This document shows, piece after piece, positions 1-64,000 of a DNA stretch of 64,000 nucleotides (position 1 is the first letter of the stretch; each line of letters opens with the position of its first letter). The DNA is from Rhypophila decipiens (lineage: Eukaryota; Ascomycota; Sordariomycetes; Sordariales; Naviculisporaceae). The stretch lies in contig MU858060.1 in the NCBI GenBank assembly GCA_033297075.1, forward strand, positions 1-64,000. Direction: 5' to 3'. A program made the translations under genes and the position numbers. The notes beneath the pieces were generated by a model. The model searched no databases and had not been told where the DNA came from. It was given only the letters and a program-made list of their open reading frames with translations.

Positions 1-331
1 AATGGCGGATTTGGATGAACCGAATGTAGTTAGCGTGCATAGGCCCTTTAGGCTCAGTGCCTCCGGGCGAAATAAATTCCATCCATCCATCCAATAATAC
101 AGGCTCAGCTTGGTTCAGATACTCACTATTTGCCATTTGGAGGCACGAGAAAGGGGGCCAAGTACACATTGCTTGGACCTGGCTGGACCTTGCCGTCCAT
201 TTCAAGTGAATGATAAGGATTGTCTGGGAGCTTCTGGTCAAACTCTTTATATTCCAAGCTAACACGTGGGTTTAATCTTCAAGTGTCTTGTGTAAAAGAG
301 GAGAAATATATAACTACCTAAAGCATCCCCA
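1..331. other. Left edge, downstream of the PKS gene
   Basis: I see no gene here. It is the 3' flank of the minus-strand PKS and contains a short CCAT run near 79-94. Whether the cluster continues to the left cannot be judged from this window. Confidence 0.6.
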
Positions 332-3300
332 TCAACTCAAACCCAGCTTAGCCTTTGCAAACTTCAGCACATTCTCCGCCAGCGCCGCCAGACTCGGCGC
401 CTGGAGGATATCAAACACGGGCATCTCAATCCCAGCCTCCCTCGCCAGCCAGTTGCGAATCTCGATGGCGACCAGCGAGTCGGCCCCCAGATTCGCCGGG
501 GATCTGGCCGTGTCCACCTCGTCGGCGGGGATCATCAGCGCCCGCGCCAGCCGCTGGGCCAGAACCCTGAGCACCTGCTGCAACGCCCTGTCCTCCCTGT
601 CTGGCCCCAGTTTTGACAAGATCTGGGTCATGGTTGGGCCTGCTCCTTTATTCCTATCAGCGGTGCCGCTGGGCGTATTTCCCTCCTCCTCTCGCTTCTG
701 TAGACTCTGGGGACGGGTGTAGTGCAGGTGGGAAAAGACGGGATCTCTGACCCAGAAAGGCTCGGTCTGCTGGACAATATTCAGCACACCCGTGACCATG
801 TGGTGTTGATCTTGGTCATGCGAAGTGTGGGAGCCGTCCGCCATGGCCAGCTCCAGCATGGCCAGCAGCTCGGCCTCGGAGATGTCGGGCATGCCCAGCC
901 GCGTCAGATTGGCATCCGAGACGGCACCCGTCCTCTCGGCTACGAAGCCGACTCCGGCAATCTTGCCCACGTCGATGGCAGTGCCGGGCAGTCCGAGATG
1001 CTGACGTCGGTACTTGGCCAGCGCGACTTGGTAGGTACAGGCGGCGACGTAGTTGGCTTGCCCGGCATTGCCCGCCATGGCGGCCGCCGACGATAGCATG
1101 ATGAAGAAGTCAAGAGGTGTCTTCTGCTCCAGGGTAGCTTGATGGAGTGCCCAGGAGCCTTGGACCTTGGGACGGATGGTCGAGACGTAGGAGCTGTGGG
1201 CCATGTTGGCAAATGTGGCGTCGTTGAGGACCATGGCCGCTTGTATCACACCTCGAAGCGGCGGCAGCGTCTTCAGCGCAGCGCCGAGAGCAGCCGATAA
1301 CTCGTCAGCCTTGGTCACGTCGCATCGGAGGACAACGGTCCGCGCTCCTGCTCCGTTCAGCTCGGCGATCAACTGCGGGGCGGCGGGCGAGGACGACGTC
1401 CCTCCTCGAGAAACATATATGAGATTCCGGGCACCACGCTGAACCATCCAGCGGGAAATACTTCGTCCCAGGCCTCCCAGACCGCCGGCCAGGAGATATG
1501 TCGCGTCCGGCGCAAACGAAGCGGGCTCCAGGGAACGGGGAACAACCAAGCACAGGTCATTTTCTCTAAACTCCAACACGATTTTGCCCATGTGCCGCCC
1601 AGATTGCATCAGCCGGAAAGCCTCCTGGACTCTAGAGAAGGGCTCGACCAAGACGGGCGCGACCGGACCCAGAGCTCCGTTCCTGACCAGGGCCATGACC
1701 TGCTGCAAGATCTCGCCCGCCAGCTCCTGACGTTCCCGCCAGAGGTGCGTGACATCGACTGCGGCATACATGGTGTTGCTGGCCAGTGGCGACATGTCCA
1801 GCTTGCCGTTTACGTCGATATCGCGCTTCCCCAGCTCGATGAAGCGGCCAAAAGGTGCCAGCACCTTTGTCCAGGTCGCCCGCAGCGCGTCGCCGCCGAG
1901 ACTGTTGAGCACGACGTCGATGCCTCGCCCACCCGTCGCCCGCTCGACCTGTCGCACAAAGGACAAGTCGCGGCTGTTGAAGATGCGCTCCTTGGCGATG
2001 CCGTACGTCTTTGCAAGAAACTCCTTCTTCTCGGCTGACCCGACCGTGGCGTACACGGCTCCCTCCGGTCCGCATATCATCCTCGCCACCTGGATAGCCG
2101 CCTGGCCGACGCCACCAGCGCCGGCGTGCACCAGGACCGACTCTCCGGGACGCAGCCGCGCGATGTTGACGAGCGCATGGTACGCCGTCACGTAAACAAT
2201 CGGCAACGAGGCCGCTACAGGATACGACATGTTGGCGGGGATAGGCTGCACGCAGGTGGCCGGGCACTGGATGCTCGTAGCGAAGCTGCCGAGGTACCAG
2301 GCCGTCACGCGGTCGCCGACGGCGAGGTTGGTAGACGCCTCGGCATCGGGGTGGATTCTGGTCACGACGCCCGAGCACTCGTTGCCGAGATAGTCGTCGG
2401 CAAGCTCACCCAGGGTAATCAGCACGTCGCGGAAATTGAGACCCACGGCCTTGACCTGGATCTCGACGTGGCCTGGTGCGGGGTCTGTGCATGTCGAGGG
2501 CTTGCCGTCCTCGGCAAAGACGAGGGAATCGATGGTACCGATGTTTCTTGCCTGTAGACTTAGTGTCTGGTGCTGTTGCTGTTGCTGTTGTCGTCCGACA
2601 ATATCCCAGAGCTCGGGCAAGGGGGCCGTGTTGTGTGTGCGCTCCGCCACCCGCTGGCTTTTTTCTTGGTCTGGTATCAGCCGTTTGATCCAGACAATTC
2701 CGTCTCTTTCGACGTACTCGCTGTCGCTGGGTTTGTGTTTCGAGAGCAAGGTCTGCGTGTAGAGTCTCATCAGGATAGCAGCAGCCGCACCACGATCCCG
2801 GTCGGGGCCATGATGCAAATCAACCGTGACAAAGCGCCGGCTTTCGTCCTCGGCTCGCAGAGACCTGGCCAGGCCGTGAATCAGGGACAAATCGGGTCGT
2901 GTGCCCATGGCGCCTCGTGTCACCCAGATGATGCCACCCGACGCTGATTGTACGAGGTGCTTCAGCTGAGCAAAGTCAAGCTCTGAGATGTCTTGGAGCC
3001 AGGGCCTCTCCACTTCCATGAAGCTGATGATGGCTGTTCCAGCTTCTGGCACCTGGCCGCTCCTTATCATGTCGCATGGTGAGAAGCACTTGGTCTGGAC
3101 GCCGGCATCCTTCAACCTTGTCTCCAGTGCTTGGATGGCAGCTACCTCCGAAGCCAAGGGTTCATGCGGTTGCAGGATTGCTACCGCCCGTCTTGGTAGA
3201 TGATCAAGGTCCGGAAGTATGCCATTAGTGTGGCCGTTGATGTGGCCATTGGTCTGGACGGTCACGGGTGGCTCGCCCGCCAGTGGCAGTGCGGTAGCAA

Positions 3301-6300
3301 CCATAACGCGAGTTCCTTCCTCCAATGGATTCAGGAAATCCGGTGAGCTGGCCTGCAAGTCGCTGAAGCCGCTCGCGGCCAGTTTTTGCCGCCACTGGTC
3401 CTCGCTCAGCAAGGGACTCTGCTTGCGCCAGTCTTCTTCGGACAACCACCAGCCGGCCAGATTGCCAAAGATGAGCGAGACCGACAGCAGCTGGTGGGCC
3501 ATATCCAGGATCACCAGCTTGCCTCCTGGCCGAAGGAGCTTTCTCGTGTGGGCCAGGGTGCGGCTGATGTCCTTGGTTGCGTGGAGGACATTGGCGGCGA
3601 TGATGACATCAACCTGGCCAAAGCCCTGCGACAAAGGGTCCTCTTCGATGTTCAGCTTCTTGAACTCGACCAGGTGGCCCCAATCTGGGCGCAACCAGGC
3701 CTCGGCCTTGTCGAAGAAGCCAGCCGAGATATCCGTGTACGTGTAAGACTTCAGCCTGGGATACTTGTATGTGCCGCAGCCGCTCAGTGCGTCCATGACC
3801 GGGGCGGTGCAGCCGCCGGTGCCGGCCCCAATCTCCAGGTACTCGAGATTGGGGTTCTTGTGCGACAGAATCTTGATATACTCGGCGACCTGGGGATATG
3901 TCTTCTTCACACGAAGAGCGAACTTGTAGTAGTCGTGGAGCAAGCCATTGTCCATCATCAAACTCAAAGGATCCAGCTCCTGCCGCAGCACCATGGGCAG
4001 AGCTTGACCCATGCGCAAAATCATCTGGCCCTCATAGTCGTCCGGAGAAGAGAGCGATTGCTCCAAGCGAGCAAGCCGAGTCTGAACGTCAGCATCCCCC
4101 AGCCTCGTCCATTCCGACGTTTGCTGTTCATGCTGTCCTGCCCGCACAAGAGCGACCTGGGTCTGCATGTACTCGAGGAACTGGACATGATGGTTTTGCA
4201 TGCTGGTCTTTTCAGCCGGCAGGACCTCCTCCAGTGCTGCGTGCATGAACGAGTAAGCCAAGAACTCCAAGTCCCGTATTCGCGTTGTCTGCCGAGTCTC
4301 ATCACCAAGTGGTTTTCGCAAAATCTTGTTCAGCTGGTCTTGCTCCAACAAATCCACCTCGGGCTCCCACAAGACCCGACCAACATACTGCTGCTTTCCC
4401 TGGCCAGCTCCAGCTGACAGATCCACGACAGGAGACGAGGCTATCGCTCTGCATTTGACACCCTCCATGCGAATGACAGGAGCAAACGAGTCTTGGTCCA
4501 AGACTGCCACGCCCACCACCACGTCCCGGAAGCCGTGTGGCTGCGCCTTAGCCGCCGCCGAGAAGCGCCGACCGGCCGAGGCCTCAACGTGCCCCGATAC
4601 GGTAATCTCTTCGATGGACGTAGGCACGTATGCCTGCCTGAGCTCGGTGATATCACCGCGACAGAGTGCGACAATGCCCATCTGCAGCATGGCATCCATA
4701 GTGGTGGGGTGTACTAGGTACTCAAACTCGTGGCCCTTGGGCATGCTGCTCTTGGTGTCGGTCACTTCGAGTGTTCCCATGACGTGGTTGCTGTCCGGTC
4801 CCGCCAGGAGGCTCTTGATGGAGCGAAACGACGCGCCATAGGACAGGCCGATGGCATCTAGACCCGCATACAGCCGCTCGACATCCATCGAGTCGCGACA
4901 GGTCCTCTGCGCTTCCTGGGCGATAGTTGGCCGGCCCTCGTTCAGGTCCATGGCGTGCGCATTCTCCTCCTCCTGGCCGGGCACTACTCCGACTAGCACC
5001 AGGCCGCGACAGTGCTCCGTCCAGATTCCCCCGCCCGCGGCATTGTAGGAGAAAATCCGGAACTCGTTCCACAGATCGGACGACGACGCGCTGCTCGTCG
5101 GCGCGGGACGCAGGGAGAATACTACCTCGACACCACCGGTCGTGTCGTCGTCTTGGGATATCACGAGTGCACGAGAGATGCTCAGCTCGCGGATGCGGTA
5201 CTCCTTCATGGGTGTGCCCCTTTGCCGGGCCAGTTGCGATGCCGCTTGCAAGGCCATGCAGCAGAAGCCGGCGGCAGGGTAGAGAATGGCGCCCTGGATG
5301 ACGTGGTCTGCCACCCACGGCTGCTCAGAAAGTCGGATAAAACCACGCCACCGGGGTTCCAGCGGGTTCCAGTCCGACGTAGGCGCACCGAGCATGTCTG
5401 TGCGTGGCGCACTGCGGAGCCGGTAGTCCCGGCTGAGTCGGGACTCGGACCAAAACGTTCGCGTGTGGTTCCAGCTGTAGGGAGGAAGATCGGTGAGGAA
5501 GCCTTGTCGTGAGCTGGTTGGGTGCAAGGCCAAGGGGTAGCCATGTTCGAAGAGCGAGGCTGCTAGCTCGTGGGCGGTACGTGCTGCGTCCTTGCCGCGC
5601 ACAAGAGCTGATTGGTACTTGACAGTGAAAGCGCTTGAGGAGGAGGAGGAGGAGGAGGAGGAGGAGGAAGGAAGTATTGTGGTGAGGATTTGCTTTATGG
5701 GCCCAGCAAGCGCTGAATGGGGACCGAGCTCGACGAGAAGGACATTCCTGTTCTCACTGCCGTCATCATGGGTGTCTTGCCCAGTGCACAGAGCATCGAC
5801 AGCGCCATAGAAGCGGACTGGCGACACCATGTTCTCAACCCAGTAGTCGGCATCCAAAAGCTCACCAGGAAGTAGTTTTCGACCGTGTACGCTGGAAAAG
5901 AAAATTTCCGATTTGATAGGCCGGTCTCCAATTGCTCCTGCAGACATGATGTGCGTCTTGTACTCGTCAGCAATGGCCAGCATGTGATGAGAATGGTACG
6001 CCGTGTCGACCGCCAGTTTCCTCGCAAACACCCCGCGCGCCGTCAGGCATGTTTGCAGTTCCATTATTGCAGCCACGTCACCCGAGACCGTTGTGCTGCG
6101 TGGGCTGTTGACGCAGGCAACACGCATCTTGTCCACCACCTCGCCGCCTAGAGCTTTGATTTCATCAAGAGTCTCGTCTTCAGACAGGCCTACTGCCAGC
6201 ATGCCTCCCTTGTAGCCCCGTTCCCGAGTCTTGGGGGCCAGTAGACCTCGGAAGTAGGCAATTTTCATCGAATCCTCTAGTGACAAGGCTCCAATAGCGT

Positions 6301-8370
6301 ACGCAGCCGCGATTTCGCCGCTCGAGTGCCCTGCAACACGCCATGGGTTCACGTCCCAGGACGCGAGCAAGTCCACCAGGGCAATTTGGAGCGCGGTGCA
6401 CAGCGGTTGCGAGATTGGCGCCCGGTTCACCTCAGAATCCGATTCGCCCTTCAAGAGCTCTGAGACAAGATCCCAACAAGCTCCTAGCTCCCGAACGGCC
6501 TTGGCACAGAGGTCGAGCGTCTTTCTGAAGGTTGGGTGCGACACCAGCTCGCGGCCCATTCCCCACCACTGTGCTCCTTGGCCCGTGAAAATGAATGCAA
6601 TCTTGGGAGGGGCGGCGCCTTTGGTAAATCTTGATGGAGTCATCTGCCCAACAGTATCCAACTTGGTTATGAGCTCCTTGGCCGCAGCAGCCACGATGCC
6701 GTGGCGGTATTCCAGCCTAGACCGGCGGTTGTTGAGGGTAAATGACAAGTCGTTCAGTAAGCTGCCAGTGGCGCTGCTTGCTCCGTCCTGCACTGCTGCA
6801 GATTCGATCAAACGTGCTAGGGAGCTGGCGCTCTGGCTCAGAGCCTTGGGGTCGCTGGCGGAGAGCGGAAACAGCCACGGCCCACGATGGCTACATGTAT
6901 CATCTGCATCATGCCCGTCGCTATTTTGAGCTCTGGTTCCAGCATGCCTGGGAATACGGGTCTTGTGGTTCCCTTTGAGGCCCCGTGAAGACAGGTAGTG
7001 ATAGGCATCATCTATAATGACATGGCTGTTGGTGCCGCCGTAGCCAAACCTAATTCCACAAACAGGTTAGTGAACAATGGTTTTAGAAGAAAGCAAGGAT
7101 CAAGTTTAGATTACCCATTGACACTCGCTCGACGGACGCCAGCGATAGGCCATTCCACCAACTCAGTTGGCACCTGGATATTCAACCCATTGAAGTCGAT
7201 GTTCGGGTTTCCCTTTTCGAACTCGATATTAGGCAAAATCAGCCCTGCCTCAACACTCAATATGGCTTTGATCAAGCCGGCCAGTCCGCTGGCTCCTTCC
7301 AAGTGCCCAAGATTCGCCTTGATGCTGCCGACATAGAGCTTCTTACTCCGCCCCTCGACTGTTCCCAGGACACTCCCCACAGCGCGAGCCTCGATAGGAT
7401 CCCCAGCAGCCGTCCCGGTGCCGTGGGCCTCGACGTAGCCCGTGGCAGCCATCTCGTTCTCCAGGCCGGCCTGGCGATAGGCGGTGCGCATCAGGGCCAT
7501 CTGCGCCTCCTGGGACGGGTGCGTTATGCCCGGGCCCCTGCCGTTCGAGTTGACGGCTGTGCCGCGAATCACGGAGCGGATGGTGTCGCCATCGCGCAGG
7601 GCATCGTGCAGCGGCTTGAGGACCAGGGCGGCCACGCCCTCCCCGCGGGCGTACCCATTGGCGCGCGAGTCGAAGGCGTATGAGATAGAATCAGGGCTCA
7701 GGAAGCCCAAGTTCGACAAGCCCACCGAAAGGTCCGGGCTGAGGATCAAGTTGGTGGCTCCCACGAGCGCAGTGGAGCACTCGCCCCCCTGGAGGCTCTG
7801 GCAGGCCAGGTGCAGTGCGACCAAGCTGCTGCTGCAGGCCGTGTCGAGCGTCATGCTGGGGCCCTTGAGGTCGAGGCAGAAGCTAATGCGGTTTGAGAGA
7901 ATCGACTTGCCGGTGCCGATGGAGTGGTACTTGGGCAAGACTTCGGCATCGCGCTTGGCCATCTCGTCATAGTCTTGCGTGAAGCAGCCGACGAAGCAGC
8001 CGGCGTCGGAGCCGGCGAGCCGGTCCATCTGGATCCCGGCGTTCTCGGCGGCTTCGTAGGCGACTTCGAGCAGGATCCGCTGCATGGGATCCATGCTGAT
8101 GGCGTCGGCGGGAGATATGGAGAAGAACGGCGCGTCAAACGCGGCTATGTCCTGGTCCAGGAAGTAACCGCCACGGACGTTGATGGAACCGTTGCGGCTG
8201 CCGTCTGGGTGGTAGAAAGCATCGATGTGGAACCGGCTTGGGGGCGTCTCGGTTCTTGCCGATTTCTTCTGTGCCAGCATGTCCCATAGCTTGCCTGGGC
8301 TGTTTGCGCCACCTGGTAGGCGGCAGCCTATGCCAACGACGGCGATGGGCATGGTGCGATCCTCCGTCAT
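332..8370 (-). CDS. Highly reducing polyketide synthase (KS-AT-DH-MT-ER-KR-ACP)
   Basis: Type I iterative PKS that would build a reduced, optionally C-methylated chain from malonyl-CoA in the cytosol. Two exons, 8370-7115 and 7049-332, joined by a 65 bp GT-AG intron; together they encode 2657 aa with the frame restored through the KS sequence VNGFGYGGTNSH. KS: DTACSSS with Cys179, HGTGT His316, NLGHLEGASG His356. AT: GQGAQ and GHSSG with Ser661. A poly-Ser run of 13 follows the AT. DH: HVIQGAILYP with His1002 and the partner Asp near 1205. MT: EIGAGTGG near 1492. ER: HAGAGGVGQAA. KR: LLAGGLGGLG and an NY catalytic pair. ACP: GADSL with Ser2610 at the extreme C-terminus. All seven domains look intact, so a fully reducing enzyme is expected. 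No thioesterase, reductase or acyltransferase release domain is present, so release must come from another protein. The start is the first ATG; ATG at codon 7 is an alternative. Confidence 0.97.
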
Positions 8371-8430
8371 GGTGATTCACTGATTGTTGTCTTGATGCTT
8401 TGGTCAAGTGTTTTCGGGGGGATCTCTGTT

Positions 8431-8441
8431 TCGATATTCGA
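8431..8441. promoter_or_regulatory. AflR-type palindrome TCG-N5-CGA in the PKS promoter
   Basis: TCGATATTCGA lies about 60 bp upstream of the PKS ATG. It fits the AflR consensus TCG-N5-CGA established in Aspergillus aflatoxin and sterigmatocystin clusters, and the regulator encoded in this cluster is AflR-like. Binding is inferred. A single copy of a 6-base specific site is not strong on its own. Confidence 0.45.
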
Positions 8442-8676
8442 AATGGGACATTCAAAAATTGTTCCCAGCGAATTGATCTGGTCAAAATGGGCTTTTCTTG
8501 ACGTCTGACCAGCACTGGGCCGAGGTAGGTCTGTTGACTCGTACATTGAAGATGCAACTGTGATAGTCAGCGTCGGCGTGTATGCGCCGTTCCAACTTCC
8601 ACCTGGTATTTCCCATTGTGCCAGTTGAGTATGATTGGGTCGGACAAGGCCCAGCGGAATCCTCCTCAGAGGAAAA

Positions 8677-8689
8677 GCACCGGCGGAGG
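8677..8689 (+). promoter_or_regulatory. Weak copy of the cluster GC-rich element (PKS promoter)
   Basis: GCACCGGCGGAGG, about 307 bp upstream of the PKS ATG. It shares ACCGGCGG with the element upstream of the FMO gene but lacks the following CTTTTC. It is the weakest of the five copies. Confidence 0.4.
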
Positions 8690-9047
8690 TATTCTATCCA
8701 GCGTGAAGTTGAACGATCACGGCCCGGTGTAGATACTACTCTACTGTGATCTGTTCTTGGCACACATAATTCCCGATCCCTGTAGAATCAATAACTCACT
8801 GGACGATGGATGATGTAGGAGGAATGGTTCTTGGGCCAAGAATTTCCCATAAATCCTTTTTGTGGGCCACTTTGGCGCTCCACTTGGAAGAGTGTACGGA
8901 TACAGTACTCCCATACTGAAATCGTGGGCATTTACCAGTAATGGTAACCCTTGGAAAGGGCTCAATACAAAGATGAATGACAAAGGGGAATGAATCTCAG
9001 TCGGGGACTTTATTGCGAGCTCTATGATGCTTCTACATGTTTCCTGC

Positions 9048-11002
9048 CTATTCGCTGGTGTTGATGGTGGGTTTGAGCGCGTCAACAGTTGAGATATCTT
9101 TCCACGGCAGAGCGAAGCTCAGCAGGCAAGCGAGGGCCGCGGCTGCCGTGGAGAAATACTGCGTGGATGAGGGAACCTGTGTCAACATACTTGTACGGCC
9201 AAAACGGGTCGCACTGGAGGGCGAAGGAACAGGTTGAAAGACATAACTTACAAACATATTTGTGATGGCCAAGTTGTAAGCCTGCAAGAATCCGGGCATG
9301 TCAGATGCTGAGACTAGCTCCCGCACGCTTGTGGCGCCGGTATCTATCACAGTCTGGGCGTCTATATCGGGGGCGTACTTGTCGAGTAACAATGGTAGCT
9401 GGTTGCGAAAGATGGTTTGAGCGGCCGAGACCGATACGGCGAGACCAAGCTGCATAAATAGGTTGATGACGGCCAGCGACATGGCCGAGTCAGCGACTGG
9501 GACGTCTTCCTGCACCGCTATGACGGGCTATATACACGCAATTCAGATGGTTACTAACAACTACGTTGGATCGGGTCTGTTATCATCTCCAACACGATTT
9601 TAGACTTACAGCTTGGAAAGCAATTCCTCGACCAATGTGGGTCAAGACTTGGTATCCCAACCACTGGCCAACCGTGGCGTCGGGTCGGAGCGTGGACAAG
9701 AGACCGGACCCAATCGCCGTCAGCATGCTGCCTATGATAGCCCACGGCGGGACGTAGCGCAACTTGCGGACCAGGGCCCCGAAAGTGATTATGGAAAGCA
9801 CCATTGCTATCAGTGATGGGAGCAGGCGTACGGCACTCTGGCTGGGGTCGTCGTCGAGGATGGCCTGAAACCAAAGAGGCAAGAAGAAGGGGATGATCTG
9901 CGTAGCTCCGCCCTGCAGGAACATCAGAAAGCTCGCGATGAAGACGGAACGCCGACGGAAGCATGACGGCGGGATCAGTGATTGATCTTGCTGGACCTTT
10001 GCGGACCAGACGAAGAGGGCCAAGACCACGAGACCGCCACAGAGGAGGCCAATGATGGCTGGAGAAGACCAAGCCAGATGACCGCCTCCCCATGTGATGA
10101 CAAGAAGCAACATAATAGTCGCCGCCGCGAAGAGAAAGAAGCCCAGCGGGTCAAGCTTGCGGTGCAACGTCTTGAGGGCCTGTCGCAATGGAGCTTTGGC
10201 ATTAAGCTCAGGTAGCTTGATAGCGGCGGTGATGATCATGGTGGCTGCCCCCAGCGGGAGCAGCATCCAAAAACACCAGCGCCAGTTCGATCGAGCCGTG
10301 AGCACACCGGCAATGATAGGGCCCGTCATGGACCCAATGGATATCATGGACATGGCAGCAGCCGTCACGAGTGGACGAATGCTCGGGTCGCAAGCTGACC
10401 CGATGATGAGAAGGGCGCCGCTCACGAGACCGGCCGAGCCGATGCCATTGACGACACGGCCAGCGATGAACATGGGACTCGAGTGCGCCAGAGCGCAGAC
10501 GAGTATACCCAGCTCGAAAAGAGCCATGAAGCCTAGGTAGACCAGCTTGATGGGCAGCTGGTCATACATCTTGCCCACCGGCGGGATGAAGACACATCTG
10601 TTGGGATAAGGATGTCATGTCAAAACTTGGTTACCGGCGTCGTCGAATCGTCTGGGGGAGCACTCACAAAGCGAGAACGTAGGCCGACTCGTACCATGAC
10701 ACGTCGTTTAGAGTGCCAAACTCGTTGGTAAGCGTCGGTATGACCGTCGATAGCATTGTGAGTTCAAGTGCCACCAGGTAGATGCCCAAGTAGAGAGCTG
10801 CGATGACTAGCCATAGTTTCGGGCCGTGTAGAACGGTAGCGGCTGGAGAAGACGATGAAGACGACGACACTGTCTGGTCAGGCTCGACAAATGGTTCATT
10901 TTTGGCTACCTCGTCATGGTGCAAGACCAAGTTGCCTGATGCTGTTAAGTTTGATGGTACGGCTGTGGCCTCCCTCGTTTGTGTTTGGTCGCTTGATTTC
11001 AT
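9048..11002 (-). CDS. MFS drug/metabolite exporter (DHA2-like, 14-TM type)
   Basis: Plasma-membrane proton antiporter of the major facilitator superfamily, probably exporting the cluster product. Exons 11002-10668, 10597-9610, 9527-9252 and 9176-9048; introns of 70, 82 and 75 bp all have GT-AG ends. The N-terminal 60 residues are polar with a Ser run. The first membrane segment is followed by a motif-A-like loop, and GRVVNGIGSAGLVSGALLI and MTGPIIAGVL match the DHA2 pattern of fungal cluster transporters. A further membrane segment near the C-terminus (AAAALACLLSFALPW) follows the last splice. The third intron is a multiple of three without stops, so an unspliced form would add 25 residues; splicing is preferred because GTAAGT and a CAG acceptor restore the usual tail. 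The gene is divergent from the regulator gene, with a shared 644 bp promoter region. Confidence 0.93.
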
Positions 11003-11646
11003 CTGGTCGGTCGTTCGGGCCAGAAGACTCTGGATTATAGTGGTTCCTATTCCGGAAGGTAGTAATCAAGCGAAAAGGGATTTACTTGAGAATGTTGAAA
11101 CAGATATTCGGCAAGAAAGCAGCAGAGGCTCTACTATGGTGATGCGGCATTGTTCAAGAGCACTCTTGTTAGAATCGTCAGGATCACGGAGTTAGTCCTT
11201 ACAAAGTTCTACACTTTGTCCAAGCTGTGCCGCCTGGGCGCATGCCAGTCGGCTTTGTTTCCGAAAACCACGGTATGGTGCAGGGTTCCTTAGTCCTACA
11301 GCCAAGTTTGTAAGGGTTATACCATAGTAACCATACGAACCTCTTTCTGGCCAAAATACTAAAAGAAAATGCAAAATGCCCGCCAATCGTTTCATTAACG
11401 GGCGCCCAGAGTCTGGGATGGATACATCGGCATACTTGTCGATTAATCGACCTGGATCGGACATTCTGTGTTTCCCCGACGGAATGCCTAGTCTGCCGAC
11501 TCCACAGTCCGGAGTTTAACATCAGGTGACTGAAGTGCCCCTTGTAGTGCAAGTAACCTCATTGTATATCACTTTACTTAAGAACTTGAATATAACGATA
11601 GTCCATCCGCTCGTTGATTTGGGTGATTAATTGTGACGGAATCAAA
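11003..11646. other. Divergent promoter region between the MFS and regulator genes
   Basis: Non-coding. It contains a perfect 12 bp palindrome TCGATTAATCGA at 11439-11450 (TCG-N6-CGA) and a variant of the window-wide 14 bp element at 11080-11093 (ATTTACTTGAGAAT). The GC-rich cluster element is not apparent here. Confidence 0.6.
11439..11450. promoter_or_regulatory. 12 bp palindrome TCGATTAATCGA
   Basis: A perfect inverted repeat in the shared MFS/regulator promoter, about 200 bp upstream of the regulator ATG. It resembles the AflR site but with 6 rather than 5 spacer bases. It could serve autoregulation; this is inference. Confidence 0.35.
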
Positions 11647-12876
11647 ATGACCCCGTCCGGCCAGGTACGCGATGCCTGTGACCGATGTCACAGCATCAAG
11701 ACACGTTGTGAGCGCATAGTAGGTGATCAGCTCGGCTGCCAGCGGTGCACTCGTTTGGGGAAGCCGTGTTCCTACAGTCCTCCGGGTCAGACGGGTCGGC
11801 CACCAGGAGGTCGCAAGCGCAAGGAGCCCGATGGAGGGGCGCCCGAGGGTCCGGATCGTTCCTTCCAGCAGAGTTCCAGGAGCCCAGAACGGTTTGACGA
11901 TCCGGGCAACATCAACGTGGTCCCCTGCGCGACCAGGACAGCTCTTCCGTCTCCTGACGTATCCGAGCCCGCCATTTTTCTGGATTCTGTGCTGCATCTG
12001 ACACCACCGGAGCCTGGGCAGTACGATGTCTCATTTGGGATGCAAGACTTTGCAATGTCACCATGGCGGTCTTATGCGCCCGACATTATGTCTCCAAGCG
12101 ACATCACGATGGAAACCCAGAACGAAACCAACCCAATGTACCCACCACCGCCACCATCCCACGCGCCACCCCAGGCGGCCATGCAGCCATACCCTCCCGA
12201 GCAGCAGGCTAGCTCTCGTAACCAGTACAAGGCCACGGCATCTCCATCCGACACAACACACATGCAGCTAATGCAGCTCGCAAATCTCCAGTCCAGACTT
12301 CTGGTGCTGGGGAAGTCCGTGGCCGAGGCATCCGATAGCCGCTCCTCCATTGAAGAGGTGCTCATCGTCAGCGAAAGTTTTATCACGAGTTTCCAGACCA
12401 TCGAACCGCTTTGTTACCGACTGCCCGTGAGGAACACCAACACGATGACGCCAACCCAACAGCAAAAAGAGACCAAGACGAGCCAGACAGCCATTTTCCT
12501 CGTTTCGAATTGCTACCTCAACCTGATTGATATCTTCGAGACACTGGTCGCTCAGTTGCAGCATGAACGAGACTTTGGGGAAGCCACTGAGGATCGAGGA
12601 CGCCCTCCGCAGCAAACCTTGGTCAGCATCGGTTCGACTGGACTGTCGCTGTCCAGGCAAGCAGCTGCCGAAGTCCACCTTCACTTGGTCTTTCGCATGT
12701 TTGATCGTCTGGCTGTCAGTCTGGGAGCTCGTGGGGATAGTACCGACACGTCTGATGGTGACAAGATGGCGCAGAGCATTGCGGGCCTGGCAGGCCGGGC
12801 GGTCCGCGATCTGGCCACGCTTGAAGAAAGGATATCAGATAGACGGGGCAAGGCCAAGTTTGTTATAGAGGAATAA
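11647..12876 (+). CDS. AflR-like Zn2Cys6 transcription factor
   Basis: Probable pathway-specific activator of the cluster. The protein has 409 aa and no intron. The binuclear zinc cluster is at residues 11-41 with six cysteines (11, 14, 21, 31, 34, 41), spaced C-x2-C-x6-C-x9-C-x2-C-x6-C. A basic stretch (GGRKRK) follows. The middle is Pro/Gln/Ser-rich, and the C-terminal half (residues 200-409), including NCYLNLIDIFETL, resembles the AflR regulatory domain. The start chosen is the ATG in CAAAATGACC; the reading frame extends 11 codons further upstream but without an ATG. The gene sits between the exporter (divergent) and the ligase (convergent). The conserved elements upstream of the other cluster genes are candidates for its sites. 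Confidence 0.92.
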   Translation: MTPSGQVRDACDRCHSIKTRCERIVGDQLGCQRCTRLGKPCSYSPPGQTGRPPGGRKRKEPDGGAPEGPDRSFQQSSRSPERFDDPGNINVVPCATRTALPSPDVSEPAIFLDSVLHLTPPEPGQYDVSFGMQDFAMSPWRSYAPDIMSPSDITMETQNETNPMYPPPPPSHAPPQAAMQPYPPEQQASSRNQYKATASPSDTTHMQLMQLANLQSRLLVLGKSVAEASDSRSSIEEVLIVSESFITSFQTIEPLCYRLPVRNTNTMTPTQQQKETKTSQTAIFLVSNCYLNLIDIFETLVAQLQHERDFGEATEDRGRPPQQTLVSIGSTGLSLSRQAAAEVHLHLVFRMFDRLAVSLGARGDSTDTSDGDKMAQSIAGLAGRAVRDLATLEERISDRRGKAKFVIEE

Positions 12877-13181
12877 CCTGAATCGCTAGAATAGACAATG
12901 AACAAAATTCTGGCCCGGGCAGACCATGTGTTTGAAGTTTGCAAGGATTTCAAGGATTGCAAACCTGGAACTAAATAAGCTTAAACTTTGCTCAATTTCG
13001 TCAACCAATGGCAGCTTTGCGGAAACTTTTATTTCCGCCCGAACCCCTGCTGACTAATCAAAAGTACCTTCAAACCGTAACTTGACTTTCTGCTGCACTC
13101 AACTCCGACTGAAGCTCCAGCGAGTCCGATGCTTCAAAGCCGCGTCGGTTTCGAAACATTCTTTTTTATTCAAATGGTCGC
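12877..13181. other. Convergent 3' region between the regulator and ligase genes
   Basis: Non-coding, shared 3' flank. It includes an 8 bp inverted repeat, GTTTGCAA (12937-12944) and TTGCAAAC (12957-12964), that could form a small hairpin. Confidence 0.6.
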
Positions 13182-14885
13182 TCAGTCATAAGCACGGTCA
13201 ATCACATACCTGAACCGATAAGTCGCCTCGGCTCGCATAATCTCGCCCTTTGGAGTCCGCGGCACCACCTCGTCCCTGACCACCACAATCATGTCCCTGT
13301 CCAGCGGCACCGGCACATGCCCATTGACGCACTGATCGACAGTCGCGCGGATTCGGTTCAGAACATCTTGGTCCGACAACCGGCATTCCTTCTTGACAAA
13401 GACGAGCAAGACTGGCCTCTCCCGCCGCTGTCCGGCCAGCAAGGCCGCATCCACCACATCGGCATGGCACTTCTCCACGGCGTCCTCGTACGACCTCGAC
13501 AAGAGCAAGACGCAGTCCACCGCTGTGGGGTTCACCTCGAGCACGTCCGACCTCCGCCCCAAGCACTTGTATCGCTCTTGAGACGGGTGTTTGACAAACA
13601 CGTCCCCCGTGTGGAGTGAGCCGTCGGCCCTGTTGGCCCATTTCTTTGCATCCATGCCCGGGAGTGTGGGCAGCACGACCAGCTCAAACAGCTGCTCGCC
13701 GCCGGCCCAAACACTCCCTTCCTCGTCGCCCAGCGGACGGAACACGAGATGGGGCGCCGTCTCTGCGTCGGGCTGGGCGTAATCCCAGTATCTGGCGTCG
13801 CCGGCCGAGGCGGCGGAGCTCAGACCGAAAGGGACCTCGGTCATGCCGTACTCGGTGGCCAGCCGCACCCCCGCGGCGAGCAGACGGTCGGCCGTGCTGC
13901 TTGCCAACACCCCGCCCACGCAGACGACCATGATGCACCGGCGGAGCGCATCGATGCCCTCGCTGGTCTCGGCGGCCTGGTAGATGAAGGACGGCTGGAC
14001 CCAGACGACCTGGGGTCTTGTCTCGGCGAGGATGGTGGCCGATGAGGCCTCGTGCGCGCTGGCGTCCTCGCGGGACCAGCTGGCGCGGGCGCCGGAGCGG
14101 ACGAAGGAGAAGAGGATGCCGCTGAAGCCGGCCATCCAGTGGAGCCACGAGCCCATGAAGAAGGTCTTGTCGTGGAAGACTGGGGGGAGACCGCGGAGGG
14201 TCGAGAGCAGAGAGCGGTGGCTTTTGGGGACGAGCTTGGGGGCACCGGAGGAGGCGGATGAGTGTATCATGACGGCGATTTCCTCGGATACGCCAGTGCT
14301 TTCTGCTGGCGGCGTCCAACAGATGTCGCCATCGGCAGAGACAGTCCTGACTTTAAGCAGCTGCTCTTTCGTTGGTAATGGTATGCTCGAGTAAATCGAG
14401 TTGGCCGTGCCGTTCACCACCAGCTTGCAGCTCGCCTCTTTTACAAGAAGCTGCACGTGTTCTTGTGGTAGGGTTGGGGCAATCAAGAGAATGATGTGGC
14501 CCATTCGGATGAGCGCCAGAAGGGTGATGACGGATTCGATCGAGGCGTAGATGCGAAACCCAATCACGAGAGGAGTGCTAGGACTGGACTGCCGGCCATC
14601 CGCCGCCGCCGACGATGACGATGACGTATTGGAGTTGCGGATTGGGATGCCATGTTGGTCGCAGTAGATACGGATTGCCCTGCTAGCCATATCCCACACC
14701 CATTCCGGAGAGTAATAGGCGTAGGTAGCAGCACTACCGCCACCTGCTGCTGCTGTTGTGGGGAACCCAAACGAGTCACCCGAAAGAGATTTTCCATGCT
14801 TGACAAATTCTTGAAGAGTATGTGAGTCCAAGGCCTCACGGCAAACGACAACCCTGGGCGGCTCCTCTACGGTGACAGCCATCAT
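13182..14885 (-). CDS. Stand-alone adenylate-forming acyl/aryl ligase (ANL superfamily)
   Basis: Expected to activate a carboxylic acid with ATP as the acyl-AMP and probably transfer it to CoA or a carrier protein. The protein has 567 aa and a single exon. Core motifs: the P-loop is IHSSASSGAPKLVPKSH (Gly/Ser-poor compared with the usual TSGSTGxPK), then YGMTE, TGD near residue 432, GRRSD, and the C-terminal PKGEIMR with the catalytic Lys. There is no phosphopantetheine-carrier domain and no reductase domain, so it is not an NRPS-like enzyme. It also lacks an obvious peroxisomal targeting tripeptide (it ends RAYD). Inside this cluster the plausible substrates are PABA (giving 4-aminobenzoyl-CoA as a PKS starter) or the polyketide acid (giving an acyl donor for the NAT). 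The sequence alone does not choose between them. The first two codons are both ATG. Confidence 0.85.
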   Translation of the reverse strand: MMAVTVEEPPRVVVCREALDSHTLQEFVKHGKSLSGDSFGFPTTAAAGGGSAATYAYYSPEWVWDMASRAIRIYCDQHGIPIRNSNTSSSSSAAADGRQSSPSTPLVIGFRIYASIESVITLLALIRMGHIILLIAPTLPQEHVQLLVKEASCKLVVNGTANSIYSSIPLPTKEQLLKVRTVSADGDICWTPPAESTGVSEEIAVMIHSSASSGAPKLVPKSHRSLLSTLRGLPPVFHDKTFFMGSWLHWMAGFSGILFSFVRSGARASWSREDASAHEASSATILAETRPQVVWVQPSFIYQAAETSEGIDALRRCIMVVCVGGVLASSTADRLLAAGVRLATEYGMTEVPFGLSSAASAGDARYWDYAQPDAETAPHLVFRPLGDEEGSVWAGGEQLFELVVLPTLPGMDAKKWANRADGSLHTGDVFVKHPSQERYKCLGRRSDVLEVNPTAVDCVLLLSRSYEDAVEKCHADVVDAALLAGQRRERPVLLVFVKKECRLSDQDVLNRIRATVDQCVNGHVPVPLDRDMIVVVRDEVVPRTPKGEIMRAEATYRFRYVIDRAYD

Positions 14886-15329
14886 GAACTGTGGTGGTGT
14901 AGGTAAGGGGCGTTAACACAGCGATCAGGATCTTGCTCGGCTCACTTTGCGAAGCGGTCAAAGGTGATGGCAATTACATGTATGTGCTGACAGGGCCCGA
15001 GATATACATACATGAAGCGAAGCCTTGGCCCTTGCAGTTTGCCAAAGTCCGGACCTTTGACAACGTAGTAGGGTGGTGGCAATTATGGATCGGCTTGGGG
15101 GATGGGTGAGTGAGGCGAGTAAATCCCCGTTGGCGTTTCCACCGTCGGCGGCTTTTCCTCACTTTCTAACCAGTGCTTGCCGGTACGTAGATTTGAAGAA
15201 AAACGCCGAACCAACGATCAACAATAGAATATCCCTTTGAGGTCAAAGGGGAGTACCAACGTCTGCCTGTGGAACAAATGTTGAGGATGGTCGGCAGGTG
15301 GACCCTCGTTGCAAAAGGATTCACAAAGA
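14886..15329. other. Ligase promoter and FMO 3' flank
   Basis: Non-coding. It holds TACATGTA at 14975-14982, 90 bp upstream of the ligase ATG, and the best copy of the cluster GC-rich element at 15139-15157. Confidence 0.7.
15139..15157 (+). promoter_or_regulatory. Cluster element CCACCGTCGGCGGCTTTTC (ligase promoter)
   Basis: This copy is the reference for the family. It contains CCG-T-CGG, an inverted CGG pair of the kind bound by Zn2Cys6 proteins, followed by CGG and a T-run. It lies about 254 bp upstream of the ligase ATG. Confidence 0.6.
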
Positions 15330-17009
15330 CTAAGATCCGCGAGATTGTTGAACCTGCCGCCATTCCTCAACAAGGCCCCGGTAATCCGCCGGTCGATGCT
15401 GCTCCACGAGATTCCGCCACCGGCCCTTCTTGCGTAAACGCCTCAGTCCGACGTCCTCGAGGAGCAGGTCAATGTACGGCAGGGCGTCCAAGACCAGGTC
15501 GGGGAACGGCGAGCCCAGACGGCGCATTTGCTGGTACGCCATGTTGCAATGGGTCCATTGGCGACATGTCTGTGCATCAACCGGGGATAGGGCACGCTGG
15601 AGGAATGCGCTGCTCCAGACCGCCTGTGCTTGAGCGACAAGTGTCGTGTGGACGGACTGGTAGAAGCCGACGAATACGAGGTTGTTGAAGTGGTTGAGTT
15701 GAGGGTTCAAGGGGGTCATGAAGCGGTAGAGTTGCAGAGGGGGTGATGATGTGGAACTTGCACGTGTCCTTGGGGGCTGCTTTTTGCAGAGTAGCTGGAT
15801 GCTTGGGCAGATGTTGTTGAGATGTTGCAGCGTTTCTGACTTGTCCTCTTCTTCCAGTACTCCTCCTCCTTTTTCGATGCCGCTGAAGCAGACATTGGGC
15901 GTGTGTTTCCAACCGGTGCATGCCACGACGACGGTTACATGGTCTATCACCTGGCCGTCGGAGAGATGGACTGTGTTGCCGTCCTTGAAGGCTTCGATCT
16001 CGGCATGGTGCACGATGATCCTTCCGTCCCTGACCAGGTCAAACCAGTCAGTCTCGTAGTTGTGCACGCTGAGCGAATTGCCCATCCAAAAGGTCGAGAA
16101 TCTGGGCCGAAGCGGCGCCAGTCTGGTGCTAATGCTGATATACCCCGAGGTCCACAAGACCAGACAGTCAAGGAATGCCCAAAACATGGCGCAGAGGACC
16201 CGGCCCAGCCATGATGCGGTGAAGTAGCGCTGTGTAGCCGAAGCGAGGGGGTTCGGGTCAAACCATGTAAAGACGCGTGTTGAAGTTATCCGCGAGATGG
16301 AAAGGGCGTTGCCGAGGAGTCCTCGTCTCCGCCACATCCACGAAGGGCCGCGACCCCCAGCTCGGATGAGCATGTGGACGGTGGCTTCCGGGCTTGCTGT
16401 TGCAGCCGTGTAGCAAACATCCCAAGCCGATTTGTTGGCCCCGATGACCACCACATGTCCATTGGCATCTCGTAGATGATTTGCCTGCGAGCTGAGGTCT
16501 ACGGCATGGAAGAATTTGCCATTGAACCTGTCTTGAAGTCCAGGATAGGAGGGACTCAGCGGCTGCGAAGTGAGTCCCGTCGCGACAGCAATGTTGCGTG
16601 CCATCAGAGACTCACTGCCACAACCTGAAGCAAATTCGACACACCATGTTCCATCCTCGCCCAATGTAGCCGCTTCCACTTTGGTCCTCAACCTAGTTCT
16701 CCGGAACAGGTCGAAGTGGTGGGCAAAGTCGCAAAGATATCGGTGGACCACAGGGCCCGGGATATGCTGACCCGGCTCGAGCCCATATCGCTTCAAACCC
16801 ATGGGGAAGTCGCTGAATTCGTACGACCCGACCACGTTGTTGGTCTTGAGCCCCGGGTAGAGCCTCTCCTGCGCCCAGACGCCGCCGATGCTGTCAGCGC
16901 TGTCGACGATGAGTATTTTGGCTTGAGGGAGGCTTTCCGAGTAAGTCTTGGCGACGGCAAGGCCATGGAGGCCGGCGCCGATGACGAGCAGGTCAATTGG
17001 GTTTGACAT
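15330..17009 (-). CDS. FAD/NADPH flavin monooxygenase (FMO family)
   Basis: Class B flavoprotein monooxygenase of 559 aa, a single exon. The FAD-binding Rossmann motif GAGLHG is at residues 11-16 with the acidic end of the second strand (VDSAD) and the GGVW motif. The FATGL-like ATG motif appears as VATGLTSQ, and the NADPH-binding motif is VIGANKSAWD. A second conserved block, VVACTGWKH, lies in the C-terminal half. FMOs oxygenate nitrogen or sulfur, or perform hydroxylation and Baeyer-Villiger-type reactions. In a PABA pathway, N-hydroxylation of the aniline is one attractive possibility and hydroxylation or rearrangement of the polyketide is another. A hydrophobic stretch near residues 280-300 (LCAMFWAFLDCLVLW) might associate with membranes. 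It is minus-strand, like the ligase and the ADC synthase gene. Confidence 0.9.
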   Translation of the reverse strand: MSNPIDLLVIGAGLHGLAVAKTYSESLPQAKILIVDSADSIGGVWAQERLYPGLKTNNVVGSYEFSDFPMGLKRYGLEPGQHIPGPVVHRYLCDFAHHFDLFRRTRLRTKVEAATLGEDGTWCVEFASGCGSESLMARNIAVATGLTSQPLSPSYPGLQDRFNGKFFHAVDLSSQANHLRDANGHVVVIGANKSAWDVCYTAATASPEATVHMLIRAGGRGPSWMWRRRGLLGNALSISRITSTRVFTWFDPNPLASATQRYFTASWLGRVLCAMFWAFLDCLVLWTSGYISISTRLAPLRPRFSTFWMGNSLSVHNYETDWFDLVRDGRIIVHHAEIEAFKDGNTVHLSDGQVIDHVTVVVACTGWKHTPNVCFSGIEKGGGVLEEEDKSETLQHLNNICPSIQLLCKKQPPRTRASSTSSPPLQLYRFMTPLNPQLNHFNNLVFVGFYQSVHTTLVAQAQAVWSSAFLQRALSPVDAQTCRQWTHCNMAYQQMRRLGSPFPDLVLDALPYIDLLLEDVGLRRLRKKGRWRNLVEQHRPADYRGLVEEWRQVQQSRGS

Positions 17010-17475
17010 TTGTGGACTGGAGACGGAGAATGAAGCACCGTGACGACTGGTATTGATAGCAGACGGGTTACATGCACCAATGTTATAAGATTCCCTGCAA
17101 TACTACATGTACATACCCGCACAGGTTCAGCTCTCCGTACTCGGTACTGGGGGTCCATACCACCGGCGGCTTTTCTTTGCCTTTCGACAGGTCATCGGCG
17201 GGTTCAAGCTAGAACGCAATCTGCCCTGGTAGAGGTGACGCGTGCAAGACTTGGAAAGGAACTGACATCACTTCAAAACAACGCAGAGACTAACATTGGA
17301 GATTAACACTGACATCAAAGTAGGTGTTCTGATGACAGAGTATCTAGCCATTGGCAGAATGAATTTAATCAAGAATAGTCTGGTAGTTACATGTATTGAT
17401 CCATCTGCTCGTCACGACTGGATTCATTCACAGCTACATCCACGACAAAGGAGATGTACAGTACACTCTTCACAA
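17010..17475. other. FMO promoter and ADC synthase 3' flank
   Basis: Non-coding. It holds TACATGTA at 17104-17111 (95 bp from the FMO ATG) and the GC-rich cluster element at 17160-17175. A second ACATGTA lies near 17389, close to the ADC synthase stop. Confidence 0.7.
17160..17175 (+). promoter_or_regulatory. Cluster element CCACCGGCGGCTTTTC (FMO promoter)
   Basis: Identical to the ligase copy apart from a 3 bp deletion (TCG) in the centre. It lies about 151 bp upstream of the FMO ATG. Confidence 0.6.
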
Positions 17476-19836
17476 TCACACACTCATGGCCCCCAGGACA
17501 CTCGCCGCCTTGGTCTCCATCTCGTGAAACTCGGCCAGAACATCACTCTGAATCGTAACAGCACCGCCAGCACCAACCCTCCACACCATTCCTTGACCTA
17601 GTTGATCTTTTTCTTTTCCGCCGTGGTTCCGAAACGCTGTCCGGATAACCACAGAAAAGTCCCCCCCGCCGCCGACGTCCATGTACCCCAGCACACCAGC
17701 ATAAACCCCCCGCGGCCTTCTCTCCAGATTCCTCAGCACCTCGCACGACCTTTTCTTGGGCGCCCCCGTCATGGAACCCGGCGGCAGCGACACCCTCAGG
17801 ACGTCAATACCTGTAGTACGCTGTTGTCTTCTCCTGCCCTGCAGCAGCTGCTGCGCCGGAATCTGCCCCTCGATGGCCGACACAAGCTGGTACACAGTCT
17901 CGTACTCCTCCACCACCATGAGCTGCGACACGCGGCAGTTGGCGGCGCCCACCACGCCGCTCAGGTCGTGACGGATCAGGTCGACGATCATCAGGTTCTC
18001 GGCCTGCTCCTTGGAGGACTGCAGGATTGCATATGCGTCCTCTCGCGTTACTCCTGGGGCCTTGCTGACTGTGCCCTTGATGGGGCGGAACTCGACGTGT
18101 CCGGTGCGATCCCAGTGGAGGAAGCGCTCTGGACTGCTGCTGAGGATGGTTACGCCTCCTATTGCCCCAACCCCAGAAGATTCTGGTGACATTGACTTGA
18201 TGTTGACCGCGTCGAGCTGTATAAAGGCGCCAAAAGGGGCCGTGTTGCGACGGCGGAGTTTCTTGTACAGCCGCCAGGGATCGAGCGTCCCCGGGCAGAG
18301 GAGCTTGCTCTCGTCGGTGAGACAGAGCTCGTACGAGTCCCCCGTGGCCAGCACGTCCTGGCAGGCGGCGACTTTGGCGCAGTATTCTGCCTGGGTCGGT
18401 CTGATGATGCGCGAGCGTGCCAGATCCGCTTCCAGCACCGGGTCTGTGTTTCCATTGTCTTGCTGCTGCCTTGTTCTTGCTGTCACCTGCATGTAACAGA
18501 TTATGCCCGCCATGTCGTGCATCCACCGTCCGTCGTCTGGTAGCAGTGTCTGCACTACCACAGTCGACGATCGGTGGTCGATGACGATGCTGCGGTGGAC
18601 AAAAACCATGTTCACGTCGGCCGCGTCTTGGTTTGGCGCAGCGGCGCAGGACGGGTCGAGGTCGACATGTATGGTTTCCAGCCCGGCCTCGTAGGATATG
18701 TAGCCCAACCAACCACCCCAGAAGGGCACATCGTCAGGTAGGCTGTCTTGTTCTGGCATGTTCCTATCCAATGCCTCTTGAAGCAGCGGCCACACTTGGT
18801 CAATCGAGGCTTGTTTCTTAATCTTGGGAGCTGGACTGGACCTTGTTGCGTAGTAGAGCGTCCTGTCGGCCACCTGATATATGAGCCGCGGGGAGGTGCT
18901 GGAGTCAACAAGCCCCAGTATGCTGAAGCGGCCCCTGGGGTGATCTTGCGAGTCCAGCAGAATCGCTGCATACCCTGCGTCGCGAAGGGTCTCGTGCAAT
19001 CTGGTTGCTTCGATGCCCGTTGCTTCGTGTCTTTTCCAATCCAGATTCGACGCACGACGGTCGGTATGGTTGCCCTTGCGCTGCGCAAGATGCTGGCAAG
19101 TAGAGTCTCTAGAGGCTGACTCGGAGGGACCAGACAACAGTCTGATGATGTATTCAGCATCCACATGGCGAGACGGGCGATGCAAAGAACTCCATGTCCT
19201 TGCCTGCGCCCACCAATTCTCCATCATCCGCCGTGCGGCCGCGGCAGTGGTGCATTCCGACTCGGGGTGAAACTGCACGCCCCAAAACGGTTTGGTGCCA
19301 TGTCGTGCGGCCAACAGGATATCGCCGTTGAAGCCATCGTCGTGATCCCAAGCGAGGGGCACCAAGGCACCGCCAGATGAGTTTGATGGCAGACGAACGC
19401 GCAGAGAATGGTAGTTGGTGGCATAGAATGCACCAGTGCCGACAAAGATGTCCGTCTGCTGGTGCGAGACCTTGGTCACGATGCCGTGTCGGGGCCGTGG
19501 TAGTTTCTCAATGGTTCCCCCGTGGGCCAAGGCGAGAGACTGGAAACCCAGGCACACGCCGAAGATGGGCAGAAGATCTTGTTCACCGAGCTTCCACAGC
19601 TGACTGATCAGGCCAATGTCCTCGGGCTTGGAGGGATGGCCCGGTCCCGGTCCAATCACTACGGCATCAAAATTGCGGACTAAAAGGGGGAGACTCTTGG
19701 GCACCACAAGGGGCGTGTCGTGGTGTATCACCGTCACTTGTACACCCAGTGTCGTTTCCAGCAGTCCGACGACGTTGTTGGTGAAGGAGTCGTAGGCGTC
19801 AATAAATAGGATGTGTCCAGTGCGCTGGGAGTCCAT
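17476..19836 (-). CDS. Aminodeoxychorismate synthase, fused PabA-PabB (cluster copy)
   Basis: Makes 4-amino-4-deoxychorismate from chorismate and glutamine, the committed step to PABA. The protein has 786 aa and a single exon. Residues 10-210 are a class I glutamine amidotransferase with the Cys95-His190-Glu192 triad (GVCLGFQ, VQFHPES). Residues 290-770 are the chorismate-binding synthase, including GYISYEAG, LIRHDLSG, GSMTGAPKKRS and GVYAGVLGY. The signature PIKGT with Lys587 is known to separate ADC synthase from anthranilate synthase (PIAGT), so PABA rather than anthranilate is expected. Fungal folate synthesis uses the same fused architecture, so this is probably a duplicated pathway copy; that needs a genome check. 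No class IV PLP-dependent ADC lyase is encoded in the cluster, so lyase activity must be supplied elsewhere. It is divergent from the NAT gene with a 345 bp shared promoter. Confidence 0.93.
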   Translation of the reverse strand: MDSQRTGHILFIDAYDSFTNNVVGLLETTLGVQVTVIHHDTPLVVPKSLPLLVRNFDAVVIGPGPGHPSKPEDIGLISQLWKLGEQDLLPIFGVCLGFQSLALAHGGTIEKLPRPRHGIVTKVSHQQTDIFVGTGAFYATNYHSLRVRLPSNSSGGALVPLAWDHDDGFNGDILLAARHGTKPFWGVQFHPESECTTAAAARRMMENWWAQARTWSSLHRPSRHVDAEYIIRLLSGPSESASRDSTCQHLAQRKGNHTDRRASNLDWKRHEATGIEATRLHETLRDAGYAAILLDSQDHPRGRFSILGLVDSSTSPRLIYQVADRTLYYATRSSPAPKIKKQASIDQVWPLLQEALDRNMPEQDSLPDDVPFWGGWLGYISYEAGLETIHVDLDPSCAAAPNQDAADVNMVFVHRSIVIDHRSSTVVVQTLLPDDGRWMHDMAGIICYMQVTARTRQQQDNGNTDPVLEADLARSRIIRPTQAEYCAKVAACQDVLATGDSYELCLTDESKLLCPGTLDPWRLYKKLRRRNTAPFGAFIQLDAVNIKSMSPESSGVGAIGGVTILSSSPERFLHWDRTGHVEFRPIKGTVSKAPGVTREDAYAILQSSKEQAENLMIVDLIRHDLSGVVGAANCRVSQLMVVEEYETVYQLVSAIEGQIPAQQLLQGRRRQQRTTGIDVLRVSLPPGSMTGAPKKRSCEVLRNLERRPRGVYAGVLGYMDVGGGGDFSVVIRTAFRNHGGKEKDQLGQGMVWRVGAGGAVTIQSDVLAEFHEMETKAASVLGAMSV

Positions 19837-20181
19837 GGTAACCCTATTAATTCTTGAGTAAATATTCTTAGGTAAATCGATTTAGAATTCGGGAAGACAT
19901 GGATGTAAATATGGGCGATACGACGAAACAGGTACTCCAACATGTAACATGCTTTGAATGTTGACTGGGTTGATGTCCAGTGAGAGTGGCTCCGGTCGGC
20001 GGTTTTTCTTGTTGCAAGCCGAGGTTTACATCTATGCTCGGCGGGTTTCTGACCATCACCACTGTAGAGAAAAAATTTGAAACAAGCCAATGTCTACAAA
20101 TGCCTTGTAACGCTCCTTGATTTACCGACAAACCTTTACCAACTACGGGTTAACCGAAAAATAACAACCCTTGCTGATCCA
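19837..20181. promoter_or_regulatory. Bidirectional promoter, ADC synthase / NAT
   Basis: Head-to-head spacing suggests co-regulation of PABA supply and arylamine acylation. From left to right it holds an exact 14 bp ATTCTTGAGTAAAT (19850-19863) with an immediate degenerate tandem copy (19864-19877), AACATGTA (19939-19946), and the GC-rich cluster element (19990-20008). Confidence 0.7.
19990..20008 (+). promoter_or_regulatory. Cluster element CTCCGGTCGGCGGTTTTTC (ADC synthase/NAT promoter)
   Basis: Same length as the ligase copy, with matching TCGGCGG and TTTTC blocks. It is about 154 bp from the ADC synthase ATG and 174 bp from the NAT ATG, so one site could serve both genes. Confidence 0.6.
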
Positions 20182-21212
20182 ATGGCGTCTCTTCTCTCGG
20201 CCGAACAGGTCGAGGCCTATCTCGACCGCATCTCACTGCCCGCAAGTGCAAGGATACTACTCAAGGAGGGACCAAATGGAAGCCAAGCGCTCGAAGCCGT
20301 CACCATCTTGCAGCAACACCACATGGCCGCCGTCCCCTTTGAGAACCTCGACCTCCATTACTCGTCTCACCGATCTCTTCCGCAGCAGACCGAGAGCGTC
20401 TACGACACAGTGGTGCGCCGTCAGCGGGGCGGAACATGTCCCCAAGTGCACCAGCTGTTCTCTCACCTCTTGCGCGCCTTTGGCTTCTCGGTCTACTGCA
20501 CCGGGGCCCGCCTCAATGCCTCGGCAAGCCCGGTAGCCAAGGTGGATGTGGACAGGTCGACTATTGCTTATGGGCCGTTGTGAGTAAGACCTGCCCAAAA
20601 GCAACTTGATTGCTGCGACCGGGCCACTGCTAATGATACAACAGAATTCACGTTGCCACCCTCGTCGAGATCCAGGGTCGTAGACACCTCGTCGATACCA
20701 ACCTCGGGCCGGCCGGCTCACCGTCCCCGGTGCCGCTGCAACACGACAAACCAGAGGTCGACATCTGGCCCCGAAGGCGCCGCATGATCTACGATACTCT
20801 GCCGGGCATGTCGTCGTCTGACGGAAAGTGGTGGCGTCTGCAGGTGCAGGAGCCAGACCATATATGGATGGACGTCTGCTGCTTTACCGAGACAGAATGG
20901 ACCCCGGTCGACTTTGAGATCATGGTATCGGGAATAGGCCAGCTGGGTGCCGGATGGTTCAGGTCTTTGGTCGTTTGCTACCGCATTATTCTCGAGGACA
21001 GCTCGCCGGTGGGATACCTCTTGATGCTGCACGACGAGCTGCGACGCTACTACAAGGGCAGGTTGACTGTTGTTCAAAAGCTGTACAGCGAGGAGGAACG
21101 AGTGACGCTTCTTCGTGAAGACTTTGGAGTGAATTTGAGCAGCCAGGAACGCAAGAGCATCAGCGGTACGGTTGGGGAACTGAAAGACGCAGATCATGAT
21201 TTCTATGGCTAG
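20182..21212 (+). CDS. Arylamine N-acyltransferase (NAT family)
   Basis: Transfers an acyl group from acyl-CoA to an aromatic amine through an acyl-Cys intermediate. Exons 20182-20579 and 20645-21212 (65 bp GT-AG intron) encode 321 aa. The triad is visible: Cys86 in RGGTC, His135 in IHVATLVEI, Asp150 in HLVDTNLG. PABA is the classic NAT substrate, so its pairing with an ADC synthase is coherent. After the nucleophile the family usually reads RGGxCxExN; here it is RGGTCPQVH, with Gln and His at the Glu and Asn positions, which may signal an altered pocket. Bacterial precedent (RifF) shows NAT homologues releasing polyketides as amides, so it may off-load the PKS, which lacks a release domain. 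N-acetylation or malonylation as tailoring or self-protection is the simpler alternative. The start is the ATG in GATCCAATGGCG. Confidence 0.92.
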
Positions 21213-21508
21213 TCCAATTCTACAGCTTGACTTGGACTGCTGGGATTACATGTACTTGTACAAGTGAAACTACTACATATAACCCTAACCCTAACCCTGC
21301 TAGACCTTTTACCCCTGAATCTGGGGATAGCTTCATGTTCGATTCGAGCTGAAAGATGGGCCAAATTGACTTGATTCGGCCTCTTCGGAACCGTGAATTT
21401 TACTTTTTTCGACAATCTCATCAAGCGACGTTGATCCGAGTCTGAACTCAGCAGGCAACAAACTTGTGCATTTCCTGAAAGCATTTCCTGAAACAGTACT
21501 CTCAGTTC
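21213..21508. other. NAT/OMT convergent 3' region carrying a telomere-like repeat
   Basis: Non-coding. It is dominated by a degenerate repeat unit with three CCCTAA copies (21279-21340), followed by sequence similar to 28478-28515. Confidence 0.7.
21279..21340 (+). repeat. Interstitial telomere-type repeat unit, copy A
   Basis: Begins ATAACCCTAACCCTAACCCT and continues through TTTTACCCCTGAA and GGGGATAGCTTCATG. The same order of blocks occurs twice at 28.3 kb. CCCTAA/TTAGGG is the telomere repeat of most filamentous ascomycetes. The unit lies just past the NAT stop codon. Confidence 0.75.
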
Positions 21509-22867
21509 TCACACAAGTTCCGCCTCAATAACAGTGTCTGTACTTGTAGTCGAGACGTCACACCACATCTTGACCACCGTGAGCCCCGCTCTCTCCAACA
21601 GCCGCCTCCATTCGTCTTCAGGCCTCTCGCGCGCCGAATGCAGATGCATCATCATGATATCCGCCGACGCGAGGTCCAGGCTGGCGCCCGTGGCAGGAAG
21701 CACCGTGTCGCAGACGAGCAGCTTGGAATATCCCCTCTCCATTGCCGCTGCCGTCATGCGGAGGATGTCGTGCGCCTTTTCGTCGTTCCAGTCGTGAAGA
21801 ACGGATCGCAGCAGGTAAGCCCGGGCTCCTGAGCTCATGCACGGTCAGCACAGAAAAGAAATAGCAGCTAAAAATATTTGACTGACCCTTGAGAGGTTGG
21901 GGCTGGAAAAAATCATGCGCCATGACTTTGATCCTGTCGCTAACCACCTTTTCCTTGGCCAAGGCAACCACGTCGGGCAGGTCTTGGAGGACCAAATCGC
22001 CCAGCAGCGGGTCTCCATCATCACCTGTGCAGCAATGTCTCTCGAGCATCCGGGTGACATCCAGACCATGCCCACCGCCAATGTCGACAAGAAGGGGCCT
22101 CGTCGCGTCGTGGCCATCCACCAGGACCTTTGTATCGTAGAGCTCGGTCCAGGGCCGCTTCCGCTGCGACAGACCCTTCATGGCGCACACAAAGTGGGCT
22201 TGGGCGCTGGGATCGGTCTGCAGAAAGGCAAAAAGAGGCAGCCGGTCGGCGTTGGCGTCCATGAAGTTTGTGTTTTTGGGGTCTAAGGGCTGCTGGTATT
22301 GCGTCTCGGCTAGAAACTTGGGCAGATTCATGGCCGAAGCTGTGTATTGGGCGCCGGTACTGTTTGATTATAAGCCTGGTTGTCAGTATCACGCAAGTTG
22401 TAGGATATCCTGCCTGATGGAACTTACACCATAGCGGTATGCGCAACGACATCCTTCTCATCCCCCAGCGCCAACGAGGTCAACGTGGGACGATGGCGAT
22501 CTGGGCCAACCTGTTCAATCAAGCAGGCCGCGCTCATGATACGCAACAATCTCCGCAAGAGTTCCTTGTCGCAAGGGTGCCGGCAGCACTTCAGCAAATC
22601 GTCGAGGCTCTTCTCCGGCTCCGAGTCGACATGATCCTCTTTCCATCCCTGCCAGAGGCCAAGATCGATCAAGGTCTGGAGAGCAGCCATGGTGTTGAGG
22701 GTGGCGGTGTATTTCCACATCTGCTCGAACGGCGTCTCGAGGCGCGCCAGCAGTCGGTATGCGGCCGCGATGGTCTGTCTCCGCTCGTTCTCGGCATCTC
22801 TGCCTATGGACTCTAGGTTGATGGCATCAATGCTTTTGATGGCATCCGTTGCGCCGTTTGGATTCAT
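21509..22867 (-). CDS. SAM-dependent O-methyltransferase (plant COMT-like, PF00891 type)
   Basis: Class I methyltransferase expected to methylate a hydroxyl or carboxyl of the pathway product. Exons 22867-22428, 22359-21887 and 21828-21509, with GT-AG introns of 68 and 58 bp, encode 410 aa. The N-terminal helical dimerisation region (LETPFEQMWKYTATLNTMAAL) is followed by the SAM-binding loop VDIGGGHG near residues 238-245, LQDLPDVV, and the catalytic HDW at His316 (RSVLHDWND). These are the diagnostic features of fungal cluster O-methyltransferases. Upstream lie TACATGTA (59 bp) and the GC-rich element (85 bp), so it is probably the right-hand end of the regulon. Possible substrates include the PABA carboxylate or a phenol created by the FMO; the sequence does not decide. 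Confidence 0.93.
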
Positions 22868-22951
22868 GATGGGTCTTTGAAGGAGGCAGCATCTTTTTTG
22901 TTTGTTTGCCTAATGTAGCGTCAAGTACATGTATAATAAGCACATATAGTC

Positions 22952-22970
22952 GAAAACTCGCCGTCGGTGG
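22952..22970 (-). promoter_or_regulatory. Cluster element CCACCGACGGCGAGTTTTC (methyltransferase promoter)
   Basis: On the minus strand this matches the ligase copy at 16 of 19 positions, including the inverted CCG-N-CGG. It starts about 85 bp upstream of the methyltransferase ATG, in the same orientation as the gene, and lies between that ATG and the stop of the next gene. Confidence 0.6.
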
Positions 22971-22996
22971 ATTCTCAGGGTCTCCAGTCTCCCTGC

Positions 22997-25900
22997 TCAG
23001 ACATAATCGACCCCAACTCTCTCCTGTGCTCCTCTGACATTACCAGTACTGGTAACGGCCACTTTCCTCCTCCCAAACCAATACAGCTTTTCCATCCCAA
23101 CCACAAGCCTAACCTTTTCCCCACGTCCCATCACAGACAAGCCTTCAAAATCCCCAACCATGCTTGAATCATAGACATAATACATGCACCCAACAACCGT
23201 ATCCGTCCCAAGAGGCATCAGTTCTTTTACTTTGGACCTCCCATAATAAAGCCTGTAAACCCTCCTCCTCCGCGCCGCGATTCCCTCCCAAAGCGGAACA
23301 AAAACCACAGCAGCGGTCAAAACAAGCACCATGTGCAATAACAGCCCGACCGCAATCCAGGTACACGCCTCGTGGATCTTCCATGTGACCGCGTTGGAAA
23401 AGGGAATGTTGGATAAGAGGATGGGCGTGAATTTGGCAAAGAATGTTGCTAGCGCAATGTGGAACGATAGGTGGTCTTCTTTGATGTACCGTGTGGATCG
23501 AAAGAGTCCGACAAAGACGTTTGACGGCGGTGAGAGGAGTATGGATTCCTTTGCTGGGCGCGGGCGTTTGGCCAGGAGGGAATGGATTTGGGATTCGAAT
23601 GTTGCTGTTATGTGGTGGCAGGGTGTGAGCAGGAACACAAACTATATGAAGATGAATGGTGTCTTACCAGCAAAGTACCAATTCCAGAACCCATTGATAA
23701 GAATGCCAAACACGGCAAAGAGAATCCTCACACCAACCGTCTGGCTGTTCATGAAGCGTTCAAACCCCGTGTCAACACCTACCGTGGTCTCGTAATACAG
23801 AATCAAGATCAAAAGGCCAAGGGTAAACAACAAGGCTGACACGCGGAGTACGAGGCCCCAATCAACAGCTCCCAGTCGCCGTATCAAACCCTTCTTTCTT
23901 TTTCCGACATCTATACCTTTTCGTGTAGGCGGATTCTGAGCTCTCTGTTTAATCGGCACCTTGTTCTGAGTGGACGTTGGCACAACCTCGATCCCATACC
24001 TGCATGTGCCCTCAGTGATGCCAAGTCGAAACCGTCGTCCTTGCAACGATCGTTCAATACCTTCCCTAACAGCACTCTTCCCCTTTTCTGCACTAACTGA
24101 TCGCAACAAACCAACAAGCCCACCATCTCCATTCCTAACCAAACCAGCCATGCCCTCAATACTCCACGGATCATCCGCAAGTCCCGTCGCCTTGCACCTC
24201 CACATCACCACGGCAACAACAATAGCCAGCACCGCAAGACATCCAAGTAAACCCTCTGCAGCCCTCAAAAGATTTGATTTTCTCAACCCAAACGCGCACA
24301 CCCTCACACTGTGATGATGATCCCCCCCACAGTCAGTAGTCAAGACCAACCTAACAACTTCACTAGACAAGGTAACCAACACCGTAGCCAACAAACTCAA
24401 CAACCCCCCAATCAAAGGCAGCGGGTCTTGAAACCGCCCCCAAAACCTCGCCGCGATGAATGGGCTTGAGAAAATACTTGGGTTTCGAGACAAGAGCAGG
24501 GAATCCTCGGGTAGTGCCCCCTCGGGGTGAACTAATGCTCTAAATGGCAGGATGGAATTGATTGCGTTGGTCATTACTTGGAGGAGGACTAGCAAGAGTG
24601 TGGCTAGCAGCACGGGGACGACCGAGACCATTAGGTAGGCGGATTCGGAAGATAGGTTGAAGAAGAGGGATTGGGTTCCTGGTGGGATTGGGCCTTTGGG
24701 TGGCAACGGTACTGGTACTGGTACTGGTAATGAAGGGCTGGGGGATGGTGTCATGGGTGTATCGGATGTTGCCAGTGTTGATGTGAAGTCGCCAATGCTG
24801 GGTCTTTGGTTGCGATAGGTACTTGTCACAATGTTCTTGGTATTGTTGTTTGATACTTGCTGTTGTTCTACGTTACTTGGTCTGCCAGGATGTGAGAAAC
24901 TTGCATCGCTGCTGGTTTGGTTGTTCTGGCTTGACGTCTTTGTAGCTGCCGGTTGGCCTTTTTGGGAATGAGGACTTGAAGACGACCTCCTTGTTATTGC
25001 TGACTGCGGCGGTGATGCTGACGAAATACCGGCAGATGTACGGCTTGCAGTGTTGGTCAAGCTAGGCTGGGATCTCAGGGACGTGAGATGGGATCCTAGC
25101 ACCAGTATGCCACTAGACATAAGAGGTTCTTCGGACGTGTCGTGCGTCATATTCTCCGGCGACAAAGAGGGGTGTACTGAAGTCAGTTCCAGCTCCGGTG
25201 ATGAACGAGAGTGTTGCAAAGCCGTCTCTGGCTCTGGCGATGAGGGCGAGTGTTGTAAAGTCACTGTGGATTCCGAGTCTGGCAGTGAAGGAGAATGTTG
25301 TGAAGCCGCTCCTGGCTCTGGTGATGAGCGAGAGGGCTGTGAAGCCCCTTTTGAGTCTGATGATGAAGGAAACTGTTGTGAAGTCGATATGGATACCGGC
25401 TCTGGTAATGAAGAAGAATGATGTAAAACCGAGCTTGGCTTTGAAGGGCGTCTAGTTGTACTCGCTGGAGCCTGACTCGAAGTTGATTGCAGCAGAGACT
25501 CTGTAGAGAACGGAGAGTGTTGTGAATTCGAGGTGGATTCCGGCTCATTCGAGGTGGATTCCGGCTCTGGTAATGAAGAATGTTGTGAAACCGATCCCGG
25601 CTTTGAGATGGAGCCTCTTGTTGCACTTGCTGAAGCCTCACTTGGGGTTGAGTGCAAAAGAGACTCTGAGCTTTCATGATTCTCACGGCTCGTTTGCGCA
25701 CTACTGGTAGTCGTTGTCATGCTGGAGCTAGTGCGAGAGGGGGGCAATTCAATAGTCGCCGAGGGCTTCGGTTGACTGGAGTCCGGACTTTTGCTGCCGG
25801 TTGATGCTATCCCAGTTGCGGTAGTCGTAGTACTGCTCGCAGATGGCTGGGAGCTGCCAGAGCCAGTGGATGAAGCGACCCGGTCCGGCATGGACAGTGG

Positions 25901-27340
25901 AAAGGTCCACCAAACAGTGGCAGATAGGTCAGTCACCTCAGGAGTCAGGGTACATGGCTGCGAACTCCAGCACGGATTGTCAACCCAGATACCCCATCCA
26001 GCAAGAGTACTGTGCCATTCCTTAGGACGCCAGCGCTCGGGGAAAAGGGCAGTCTCGGTGGAGTGCACCTCGTTGCCAAAGACATCCTGCGGGTCGATAC
26101 CGGCAACTCGGCTCACAAGAGGTATCAAGACGTTTCCCTTGGCATCCGTCGTTGCATACATCCACAGCGGTGCAAAGCCCACATCACTGGCAAGTGGCGG
26201 AGTCTGGGGGTAGGCGACACCTGTGCTGCTCCAAGACACAAACGCAGCGCCTCTCGTATGGATCGTGCTTGTTTTTTGGGCACTCCAAAGTACCTTGTAC
26301 TCGTTGAGTGATGCAATAGCGAGCATGGCCGACTTGCACCCCGAGTCAGCCGTATCCCAGTCGAGGAGGGCCGAATGCGCCGGTAGACCCGGTCCCATAT
26401 TCCATCTGTCTCCCTCGAACAAGATGTCCAATATGATTCTGCAAGGACACCAGGACGGGTCGTTAGTGATAAAGGTTTCAATAATCTCCATCAACCACAC
26501 AGTAATCTTCCCGTCGAAGCACTCCACGTTGTCAGGTTCCAACTGAGGAACACAAGGAGTACTGTACTCAGCATATGTCTCTACCGTCCATCTCGGGGCG
26601 GCCCAGCCACAATACGCGTCGAAGGGGTGGAACGGTTTGGGGTAGCTCTGTTCTGGAGGCCGGGGATCGGGATCTGGGGCAAGCTTGGCACGATTCCAGC
26701 GTGTAATTGATGCTGGTTCAGGCTGTGGAGTAGTTGCCACTGTTTGAAGGGTGGTATCTGACGACGCTTTATTTGCTTGGTAGTCGCCAGAATTACCCAA
26801 ACTGGCGAATGCAGTGGGATGGCTGACTTGGAGAAGAGTATAATTCGTGGGAAGCAGGTGTTGAGCTTGGTATTCCAAGAATGCAAACAGGCCGGCCATG
26901 ACTGAGAGGAGAAGGACAGAGAACGGCCAGCGCAGGGCAGTTGGCTTGTAGTTTAGTGATCGAACATCTATCCTGTCTGTGACTTTGGGTTGCGTCTTGG
27001 ATTCCTGCTGATGTCTGGCCTGGTCGTTCGAAGGCTGGTCTCGGTTGTGGTCAAGTGACTCGGATACAGAGGGCGTTGGCCGAGGAATCAAACGATCGGT
27101 GCTGTAGGTTGCCGAGCCAGGGATCGTCAAGGTCTCTAATTCGATATCGAATTCCGATCCATGTTCTCGCCAACATGTCGGGCTCTCAAGCGGATGCGGA
27201 AAGGAGTATGTGCTACCATTGACTGGCGTCTTCCTTTCGGCATGTTCTGCTTTTGGCACGCTGGTTGGAACATGGCCGGGAGTTGGACTCTGAGCATTGG
27301 GCGGCGATTCAGGCTCTGGGGTTTGACTTGAACCGGCCAT
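22997..27340 (-). CDS. Large Ser/Thr/Pro-rich polytopic membrane protein (DUF3433-like)
   Basis: Function unknown. Exons 27340-23668 and 23604-22997 (63 bp GT-AG intron) encode 1426 aa. After about 120 polar residues a first membrane segment follows LRWPF (SVLLLSVMAGLFAFLEYQ). Residues 160-430 look like a lumenal or extracellular domain rich in Cys and Trp. Residues 440-840 are a low-complexity Ser/Thr/Pro stalk with imperfect SxxxPEPExxxQHSxS repeats. Several more membrane segments follow in the C-terminal 550 residues (VSVVPVLLATLLLVLLQV, GLLSLLATVLVTLSS, LGCLAVLAIVVAVV and others). The LRWPF start and overall layout recall the fungal DUF3433 family; I hold this loosely. The promoter lacks the cluster elements, so it is probably not part of the biosynthetic regulon. 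Confidence 0.8.
25150..25650 (-). repeat. In-frame minisatellite within the membrane protein gene
   Basis: Imperfect tandem units of roughly 45-60 bp encode Ser-Pro-Glu-rich repeats such as SSPEPETALQHS. They expand the predicted stalk; copy number probably varies between strains. Confidence 0.65.
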
Positions 27341-28758
27341 GGTGGTGGCTAGTCACAGGTTGAGCCGAGATTTGGATAGGCATCATATACACAGAGTGTA
27401 CAGCTTCGTCTTTCAATGCCAACAGAGGACGGGGGCATATCTAAAAGTATACCATCCAAGCCCCGGAACCGTTCAGGAATCAAACCATACATGGATGCAG
27501 ATCGTAGGGGTCTGAGGTAGATATATGCCATCAAAATGATAAAGAAATCAACGTAGGGCCATGTTTTGGTCCTTGGGGGGCAGTTTCTCAACTGGTGGTT
27601 GTAATATGTAGTAGCATCGAGACTCTATGAGTCTGCAGAGTGACATTACAGTTATTGTGTTGGAGCCAATACCAATCAACATAAAGACACTCGGTCCAAT
27701 GGTTGTGCCGAATACGATCCTATTTGAGACTCTCAACATGGCAACAAACATCCCGTACGCTTAATGTATTACGGGGCATTGTCATGTCGTGTAACCACCA
27801 AGGGATCCAGCCGATCTGGATCTGGCCCGTGGATTCCTGGACAAATGCAGCAGATCTGAACTTGGTGGCGCGAGCATTGACTGAGCCAGTCAGGGTCCTC
27901 AGGGACAAAGCCAAAGACAGTACCAGGGGTAGAACAGTAACAGGGTAATTACATGTTGAACGGTTTTAGTCTTTGTGCCGGATGGATAGAAAGAGTTCAC
28001 TTGCTATAGACTCACGAAAGGGGACATATGTGGCAGGTCTTGAGACTGTTGGATTGAAAGCGAAACATTCTGAGTAGTTATATGTAAACATAATGATCGG
28101 GAATGAGGAATCCGAACAGACCAATTCCCTTTGGGGACGAGGCAAATCAATCGAACGTTCTTAAGCAAACCAAAGAGGCCAGGGAATACTGTCATTCTAA
28201 TTGAAATAAGCCAGGCCACTTGACTCAGAATGAAAGTACTTGGATTGCTTTACAAACGTGACTCCCACGCATAACCCTAACCCTACCGCCATTTTACCCC
28301 ACAAAACCGGGAATAGCTTCATTTCCTGGCTCCGACGCATAACCCTAACCCTGCCGCAATTACCCCTGAAAACCGGGAATAGCTTCATTTCCAGCCACTT
28401 TGGATCAACTCAATTGAATTTGCCAAATAACAATCAATTCAATCCTGCCTGGACAGGTCAATGTAACCAAACTATGCGCCAAATTGATTGAATTGACTTG
28501 GCTCCTCTGGAAAGAAGGATTTCTTTGTCTTTTTTGAATGTTGTTGTTGGTTCAAGGCTGGGATGTACGTCATAGTTCCCAAGTTCCGGTTTGTGGCACG
28601 CCACCACCAAGGGTTTCGGGTGTTACTCCAACTTTTGATATTCTTAAGAACCATAAAGGTTTGGACAGTTCTTTCCGACAAGAAACGGGCTTCTTCATCG
28701 CTGAGTGTGAGAGTCAAGTTTCAAAAATTCAAATACTGGATCAGAAAACACAGCCAAA
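27341..28758. other. Non-coding region with telomere-type repeats
   Basis: No gene is seen in 1.4 kb. The right half carries two adjacent telomere-type repeat units (28269-28396) and an AT-rich stretch with several TCAATT/AATTGA inversions (28400-28500). The left half is the membrane-protein promoter, and the last bases before 28759 are the leader of the next gene. Confidence 0.65.
28269..28396 (+). repeat. Interstitial telomere-type repeat units, copies B1 and B2
   Basis: Two direct units (28269-28330 and 28337-28396) each read GCATAACCCTAACCCT, then a short CCGC block, then ACCGGGAATAGCTTCATTTC. They match copy A at 21.28 kb in order of blocks, and the flank at 28478-28515 (GCCAAATTGATTGAATTGAC) resembles 21359-21390. 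Confidence 0.8.
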
Positions 28759-30267
28759 ATGAACGTCGACGTCCCCAGTGTCATCAAGGCGGCCCTGCCC
28801 AAAGAGTCGCGCAACAAAAACGTGGCCATCCTCAAAGACAACTGGACAGGCACCATGAACCACAACGACCCCGGCTTCCTCTCAGACGATTTCCCACGCA
28901 ACCCCCCCAAACTCTACATCGCCGGCGAGGACGACGACTTTGACGCCGACACCCTCATGGCCTGGCGAGCCGAGGGCTTCGACGTCGAGTACCTCTCCCT
29001 GGGCGCCGGCTTCATGCACACCTTGGGGGCCCTGCATCAGAAGCGCAAACTAGGCCCCTGCGAAACGTTCGGCATCGTCGCCTACGGAAAGGCCGCCTCC
29101 CTGTGTCTAGAACACTACCACGTCCTGGACAACAACACGGAGCTCAAGCTCGGCTGTCTCATCGCCTACTACCCCACCCGCATCCCCGACCCCAACACCA
29201 GGTTCCCCTCGGCCATCCGCGTCCTCGTGCACCTCCCCGTCGGCCAGGTCAAAGTGCTCAAACAGACGCAAATGGTGGGCATCCAGGGCAAGAAGCGCAC
29301 CACCAAGCTCACCGTCGACGGCGGCGTAGGCGTCGGCGGCCTGCTGCCGGCAGGATACCCCTGCTACTCGTACGGAGCCCCGGCCGGCTTCGCAGAGCAC
29401 GACCTGGACGAGTACGACGGCATCTGCGCCGAGCTGGCCTGGAGCAGGAGCATCGCCACGGCGAGACGCGCCTTCCGCATGGACTCCCCCTCGGGCGTGG
29501 AAGCCACGGTCGAGAGGAGCGCACACGCCAAATTCCACTCTCGCAGCGCCAAGCAGCTGCTTTCCACCTTTACCGCCCACGACGCACCCCAGGTCACACA
29601 TGTGCCTACCTTGTCGGGGGCGCTCGGCCGACAGGAGCTCCAGGACTTTTACAGCGACTACTTCCTCGGGGACAACCCGCCCAGCATGAAGGTGACGCTG
29701 CTGTCGCGCACCATCGGGCTAGACCGCGTGGTGGACGAGATGTTTGTCTCGTTCAAGCACACGCAGGACATGCCCTGGATCCTGCCGGGCGTTCCGCCGA
29801 CGAAGAAGAGGGTTGAGATTATTATTGTTAGTATTGTTACGCTGAGAGGCGGCAAGTTGCATCATGAGCGGGTGTACTGGGACCAGGCAAGTGTGCTCGC
29901 GCAGATTGGGTTGCTGGATCCCAAGCTGGTTCCTCAGGCGGCACAGGAGAGGGGAGTGCGACAGTTGCCTGTTGTGGGGGGGAAGGCGGCTAGGAGGGTG
30001 TTTTCTGGTGGGGAGGACTCGGACGAGGGAGAGGCGGATAATGAGCTGATACGGGATTGGGAGGATGAAGATGACGAGGAGGAGGAGGATGAGAATGAGA
30101 GTGATGAAGAAGAAGAAGAAGAAGAAGAAGAAGAGGTGGTGGGAGAGGATGTGGATGAGAATGGGGTTGAGAATGGGGCGGATGATGAGGTCAAATCAGG
30201 AGCTGGGAAATTGAGCTTGGATGGGGAACCTGCCCTCCCAAGGAAGGGCAAGGCAAATGGGTCATGA
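28759..30267 (+). CDS. Dienelactone hydrolase-like plus SnoaL-like protein with acidic tail
   Basis: Single exon, 502 aa. Residues 30-260 resemble an alpha/beta-hydrolase of the dienelactone hydrolase/carboxymethylenebutenolidase type. The nucleophile elbow is degenerate (GIVAYGKAA instead of a G-x-C/S-x-G form), suggesting weak or lost hydrolase activity. Residues 290-400 resemble an NTF2/SnoaL-like fold (FYSDYF, then GGKLHHERVYWDQASVLAQIGLL), a pairing common in fungal proteins of unknown role. The final 100 residues are an Asp/Glu-rich tail encoded by GAA/GAG runs. The ATG in CCAAAATGAAC has good context. No cluster element lies upstream. A biosynthetic role is possible but unsupported. 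Confidence 0.7.
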   Translation: MNVDVPSVIKAALPKESRNKNVAILKDNWTGTMNHNDPGFLSDDFPRNPPKLYIAGEDDDFDADTLMAWRAEGFDVEYLSLGAGFMHTLGALHQKRKLGPCETFGIVAYGKAASLCLEHYHVLDNNTELKLGCLIAYYPTRIPDPNTRFPSAIRVLVHLPVGQVKVLKQTQMVGIQGKKRTTKLTVDGGVGVGGLLPAGYPCYSYGAPAGFAEHDLDEYDGICAELAWSRSIATARRAFRMDSPSGVEATVERSAHAKFHSRSAKQLLSTFTAHDAPQVTHVPTLSGALGRQELQDFYSDYFLGDNPPSMKVTLLSRTIGLDRVVDEMFVSFKHTQDMPWILPGVPPTKKRVEIIIVSIVTLRGGKLHHERVYWDQASVLAQIGLLDPKLVPQAAQERGVRQLPVVGGKAARRVFSGGEDSDEGEADNELIRDWEDEDDEEEEDENESDEEEEEEEEEEVVGEDVDENGVENGADDEVKSGAGKLSLDGEPALPRKGKANGS

Positions 30268-31596
30268 CGATGCAGACAGACGGGAAACACTGTCACCAAG
30301 ACAACTTCATCGAAATTACGTGAGAAAGGACCCAGGTCACACAGCTAGCTATATGTCCTTTATCACCCGTTGCCCGTGGGATCTGAATTCCAGAACGCCT
30401 CTCTTTTAGCTAGGTAGGTACGTAACACCTTATGAGGCATGAGATGAATTATGAGGCATGATATTGTATTTACTTAAAATGATTTTATGTAGAAATGTAT
30501 TTATTATGCGAGCAAAGCGCTTGGAGCAAGACTTGAGAGCAATTGCCGGTTGTACTAGTCCATCAATATCCATACTTGGGATAGGGTGTCGGGACTTGAT
30601 GAAAATTCAAGATTGTGGCGCTACTCGTACAGCTTCCGAGCAGGCCTGCCCGAGATTTAAATACAAGGTATCTTATCTTCGAATGGTATGTAGCCGAATT
30701 CAACGCCTCTCTCCACAAGGCAGTTGAGGTTCCGGAGCTGGCCGCCGTTCAGACCCACCTGCTCTCTTCCAGGGAAACCGGCAAACTCTAATCAAGACAG
30801 AGTTGATGTACCGGTACCTCTTCTCAGATGTCTCCGGACTGGCCCGGTCGGTCAATCTGCATGTGTGGATCCGAGTTCAAGTCTTTCAGCTCAGATGACA
30901 TTTGGACAGCCACAGCCGGCAGAAGGCAACGCTGTACCAGCTTTATGCGCTGTGAAGAGGAGATGATGTGGAAAGTCTGTTGGTCTCTTTCCTCGCCTGT
31001 GACTCTGTAAGAACTGGGAACCTTGCCGCACGACAGGAAGCAAGGTGGTGATCAGAAAGTCCCCATTTCTCTGTGTCGACATTTCCACCATGCAAGGCAA
31101 ACGCCATCTTTTGACTCGTTGAGCCCAGCCGATAGGCACATGTCTTTTGGATCGTTCATGTTGTTGAACGGCTTCCAGGCACCATGGAAGATGAACGTCG
31201 AGGCTTGCAGCTTCACCCACCGGTTCCAATCAGAGACCGGGCAGTCTGTACTCACGTTCTGTACCTTTTTTTTTCCGGGCTTGAACCAACTCAAATTCCT
31301 CCTCGTGATCCGGTTTCATCATCTAGAGTTTTCGTGTGCGGCAGTTGATTGTTCCATAATTTTAAGCCATAAACATCTGCCAGTGCCAGTACCCTAGCCG
31401 AAGCTCTTCCTCGGCCCGGAAATAGGGCAAAGATTGTGTCCCGTTCTTATTTGTTCCCCCGCAAGTTCCTTTCCTTGAGCATCACGCCCGATATCATCCC
31501 TTTGCTTTTTTTCTTGGTCCCTTGGTCCTGAGCAACCCAACGGGCAGGCTTGCTTCTTCTTCTTGTTTCCTCCAACCCATCCATCCATCCTCAAGC
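30268..31596. other. Non-coding region
   Basis: No gene is supported in 1.3 kb. The last part is a pyrimidine-rich leader of the secreted-protein gene at 31597. A partial variant of the 14 bp element (ATTTACTTAAAAT) occurs near 30469. Confidence 0.55.
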
Positions 31597-32359
31597 ATGT
31601 TGCCAAAGAGCGTCCTCTCCATCACAACGGCCTGCTTCCTCAGCGTCGGCGGTGTGATAGCCGCCGAGCAGAAGCAGGCCAAGTACGCGCTGGCCCACGC
31701 AGAGCTCTCCCAGGAGGCCATCGCGGCGAGGCTCAATGCCACCGACGACGACGAGGATGATATCCCGAGCGACCACATTGCCGTTCGCCTGTTTGCCTAC
31801 CCCGATGCTAAGGGTGATAGTGTCGACGTCCGCTGGGGAGACTTGAAGGATGGTCACTGTGGTATGTCTGTCTCTGGAAGAAGAACAACTGCCGGCGTCA
31901 TCACATCTTGAAGAGGCCAAGCTAATCTTGTCATTTGTCAAAATCCCAGTCAATCTTCCACCAAAAACAACGGCCTTGTCTGTTTCCATCTCTGGCGCAG
32001 TAAAATGCTGTCTTCTCTACCGGTACGATACAATCTTCTATTCATTCTTTCCTTGTTTCCCATTCACAGTCAACTCAACTGATACAATCCTATAATAAAC
32101 AAACAGGTCCCCCTGCCCAGCCGTCCCTCGCCTGCCGAATATGCACCAGAACCCGGGCTTCTTCCACCAAAAGATCTTTAGCCCCATCCGAGACCTGTTT
32201 CCCTACGGCTTCACCGACCGTCCGAGGAGCGTCGTCTGCCCGTCTCAGGATCTTTGCAAGGCTTTCTGGCAGGACAGGAACTGGACACCGGAACAGCTGC
32301 AGAATGTGGGGCCTTATTGGGTGGATATTAGATCTATTCCTGACCGGGAATTCATTTAG
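31597..32359 (+). CDS. Small secreted protein of unknown function
   Basis: Exons 31597-31861, 31950-32022 and 32107-32359 (introns of 88 and 84 bp, GT-AG) encode 196 aa. Residues 1-22 form a signal peptide (MLPKSVLSITTACFLSVGGVI, cleavage near AA-E). The mature protein is about 175 residues with six or seven cysteines, including CRICTR-free exon-3 sequence (SPCPAVPRLPNM...FCPSQDLCKAFW-like spacing). I do not recognise a family. Size and signal peptide fit an effector-like secreted protein. Splicing is supported because each junction restores one continuous frame to a stop at 32357-32359. Confidence 0.7.
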
Positions 32360-33079
32360 ATCGGGATGGGGGTTGTTGACTGTGGTAGCGGGCGGCTGGT
32401 TGGTTCATGGATTCTGGAGAAGCTTTTGTATTCTTGAGTAAATGAGGATTGAGGATTCAAGCTTGAAAATGTCATCTTTTGCACTTTCTTCGACATGATA
32501 TCCAGCATCTTAGATTGCATGTGCTTTCAATACATTTTAGACGCTATAAAAGTCTGATCAAGACCAGACTACAAGGCCAATTGAGATGTAATGGGAGCTC
32601 GCCAAGTCAAAGAAACATGAATCGAAGAGCTGTTATGACTGAACAGGGTCAAGGGGTATCGCACCGAGAGTTTTAATCATGGTCTCTATCACGGCGTAGT
32701 CAAGTACCTTGAGAAAATACATTGGACATGGACCCATGGTGTCAAGGGATATGGTCTTGGTGACAGTGCTGCAGCTCAACAATGATTCAAGCAAAGAAGG
32801 ACCTTGTGTACACGGTGAAACGATGAAGAGGTCAACCCTCGGAGAATTATCAAGCAAACAAGAGACCCACCAAGGAAATAGAGAAGTGCTTTTTTCGTTT
32901 CTTGTTCAAATTAAAGCTAGAAACTATGAGAAACTTTCACTCTACCAGTAACTAGGTAGTCCCCCGCTGCGCCCTCCAACGCCTTTGCGCCAACTCCGGG
33001 TTCTATCTCGGGCTCCCATCTGTCTAATCTGTGGAGGGCTGATAACTTGGGCCGTTGAACTCTTGTACGCTACACATAT
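32360..33079. other. Convergent 3' region between two secreted-protein genes
   Basis: Non-coding. An exact copy of the 14 bp element ATTCTTGAGTAAAT lies at 32430-32443, about 70 bp after the stop of the upstream gene. Nothing else is recognised. Confidence 0.6.
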
Positions 33080-34595
33080 TTATTCCAACGTGTCAACAAC
33101 GTCTGGGTCGCAGTACTCGTTGACGTTGCAGACGACGCTGTGGGCTTGGCTGAGGAAGCCGGCGGCCGCGAGCATCTTGGAGGTCAGCTTGCCCCTGACG
33201 TTCTGAGCCTGGCCGTGGCACTCGGCTCGGCTGAACAGGGTGCAGCAGTTGTCGCCCGTCGTCTCGACCTCTTGGACGTCGACAGACTTGATGCCCGAGT
33301 AGCCGCGAGGGAAGTTGTCTGTTTCAAGCGAGAGGTTAGTCGCTGACACAAAGGAGCAGAGTGAATGGATAAAACTTGCAGCAGTTGTTGTCGGTCAGCT
33401 TGTGCTTGACGCAGTAGCCGCCCTTTCCACAGTACTTGATGGTGTGCAGATCGGGGCCGATCTCCTTTGAGAATGGCACGGGTCCGAACATGTCGTCGGC
33501 CCAGGATGCGTCGTCTGGCTTGTCGGGCGAGTTGAGGGGCAGGTTGCTGTAGCCGTACCGCTCGATATGCTGCCTGGTGTAGACCTCGGGGGAGAAGCTG
33601 TTGCGGAAAGCAGGCTCTTGCCACTCTCCGGGGAGGATGAAGCCCTCGGCGCAGTCCCTGAGGACGAAGACGTCGCGGTACTTGGTCAGATCCTCTTGGC
33701 GGTCGTCCTTGAAGGTGTAGGCGAAGCAGTGGGAGAAGACGTTCACTTCGGGATTCTCGATGAAGCACTTGGTCTCTCTCAGGGCCTTGTTGACGGCGAG
33801 CCTGCCGTTCGTGCCGCGGCCGCAGCTGATGCCCACGATCGGCACGACAAACCAGGACCCGCAGAAGCTGTTGCTCCATGCCGGCCTCGACTCGCTATAT
33901 GATTCGGTAACCACGACCTCGAACTTTGTCTGGTTCACGACGGACCACGTCTGTTCTTCCCTTACCGCCCTGCTCCATTGCTGCTGCTGCTGTTTGGTGT
34001 AGGTCGCATCCCAAACGTTCTTGACAGCAGGGATGAACTTGAACCGAGAAGGTCTCTCAGGAGCAGCAGCATTCTCAGGAGTAGCAATGCCCAGGCCAAA
34101 ATTGAGTCCCATAGAAACCGTCGCGTCGTTGTTGTGCGTTGAAGTGTTACTTTTCGCAACCGCGTCCACGTAACTCTCCCCCTTGGTGATGACCGAAGCG
34201 TCTCCGTTCTGTTTGGTGACGCCAATCTGCCTCGTGCACCCCTGGCCAACCTGGCAGATCTTTCCGTTGCTGGCGTCGATGGGCTCTCCGTAAAACCAGC
34301 CATGGGAGAGCTGGCAGAAGGACTTGCAGTCGTTTTCGGGACTCATTGCTTTGAAGCAATGCCCACTGCGATCGATCTTGTGTGTCGGTTCGCAGTTGGG
34401 ATCGTCCGACGTCTTCCATGTCGGGAAGCCAAACTTGATGTTTAACGGCTCCCGGTTGTCGATGTCCATGCAGGCGTCGCTCGAGATTTGCTTTGCACGG
34501 GGCTGGAGGCCGCTTGCATCCGCCAACCCTGCCAGCGCCGTCACGGCCGTTGCCAGGCCGAGGACGCCGGCATGGGAGGGGCTCTTGAACATCAT
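33080..34595 (-). CDS. Secreted cysteine-rich protein of unknown function (484 aa)
   Basis: Exons 34595-33380 and 33318-33080 encode 484 aa. The 61 bp intron begins with GC (GCAAGT) rather than GT and ends with CAG; no GT donor keeps the frame. Signal peptide residues 1-28 (AGVLGLATAVTALAGLADA). The mature protein has about 20 cysteines spread along its length, including HCFKAMSPENDCKSFC and YCGKGGYCVKHKL, a Gln run at QQQQQW, and a glycine-rich central segment (VSMGLNFGLGIAT). I recognise no family and assign no activity. The start is ATG-ATG, chosen at the first ATG of the frame. The extensive possible disulfides suggest a stable extracellular protein. Confidence 0.72.
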
Positions 34596-35243
34596 GATCA
34601 AGAGCTGGAGACAATCGAGGAGAACGGAATTGACGGAACGAGGGAAAGGGGAGGCTCTCCAAAAGGAGACACAAGACTACCGGGTATTGAAGGACGACGC
34701 GGTGTAGAGAGGAGGAAAAACAGAACAGGAAAGAACAAAGTGTTGAACTGAGACCGAGAAGAATTAAACCCGGCAGCAAGACAGATTTTTTCGAGCACCC
34801 GAGACGGCCGAGTCCCATGCTCTCGGTCCTTGTCTCCTTTGCAGTCGGTTTTGTTTCTCAGCCATCAAATTCTAATTCACCATCAGGAGGTGTCCACTGG
34901 CTTGTCATATGATCAGGCGCCATGCATATACGGTGGACAGTCCAGATCCACGCCGCCACAGGCACTTTATACTCCAGATAACTGTCCCGGTACATGTACC
35001 AGCCCGTTCACAAGTATCAACCTCTTTCCCGGCGTCCACGTGGTGTTGCCAATTTCTCTCCTTGCCTGCGCCAATTCTTTTCCGCTGTTTTCCGATAGAC
35101 CAAGGCAAAACTCTTTTAGTTTGAAAGAAACAAGAAAGAAATTGTTTGCTCCTTTTTTCTTGATCATTCTGCTCAGTGTCTTCTCAGACTGGATTTCCCT
35201 CCTCTTCACCATTCACATTTTTTTGTTCCCCCCTCGAGTAAAG
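34596..35243. other. Divergent promoter between two secreted-protein genes
   Basis: Non-coding 0.65 kb. A palindromic GGTACATGTACC occurs near 34990-35001. A pyrimidine-rich leader precedes the CFEM gene. Confidence 0.6.
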
Positions 35244-35791
35244 ATGCGACCCTTCCCTCTCGTGTACGGTGTGCTTTCCTTGGCGGCGAGCACTGCTCGC
35301 GCCGTGCTGGCAGAAGGAGGAAAACTCCCTGCCGGCTGGTCGTGGCTCGAAGACATCATCGGACCGTCCCCTCCGAGGATCTTGTTCCCATCTCCGGCCC
35401 CGATACAGACTACGAGGCCTACGGAATGCATCGAGAAGTGCGTCGGCTCGGAATTCACAAAAGCTGGATGTGGCAGCAAGACTCATTGGGACTGCCTGTG
35501 CAGGTAAGAGACAGACAGACAGACCCCTTCACCTGCTTGGATCACCACTGCTAAACAATTCTCTCTCTCTTGAATTGTGTAGAGCCGAGGGCCTCGCAAA
35601 GGAAGTGCAGATTTGTGCCAAGAAAAAATGCAAGGCTGAGGAGGACATGTCAGTTTTTGCCCCTTTGTTTTCTTTCTGCTCTATCAACTGACCTGTCTAC
35701 GACTGCCAGTGGGAGCCTCAAGCTCCAGAATTACATGTGCATGGGAGGGTACGAGGCCTTTGCGAACAGGCCGGGAATTCCATTGGATTAA
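35244..35791 (+). CDS. Small secreted CFEM-domain protein
   Basis: Exons 35244-35503, 35583-35648 and 35710-35791 (introns of 79 and 61 bp, GT-AG). Signal peptide residues 1-22 (VYGVLSLAASTARAVLA). The C-terminal half has eight cysteines in CFEM order: CIEKC, AGC, WDCLC, ICAKKKC and a final YMC. CFEM proteins are fungal-specific and occur in surface heme capture, adhesion and host interaction. The usual heme-ligand Asp three residues before CLC is replaced (THWDCLC), so heme binding is uncertain. No GPI-attachment tail is seen, so it is probably released. About 135 aa in total. Confidence 0.82.
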
Positions 35792-36696
35792 TAGCGTATG
35801 ACCAGGAGGATGGAATGTAGGATATATGAGCACTTGTGATTCTTCTTCTTTTCCCTTTGAGGATTATTTGAAGCTCCTCGTCTAAACAAGGGGACGAACG
35901 AAAATAAGGTCACTAGAATTCATGACTGGACCTTTTTTGTAGCAAGAGCGCAGTATGAGTTCAGATATTCCAATTTCCTTTTTCCCATGCATAGCAAACA
36001 ACCTTCTCTGATCTGATATCGCGTGCATATTACTCTTGCTGTTCCTCTTCTCAAGTTACGAAAACGAATCACCGTATTTCGGAAATATTTCCAATCGAGA
36101 CACCCGGTGGAAGCCTTGAGCTGCCCCAGCTGATGACAGGTGTGTTCTTGTCAACTGTAAACACACTGACCGGCACCTACCGAGGAATCTGGGCGGGTAT
36201 GGTATCTGTTCAAACTTACAGCGTAAAAGCAAACAATACACAATGGAGAGACCTAGATCGGCCCGAGACGAGAGCAAAAGGGAGCAGACATGACGGAATT
36301 CACGGATACCCACTGGCATAAACCGCCAACATCATGGAAGACTATCCACATGGGATACTTTGAGGCGTTGTTGTCACGGGGCCCACCGACTCGGTCCTAC
36401 AGAAAGCCACTGTCCCAACTGTTGTGCCGAACGACGATATCAGGTACCCGTGGAATCTTGACTTGCAGATTCTCAAGTGGACCAAGCTTGCATGCCACCC
36501 GGTCCATCTCAACATGACAGAAAAGTGACAGAAAAAACCCTCGTGGGCTGTGGAGACGAATAATTCCTCTCGTCCTCCTTCCTTTCGACTGCCTGCCTCT
36601 CCTACCAACTCTCACATCTTGAGCTGGGCATCTTGTCTGTCAAACTCGTTTTGCTCTCTTCCCATCTCTCTTGGCTCATCTGCAACAGCCCTCGCA
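35792..36696. other. Non-coding region
   Basis: No gene is seen in 0.9 kb. It includes the 3' flank of the CFEM gene and the promoter and leader of the next secreted-protein gene. Confidence 0.55.
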
Positions 36697-37722
36697 ATGA
36701 AGCTGCTCACCTCGATATCCCTCTTCCTCCTAGGAGGAAGCCTGCCAGCAACACTCGGCGCCACGGTCCCCATCTCAACCAACGCCAACAACGCCAACAA
36801 CAACATAACAACCATCTTCAAACGCGGTGCAGACGGGGACATCGTGGTCCAGCCAACCTACCACACCCTCGACGACCGCCTGCTCAGCAACGCCCTCAAC
36901 TGCCTAGCAACCTGGTGCGACGAGGACCACTTCGTCCGCAAACAAGGCGGGATGGTCCGCTGCCGCACACCGGGTGACTTTGGAGCAGAGGTGTTCATCT
37001 GCAACGCCGGCGAGGTCCAGCGCTGCTCGTCACGACAGCTCAGCAAAGCCATCAACGAGCTGCGCATGGCGGGGTCGACCACGGGAGCGGTGTCTCACGA
37101 CATTAGCCAGGGTCGAGGCCTCAAGTTTGGGTTTGACTTTTTTTGTAAAGGGGGCAATGAGGTTTGCGAGACGGCCGACAGGGAGTATGATGCTGTCAGG
37201 AAACACTGTGCGTCGGGGGTTTTTACCCAGGTCAAGATCCAGTACGAGACTGTGGCTGATCCTACAAGGGGGTTGGGGACTGATTTGAAGTTTACGGGCT
37301 GGGATTGGGTCGAGCAGCCTGGCAAGGAGGAAGCGCCCAAGGAGTATGCGTATGGGTTTGAGAGGGTCTATGATGAGGAGGAGGAGGAGGAGGAGGAGGA
37401 TTATTATGATGAGGAGGCGGATCCTGAGTATTACCTGCCGCCCGCCGACTACGACTATGAGGTTGCCGCTCCTGAATATTACCAGGCGGACGGGGAGGAG
37501 GCTGCTGCTCCTGGATATTACCAGTCGGTCAGGCCTTCTGGTCAGGGGTACGACGACAACTCATGGATACGGCGCCGCTTCACTGTCGCCGGCCATCCTG
37601 CTGCCGCCGGTGCTGTCTCGACTTGGACTCAGGTTACGCCTGTCATTGAATTGTCCAGAAAATCAAGTCTTTGGGGCTCCTCAGCCTCTGGTGGCGTAGG
37701 CATAGGAGAACAATCGATCTGA
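36697..37722 (+). CDS. Secreted protein with cysteine-bearing domain and acidic Tyr-rich tail
   Basis: 341 aa, single exon. Signal peptide residues 1-22 (LLTSISLFLLGGSLPATLGA). Residues 30-190 hold seven cysteines, including NCLATWCDEDHF, MVRC, FICNAGEVQRCSS, FFCKGGNEVC and HCASG, in an arrangement seen in uncharacterised fungal secreted proteins. Residues 200-310 are low complexity: a Glu run, then D/E/Y/P-rich segments ending in repeated EYYQ/GYYQ. A KR-like site (IFKRG) after the signal peptide may be Kex2-processed. The start is the ATG in CGCAATGAAG, which places the signal peptide at the N-terminus; the frame extends upstream but without a secretion signal. No function is assigned. Confidence 0.75.
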   Translation: MKLLTSISLFLLGGSLPATLGATVPISTNANNANNNITTIFKRGADGDIVVQPTYHTLDDRLLSNALNCLATWCDEDHFVRKQGGMVRCRTPGDFGAEVFICNAGEVQRCSSRQLSKAINELRMAGSTTGAVSHDISQGRGLKFGFDFFCKGGNEVCETADREYDAVRKHCASGVFTQVKIQYETVADPTRGLGTDLKFTGWDWVEQPGKEEAPKEYAYGFERVYDEEEEEEEEDYYDEEADPEYYLPPADYDYEVAAPEYYQADGEEAAAPGYYQSVRPSGQGYDDNSWIRRRFTVAGHPAAAGAVSTWTQVTPVIELSRKSSLWGSSASGGVGIGEQSI

Positions 37723-38012
37723 GGGATCTTCTTTTCTAGAGTCAATCAATTTCCAGAGTCAATACAAAAGCAGAGAGGTGTCCTGATGCCGTGTGTGTCA
37801 TCAGCCCGGGTTCCTATTTTGTTTCATATTAGTATATCAAGGTCCATTTTCCCTTCAGTATTCTTAAGCAATAGCCCGGACACTTGATCGAAATGGCAGT
37901 CGTACACACGCAGCAAGCCTCTTTGACACAACAGCCTCAAGGAAGCTGCAAAATTGTATATTAGGTACCAGGTATCCACAGGGCCAAGAAGAAAGAAGAA
38001 CAAGACAGAACA
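37723..38012. other. Convergent 3' region
   Basis: Non-coding 290 bp between the secreted-protein gene and the PPAT gene. Nothing distinctive is seen. Confidence 0.55.
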
Positions 38013-39233
38013 CTAAGAAAGCTTTGCATGCCGTTGCTGGCGAATGGCACTACTGCTAATCTTGGAAGCAAAGTTTTCCGTCTTGGTGACGGCCTCGTCC
38101 GACATCTCGTCGGCATTGAGCACATCCACTTCAAAGACCTCGAGAGCTTTCCACCCCTGCTCCAGCCGACGGTCGTTGACGGCCTTTCCTCCCGACCTCG
38201 TCTCGCCAGAGACAACCAGGGCGTCGATCTCCGGCCGTGTGATGGTCGGCCCAAAGGCATCCTGGATCCTGACGCACTGCACGCGGATGGTATTGTCGCG
38301 GAAAGAGGCGCGGAAATCACCGTCCTCCTCGTCGATCTGCACCGTCGAACCCGCCTTCCAGCCTTGGTCTGAGAGCTGGAGGAGACATGAGAGGAACAAG
38401 ATGACATTGCGGGCCCGGACTTCCCATGGCTGGACGAGCTCGGCGTATTTTTTGTTTTTTAGCAGCTCGTCACCCGTGATGCCGATGATGTAGAGACATG
38501 ACTGGTTTGAGTCCTTGTGCGGGACGCAAAGTAAGAGAGCACCGGCGGTGAGCAGAAGCTTGTGTCCTGGATGGAGATAGTCAAATGTGCCGCCTAGACA
38601 TACGACCGGGTAGCCTGCCGTCTGGGGAGCCGGGCCGCCTGGTGCCCCCTTAGGGCTGTTGTTCAGAGTCAAGCCTCCCTCGACCGGGACCAGCTGCTCG
38701 TGGAGGAGGGTCTGCTTTCCCTCGGCGAGCGTGAGAAAGGTCTGGTTCAGCTGTAGTCCCCTCTCGCATTCATCATGAAAAATGCGGCCCCATGGATGGT
38801 ATGCCAAGGCAAAGGTTGTCAGGTCAATGATGACGGTGCTGTTTGTCTCGATCTTGGGCTTTGTGTCAGCCAACATGCGCTTTTCGCGGTCATGGTCGAC
38901 TAGGATAACAGTTGTATCGACGGACCCGGGACCGCCATCGAGTTCGGTGGGAATTGATAGCTGGGCACAGATGACTGAGACGAGGGTGTAGATGCCTGCG
39001 AGCAGTGACTGGGACTCGGCCCATGAGAGTGTTTTTGAGCGAACAAACTGCCCATGCAGGATGGGATAGGCGACTGCAATTATGAGTTTGGATTCGACCT
39101 TTGCATTTAGAGCTTTCAGCCGGGACAAGGTAGCTGTGAGAGGGGCCCGGTAAGCGGCGTTGAGCAGGTGGGTATTGAACGGCTGAGGGGGAGAGGGGAG
39201 AAGGAGCAGGGATGGCAGTTTGTCCCGCTGCAT
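38013..39233 (-). CDS. Phosphopantetheine adenylyltransferase (CoA biosynthesis)
   Basis: Catalyses ATP plus 4'-phosphopantetheine to dephospho-CoA, the penultimate CoA step. 406 aa, single exon. The C-terminal nucleotidyltransferase domain (residues 210-400) has the cytidylyltransferase signature LGGTFDYLHPGHK and a KISSSAIR motif, as in yeast Cab4. The N-terminal 200 residues are the extension common to fungal homologues. It is a housekeeping gene, unrelated to the cluster except that CoA is a pathway cofactor. Confidence 0.88.
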   Translation of the reverse strand: MQRDKLPSLLLLPSPPQPFNTHLLNAAYRAPLTATLSRLKALNAKVESKLIIAVAYPILHGQFVRSKTLSWAESQSLLAGIYTLVSVICAQLSIPTELDGGPGSVDTTVILVDHDREKRMLADTKPKIETNSTVIIDLTTFALAYHPWGRIFHDECERGLQLNQTFLTLAEGKQTLLHEQLVPVEGGLTLNNSPKGAPGGPAPQTAGYPVVCLGGTFDYLHPGHKLLLTAGALLLCVPHKDSNQSCLYIIGITGDELLKNKKYAELVQPWEVRARNVILFLSCLLQLSDQGWKAGSTVQIDEEDGDFRASFRDNTIRVQCVRIQDAFGPTITRPEIDALVVSGETRSGGKAVNDRRLEQGWKALEVFEVDVLNADEMSDEAVTKTENFASKISSSAIRQQRHAKLS

Positions 39234-40370
39234 TGTCAGGTCTTTTGGTGATGATGATCTCTACAAAATATGAACTGTGAGAATATGAGATAAGGATCGA
39301 TTTATAAAGGCTGTAGGACGTGAGTTCGGATGGAGGAAGTTCAGGGGTCAAGCCAGTCGAGGTGAAGACGGACAACAAAGCTCAGCTTGAGGGAGGTGGA
39401 ATCGGCCAAACGTTACCCGTACTGTATGAGGGGGCAGCTGCCCGCTGGCAGGCGTATTGTACTTGTGGACACTGTATTACCTTTGCTATCCAAGATAACT
39501 CTGTAAAAAGATTTACTCAAGAATGATAGGACGCAAAGAAAGCTGTATATCGGTTTTTGTTATTCACAATTCTTGGGATGGGATGATATCGGTCACCCGG
39601 ACCGGACAATCAAGAGGCATCTGTGTATGTACCGACCAGGCATCGACAAGTTGAACATCAACGCAACACCAGACGTTGCTTCTGATGTCTAACTTGGAAA
39701 GCTTCCAACACAAGTGGGAAATGATATATATAGATTCATTTCACAAACCAGAATTCCTCTTCTTCAATAAAAAGGCATCCATATCTTTCCAATATTCTCA
39801 TATTTTTCGTATGTCACTCCCACGGTTCCATTGTCAGACGATGGCACACTGCAGCTGGCAGCAGTCGCTGTCAGCCGTGCCAACAACCCCCACGGTACGT
39901 TACGGTCTGATACGTTTCCGTACCTTACATCCTGACCGGCAACCGCGCAGCCCCTCGTTGTCTCCTAACCAAGCTCGTCTAGACGCTGCGACATTGATGC
40001 CAAACTCAACCTTCTTCCATACTCTCAGAATCTCCCCCCGTCCGCATTCGAGCGCAGCGATTTACCCGAGTCGATTTTTCGACCACCGTGTTGGGCTGCA
40101 GTGCCCGATAGCTTCAGCTGCTCGCCCTTTCGTGTCCTGCCCCTTTATTAGCAGGCTTGCAAGTGACGAGCGAGGGGCGCGCTACTTCAGTTCCTGACTT
40201 GGGCTCAATTCATCGTCTTTAGTCCCCTCCTCTTCCCCTCCGCCGCTTGGCGTCGCGACCAGCCGACCGAGTCGCCCCTGTGCCCAAGTCTTCCCCTGGG
40301 CGCACCTTACGTCGCATCTTTTGGCATTATTTCGTCGCCGCTCTTGGGTCGACCCCAACGGTGAAGCGCA
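39234..40370. other. Divergent promoter region between the PPAT and WDR68 genes
   Basis: Non-coding 1.1 kb. An exact ATTTACTCAAGAAT element lies at 39511-39524. The right part is a C/T-rich leader of the WD40 gene. Confidence 0.6.
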
Positions 40371-42352
40371 ATGAACCAGGGACAGCAGCAATACCAACCC
40401 CCGCGGCGGACGGGCACGTACTCTTCGCAGCATTCCGGCAGCCACAATGACGAGCTACACATGTCGTCGGGCCTGAGCCACCAGGGCCAAATGTCGCCTC
40501 GGGACTACTCCATGTCCAACGCTCCTGCTCCTCATATCAAGCTCGACCAGCCCCAGAGCCCTCCCCAGTTGCAAAGCTACCAGAGCTCCGGTGCCGTACC
40601 AAACGTTCTTCAGCCTGGGGGACTGGGCTCTCGTCCGTCGGCTGTGTCGTCGAATACCGCCCCCAATCTGTCCACCATGCAGTCGCATCAGCAGCAGCAG
40701 CAGCACCAAGATTACGGGACTCCTACCAAACCAAACACATTGAACCTGTCGTCGCACAACTACTCGCGGTCGAGTCCCGCCGGAACGTATGATGGCGGAA
40801 ACAGCAGCTATCTCCCATATACCCCAACCACCCCGGGCGGAAGTGGAAGCGGTGGTGTGGGCTCCTCGTCGCAGTTCATGTCACCCACAGACAACAAATA
40901 CGGCCCGTCAAGCTCCCAGCAGCGCAACATCTCGAACACGCCCCTTGGCCTGGCCGACATCCGGCCGCGGGCAGACTCGAATCTCTCGGACGGTCTGCCC
41001 GGGACCCCCGCCTACGAGTTCGCCAACGCCCAGCCTCGGACCAGCAGCTACATGGCCCCTTGGGCCCTCTATGCCTTTGATTGGTGCAAGTGGCAGCCTC
41101 AAGGCAACGGCGCCGGGAAAGTGGCGATTGGTAGCTATCTCGAAGACGGACACAACTTTGTGAGTGACCTTTTGGGCCGTTGCTCTCTTCTTCCAAACTG
41201 ACAAGATGATTCTGCCCATAGATACAAATTTTGGATACCCAGCTCAATCCAACGCCCCCCGATGTATTTGTCCCCGGAGGACCCAAATACACCATGGACT
41301 TTACTAGAATTGCCGAGGCTACGCATTCATATCCAGTGACGCGGCTACTCTGGGAACCGCCTTCGTCGCAGAAACAGTCGACGGACCTCCTTGCAACGTC
41401 GGGCGACCATCTTCGGCTCTGGTCGCTTCCGTCTGATCCTTCAATGGCCAACCCTAGCTCGTCAATCACGTCGAGAAACGCCCGCGATCAACAGCCCATC
41501 ACCAAGCTGACACCGCTGGCCCTCCTCTCCAACTCCAAGACCCCTGACCACACAGCCCCCTTGACGTCGCTTGATTGGAATACCGTCACGCCCAGCCTCA
41601 TAATCACGTCGAGCATAGACACTACGTGTACGATTTGGGACATTCCGTCCCTGACAGCAAAGACGCAGCTGATTGCTCACGACAAGGAGGTGTATGATGT
41701 GCGCTTCTGTGCGCAGAGCGTGGATGTCTTTGTGAGCTGCGGGCAGGACGGCAGCGTGCGCATGTTTGACTTACGCAGCTTGGAACATAGCACTATTATT
41801 TACGAGCCCAATGGCAAGGAAGAAAGAGGTACGAGCAAGCTCCTGTTCTCTCAAGTAAGTATCATCCTGCTAACGTAGCCCGTAGATTCCAACGGCGGAC
41901 GAATCAGCCCCACGCTGGCGCAGCAGACCATGTCCCATCCGCCACCACTGCTGAGGCTGGCGACCTCGCCTCACGACCACCATCTGCTTGCCACTTTTGC
42001 CATGGACTCTAATATTATTAGGATACTCGACGTCCGGCAGCCGGGGCAGGCCTTGTTGGAACTGCGTGGTCATGGCGGTGCCCTCAACTGCGTCGAGTGG
42101 TCTCCTCTGCGAAGGGGAACGCTTGCATCGGGCGGCGATGACTGCCAGGTTCTCATCTGGGATCTCTTGAACCAGTCCACCACCAGCGTAAACGGGTCGC
42201 CGCAGGCTGACAATGCGCGCAGCCCGGTGGCCAGCTGGCAGTGCGATTACGAGGTTGGGAATCTGGGCTGGGTTCCACATCTTGCCAACAACGACCAAGG
42301 GGAGTGGCTAGGTGTGAGCGCAGGCCGCGGAGTCTGGGGTGTCAAGGTATGA
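40371..42352 (+). CDS. WD40 protein of the WDR68/DCAF7/AN11 family
   Basis: Scaffold beta-propeller that in other eukaryotes binds DYRK kinases and E3 ligase partners. Exons 40371-41159, 41222-41828 and 41886-42352 (62 and 57 bp introns) encode 620 aa. The first 230 residues are a fungal Gln/Ser/Pro/Gly-rich extension. The propeller begins at PWALYAFDWC, a family signature, and continues through VAIGSYLED, repeats ending LRLWSL, CTIWDI, VRMFDLRS, IRILDVRQ and VLIWDLL, to the C-terminal GVSAGRGVWGVKV. A nearby downstream GTAAGT (41855) was rejected as the second donor because it leaves only about 30 bp. It is a conserved housekeeping regulator. Confidence 0.93.
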
Positions 42353-43693
42353 GGGCAGCAGGGAGCATGGGCGGTGGGTGGGAACAATCATGCAGATCAA
42401 TCGCAGTCTGTCAGGGACTTCTTACGAGGGTTGGCAGTTTGTAGCTAGCACTAGCACATAGGGGTACAGAACGACTTGGAGATTTCGCCGAAACGCAGTG
42501 ATGGAATCTGCATTACGAAGCCTGGCGTTTGGGGACTTATATATATATATATATTGTTGCCCAATACTGGGTATACTAAACGAGAGATGGGCCTCGAAAA
42601 TTATCTTGGGTGAATCTTTTGAAGGAGCTTGTTTATCTGCAACGGTTGCTCGGATTTATACATCACATCGACCGATCTGTTTCCGAGAGCGACCATATCC
42701 ACGAGCTATTGATCCCCACCCAAGTAAATCGCTCAGGCGATGTGCAAGACTTGTGCGTCTTGTAAGAAGCGTTGATGGGTACCAGGAAACCCCATAAAGT
42801 CCAGGTACATAATGTGAGCAAATGGAGACAATCCCACGAGTTGCCTTTGACTTGACAAATTTTGGACGGCCAGAGGTGCAGAAGTGGCTCAAGCATGTTG
42901 CTCAAGCATGTTACAACTTTGGGTCCAGGAGTCGTCTGTAGCCGGGCAACTTTCACCACAACGAGCGTCTTGCAAGGGCTCTATTGGCCGAGGTTTGCTC
43001 TCGCGTGGCAGAGTACCTACTCGTAAGTTCCTGGGTGGGTGCTTTTCTTCTCATCTCGATCCGCCGACTTGACCGGTTGAGACGTACGTAGCCAGAAGTG
43101 ACTTGAGTGACAACATCAAGGTTCAGCCCGCAAGCCATTTTGCGGTCGGTATGTGCCGAATCTCAAGAAGAAGAAAACAAGCCGGGAGTTCAACAAAATT
43201 TCATCTTTGCCCCGGTATCCATATGAAGCTGGCTGCAGACCCATGATCGTCCTCCAACTGGATACCAGACCCTCATCTGACCTGCTGCATATCAACCCGG
43301 CGGGGACCAAGCAGGTGAGATTATCAGAGGAGCCTTTCTCCTGCCCAAGATGGAGCCAGCCAGTGGGCTCACTTGAAGAGTGTCTGCTCCTGGAATCACA
43401 AGGCCTGTTTAACCTCTCCGTGGCGTTTACAACTCCTCCGCCAAAGAAAAGCCTCCCGGCCACGGTCGGCATCGTTCGGTAGTCCTTCCTTCACCTTGTC
43501 CCGGGTCGGTCCTCGGAAAGTTTGTAGAAATCTTGCGTGATCACACCCGGTAGTATGCCCTTTTATAACATATGACCCCTTTGATCCCGGGCAGACCGAT
43601 CTCGATCGTCTCTCCTTTTCCCAAACATCATCATCCTCTTCTCACCCTGAAGCAGAACCATCCAGCTGTCCCCTAGCTGTCAACCGTGTCAAA
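42353..43693. other. Non-coding region with TA microsatellite
   Basis: No gene is supported in 1.3 kb. A TA dinucleotide run lies at 42539-42554. The right end is the promoter of the secreted-protein gene. Confidence 0.55.
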
Positions 43694-44596
43694 ATGGTCG
43701 CCCCGGCATCCCTAGCCGCGAGCTTAACCGCCGCCGCGGCCCTGCTCATCCTCTCCCCCAACAGGGCATTCGCGCTGCCCACCGGCGCAGCATCCGCAGA
43801 AGATGCCCTCTCCATCAGGCGAGGATTATTCGACCCCCCCACCTCGAAAAACATCTACGAATACCACGCCGGCACGGACAATGGACACAGCACCTTCAGC
43901 GGCTCCCTCAAAAAAGACGACTGGTTCGCCGGCAAAGACACGCGCAAGGAGATGGACAAGATGTTCCCCCACCGCTTTGACAGTCCCCAGAAGCCCACCC
44001 CGTACGACGAGTACGACGGCGGTCCGGTTGTTGTTGAGCGTCGCGATACTGCTGCTGCTGTTGTCGAAAAGCGAGGCAGCATATTAGGTAGCATCTGGCA
44101 AGCCATGACGGAAGGGGTTGAAGTTCCCCTGGGCAAGAATCACAGCCTGGGCTTCAAGCTTAGGATCCCGGGGCTCAAGGAGGCTATCAAGTATTGGAAG
44201 ATGAAGACTGAGGTTGACAAGATGTCTTTGCCTATTACAAATATGCAAGAGGATAGTACGGAGGCGGGAGCCGGGGGGAGGCGGAAGGGATGGGTGGATA
44301 GGTATAGCGGGAACGGGAACAAGAAGAGGGAGGAGACTGTCACTGAGGCGCCTACTGCTGTGACTGCAACTGCGACTGGATATGATGATGCTCGGATCAC
44401 TGGGACTCATGTGATTTTTGTTGATGAGGGTGTAAACACCCCTATTACTTGGCAAATCCAAAACAACACTGTTACTAGGGTTACTGGCACTCCGAGTGCG
44501 GTTGTCGTCTTGACTCCTGCGGCTGAGCCCGAGGTCGTCGAGGCGACTCCTGCTCCCACTCCTGAGGCTACCGGGGGAGGTTGCGGCCACCACTGA
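43694..44596 (+). CDS. Predicted secreted protein with Kex2-type processing sites
   Basis: 300 aa, single exon, good ATG context (CAAAATGGTC). Signal peptide residues 1-28 (AALLILSPNRAFA, then LPTG). Dibasic sites occur at SIRRG, VERRD, VEKRG and KKRE, suggesting a pre-proprotein cut into peptides. The C-terminus is Thr/Ala/Pro-rich and ends GGGCGHH. Only one cysteine is present, so it is not a disulfide-rich effector. Family not recognised. Confidence 0.68.
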   Translation: MVAPASLAASLTAAAALLILSPNRAFALPTGAASAEDALSIRRGLFDPPTSKNIYEYHAGTDNGHSTFSGSLKKDDWFAGKDTRKEMDKMFPHRFDSPQKPTPYDEYDGGPVVVERRDTAAAVVEKRGSILGSIWQAMTEGVEVPLGKNHSLGFKLRIPGLKEAIKYWKMKTEVDKMSLPITNMQEDSTEAGAGGRRKGWVDRYSGNGNKKREETVTEAPTAVTATATGYDDARITGTHVIFVDEGVNTPITWQIQNNTVTRVTGTPSAVVVLTPAAEPEVVEATPAPTPEATGGGCGHH

Positions 44597-45293
44597 TATC
44601 CCTCTTTTTTGAGGACAAGTGGCTGCCTTTCTACCTACCTCGGGCATATTAGCACATCGATGTCGATAGCTGGGGTAACTGGGCAGGGATAGGATTACTT
44701 TCAGGCAGACGGGTATAGCGAGACATGATGAGAACAAACAACCACGAGGGCCGTATGTCGTCCCAGATCAAAATTTCTTTGCTCAGTTAGCTTGTCAACG
44801 GTGGGATGGCACAAATGGCGTCTGATGATGTCGATACCCCTGAGATATTGTTTGTTAGGCTTCATGTCATCTAAAACTCAGAGATTAAATTTGCTGAAGA
44901 ATAGAAAAAGTTTACTCACTGTGGGAATAATGAATTGTGAATCGTGTCCTTGACCAGTTCATTGCGTGGTGATCTGCCGGGCCCTTTCTGCTCGTCAGAC
45001 ATGGAGTTTCCGTAGACACATTGAGACAGAAGGAAACGATGCAAAAACAAGGCCCCGAGTGGGATATTCAATGGGAAAGCCAAGGTAAACACTGAGTGCT
45101 GGTGTTATTGAAACCAGGGAGCCAAGGTATCTTTGCAAGACTAAAACACACCTGCCTTTCCCCAGGAAGCTCGCTTCATGATACGCTTCAACAGTGAGAT
45201 GATGCTAGTGAGAATGCCCAAAACGCCTAGAACAAAAATAATATGAATGACTAAAAAGATTTACTCAAGAAGAAAAATGCAGCAGTCAGCCAG
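44597..45293. other. Convergent 3' region
   Basis: Non-coding 0.7 kb. A 13/14 copy of the dispersed element (ATTTACTCAAGAAG) lies at 45259-45272, about 20 bp beyond the PIG-S stop. Confidence 0.6.
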
Positions 45294-46996
45294 TCACTCC
45301 TTCTTCTTGGCAGCTCCCTTCTCAGCCTTCTCCCTCCTCCTCTTCCTCCAGGCCCTGATTTCATTCAACAGCCCCATAACAAGCGGCACGCCCACTGGCC
45401 CAAGGAGCGGTATGTACACGGCCAGCTTGTGCTCGTCGGGAAAGTACAGCTGGCCAACCATGCTCTTCTCAAAGAAGGCCCTTTCCGCTTCGGCCTCGGC
45501 AATACGTGCGTGGGCGAGCCCTTCCGGCCCACCGAGCGTGTCGCAGGCCAGGCGAAGATGGTGCATCGTCTTGGAGACTCCGTCGGCGACGCTGCTTGGG
45601 ATGGAGATGGAAGGGAGCGCCAGAGCCAGGCGAGCAAGCGAGCCCAGGGTGGAAGACGCCCGGAGGAGCAGGTCGGCTGACCGGATGCGGGCGAGGGTCG
45701 AGAGACGCAGCGGCAGCGATCCCGACTGCGGAGTCCCCGTCAAGGAGAGAAGATGGGAGGTGAATGTCAGGAGCGGCTGCTTCAGAGTCTGTGCAGACAC
45801 ATGGGTCGTGTCGTAGGGAAGCGAGAGCAGATAGATGGTGCCCCATTGGGGGATCAGCCACGACGGCGAGGTTGCCACTTTGTTCTCGCCTGGGACCGCA
45901 ATAGTCTGATTACCGACAAATACAATAAAATTGATGGTGGGCGCGCCGCCGATCGAGGGTGACAGCGGCCATTCGGCGGCGTTGACAAACGAGGACAGGT
46001 CCTCCTTGTTCAAGACCTGGTTCTGCACGCCCGGGGTGGCGTACAGCTGCACCTGAGTATCGATGGTGAAGTTGTGGATGGGCGACAAGACGTCCAGAAC
46101 TGGCTTCATGTACTCGTCGATTGCCGCTTCGATATCCCAGCTCGTGGGGATGGGACCACTAGTGAACAAGGAAAAGCTCAGGTGATATGTCGGGGCGTAC
46201 TTGAGAGACCTCGTGGTCCGCTTGGAGAGCGATTCGGCTGCTTCGGGGGTCAGGCCTGCCGGTCGGTAGTCGGATGGAATCGAATTGTTGGAGAGCAGAT
46301 ACGAGATGATGGCCTGCTCCTCGGCAAACGTCGACCGCAGCTGGCTAGCCACATAAGTTGCCAGTGACGAAGAAGACGAGGTGGCCGAGGGGATGGTGTT
46401 CGGTGGATATGTGATGTCGAGAACCGGTAAGTACGGATCGAGGTTCGCCGTCGTGGACCCGCCGGGCTTGAGCCGGATGATGAGGGCGGTATCATGGTCG
46501 TACTCGCGGCTGTCGCCTTGAGCAGGAGGGGAGAGCTGCAACCGTAAATGGTGTCCGGCGAAATCGTTAAGATCGTCGAGAGCGTGTTGGGTCAATCGCA
46601 GGAGGGTCTGGGCCTCTTGTTCCTGGAGAGCATCGGCCTGTATCGATATGCGCAGCGGGAAGACGGGACGGCACGCCTAGAAACAGCAGCAAGGTTAGAC
46701 ACATTAAGCTCCAGATCCCATGGTGCAGTGCTGCTTGCCTTTCCATCAGCCCAGTCGAGCATCTCGTTCAGGGGCAGGTTCGCCCGGTATATCGTGGTTG
46801 TCTTCCACCATATTGGCAGGCCAAGGAGGAGCACAATGAGCCAAAAGGAGAGAATGATGTAGGACCGCCTGCGGATGTCTGATGGCTTCTCGGGAGGTGG
46901 CTCTTTTCTCGTGGGCGCTTCTACCGCAGGGGCCGGTAAAGGCGATGATAGTTCTGTGCTCGTTGCGCCATTGTCGATTGAGCGTCGTTCAGACAT
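45294..46996 (-). CDS. GPI transamidase subunit PIG-S (Gpi17)
   Basis: Subunit of the ER complex that attaches GPI anchors to proteins. Exons 46996-46739 and 46676-45294 encode 546 aa. The 62 bp intron starts with GC (GCAAGC) and ends TAG, splitting WADGK and ACRPVFPLRIS in frame; no GT alternative exists nearby. The layout fits the family: an N-terminal membrane segment (YIILSFWLIVLLLGLPIWW) followed by TTTIYRANLP, a large lumenal domain including WLIPQWGTIYLLSLP, and a C-terminal membrane segment (LAVYIPLLGPVGVPLVMGLL) before a Lys-rich tail ending KKKE, an ER-retrieval-like signal. Confidence 0.92.
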
Positions 46997-48176
46997 GGCG
47001 ATCTGTTTGGTTATGGTGTTTCCATGAGTCTTGTATCTGCCCCGTGTTGGTGACTGCGGTCGCGATAGACCACGGTCGCGAATCGTTGAGCCGCTACAAC
47101 CCCCGGTCTAGCGCCAGTGGGAACACGTGAAGTTGCGCACGGCCTCCAGTACCGGTACCCGTCCTGCAGTTGGCTTCCTTACCTCCAGGCTAACATTGAT
47201 TACATAACCTTCATTGTTACAGAAGTTGCACCCAAGCACCAACAACAGATATCAATCAATGACATGCAGGTCCGAATCTTGGTACTAAGCACTCAAATTC
47301 AAGACAGATTCAACGCCAATATAATATCCACCGATAGGCTCAGTTACGCACCACGACAGTCAAAAAGCCGGGAGAAGTGCAACGTTGAGGGGTGGCATCA
47401 TTCGACCGGTTTTGGTAATTAGCTCGCAGCTATCCCGAGAAGGAGTCCGTTCCGTGCGCTACTGCTGCACCCCGAACTCTGGTGGCTCAAAGGCGGAAAC
47501 GTCCTTGGTCAGCGCCTGCCCAGAACCGACGAAGATGTCTGCTTGGAAGAAGCTCCAAAACAATAGGCCAAACCAGAGCAATGACCGTTCAAAGAAGGAG
47601 CTGCACGACCTCCCACAACTCTCTGGAGAGGGGTTCAATCCGAATTCGGATGGCTTCTTTCCCATCTTGGCGGGTAATACGATATCGATACGACAGGTGA
47701 CAGCATGAGAGCCTGGAATTGAGTGGTCTCGCGCTTGAACACGCCATCCATCCATCCTACCAGGACATGGCATTTTACACGCAATGACCCCGAGAAGCCA
47801 AGTCTCAGATCCCAAGGATTCTCGTCTCCCCGTCCGGGGAAAAAGTCTTGGAAGGCAGAGAGGCTCGTGGCCATTCATGAACGGGGCCGTTGAATCGTGA
47901 TCTGGATCTCCTTACACCCGAGTCCAAAACAGCGTTAAAAATCGCCGATACCTACCAGCCAGTCGCGACATCCTAATCGCTCCATCCCCGTCCCCTGTCT
48001 GTATCCATCTTCTTTCCTTGGTTTGGTTAATACGTAACTTGGTTCTTGCCTGGCCTTTTTTGCATCTCGAATTCTCGGTCCTCACGTAGTGTATATCCTT
48101 GTTCGCGACCTCGATTTGCTTTTTTTCTTGGATAAATAATCGTCACCTACGTTTTGCAATCAAGAGCATCGCCAGT
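46997..48176. other. Divergent promoter region, PIG-S / FAT1-like
   Basis: Non-coding 1.2 kb. No gene is seen; the right end is the leader of the acyl-CoA synthetase gene. Confidence 0.55.
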
Positions 48177-50295
48177 ATGGCTACATGTAAGTCTAAGAAG
48201 ACTATCAAAACCCCGATATCAACGGCCATGCCATACGCTTTCCCGCGCAAAACCAGCAGCTGACATCATTCTCTGCCAACAGTAGCTGCTAGTCTACCTT
48301 TACCTGTTCTCTTGGCCGGCGGAGCCGCGGCGGCGGCATATACCAACGGCCGAACCCAGTTCAGCTACGATCTCAAACTCCTCTCTTCCGTGATTCCTAC
48401 CAGCATCATTCTTAATTGGCGCGCATATCGCGGACGGGTCAATTTTTTCTACCGCCTCGAGGATCTGGCCACCGCGAGGGCCTCGGCAAACCGGGCCTTT
48501 GTCCTCTTCGAAGACAAGTCATACACGTACGCCCAGACATACGACATAGTACTACGATACGCCAACTGGTTAAAGGAACGAAGAGGGGTGAAGAAGGACG
48601 AAATAGTGGCCTTGGATTTCCAGAATACCGACACCTTTATTTTCCTTCTTTTCGCGTTATGGGCGCTCGGGGCGAAACCGGCCTTGATCAACTACAACCT
48701 GAGCGGCAAGCCGTTGATACACTGCGTCAAGAAGTCTACCTCGCGACTGGTGCTTGTTGATCCCACGGTTCTTGGGAATGTCGGCGAGGATGTGCGAGCA
48801 GAGCTCAGCGGGGTCAGCTTTGAGGCCGTGACGCCCGAACTGGAGGGACAGATACTGGGCATGGAACCGATCCGCCCCCCAGACTCCCTTCGAAACGAAG
48901 CTACTCAGACCGACATGGCAATGGTCATCTACACGAGCGGGACGACTGGTCTCCCAAAGGCAGCGTACGTGTCATGGGCCAAGGTAGCCATGGCCGCCGG
49001 GTTCACTGCCAGATTGAACGAGACCAAGACGACCGACGTCTTTTACACTGTAAGCTGGCACCAACCAAGTCTGCACGCGAGACCGTAACCTACCGTGTAA
49101 ATGCTGACCGGGTTGCATATAGGCCATGCCCTTGTACCACAGCACAGCCATGATCCTCGGCTTCGTCCACACTCTTCTGGCCGGAGCCACGTTTGCCACG
49201 AGTCGCAAGTTTTCGTCCAGCCAGTTCTTTGACGAGGTCCGGAGGCACAATGCTACCATGATCCAGTATGTGGGTGAGACCTGCCGTTACCTGCTGGCAA
49301 CGCCGCCAAAAATCGATCCAGTCACTGGCGAGAATCTCGACCGAAAACATAACGTCCGAGTCGCCTTTGGCAACGGTCTCCGGCCAGACGTATGGAACGC
49401 CTTCAAGGAGCGCTTCGGCATCGACACCATTTCGGAGTTTTACGGCGCCACGGAGGGTAGTTTTGCTACGTGGAACCTGAGCCGCAACGACTTCAGCATG
49501 GGAGCCGTGGGACGCAACGGCGCTTTGTATAACATGCTCGTCGCGCATAACCTGGCTATTGTTGAGTTGGATATCGAGACGGAGCTGCCCCTTCGAGACC
49601 CCAAAACCAAATTCTGCCGCAGGGTGCCCCGTGGCGAGCCAGGGGAGCTGATATTCAAGCTCCCCGCGGATAATATCCACAGCCGCTTCCAGGGGTACTA
49701 CGGCGATGAGGAGGCAACGTCCAAGAAGATCATGAGAAACGTCTTCAAGAAGGGCGATGCGTGGTTTCGAACGGGCGACGTCATGCGGTGGGATAACCAA
49801 AATCGCATCTTCTTCAGTGATCGGATTGGAGATACTTTCCGATGGAAGAGCGAGAACGTTTCGACTGCCGAAGTGGCGCACGTTTTGGGGTCTCATCCTG
49901 CCGTCCTAGAGGCGAATGTGTATGGTGTCGAGCTTCCCCGCCACGAAGGCCGGGCTGGCTGTGCCGCTGTCGTTTTGAAGCCCGATGTGTTTGCTCGAGT
50001 TGGCGCTACCGGTCACGGCGAGGGTGAGCCCAGCGCCGATACGCTGAAGAGCATAGCTCAGCATGTCCTGGGGGGGCTTCCCAAGTATGCGTTGCCGTTG
50101 TTCCTGCGCTTGGTCAGTGGTGACAGCGTACAGATCACCGGCACGAACAAGCATCAGAAGCACGTACTGAGGACCGAAGGTGTAGACCCAAAGAAGGTTG
50201 GCAGCGACCTGGTTTACTGGCTTCGCGATGGGACGTATCAGAGATTCGGGCCGCGCGAGTGGAGAGTGTTGGCCGGCGGACAGGTCAAGCTCTGA
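48177..50295 (+). CDS. FAT1/FATP-type very-long-chain acyl-CoA synthetase
   Basis: Activates fatty acids to acyl-CoA and supports their uptake at membranes. Exons 48177-48186, 48283-49049 and 49123-50295 encode 649 aa. The first exon is only 10 nt (ATG GCT ACA T) and is spliced over a 96 bp intron into ...AASLPLPVLLAGGAAAAAY, which restores a membrane-inserted N-terminus. The AMP-binding signature IYTSGTTGLPKA, AMPLYHS, EFYGATEGS and the FATP/VLACS block TGDVMRWDNQNRIFFSDRIGD are present. It ends in KL preceded by QV, a possible but non-canonical peroxisomal signal. It is unrelated to the cluster ligase at 13.2 kb. Confidence 0.92.
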
Positions 50296-51494
50296 TGGCA
50301 GCTGGCTTTTGTCCTCTCGGTTGTTGTGAAGTTGTCTCGCATTAGTTGCTTTCCCTGTGTGTATTCGATAGAGCCCTGAAGAGCTCGCGTACATAATTTC
50401 GACCATCCTCATATACGATACTTTCTTCTAGCCTTGTACCCCTTCGGTTCGCTGAGCACTGGTCGAGTACATGGTCGAGCTGGGGCTGTGTGTCGCCAAG
50501 ATAAGAATTCGGCAAGTTTTCAATAATGGTGTTCGAGGTTGGCGAATGTGGTGAATGCGTGACATTCAGGACACTTCTCGCCTATTCTTGAGTGTCACCC
50601 CTCCATGATCGACGATGTACGCATTTATTGAAGACGGGTTGCTGGATGGCACTCCTTCCTTCTCATTCGGTACCGGTACCGGACCAGCTTCTGAACCAAA
50701 CCCATGGTGCAGGATTACTGACGATTACATTATCGGATCATCACGAGCTCGACAGAAAAGGCGTCGCCTCCTTTGCGAAAACATCACAGCAAATGACATA
50801 ATGATGCTTATTGGAAAGTTCCGGCCAATGAGAAGCTCGGTTGATCGCGCAATGCCAGGCTAAGCCGGATTCGGGAGCGAGGGGCAGCAGCTTCAATGGT
50901 CGAACCCCACGAAGAGCTCATGGAGGGGCAATACGCCCCCCGCAAGCGCAGAGGAAAGCTGATGTGATGCTCAGAGTTTGAAAGCACGCCTCCCACTCTC
51001 GTCGTCTATTGAAGGCTCAAGTTGGCTTGTGAAAGTAGGGGATCGGGTGATCGTGATGCTTTTTTTCATTCGGAGCCGAGAACATGAGAATAGAAGCTCA
51101 TGTAATGAATGGGGACGGATCAAGAGGGCTGCTTCTTTCGAGACCGATTCTCAAGCTACAAGTCGCGTGTATGGCGGCATCCAGTCACGTATTATAAATA
51201 CAAAAGCCCAGAGACTCGACCTTTGCCATCCATCTCAAGCTCTCATCCGTGGAGACAAATACTTCCACACCCATATTTAAATACCAAGACATCTGAAGTT
51301 TACGTACTCTTAAATACCCACTGCGCCTGCCCCTCTTAGCACCTCTCCGGTTGTGCCCCTCCTCCGATATTTGTTGCTCGCCCTCCCTCATCTTGCTTTC
51401 CAAATCTTTTTCTCTTTCTCTCACCATTCGTCTACTCTCAACCACTTACTTGATACCCCCTTATACCAAGGACCACCCTTCACATACCTTCACA
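50296..51494. other. Non-coding region
   Basis: No gene is supported in 1.2 kb. A partial copy of the 14 bp element occurs at 50583-50595. The right end is a pyrimidine-rich leader. Confidence 0.55.
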
Positions 51495-52329
51495 ATGTCT
51501 ACCGAGGAACGTCCCGCGCCGTAAGTCTATTTTACCCCTTCTTTGTCCCGCACCTTTTGTCCCGCAATGACGAGATCCCGTTTTGAGATGTCTTGACTAA
51601 CAAACATGACAACCCAACAGTCTTCGCCTGGGCTCCATTGCCCCCAACTTCAAGGCCGACACCACCAATGGCCCCATTGACTTCCACGAGTTCATTGGCG
51701 ACAACTGGGTGATCCTCTTCTCCCACCCGGAGGATTACACGCCCGTCTGCACCACCGAGCTCGGCGAGATGGCCCGTCTGGAGCCCGAGTTCGCCAAGCG
51801 CGGCGTCAAGCTCATCGGTCTCTCGGCCAACACCCTCGGAAGCCACGAGGGCTGGATCAAGGACATCACCGATGTCACTGGCTCCACTGTCAAGTTCCCC
51901 ATCATTGCTGACAAGGAGCGCAAGGTTGCCTATCTCTACGACATGTTCGTTCGCCCTCCCCTTGCTTCAGTTCGGAAAAATCAGTGAAGGCTAACCCTCG
52001 TCAACAGGATCGACTACCAAGATACCACCAACGTCGACGAGAAGGGCATTGCCTTCACCATCCGCTCCGTCTTCATCATCGACCCCAAGAAGACCATCCG
52101 CACCATCCTCTCGTATCCCGCCTCTACTGGCCGTAACAGCGCCGAGATCCTCCGCATCGTCGACTCCCTCCAGACTGGCGACAAGCACAAGGTCACCACG
52201 CCTATCAACTGGGTCCCCGGTGACGATGTCATTGTCCACCCCAGCATCCAGGGCGAGAAGGCCAAGGAGTTGTTCCCCAACCTCCGCGCGGTCAAGCCCT
52301 ACCTCCGTTTCACTTCGCTTTCTCAGTAA
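51495..52329 (+). CDS. 1-Cys peroxiredoxin (Prx6 type)
   Basis: Reduces hydrogen peroxide and organic hydroperoxides. Exons 51495-51520, 51621-51944 and 52008-52329 encode 223 aa. The catalytic block is SHPEDYTPVCTTELGEMA with the peroxidatic Cys, and the Prx6-type C-terminal arm follows (TPINWVPGDDVIVHPSIQ). No second resolving Cys is seen, consistent with the 1-Cys class. The second donor is GTTCGT after GACAT; the frame resumes at IDYQDTTNVDEKG. No mitochondrial presequence is evident. Confidence 0.93.
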
Positions 52330-55300
52330 ATCTGTTTTGGGGGTGAGCGATGGACAATGGGTGGTGGGATGGTGCTGGGAGAGGCCGGAAAAAGGACATG
52401 ATTTATGTGTTTATATATCAAGCGGTTTTTCTTTATGAATTTCATGAACAGTTGATTGTCTTTTGCCAAGGCAACGGTCCTGAATGGGAACGGATTTATA
52501 TGAGATCCAGCATTTGAGGTCTTTGTATTTGAGGTGTGGTTATAAACCTGAAATCACAGACAGTCTCCAGGATGATTGGTTCCCCGATTATTTCTTTGTG
52601 ACTGTGCCATTCCATGACATGTGAACTGAATTGCATTGTGCGGTTTGCGGATCTGGCAACAACTAAAGTAAATAACGCTCACAGCCAGTGAATGAGCCAA
52701 GTTGTAATAAGCCCGACATCGGGCATTCCATCAATCTTCTAGATTGACTCCACATCTGGCAAAAGCCTTGGACCGCCGGCTTGGACCAAAGACGGTTCTT
52801 GCTCGGCTGCAGGTTTTGAAACCGAACGCTTGGTCGACCTGAACGATGGCCACATGACTTGACCTCTTTAGTAAGGTCCTTTGAAGTCGATATGTGTGAG
52901 GCTTGAAACGCTGTTGTCTAATCGACCTGCATGTCATCTACTTACTGGGACGGTTGTCTTGATTTCGGCCCTGTAGGTAGGCTTGCAAACGCCGCTTTCA
53001 GTATGTGACCGGTCCAAACCCCATATCGCCTTCTTGTCCCCTTGTCACCAACTACGACATGTAAAGACGGCGTGGGCGGCGCGTCGCTGTTGTATGGTGT
53101 GATAAGGCTTTTCGACCAGAGAATCATCTCGGCGAGGCGCGTCGACATTCAGGGGTAATCACTTATATATCTCGCCTTTATCTGACCCCGCCATTTCATT
53201 GGCAAGAGGGCAGTTCCATCATCATATGCTTGACTTGCTATTGTTCTTACTCTCTGACGAAGAGAGACAGAGGGCATCCAGAGATCATTCTGTTTATGAC
53301 GCATACTGCTCCCCCCCTGGGCTTGTTACAGGATCGATCGAATCCATTCGTTACAAGAGATCCGGAATAGGACAATCTGGAACTAAGGGCACGATTTGTT
53401 TTCGACCGCTGCCAGCCTGCCACGTGGGAGAAAACGCACGGAAGCCGATATGACAGTCTGAGCGTCGTCGGTGAGGGAGGGGTTGGAAAGAAAAGAAAAG
53501 AAAAGAATCCGTAAAGAAGAGAAGACCAACAAACGGTGGTGTTATTTTCCGTTGTTATAATTCCAATCTCAATCAGAGGACCGGTTGATGCAGCTAGGTA
53601 GTCAACGGGGTTGTCGAAAGACCGAACGAAGGGCTGGTGTTGACGTTGGATATCTTGATATTACCCGACCTGTAAGAGGATCCCCGAGACGCTTTGATGG
53701 TGTGCATCTTTCCGTTTCGGGTCACATCAATGCTTTGGCCGTTCTAGGGGTCCCAAAGCAGGGAAACAAACAGAGGATCGATGATATTTGTCCCAGACTT
53801 GTGGAGGTTTTGATTTCCGGGTGCCCAGAAGCCGCTGTGAGAGATGTGCTGCGACAAACCCCACAAAATACTTAAAAGTGGGGGGGATGTGGGGCTTGAG
53901 TTCTCGGGGTCTTTTTACCGTTCCTGTCGGTCGGTCTTTGACCGCCAGCCGCCAGCAGTCCCGGGACGCTTGGGTTTGCCTCGCCAAATTTAGCGAGTCC
54001 CCAATTTTCGTAGAACTTCAGAAGCTCTTTCTGGTTCTTCCATCTCGACGTGGTTTTTATCTTGTCGACCTCGTCCTCTTTGCGCTAATCATCATATGTC
54101 ACTCCATCCGCCGTGGGCCTGTGACAAATCCAACTGCCCGGTCCATCATATGGGCTCCAGCCTACAATCTGACAGACCGCCGCCTGAGTAACATCTTGTG
54201 AAAGCGACCTGCCGATTACTATCCACACCCCGCAAGTTGATGTCTGAACAGCACGGTAGCGGCCGGTAGCGTCCCTCCACTTCTTTTCACGCCGCCGCCT
54301 GTCGTCCACCGCTGGTTTGCCCTGCTCGTGGTTCTGTTCCAGGCTTTCAACCGCAACCCTCCTCTCCCGCTCTTTTGAGCATCAACGCAACGCCTCCTTT
54401 TGCCTTTCTCGCCTTCTTTAAGAATAAACGATCGTCCGTGCGGCGGCCACTCTGCTGTCACGTCTTTCAAAAACAGACCGGTCCGTTCCTTGTTTCTCCC
54501 GTCCTTCGGCGAGTTGGTTCGCAGTCACGGCACGCACAGGCTCCCAGGGCTAACTGTCTCCTGTCTCCAGTCTCTTGACACTTGACAGGGACACGGGGAA
54601 ATTGCTATTGCAACATCACGCACCAACAAGTTGTATTTCTGAAAAGTAAAGAAAGAGGTACGCAATTCCACCTGGAGCGCATCCCATTCAGCTCCTCTCT
54701 TGTTCTTCTCAGGCGTCTTCTTCGGCGTCGTCATTCTCTCTACAACCCCCAAGCGCCCGTGCCATGTGCGCGCATCTGCCTCGTTGGTCCGAGTTAAGCT
54801 GTGCCCGAGCCTCCTCCGTTTCCACCCCCAGTCTCCCCGTTTCCTTGTGCGCACTCGGCGGCTCGCTTACGGGCTCGCCTCGCCTTCCTCCTCTCCACCT
54901 CACCGCCAGCCCCGTTGTGCTGGGTCAGAAGATCACTGTTTTCCTTGTCGTGACACCCGGGAGCTCCCAAAAGAGCTCCAGGAAGCTTGCTGGGAATCCC
55001 TAGCACGCTGCTTTGAGACCCTGGATTCTAGCATCTAGTCAGCCTTTTGGGCCTTCCCCTGGGAACTTGGCAGCCTTCGTTCACCGTCTGTGCCTGCGCG
55101 GCGGGTTTCCCCGGAACATTCTTTTATCTTTCTACTCTCGTCACCTTTTCCCAAATCTCTTCCAGTCCTGACTTTCTTTGTTGGGTCTACTTTTTTTGGC
55201 TTGTACTCCGTATGGGACGAGCATCGGGTGTTGCTTTTGTGTCTCGTCAACGATATTTTAGTCCTTCGTCCTTTAAGCGCCTGTGTCATCCAAAGCCGCT

Positions 55301-55393
55301 ACCGAGGTCTCAGCCCTACTTCCCCCTCTTGAGCAGGGCTTGGCTCTCGGAACGCTCTCCTCTAACGAGCTGCGGCACAGCTCTGCCGACGAC
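52330..55393. other. Long non-coding interval and leader of the kelch gene
   Basis: 3 kb without a supported gene. It includes an AAAAG microsatellite at about 53485-53507. The last kilobase is C/T-rich and looks like a long 5' leader with short upstream reading frames. The kelch frame is open from 55277, and a possible acceptor (TTTAAG) at 55277 could join an upstream exon that I cannot define. Confidence 0.55.
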
Positions 55394-58300
55394 ATGTCGG
55401 GGCCTGGGCTAACGTTCAACAAAGCAGCCCATCAAGACAACGGCTCAAACGACTTTAGCCGCTTCTCCGACTCCGAGACGGAAGAATCTACAGACCGCTC
55501 GCCATCGAAATCACCATCCGACATTATATCTTCGGCCTTTCGCGGCATCAAAAAGATCACACCAGGCCGCGACGATTTTGCAAAATTCGCGCGCCAGCCG
55601 GCTCAGCAGCTCAGCTTGCGACGTCCCTCTGAGCCGCCCACTCCGAGCATCGACAAGCCCGCAGTCTCTGCCCCGCTACCAAGGACAACGCCTCCGGCTC
55701 AGTACCATCATGCCAGGAGTCTGAGCCTGCAGGATAGTCTCGCAAAGCCGCTACCCGAACCGCCACCGCCCGAGCTGTCGCCAGTCGGACCGCTGACTCC
55801 CGTGCCACACACTTCGACACCCGGCAGCTTGGCCACGATACTGGACTCTGGGGAAGTCGGAATGGACAGCAGGGCCAGCACGATGGATTCGACATCGTCG
55901 GCGGAAATGGGAGGCGGGCTGTACATGAGGCCACAGGACAGCGCAAGCCAAGATATGTACATGAACAGCAGCCAGAGCAGTCTTGCCAGTGGGTCGCGTG
56001 CAGATGGAGTTGAGGAGCGCAGCGACAACATGACTCCGAGAAGCAACGGTCCGCTATCTGCTGGACCGTCTCCCAATATTGGTCAAGCAAGGGCGCCTGG
56101 CCCCGGCGCAGCGGTCGGAACCCCGGTGACGGCATCGTCGCAGCACTTGTCGGGTTTGATGTGTAATGTACATCGGACGACAGGGAGGGAGCCGCATCCG
56201 CTCGTCGGAGCGACCACGACGATTCTGGGCGACAAGCTCTACGTTTTCGGAGGAAGGATCCTGTCTAGGAGCAGGCCTGCCCCGCTGACATCGGACTTGT
56301 ACGAACTGGATCTCATCCGCCGACATTGGACCAAGTTGGAAACCACAGGTGATATTCCACCACCGCGTTATTTCCACTCAATGTGCCCTCTCGGCGACAC
56401 CAAGATGGTCTGCTACGGCGGCATGTCACCGACCCCGAATCAGAAAGGAAACATGGCGCAAGACCAGCAACCCGAAGTCACCGTCATGTCAGACATCTAC
56501 ATTTACGATGTTCCCACAAAGAAATGGACGTTTATCCCGACTCAAGACGCCCCACAAGGCCGTTATGCTCATTGCGCTTGCATTTTGCCCTCGTCGGCCT
56601 CGTTCGCATCCTACAAAGCGCCTCTATCAGCTCTCCAGCACAACCCCTCCACCGGTAACCCGAATGAAGGCCGGATCGGCATTACCATTGACGGGACAGG
56701 TGGAGCGGAGATGATCGTCGTAGGAGGGCAGGACGGCGCAAATCACTATATCGAGCAGATCAGCGTCTTCAATCTGCGCAGTCTGAAATGGACATCGACC
56801 CAGTCCCTGGGCAAAAGCTGCGGTGCTTATCGTAGCGTCGTAGCGCCGCTTCCTCCCTCTGTCACCGCCAAGATCGGAAAAGCGAATGCAAATGGCGCCC
56901 GTCAAGAAGGCAGCATCAGCCAAGAAGCGAAGGAGCCCGGGTCGAGCATGCTTATATACAGCAACTACAATTTCCTCGATGTCAAGCTGGAACTCCAAAT
57001 CAGATCGAGTGACGGCTCGCTCAGCGAGCGTCCAATGAACGGTACCTACAGCCCGCCGGGGCTTCGATTCCCTAACGGAGGCATCATCGACACCCACTTT
57101 GTGGTCAGCGGCACCTATCTCACCTCGTCCAAGCAAGAATATGCTCTCTGGGCTCTGGACCTCCGGACCTTGACGTGGAGCCGTATCGACGCGGGTGGTG
57201 CCGTGTTTAGCCAAGGAAGTTGGAATCGAGGCGTGCTCTGGAACAGAAGGAATACCTTTGTCGTGCTAGGCAACAGAAAGAGATCGTTGGTGGACGATTA
57301 CAACCATCGGAGAATCAATTTTAGCAATGTTTGCATGGTGGAACTCGAGGCTTTTGGTTTCTTCGACAACCCGCGCAAGACAGCGCCCATGAGCGGTTTT
57401 GTCAGCGCCAGCAGTCCTTATACCGGCCCCGGCCTAAGTCTGGCCCGCAAGGCGGGCTTCACCGCTGGGGGGCGATTCCATAGCCGTGCTGCAGAGGAGC
57501 TTGGAGAGAAGGCCCTCGCCATGAGGGAACTGGCAGACATGGACATCTTGTGCATTGGCGGGGAACGGATACCGATCAACTCTAGGATTGTTGCCAGGAG
57601 ATGGGGCCCCTACTTTGTTCAGCTGCTCAGAGAGGGCACAGCGACCCATGATGGCAGCGACTCGATAACTCTTCGTTCCAATTCGCTCTCGGCGCCGGGG
57701 GGCGCGGTGCGCGGCTCCAACATGACCATCACTCCCGGCAACAGAAGCACGATGGAGAGCCAGATGTCCATGAACAGCTCTCTGTTCTCGGCAGGGAGCT
57801 CGGCTGGGAAGCCACCAAGCACATCAGGCACATCCATGAACACGGGAATTATGTCTCCTCAGGTGGATCCCGCCGCCATTAATACCGCTCCAACACCACG
57901 GACCCTACCTCCGAACAGCCGGCCTCGCTGTCTATATCTTCCCCACACATACCTTACTGTGCAGGCGTTGCTTCATTACTTGTATACCTCTGGCCTTCCG
58001 CAACCCTCTTCGCCACTCTGCACGCCCCAGATCTTATGCAGTCTCCTCCAGATCGCACGTCCATATCGTGTTGATGGCCTGCTCGAGGCCGTCGTCGAAC
58101 GTCTTCACAACTTGCTCGACAGCCGCAACGCTGCGGCGGTATTCAACGCTACAGCCATGGCAGCTGGAGGCGGACGTGGCATCGATGGCAGTCTCAACCC
58201 CAACTTCTTCCCACTCACAGCTGGCATCGACGGGCTGGTGAGCCCCACCGACACTCAGTCTAACGGTGGCAGCTTCAGCGAGTCTAGTATCTCCAGCCGG

Positions 58301-58663
58301 GTAGGGGGCCTGAAAATAAGCACAAATGTGCCACAAGGAGGCCGCCCATCCAGTGAAGAACTGAGCGCGACGACCAGCGTCAGCGGCAGCGAGTGGAGTT
58401 CGGAAGTTGGGGACAGCGAAAGAGGAGGTACTCGCGAGATCTGGGCGGGCGAGTTGAGCAGTGTAATAGGATTACAAAAGAGAGGATTGCGTGGCCTGAT
58501 GGAGGGTCGAAGGATGAGAGAACGGACCGGGACCAATCCCGGTGGCATGCCTGGCGGTCCCCAGCAGGGCGGTGCTGGTGGTACTGGTGCCGGAGGTCCC
58601 CAGTTTGGCGGTCCTGGAGGAGGGATGCAGCAGCGGGTGGGCTTGGGCATCGCAGGTTCTTAG
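55394..58663 (+). CDS. Kelch-repeat/BTB-like protein of the Mds3/Pmd1 family
   Basis: Relatives in yeasts (Mds3, Pmd1) act in TOR/pH-linked control of sporulation and morphogenesis. From the first in-frame ATG the protein has 1089 aa; the frame is open 39 codons further upstream without an ATG, so an extra N-terminal exon is possible. Residues 1-250 are Ser/Pro-rich and disordered. Residues 255-660 carry kelch motifs (LYVFGGRIL, MVCYGG, IVVGGQDG, LWALDLRTLTW). Residues 715-920 contain a split BTB-like domain (DILCIGGERIPINSRIVARRWGPYF, then LYLPHTYLTVQALLHYLYTSG) interrupted by a Ser-rich insert. The C-terminus is Gly/Pro-rich. Confidence 0.85.
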   Translation: MSGPGLTFNKAAHQDNGSNDFSRFSDSETEESTDRSPSKSPSDIISSAFRGIKKITPGRDDFAKFARQPAQQLSLRRPSEPPTPSIDKPAVSAPLPRTTPPAQYHHARSLSLQDSLAKPLPEPPPPELSPVGPLTPVPHTSTPGSLATILDSGEVGMDSRASTMDSTSSAEMGGGLYMRPQDSASQDMYMNSSQSSLASGSRADGVEERSDNMTPRSNGPLSAGPSPNIGQARAPGPGAAVGTPVTASSQHLSGLMCNVHRTTGREPHPLVGATTTILGDKLYVFGGRILSRSRPAPLTSDLYELDLIRRHWTKLETTGDIPPPRYFHSMCPLGDTKMVCYGGMSPTPNQKGNMAQDQQPEVTVMSDIYIYDVPTKKWTFIPTQDAPQGRYAHCACILPSSASFASYKAPLSALQHNPSTGNPNEGRIGITIDGTGGAEMIVVGGQDGANHYIEQISVFNLRSLKWTSTQSLGKSCGAYRSVVAPLPPSVTAKIGKANANGARQEGSISQEAKEPGSSMLIYSNYNFLDVKLELQIRSSDGSLSERPMNGTYSPPGLRFPNGGIIDTHFVVSGTYLTSSKQEYALWALDLRTLTWSRIDAGGAVFSQGSWNRGVLWNRRNTFVVLGNRKRSLVDDYNHRRINFSNVCMVELEAFGFFDNPRKTAPMSGFVSASSPYTGPGLSLARKAGFTAGGRFHSRAAEELGEKALAMRELADMDILCIGGERIPINSRIVARRWGPYFVQLLREGTATHDGSDSITLRSNSLSAPGGAVRGSNMTITPGNRSTMESQMSMNSSLFSAGSSAGKPPSTSGTSMNTGIMSPQVDPAAINTAPTPRTLPPNSRPRCLYLPHTYLTVQALLHYLYTSGLPQPSSPLCTPQILCSLLQIARPYRVDGLLEAVVERLHNLLDSRNAAAVFNATAMAAGGGRGIDGSLNPNFFPLTAGIDGLVSPTDTQSNGGSFSESSISSRVGGLKISTNVPQGGRPSSEELSATTSVSGSEWSSEVGDSERGGTREIWAGELSSVIGLQKRGLRGLMEGRRMRERTGTNPGGMPGGPQQGGAGGTGAGGPQFGGPGGGMQQRVGLGIAGS

Positions 58664-60015
58664 AGTGGACATCGGATGCTGGCCAGGTTCCCTGGGCGGC
58701 TCGGGGTCGAGGAGAGATGATGGTAAGAGCCATCAAACACACTCCGGTCCGAGGCACATGTTGTTCGTATTTGGCCCTAGACGATCCTTGCGCGTTGAGC
58801 TTGCTTCTTATAAACTTCAGGCAGTGGGCACTAAATATAACGGTGAGATCTGACTGGAAGTACTAGATTCTATAAAAGCCCTGAACTGCTGAACCCTATT
58901 CTACCCGGACGAGCCCGTTGCGATACTTTTTATAGAGATTTTGAATTCTTAATAGGTTTAATCGACTGAAATCGAAGTCTTTGAGTCCGGATAGCCTCCT
59001 AAACCTCCTAGAGGGATTCTATCCGGACTCAAGGACTTCGATTTCAGTCTATTGAACCTATTGGGAATCTGGGATCTCTGTAGGGGTATTGTAACGGGCT
59101 TGTCCGGATAGAATGTAGTTTAGGACCTTTATAGAATCTAGTACTTCCAATCTCAAATTTTGCTTCTGTATTTAGTGCCTACTGCCTGAAGTTTATGAGA
59201 GGCAAGCTCAACGCACAAGGATCGTCTAGGGCCAAACTTTCCTGAGTCGCTGTTGAAACATGAGGCTGGGTCTCGTGGGGCGTGCGCAGCCGAACTGCCA
59301 ACCGGGGCTGGAGACCAGTGACGCTCGGGACCAGTATAAGAGGGGCCGGTTGATGAGGGCGTTGATTTCTTCCGCGAGAGCATCCATTACTCTATCATCT
59401 TCATGCTCCCTCCACCGACGTGAGAGAGCATTTGCTGCTGTCAGGGGCTGACGCGTGAGCCTTGTTCGAGGCGGTTGTGGTAGACATTCTGCCGTTTGTC
59501 ATTGATAGGAAGGGCGGTGGTTATTGTCATGCTGGGCAATACGGATCAGATGAGGTGATGCGAGATGACTGGGACGTTTTGAGAGTTTTGGTGGTCATGA
59601 TTCTGATTCTGAGGTTCTACTTGTCGAGTTATATATCTATATATACCTACATTCTTATGCCTTTACCTCTACCTACATAGTATATATTACCAAGTACATA
59701 TCCCTTGCACCGTCATCGTTCTCCATCCTTACTAGTAGTACTCGGCTCGAAAAAAGACGTATTCTACTCTAAAGAAGTTTCATTCATCCCCAGTCACTCG
59801 TCATCCTCGCCTCTCTGCAGAACTAAAACTCGCCGGCGGCTATCCCCTAGATATAGTGAGGACGATCCAGACTTGAACCCAAACACTAACAACCGACGAG
59901 TCAGCCACAGCAGCGTTTATCCACCAACGTCTCCATTTCTCCACTACTTTAATCACAAAGACGAGCTGTGGGAATTTAAGCTCAAGGGGAACAAAAAAGC
60001 TCATCAAGCAGCAAA
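58664..60015. other. 3' flank of the kelch gene with a foldback element
   Basis: Non-coding 1.35 kb. It holds the foldback element (58770-59236) and short TA-rich runs at 59625-59660. No gene is seen. Confidence 0.65.
58770..59236. mobile_element. 467 bp foldback (MITE-like) element
   Basis: Two arms of about 220 bp (58770-58994 and 59019-59236) are inverted copies around a loop of about 24 bp. The outer ends are TTTGGCCCTAGACGAT and its complement ATCGTCTAGGGCCAAA. The arms have diverged by scattered substitutions and a few indels, yet both retain the same short open stretch (GPRRSL-VELAS-KLQAVGTKY). No coding capacity for a transposase and no clear target-site duplication are seen. It begins 107 bp after the kelch stop. 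Confidence 0.8.
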
Positions 60016-60153
60016 GGCAAGATGGCCGAGCGGTCTAAGGCGCTGTCTTCAGGATTCCCACAATGTGGACAGTTTCATCACCTTGTGATGCTATACAGCA
60101 TGTGAGGACCCCTGGCAGTCCGAAAGGGCGTGGGTTCGAATCCCACTCTTGTC
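60016..60153 (+). tRNA. tRNA-Leu (CAG) with 59 nt intron
   Basis: The acceptor stem GGCAAGA pairs with TCTTGTC. Box A is TGGCCGAGCGG and box B is GGTTCGAATCC. Anticodon stem CTGTC (60043-60047), anticodon CAG at 60050-60052. The 3' anticodon strand GGCAG (60114-60118) is reached only after an intron of about 59 nt (60054-60112), placed after position 37 as expected. An 11 nt variable arm (TCCGAAAGGGC) and the T stem GTGGG/CCCAC follow. T-runs from 60163 would terminate Pol III. A shorter intron ending at GACAG (60067-60071) was considered but leaves an implausible variable arm. Confidence 0.9.
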
Positions 60154-60579
60154 AAGAACTTTCTTTTTATCTTTTTTCTTTTAAAAGAAAAACATCATTT
60201 ATGTTTTCAAATGGCTTTGGGGGGCCCTTTCTTTTTCCTTCTCGGTTTCATCATGTATTATTACATGTATATCATGTTTGAGAGGGGTTGGTTTATTCTC
60301 AAGTGAATCTATTTATGTCATCTCTCGACGGGCAAATATAAAACTCTAAACTAGCACACACCCATTGGAAAGTCTAGCTTTTTGATCGATGAAAAAGGAA
60401 AGGTGCCCAGAAGAGCAGAGACAAAAGAAATCTATGACTGATCTATAATTATTAATAAGTGTGCCAGCGGATCCTTAGCCGTCGGCACGCTGCGGTTCCC
60501 GAGAAACAAAAAACGTACGTTTCTCGCAAGCGTATTCCCGCGTGGGAAGGTTATGTACAACATGAGAAAGAAAGAAAAA
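60154..60579. other. Spacer between the tRNA and the dehydratase 3' end
   Basis: Non-coding. It contains the T-rich Pol III terminator, TACATGTA near 60262, and a 13/14 variant of the dispersed element (ATTCTCAAGTGAAT) at 60295-60308. Confidence 0.6.
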
Positions 60580-61677
60580 TCACAAAAAGGCGGATAGCCG
60601 CCGCATTGGTAGCACCGCCTTGGCCTGCATCGGAGGCGAGTCAGTGACCAGCCTCAAATCCTTGACCAGCCTAGCCCACGACGCAGCTCCTCTCATGGCC
60701 AACTCTTCTGGTACTTCGTGGCCTTCGTCAGACATGCGCCGGTTGAACAGCTCTAGACTGACCCAGCCGCTGAAACCTAGGCCGTGGAAAAAGGCTGCTG
60801 CGAGTTCTTTGACGGGCAGGTAGGCGCCGTATTCCTTCTCTCCGTAGAAGAGTCTGCAGTTTCGAGACCAGCTCATCCGTGCTGGCTGGGAGGGGTTGTA
60901 ATATGGGTGTCCTGGGAGAAGGGGCTCTTTCAGGCGGGCTGCGTCGACTACTTGGACGTAGAAGACTTTGTCGACGTCGACGTGTGATATGAGGTTTGCG
61001 ATTGAGCGGTGGACAGCCTCTTCTGCATTGGGTGTTCGGCCAGTTGGGGAGGTGGGATCGGCGTAGATGCGTCCGGCTATGTTGAATGTGTCGAGGCACA
61101 TGCCGAAGTTGGGGCGGTCTACGCGCCTGACTACCTCCCAGCAGAGCTCCCACGTGTCGATCCGTGTGCTCCAGCAAAGGGATTCGTATGCGAACCGGAT
61201 GGGAGGTGAAGCGAGCAGTCCGATGTCTGCGATTTGTTGCAGATCTGCCACGATCAGGTTCAGGTCTGTGCTCACGTATTCTGCGGGTAGGAAGTTTGCT
61301 GGCACTTGGATCATGTCGGTGCCGAGCTCGTGGGCGAGCTGGATCCAGAAATCTAGCTTTTCGAGATGACGCTCGTGCTCGGATCGATCTAGAAGGCCAT
61401 CGTAATGCAAGAAGGGCTGGAGACACACAATCTCGAGACCTCTGGAACTGCACATGTCGTATATTTGTTTGGCGGCGGCCATCTGGGAGGCTTGCGATGG
61501 GCCTTCGGAGGACGAGAAGTCGGGATATAGTGTATCGGCAATGTCTGCCAGATCCTCATGGAACAGTTCGATGCCTTTGTACCCGTATCTCTGCGCGGCG
61601 TCGAGCTTGTGAGCAAACGAGTGGCCGGCATAGCAGCGGCCCAGTGACATTGAGCTGATGGCTAATCTGTTGGCCAT
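60580..61677 (-). CDS. 3-dehydroshikimate dehydratase (QA-4-like)
   Basis: Converts 3-dehydroshikimate to protocatechuate in quinate/shikimate catabolism. 365 aa from the chosen ATG, single exon. It is a TIM-barrel of the sugar phosphate isomerase/AP endonuclease 2 fold. Visible features are the N-terminal LAISSMSLGRCYAGHSFAHKLDAA typical of QA-4, the metal-site block GIELFHEDLADI, YESLCWS, MCLDTFNIAG and VQVVDA. The ATG at 61677 has strong context (AAGATGGCC) and fits the family N-terminus; an upstream in-frame ATG at 61701 would add eight residues. No other quinate-pathway gene is next to it. It competes for the same shikimate-pathway flux that the cluster ADC synthase taps, but there is no sign that they are co-regulated. 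Confidence 0.88.
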   Translation of the reverse strand: MANRLAISSMSLGRCYAGHSFAHKLDAAQRYGYKGIELFHEDLADIADTLYPDFSSSEGPSQASQMAAAKQIYDMCSSRGLEIVCLQPFLHYDGLLDRSEHERHLEKLDFWIQLAHELGTDMIQVPANFLPAEYVSTDLNLIVADLQQIADIGLLASPPIRFAYESLCWSTRIDTWELCWEVVRRVDRPNFGMCLDTFNIAGRIYADPTSPTGRTPNAEEAVHRSIANLISHVDVDKVFYVQVVDAARLKEPLLPGHPYYNPSQPARMSWSRNCRLFYGEKEYGAYLPVKELAAAFFHGLGFSGWVSLELFNRRMSDEGHEVPEELAMRGAASWARLVKDLRLVTDSPPMQAKAVLPMRRLSAFL

Positions 61678-64000
61678 CTTGACGGGAGGTTTGGAGAGCA
61701 TGACGAGGTCGGACGTGACTTGGTGCAAGACTCTCTTGAGACAGAGCAATAATAATTAGGGAGGAAGGGTGAACCAAGTAGAGGAGAAAATGTTTGGTAG
61801 ATGATGCGCAGTGATGTGGTAGGATTCTGTGACAGAGAGGTGCTTCGACACTTTCAGAGAGGATTGTATTGACTCAAGAATAGAATAAAGAGAGCTCGTC
61901 ATGAAGCTTCAAGTTCTAGAAGACTTGGAACGAGAAGGAGCGACTGGGCTTATATAGCCAAGAAGCAAGTGGTCGAGACTTGTACCACACCGCCAGACAC
62001 CGATCTTGAAGTTCCACCAGCTCACAGATGGGATCAAGATACCGAGGGAGAGAAAATTTTGCTCCTGGAGATTCGACCGGGGGTTGGGCCACGGACTTCT
62101 TCGTCGACGGACAGACGCCGACTGTCTACGTGGGCTCCCGTTCTTGCCCGTTGTTCCCCGTCTTGCCGTCCGTAACGTCTCACACTCTCACTTTGAGCTC
62201 CGCGCCGGTGTGTAATGAACAAGGATGACTCGATGGCAAGAACGAACACTTGATCGTCATTGTTCCTTCCTCGACCCTGCGTTAGCATTCGGCTGGCAGT
62301 CATCGGTGAGACTGCTTCTTGCGTTTGTAATCTCTCTCACCGGCGGACGGGACGGACTGGCAATGATGTAATTGCCAAAAACTGGGAGAGAAGTACCAAC
62401 GAGCCGGAAAGAACTGGCGCCACGAGAGCTTCGGACTGGCAGGCACTGGTGCTTTCCTTCCTCGAGTTCGTTAGGGCTTCAATCTTGAGAAAGAACCCAT
62501 CCTTCCACTTGGGTGCGCACTTGCACAATCGCCTAAGAATAATTCGGGGGATTCGTCCAAAGTGGGAGAATAGTTGCTCTGTCAAGATCCATTAGAGTGC
62601 AAGAAAGTAAGCAGACTTTGGAATATTAGATCACGGACTGGGAGCCGTGGGATCCTTCTTTCCTTTTTTTTGTATGACACGGGTGGTTACACCATGTGTG
62701 CCACCAAAAGATGTGCATAGTTCTGGCAGTGCCGTATCATGCCAGGAAAAGAAATCCATTCCGGTCAGTTTCAATCAGCTTAGAACGTTTCCCGTAGATA
62801 CGTAGGCGGTCAGTTTGAGTACGGACCGGGATGGATAAGAGTTTGCGCATTGGGACCGGTGTGGTTGAAATTCTTCACCACGCTCGTCCATGGCCCGCCC
62901 CTTCTGATGCCGCCAAGCCGATCATGTCAGTGCATGTCTAACAACAAGCTGCCAGGTTTCCTTGCCCTGTCAGGCTTGGGCAAGCCGGCAAGGCAGGTAC
63001 GACCAGTGGGCTGCCTACCGATGTGGTTAGTAAGCGGACGCCGGCAACAGACGCTGCAGTAGTGTACCGCTAGTGCAGTGTAGTGGAGGCCAGGAGACCC
63101 CTGGAGGAATGTTTTCTGGAAGCGGTGACAACGCACTGATTGTCAACTAGGTATCCGTATCGACGGCAAGACGGCAACTTGAAGTCGGACTGAATGGTGT
63201 CTGTAAAGTCCATTAGAGGTGAGTACGTATGCCATCATCTTTCCATCGTATCATCTCGATTCATCTTCTCCATTGTCTTGGAGGTTTCAGCCTTCCTTCC
63301 AGAATAATATCAGATCCTTGGCGTGGAAGCTTGGTAGAACATGGGACGAATAAATCAATTTGTACCACGGAAACTCGGTGCTGCTCTTGCCCCTGCCTAC
63401 GTTGGTCGGCGAAAACTCCGTAGACTGGTACCAGTTCGGCGGGTCTCTGCACAAGCCGAGACACGCATGGAAGGTTTTATCTGCTGAACTGTGGTTCTGA
63501 ACTTCTGTCAGCTGTCGTTTCCTTGCTTCCTTCATCCTTCCCCTTTTCATCACTAATTAGCCGTCATCTTCCCGCGGCCAACAAGAAAACTCCCCGGTCC
63601 ACTCGGCTTTCTTTATGATATATCTGTGTACAGCAGCACGAGGAGTTCGTACGACCTGCAGCAATGTATCAGTCGGCACAAAGCCGTCCCTGGTTTCCGT
63701 CTTCCCGGAGAGTCGAGATTCTCAAAGCTTATAAAGGACGGGGAAACACAAACAGTGAGACATGGTACTACATGTGCGAAAAGGGGCTGAACAATGACTC
63801 TCAAAATAAACAAAAAAAAAATGAGAATGGCCTTTGGTGCTACTCAGGCAATGACGACAACAGAGACGATCACTGTCTAGAAAGGAGAGTGATGACGACT
63901 GCCTGGTGTCAGCTTGAATGGAAGTATGAGACTTAGGACTAGGGGCCTCGTCCTTTGACAAACCCAGCATCTCCTGACAGCAAGCATCGAAGCTAATACA
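61678..64000. other. Right edge, no gene seen
   Basis: 2.3 kb with only short unsupported reading frames. A near copy of the dispersed element (TTGACTCAAGAAT) lies at 61869-61881, in the dehydratase promoter. A gene starting beyond the right edge cannot be excluded. Confidence 0.55.

What the first reader, a model, noticed from the sequence alone, without database searches (positions are those of the whole stretch)
332..22867. Eight-gene cluster combining PABA synthesis with a complete highly reducing PKS
Seen: HR-PKS, MFS, AflR-like factor, ANL ligase, FMO, fused ADC synthase, NAT and O-methyltransferase are contiguous. Known: ADC synthase makes the PABA precursor, PABA is the archetypal NAT substrate, and bacterial PABA-primed polyketides (candicidin type) exist. 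Inference: the product is a PABA-polyketide hybrid, such as an N-acyl-PABA ester or a PABA-primed polyene. I know of no described fungal pathway with this set.
Basis: partly seen in the sequence, partly recalled or inferred. Interest (0 to 1): 0.88.

Follow-up and report, generated by a model that had tools for sequence, protein, structure and literature searches.

The report
Fungal PABA-plus-polyketide gene cluster
A dung fungus carries a gene cluster that pairs an extra enzyme for making the vitamin building block PABA with a large polyketide factory, and relatives of the two genes lie together in several distantly related fungi, which points to a family of fungal PABA-polyketide compounds whose products are still unknown.

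Summary
Eight genes lie between 332 and 22,867 of a Rhypophila decipiens contig: HR-PKS, MFS, Zn2Cys6 factor, adenylate-forming (ANL) enzyme, FMO, fused ADC synthase, NAT and O-methyltransferase. 'AflR-like' is not supported. The PKS lies at the contig end, so the left border is unknown. New here: relatives of this ADC synthase and this PKS share a contig in 12 further cases (Sordariomycetes, Leotiomycetes, Dothideomycetes and five unnamed assemblies), mostly among the closest PKS relatives (8 of 13 against 4 of 106). HR-PKS plus ADC synthase is thus a recurring unit. Six of the 12 linked relatives lack the ER NADPH motif, hinting at polyenes; this PKS keeps it. A PABA-polyketide hybrid is the best reading, PABA more likely as starter (about 0.45) than as N-acylated end (about 0.25); a self-resistance copy is a live rival (about 0.13). 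Product, expression and activity are untested. Seven searches of open papers on the question listed no fungal precedent. Verdict: real, a new variant of a known kind; connectivity and structure remain inference.

The parts
332..8370 (-). Highly reducing PKS, 2657 aa, KS-AT-DH-MT-ER-KR-ACP, no release domain found; one intron 7050-7114 (model)
   Evidence: motifs for KS, AT, MT, ER, KR, ACP and DH, MT, ER, KR, ACP. The DH pattern was miscounted and found nothing; the DH site is
9048..11002 (-). MFS transporter, 600 aa, introns 9528-9609 and 10598-10667 (model, one of several possible)
   Evidence: MFS_1 96.9 bits on the middle exon
11647..12876 (+). Zn2Cys6 transcription factor, read as one open frame; no AflR domain listed
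13182..14885 (-). Stand-alone adenylate-forming (ANL) enzyme, AMP-binding + AMP-binding_C_3; no carrier or reductase domain found
15330..17009 (-). FMO-like flavin monooxygenase, 559 aa
17476..19836 (-). Fused glutaminase/ADC synthase (PabA-PabB type), 786 aa, one of two ADC-synthase copies in the genome
   Evidence: RPIKGT motif
20182..21212 (+). Arylamine N-acyltransferase homologue (NAT), 321 aa, intron 20580-20644 (model); Cys-His-Asp triad kept
   Evidence: two further NAT loci in the genome, C60 and C103
21509..22867 (-). O-methyltransferase (Methyltransf_2), 410 aa, introns 21829-21886 and 22360-22427 (model); HDW motif kept
1..331 (.). Contig end next to the PKS: left border of the cluster unknown

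Best explanation
The cluster makes a PABA-polyketide hybrid. The cluster ADC synthase makes extra aminodeoxychorismate from chorismate and glutamine. An ADC lyase encoded elsewhere turns it into PABA. The ANL enzyme activates the carboxyl group of PABA, which primes the HR-PKS. The PKS extends, C-methylates and reduces the chain. The chain leaves without a release domain, for example as an alpha-pyrone whose enol the OMT methylates. The NAT and/or the FMO act on the aryl nitrogen. The MFS exports the product and the Zn2Cys6 factor switches the genes on. Shown: gene content, kept motifs, a second ADC-synthase copy, recurring PKS/ADC-synthase linkage. Inferred: PABA as starter, order of steps, every substrate, form of release, roles of MFS and factor.
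For: A second ADC synthase lies at C66 next to Vps55 and a proteasome subunit. The proxy checks out for the one contig known: C16 is 452414 bp, as given for P0001. Two pairs have nearby locus tags: V499_00043/00041 and PWT90_02932/02938. Linked PKSs lie high in the ranking: 8 of 13 against 4 of 106 (cut chosen after looking; Fisher p 6.9e-7), rank test without a cut p 0.0014. Distances of the two proteins correlate over 13 pairs (Mantel r 0.75, 0 of 20000; r 0.59, 141 of 20000 on 10 de-replicated pairs). The ANL lies on a contig of the same length as ADC synthase and PKS in C. ligniaria and in lgn 39398. Where amino-acid A domains have the Asp of their FDxS motif (recalled as Asp235), the ANL has Met (alignment; Met also in P0001-P0003, Ser in P0005), which argues against an alpha-amino acid. 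ADC-synthase lysine motif. NAT triad, best solved relative 7qi3.
Against: The ANL search found only 5 proteins, so the other linked pairs may load PABA by other means or not at all. The ANL substrate is unknown. No ADC lyase candidate on the contig. In Parascedosporium the FMO-ANL pair is on a contig with no ADC synthase or PKS among the listed hits. The cluster-type ADC synthase scores higher to the family model than the C66 copy (640 against 577 bits), linkage is shown for only 12 of 120 listed relatives, and linked rows are not clustered on the ADC-synthase tree (34 and 40 of 500 shuffles as low); in some fungi this type may be the ordinary PABA synthase. Correlated distances may reflect shared species history. 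The PKS branch also holds 24 rows without shown linkage.
Confidence: 0.45

Rival explanations
1. PABA is the far end, not the starter: the HR-PKS makes an acetate-primed acid, the ANL activates that acid, and the NAT transfers the acyl group from CoA (or the PKS) to the amine of PABA, as RifF/GdmF-type amide synthases do with an arylamine (recalled); the OMT methylates the PABA carboxyl or another oxygen.
For: The NAT family uses acyl thioesters and arylamines (recalled); triad kept; GdmF is among the solved relatives, weakly (27.5 bits). No release domain found in the PKS, so an acyltransferase could release the chain.
Against: The best solved NAT relative is 7qi3 at 122 bits, which I recall to be a fungal N-malonyltransferase of small arylamines, not an amide synthase. 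The ANL resembles NRPS A domains rather than the fatty-acyl type. Whether the other PKS/ADC-synthase loci have a NAT was not testable.
Confidence: 0.25
2. The ADC synthase is a self-resistance copy: the polyketide inhibits folate synthesis at ADC synthase, and the cluster copy is insensitive.
For: A biosynthetic cluster with a duplicated target enzyme is a known fungal pattern (IMP dehydrogenase and mycophenolic acid, PMC3184278, search listing only). The recurring core seen here is only PKS plus ADC synthase, and no ADC lyase candidate is on the contig.
Against: The cluster copy is only 40% identical to the C66 copy and belongs to a broad separate clade, though divergent resistance copies exist. 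The same cluster has a NAT and an acid-activating enzyme, which a resistance role does not explain.
Confidence: 0.13
3. ADC goes to another amine such as p-aminophenylalanine rather than PABA, or the ADC synthase is an unrelated neighbour of the PKS in this genome.
For: No ADC lyase candidate on the contig; the left end of the cluster is missing.
Against: The chorismate mutase search gave 1 hit, on C199, and the prephenate dehydrogenase search none. The latter is weak evidence, because it also missed the primary-metabolism gene expected in a fungus. A chance neighbour does not explain 12 recurrences.
Confidence: 0.1

Closest known systems
Aureothin/neoaureothin pathway (Streptomyces; recalled, one search listing)
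   Same: From recall: PABA synthase, N-oxygenase, acyl ligase, PKS with an aryl starter, pyrone O-methyltransferase. The same roles could be filled here.
   Different: From recall: bacterial modular PKS and a non-haem diiron N-oxygenase; here one iterative HR-PKS and an FMO-like flavoenzyme, plus a NAT. No homology of the two gene sets was tested; likeness of roles at most.
Candicidin-type aromatic polyenes (Streptomyces; recalled)
   Same: PABA-primed polyketide supplied by a dedicated PABA synthase (recalled).
   Different: Modular bacterial PKS and macrolactone (recalled); here an iterative fungal PKS that keeps its ER motif.
Strobilurin HR-PKS (basidiomycetes; PMC6158276, start of abstract in search listing)
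   Same: Fungal HR-PKS; the benzoyl starter is recalled.
   Different: Benzoate rather than aminobenzoate (recalled); the abstract speaks of a very unusual C-terminal part, not seen here.
LepI and MpaG'-type Methyltransf_2 enzymes
   Same: Nearest solved relatives of the OMT by sequence (115 and 95 bits).
   Different: LepI has RDF where the OMT keeps HDW, so a true methyltransferase is likelier than a LepI-type pericyclase.
Waspergillamide B and ochraspergillic acid B (Aspergillus ochraceus; PMC6410417, passages read)
   Same: Fungal metabolites with a p-nitro- or p-aminobenzoic acid unit.
   Different: A diketopiperazine and a dihydropenicillic acid adduct; for the related o-aminobenzoate compound the paper suspects bacteria as the source. 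No genes were given in the passages read.

Membership tests
Fungal ADC synthase (PabAB, TIGR01823) | Equivalog model above its cut-off | tested here: met
   640.4 bits against 442.55; C66 copy 577.3
Fungal ADC synthase (PabAB, TIGR01823) | ADC-synthase lysine (PIKGT) rather than anthranilate-synthase PIAGT (distinction recalled) | tested here: met
   RPIKGT aligned to the same letters in E. coli PabB 1k0e; P[IM]KGT in 121 of 122 rows
Fungal ADC synthase (PabAB, TIGR01823) | Glutaminase Cys-His-Glu (residues recalled) | tested here: met
   GVCLGFQSL and QFHPES in the protein, aligned to 8hx6
Fungal highly reducing PKS | KS-AT-DH-MT-ER-KR-ACP with active-site motifs (motifs recalled) | tested here: met
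PABA-primed polyketide pathway | ADC synthase gene kept together with the PKS gene | tested here: met
   same cluster here; 12 further contigs by equal contig length
PABA-primed polyketide pathway | Ligase or loading domain specific for aminobenzoate | tested here: inconclusive
   ANL present, Met at the FDxS Asp site; substrate unknown; relatives found on the contigs of 2 of the 12 linked pairs
PABA-primed polyketide pathway | Aminobenzoyl unit in the product | not testable with these tools
   needs LC-MS and labelling
Arylamine N-acyltransferase (NAT) | Cys-His-Asp triad (residues recalled) | tested here: met
   RGGTC, IHVATL, LVDTNLG; alignment to 7qi3 and 2ija
RifF/GdmF-type amide synthase | Transfer of a polyketide acyl group to an aryl amine | not testable with these tools
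   GdmF only a weak relative, 27.5 bits
LepI-type pericyclase | Loss of the OMT His at the HDW site (recalled) | tested here: not met
   LHDWNDE against LRDFPD in LepI
AflR-type regulator | AflR domain besides Zn2Cys6 | tested here: not met
   only Zn_clus listed at E<=0.5
Baeyer-Villiger or N-hydroxylating FMO | Subclass fingerprint and activity | tested here: inconclusive
   weak relatives of several subclasses; fold prediction failed, pLDDT 35.5
Self-resistance gene copy | Insensitive to the cluster product | not testable with these tools
   product unknown

The most novel reading that the evidence does not exclude
A widespread, undescribed family of fungal iterative PKSs primed with PABA, each with its own ADC synthase: a fungal counterpart, reached independently, of the bacterial candicidin and aureothin pathways, with branches that lost the enoyl reductase and so make aminophenyl polyenes, and a branch (R. 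decipiens, Coniochaeta ligniaria) that adds its own ANL ligase and may N-oxygenate or N-acylate the aryl amine.
Probability: 0.35. Interest if true: 0.8.

Novelty: new variant of a known kind. Interest (0 to 1): 0.62.

Why it matters
If true, fungi have a family of aminobenzoate-polyketide hybrids, a chemistry I know mainly from Streptomyces, and the ADC-synthase/PKS pair is a simple handle for finding them. It would show how an iterative fungal PKS accepts a basic aromatic starter, which bears on engineering starter choice, and it offers a test set in which the ER motif is kept in some members and lost in others. If instead the ADC synthase is a resistance copy, the product would be a candidate inhibitor of folate synthesis, a route absent from humans.

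Tried and rejected
LepI-type pericyclase for the 'OMT': rejected on the HDW site. AflR assignment: rejected. p-Aminophenylalanine route: no chorismate mutase or prephenate dehydrogenase hit on C16, though one search found none anywhere in the genome and is therefore weak. ADC synthase as the only copy: rejected. Missing left-hand genes: the 2OG oxygenase fused to the C. ligniaria ADC-synthase gene model has its best relative (46%) on another contig, C3, so it gave no lead. FMO structure: no usable model, so no fold search was run. A10 motif comparison with the two other AMP-binding_C_3 loci gave no match by my pattern. My DH pattern was miscounted and matched nothing; one search shows the site.

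Papers: seven searches asked for a fungal PABA/HR-PKS pathway or PABA-primed polyketides, three for waspergillamide, aureothin and R. decipiens metabolites. I saw the listings, which for searches show only part of the papers found. No listed title or abstract start describes such a fungal pathway. Passages by word search only, in four papers: PMC6410417, PMC8403587 (no occurrence of the words), PMC9864250 and PMC12734299.

Limits of the linkage count: only the best 120 of 1381 ADC-synthase hits and 120 of 3948 PKS hits were listed, and three PKS hits have no contig. 'Same contig' rests on equal contig length. My typed PKS list left out one length (P0231) and swapped two neighbours (P0232/P0233); the missing length is not in the ADC list, so the count of 12 stands. 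The 13/106 cut was chosen after seeing the list; the four low-ranked linked PKSs are short gene models (1577-2157 aa). Linked rows are not significantly clustered on the ADC-synthase tree (34 and 40 of 500 shuffles as low); on the PKS tree they are (1 and 2 of 500). The PKS tree used 61 of the 120 PKS hits, chosen by me and including all 12 linked ones, plus the window; R. decipiens V8F06 was labelled linked by assumption. ER altered motifs also occur in PKSs without shown linkage (P0134, P0135, P0140).
Full report
What is there. The window is G000:C16:1-64000 of a 45.7 Mb assembly of 408 contigs. C16 is 452,414 bp long, the contig length given for P0001, which its source names Rhypophila decipiens. 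P0001 equals the window's ANL without mismatch apart from a 16-residue stretch absent from that gene model and the residues before its start; ADC synthase P0006 is 100% identical over 98% of the query and on a contig of the same length. So the organism is Rhypophila decipiens as labelled there (Sordariales, Naviculisporaceae). Eight genes fill 332-22,867: HR-PKS, MFS, Zn2Cys6 factor, ANL, FMO, fused ADC synthase, NAT and OMT. Models without stops could be made for PKS, MFS, NAT and OMT by placing introns; the other four are single open frames. To the right I scanned 13 open frames: a DUF3433 protein follows, then among others a cytidylyltransferase-like, a WD40, a PIG-S, an acyl-CoA synthetase, a Kelch and a TIM-barrel protein. 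I take the right border to be near 22.9 kb; genes split into short exons could have been missed. To the left the contig ends 331 bp after the PKS stop, so the cluster may be incomplete.

Are the enzymes intact? The PKS keeps motifs for all seven domains. The ADC synthase scores 640 bits to TIGR01823 and keeps the RPIKGT motif and glutaminase residues. The NAT keeps Cys, His and Asp; the genome has two other NAT loci (C60, C103). The OMT's nearest solved relative by sequence is LepI, but it keeps HDW where LepI has RDF, so a methyltransferase is likelier. The ANL is distantly related to NRPS A domains; at the site of their FDxS Asp it has Met, which argues against an alpha-amino acid substrate. 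The FMO could not be placed in a subclass and has relatives in the same genome at 36-43% identity (C127, C268).

Is the ADC synthase dedicated? The genome has chorismate-binding matches on C16, C66 and C168. The C66 copy, 871 aa in one frame, scores over the ADC-synthase cut-off (577 bits), is 40% identical to the cluster copy and lies beside a Vps55 and a proteasome gene. I take C66 as the housekeeping copy by its neighbours. Against that, the cluster copy scores higher to the family model (640 bits), and its clade holds many fungi in which I cannot tell whether it is a second copy. The C168 locus matches in three pieces and was not identified further. In the tree rooted on C66, the cluster copy lies in a fully supported six-row branch with its identical public entry P0006, C. 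ligniaria P0007, P0008 (lgn 39398), P0009 (jgi) and P0010 (lgn); P0011 (jgi) joins next.

Does the pair recur? Of the 120 best ADC-synthase hits (of 1381), 12 share an exactly equal contig length with one of the 120 best PKS hits (of 3948), while no unequal pair lies within 10 bases. Ten of the 12 contigs are between 39 and 160 kb, so the two genes are close; the other two are 3.2 Mb and 0.7 Mb. Seven cases are named: Coniochaeta ligniaria, Pseudogymnoascus sp. VKM F-103 (locus tags two apart), Delitschia confertaspora, Aphanocladium album (six apart), Xylariaceae sp. FL1272 and FL1019, and Chaetomidium leptoderma; they span Sordariomycetes, Leotiomycetes and Dothideomycetes (FL1019 not looked up). 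Five are unnamed (lgn, jgi, ena). Linked PKSs rank high: 8 of 13 (P0127-P0139) against 4 of 106 (P0140-P0245), Fisher p 6.9e-7 with a cut chosen after looking; a rank test without a cut gives p 0.0014. In a tree of 62 PKS rows, all 14 rows labelled linked fall on one side of a starred branch of 38 rows, none among the other 24. On the ADC-synthase tree the linked rows are scattered. Pair distances correlate, r 0.75 (13 pairs) and 0.59 (10 de-replicated pairs; 141 of 20,000 permutations), but shared species history could add to that.

What does the family suggest? The ER NADPH motif (GGVG) is present in the window PKS and in 6 of the 12 linked relatives, and altered in the other 6 (P0137, P0138, P0139, P0202, P0217, P0229); it is also altered in P0134, P0135 and P0140, for which no linkage is shown. 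Those with an altered motif would be expected to make unsaturated chains; for the window's product a polyene is possible but not indicated. The ANL is confined as far as the search saw: 5 proteins, of which those of R. decipiens, C. ligniaria and lgn 39398 lie with the ADC synthase and PKS. In Parascedosporium it is merged in the gene model with an FMO relative, with gaps in both, and no listed ADC synthase or PKS has that contig length; Madurella fahalii has a 38% relative and a PKS hit on different contigs. So the recurring core is PKS plus ADC synthase; the ANL marks a sub-branch.

How it most likely works. Shown: genes, kept motifs, second ADC-synthase copy, recurring linkage. Inferred: PABA from chorismate through the cluster ADC synthase and a lyase encoded elsewhere (class IV aminotransferase matches on five other contigs and none on C16; which, if any, is the lyase is unknown); activation by the ANL; priming of the PKS; release, perhaps as a pyrone; O-methylation; N-acylation by the NAT or N-oxidation by the FMO. 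The main rival is the reverse attachment, a polyketide acyl group put on the amine of PABA by the NAT. The second is a self-resistance ADC synthase. I give about 0.45, 0.25 and 0.13, and 0.1 to another chorismate-derived amine or no relation.

Known or new? Seven searches of an open-access library on the question listed no fungal pathway of this kind; most subscription journals are missing from it and MIBiG was not available. PABA-primed polyketides are known in bacteria and aryl-primed HR-PKSs in fungi (recalled; strobilurin paper seen in a listing), so this is a new variant of a known kind.

Noticed in passing
P0007 (Coniochaeta ligniaria): The ADC-synthase gene model runs on into a 2OG-Fe(II) oxygenase-like domain (PF03171), probably a neighbouring gene merged by the annotation.
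   Followed up: partly
P0004 (Parascedosporium putredinis): FMO and ANL relatives are merged in one gene model with gaps in both, so the pair seems adjacent there and is perhaps mis-modelled or decaying; no listed ADC synthase or PKS has that contig length.
   Followed up: partly
window 48264-50295 +: Second AMP-binding gene, long-chain acyl-CoA synthetase type (PRK08279, 390.7 bits on its second frame), outside the cluster.
   Followed up: no
window 28711-30267 +: 518-residue open frame with only a sub-threshold SnoaL-like match (22.9 against 28.4 bits); function unknown.
   Followed up: no
window 13182-14885 -: The public gene model of the ANL (P0001) leaves out 16 residues (48 bases) in frame; the frame is open without that step.
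   Followed up: partly
   Followed up: no
L006 (C66) and the ADC-synthase tree: The C66 copy sits on a long branch away from all 120 listed ADC synthases (37-44% identity), so two deeply separate ADC-synthase types exist in this fungus.
   Followed up: partly
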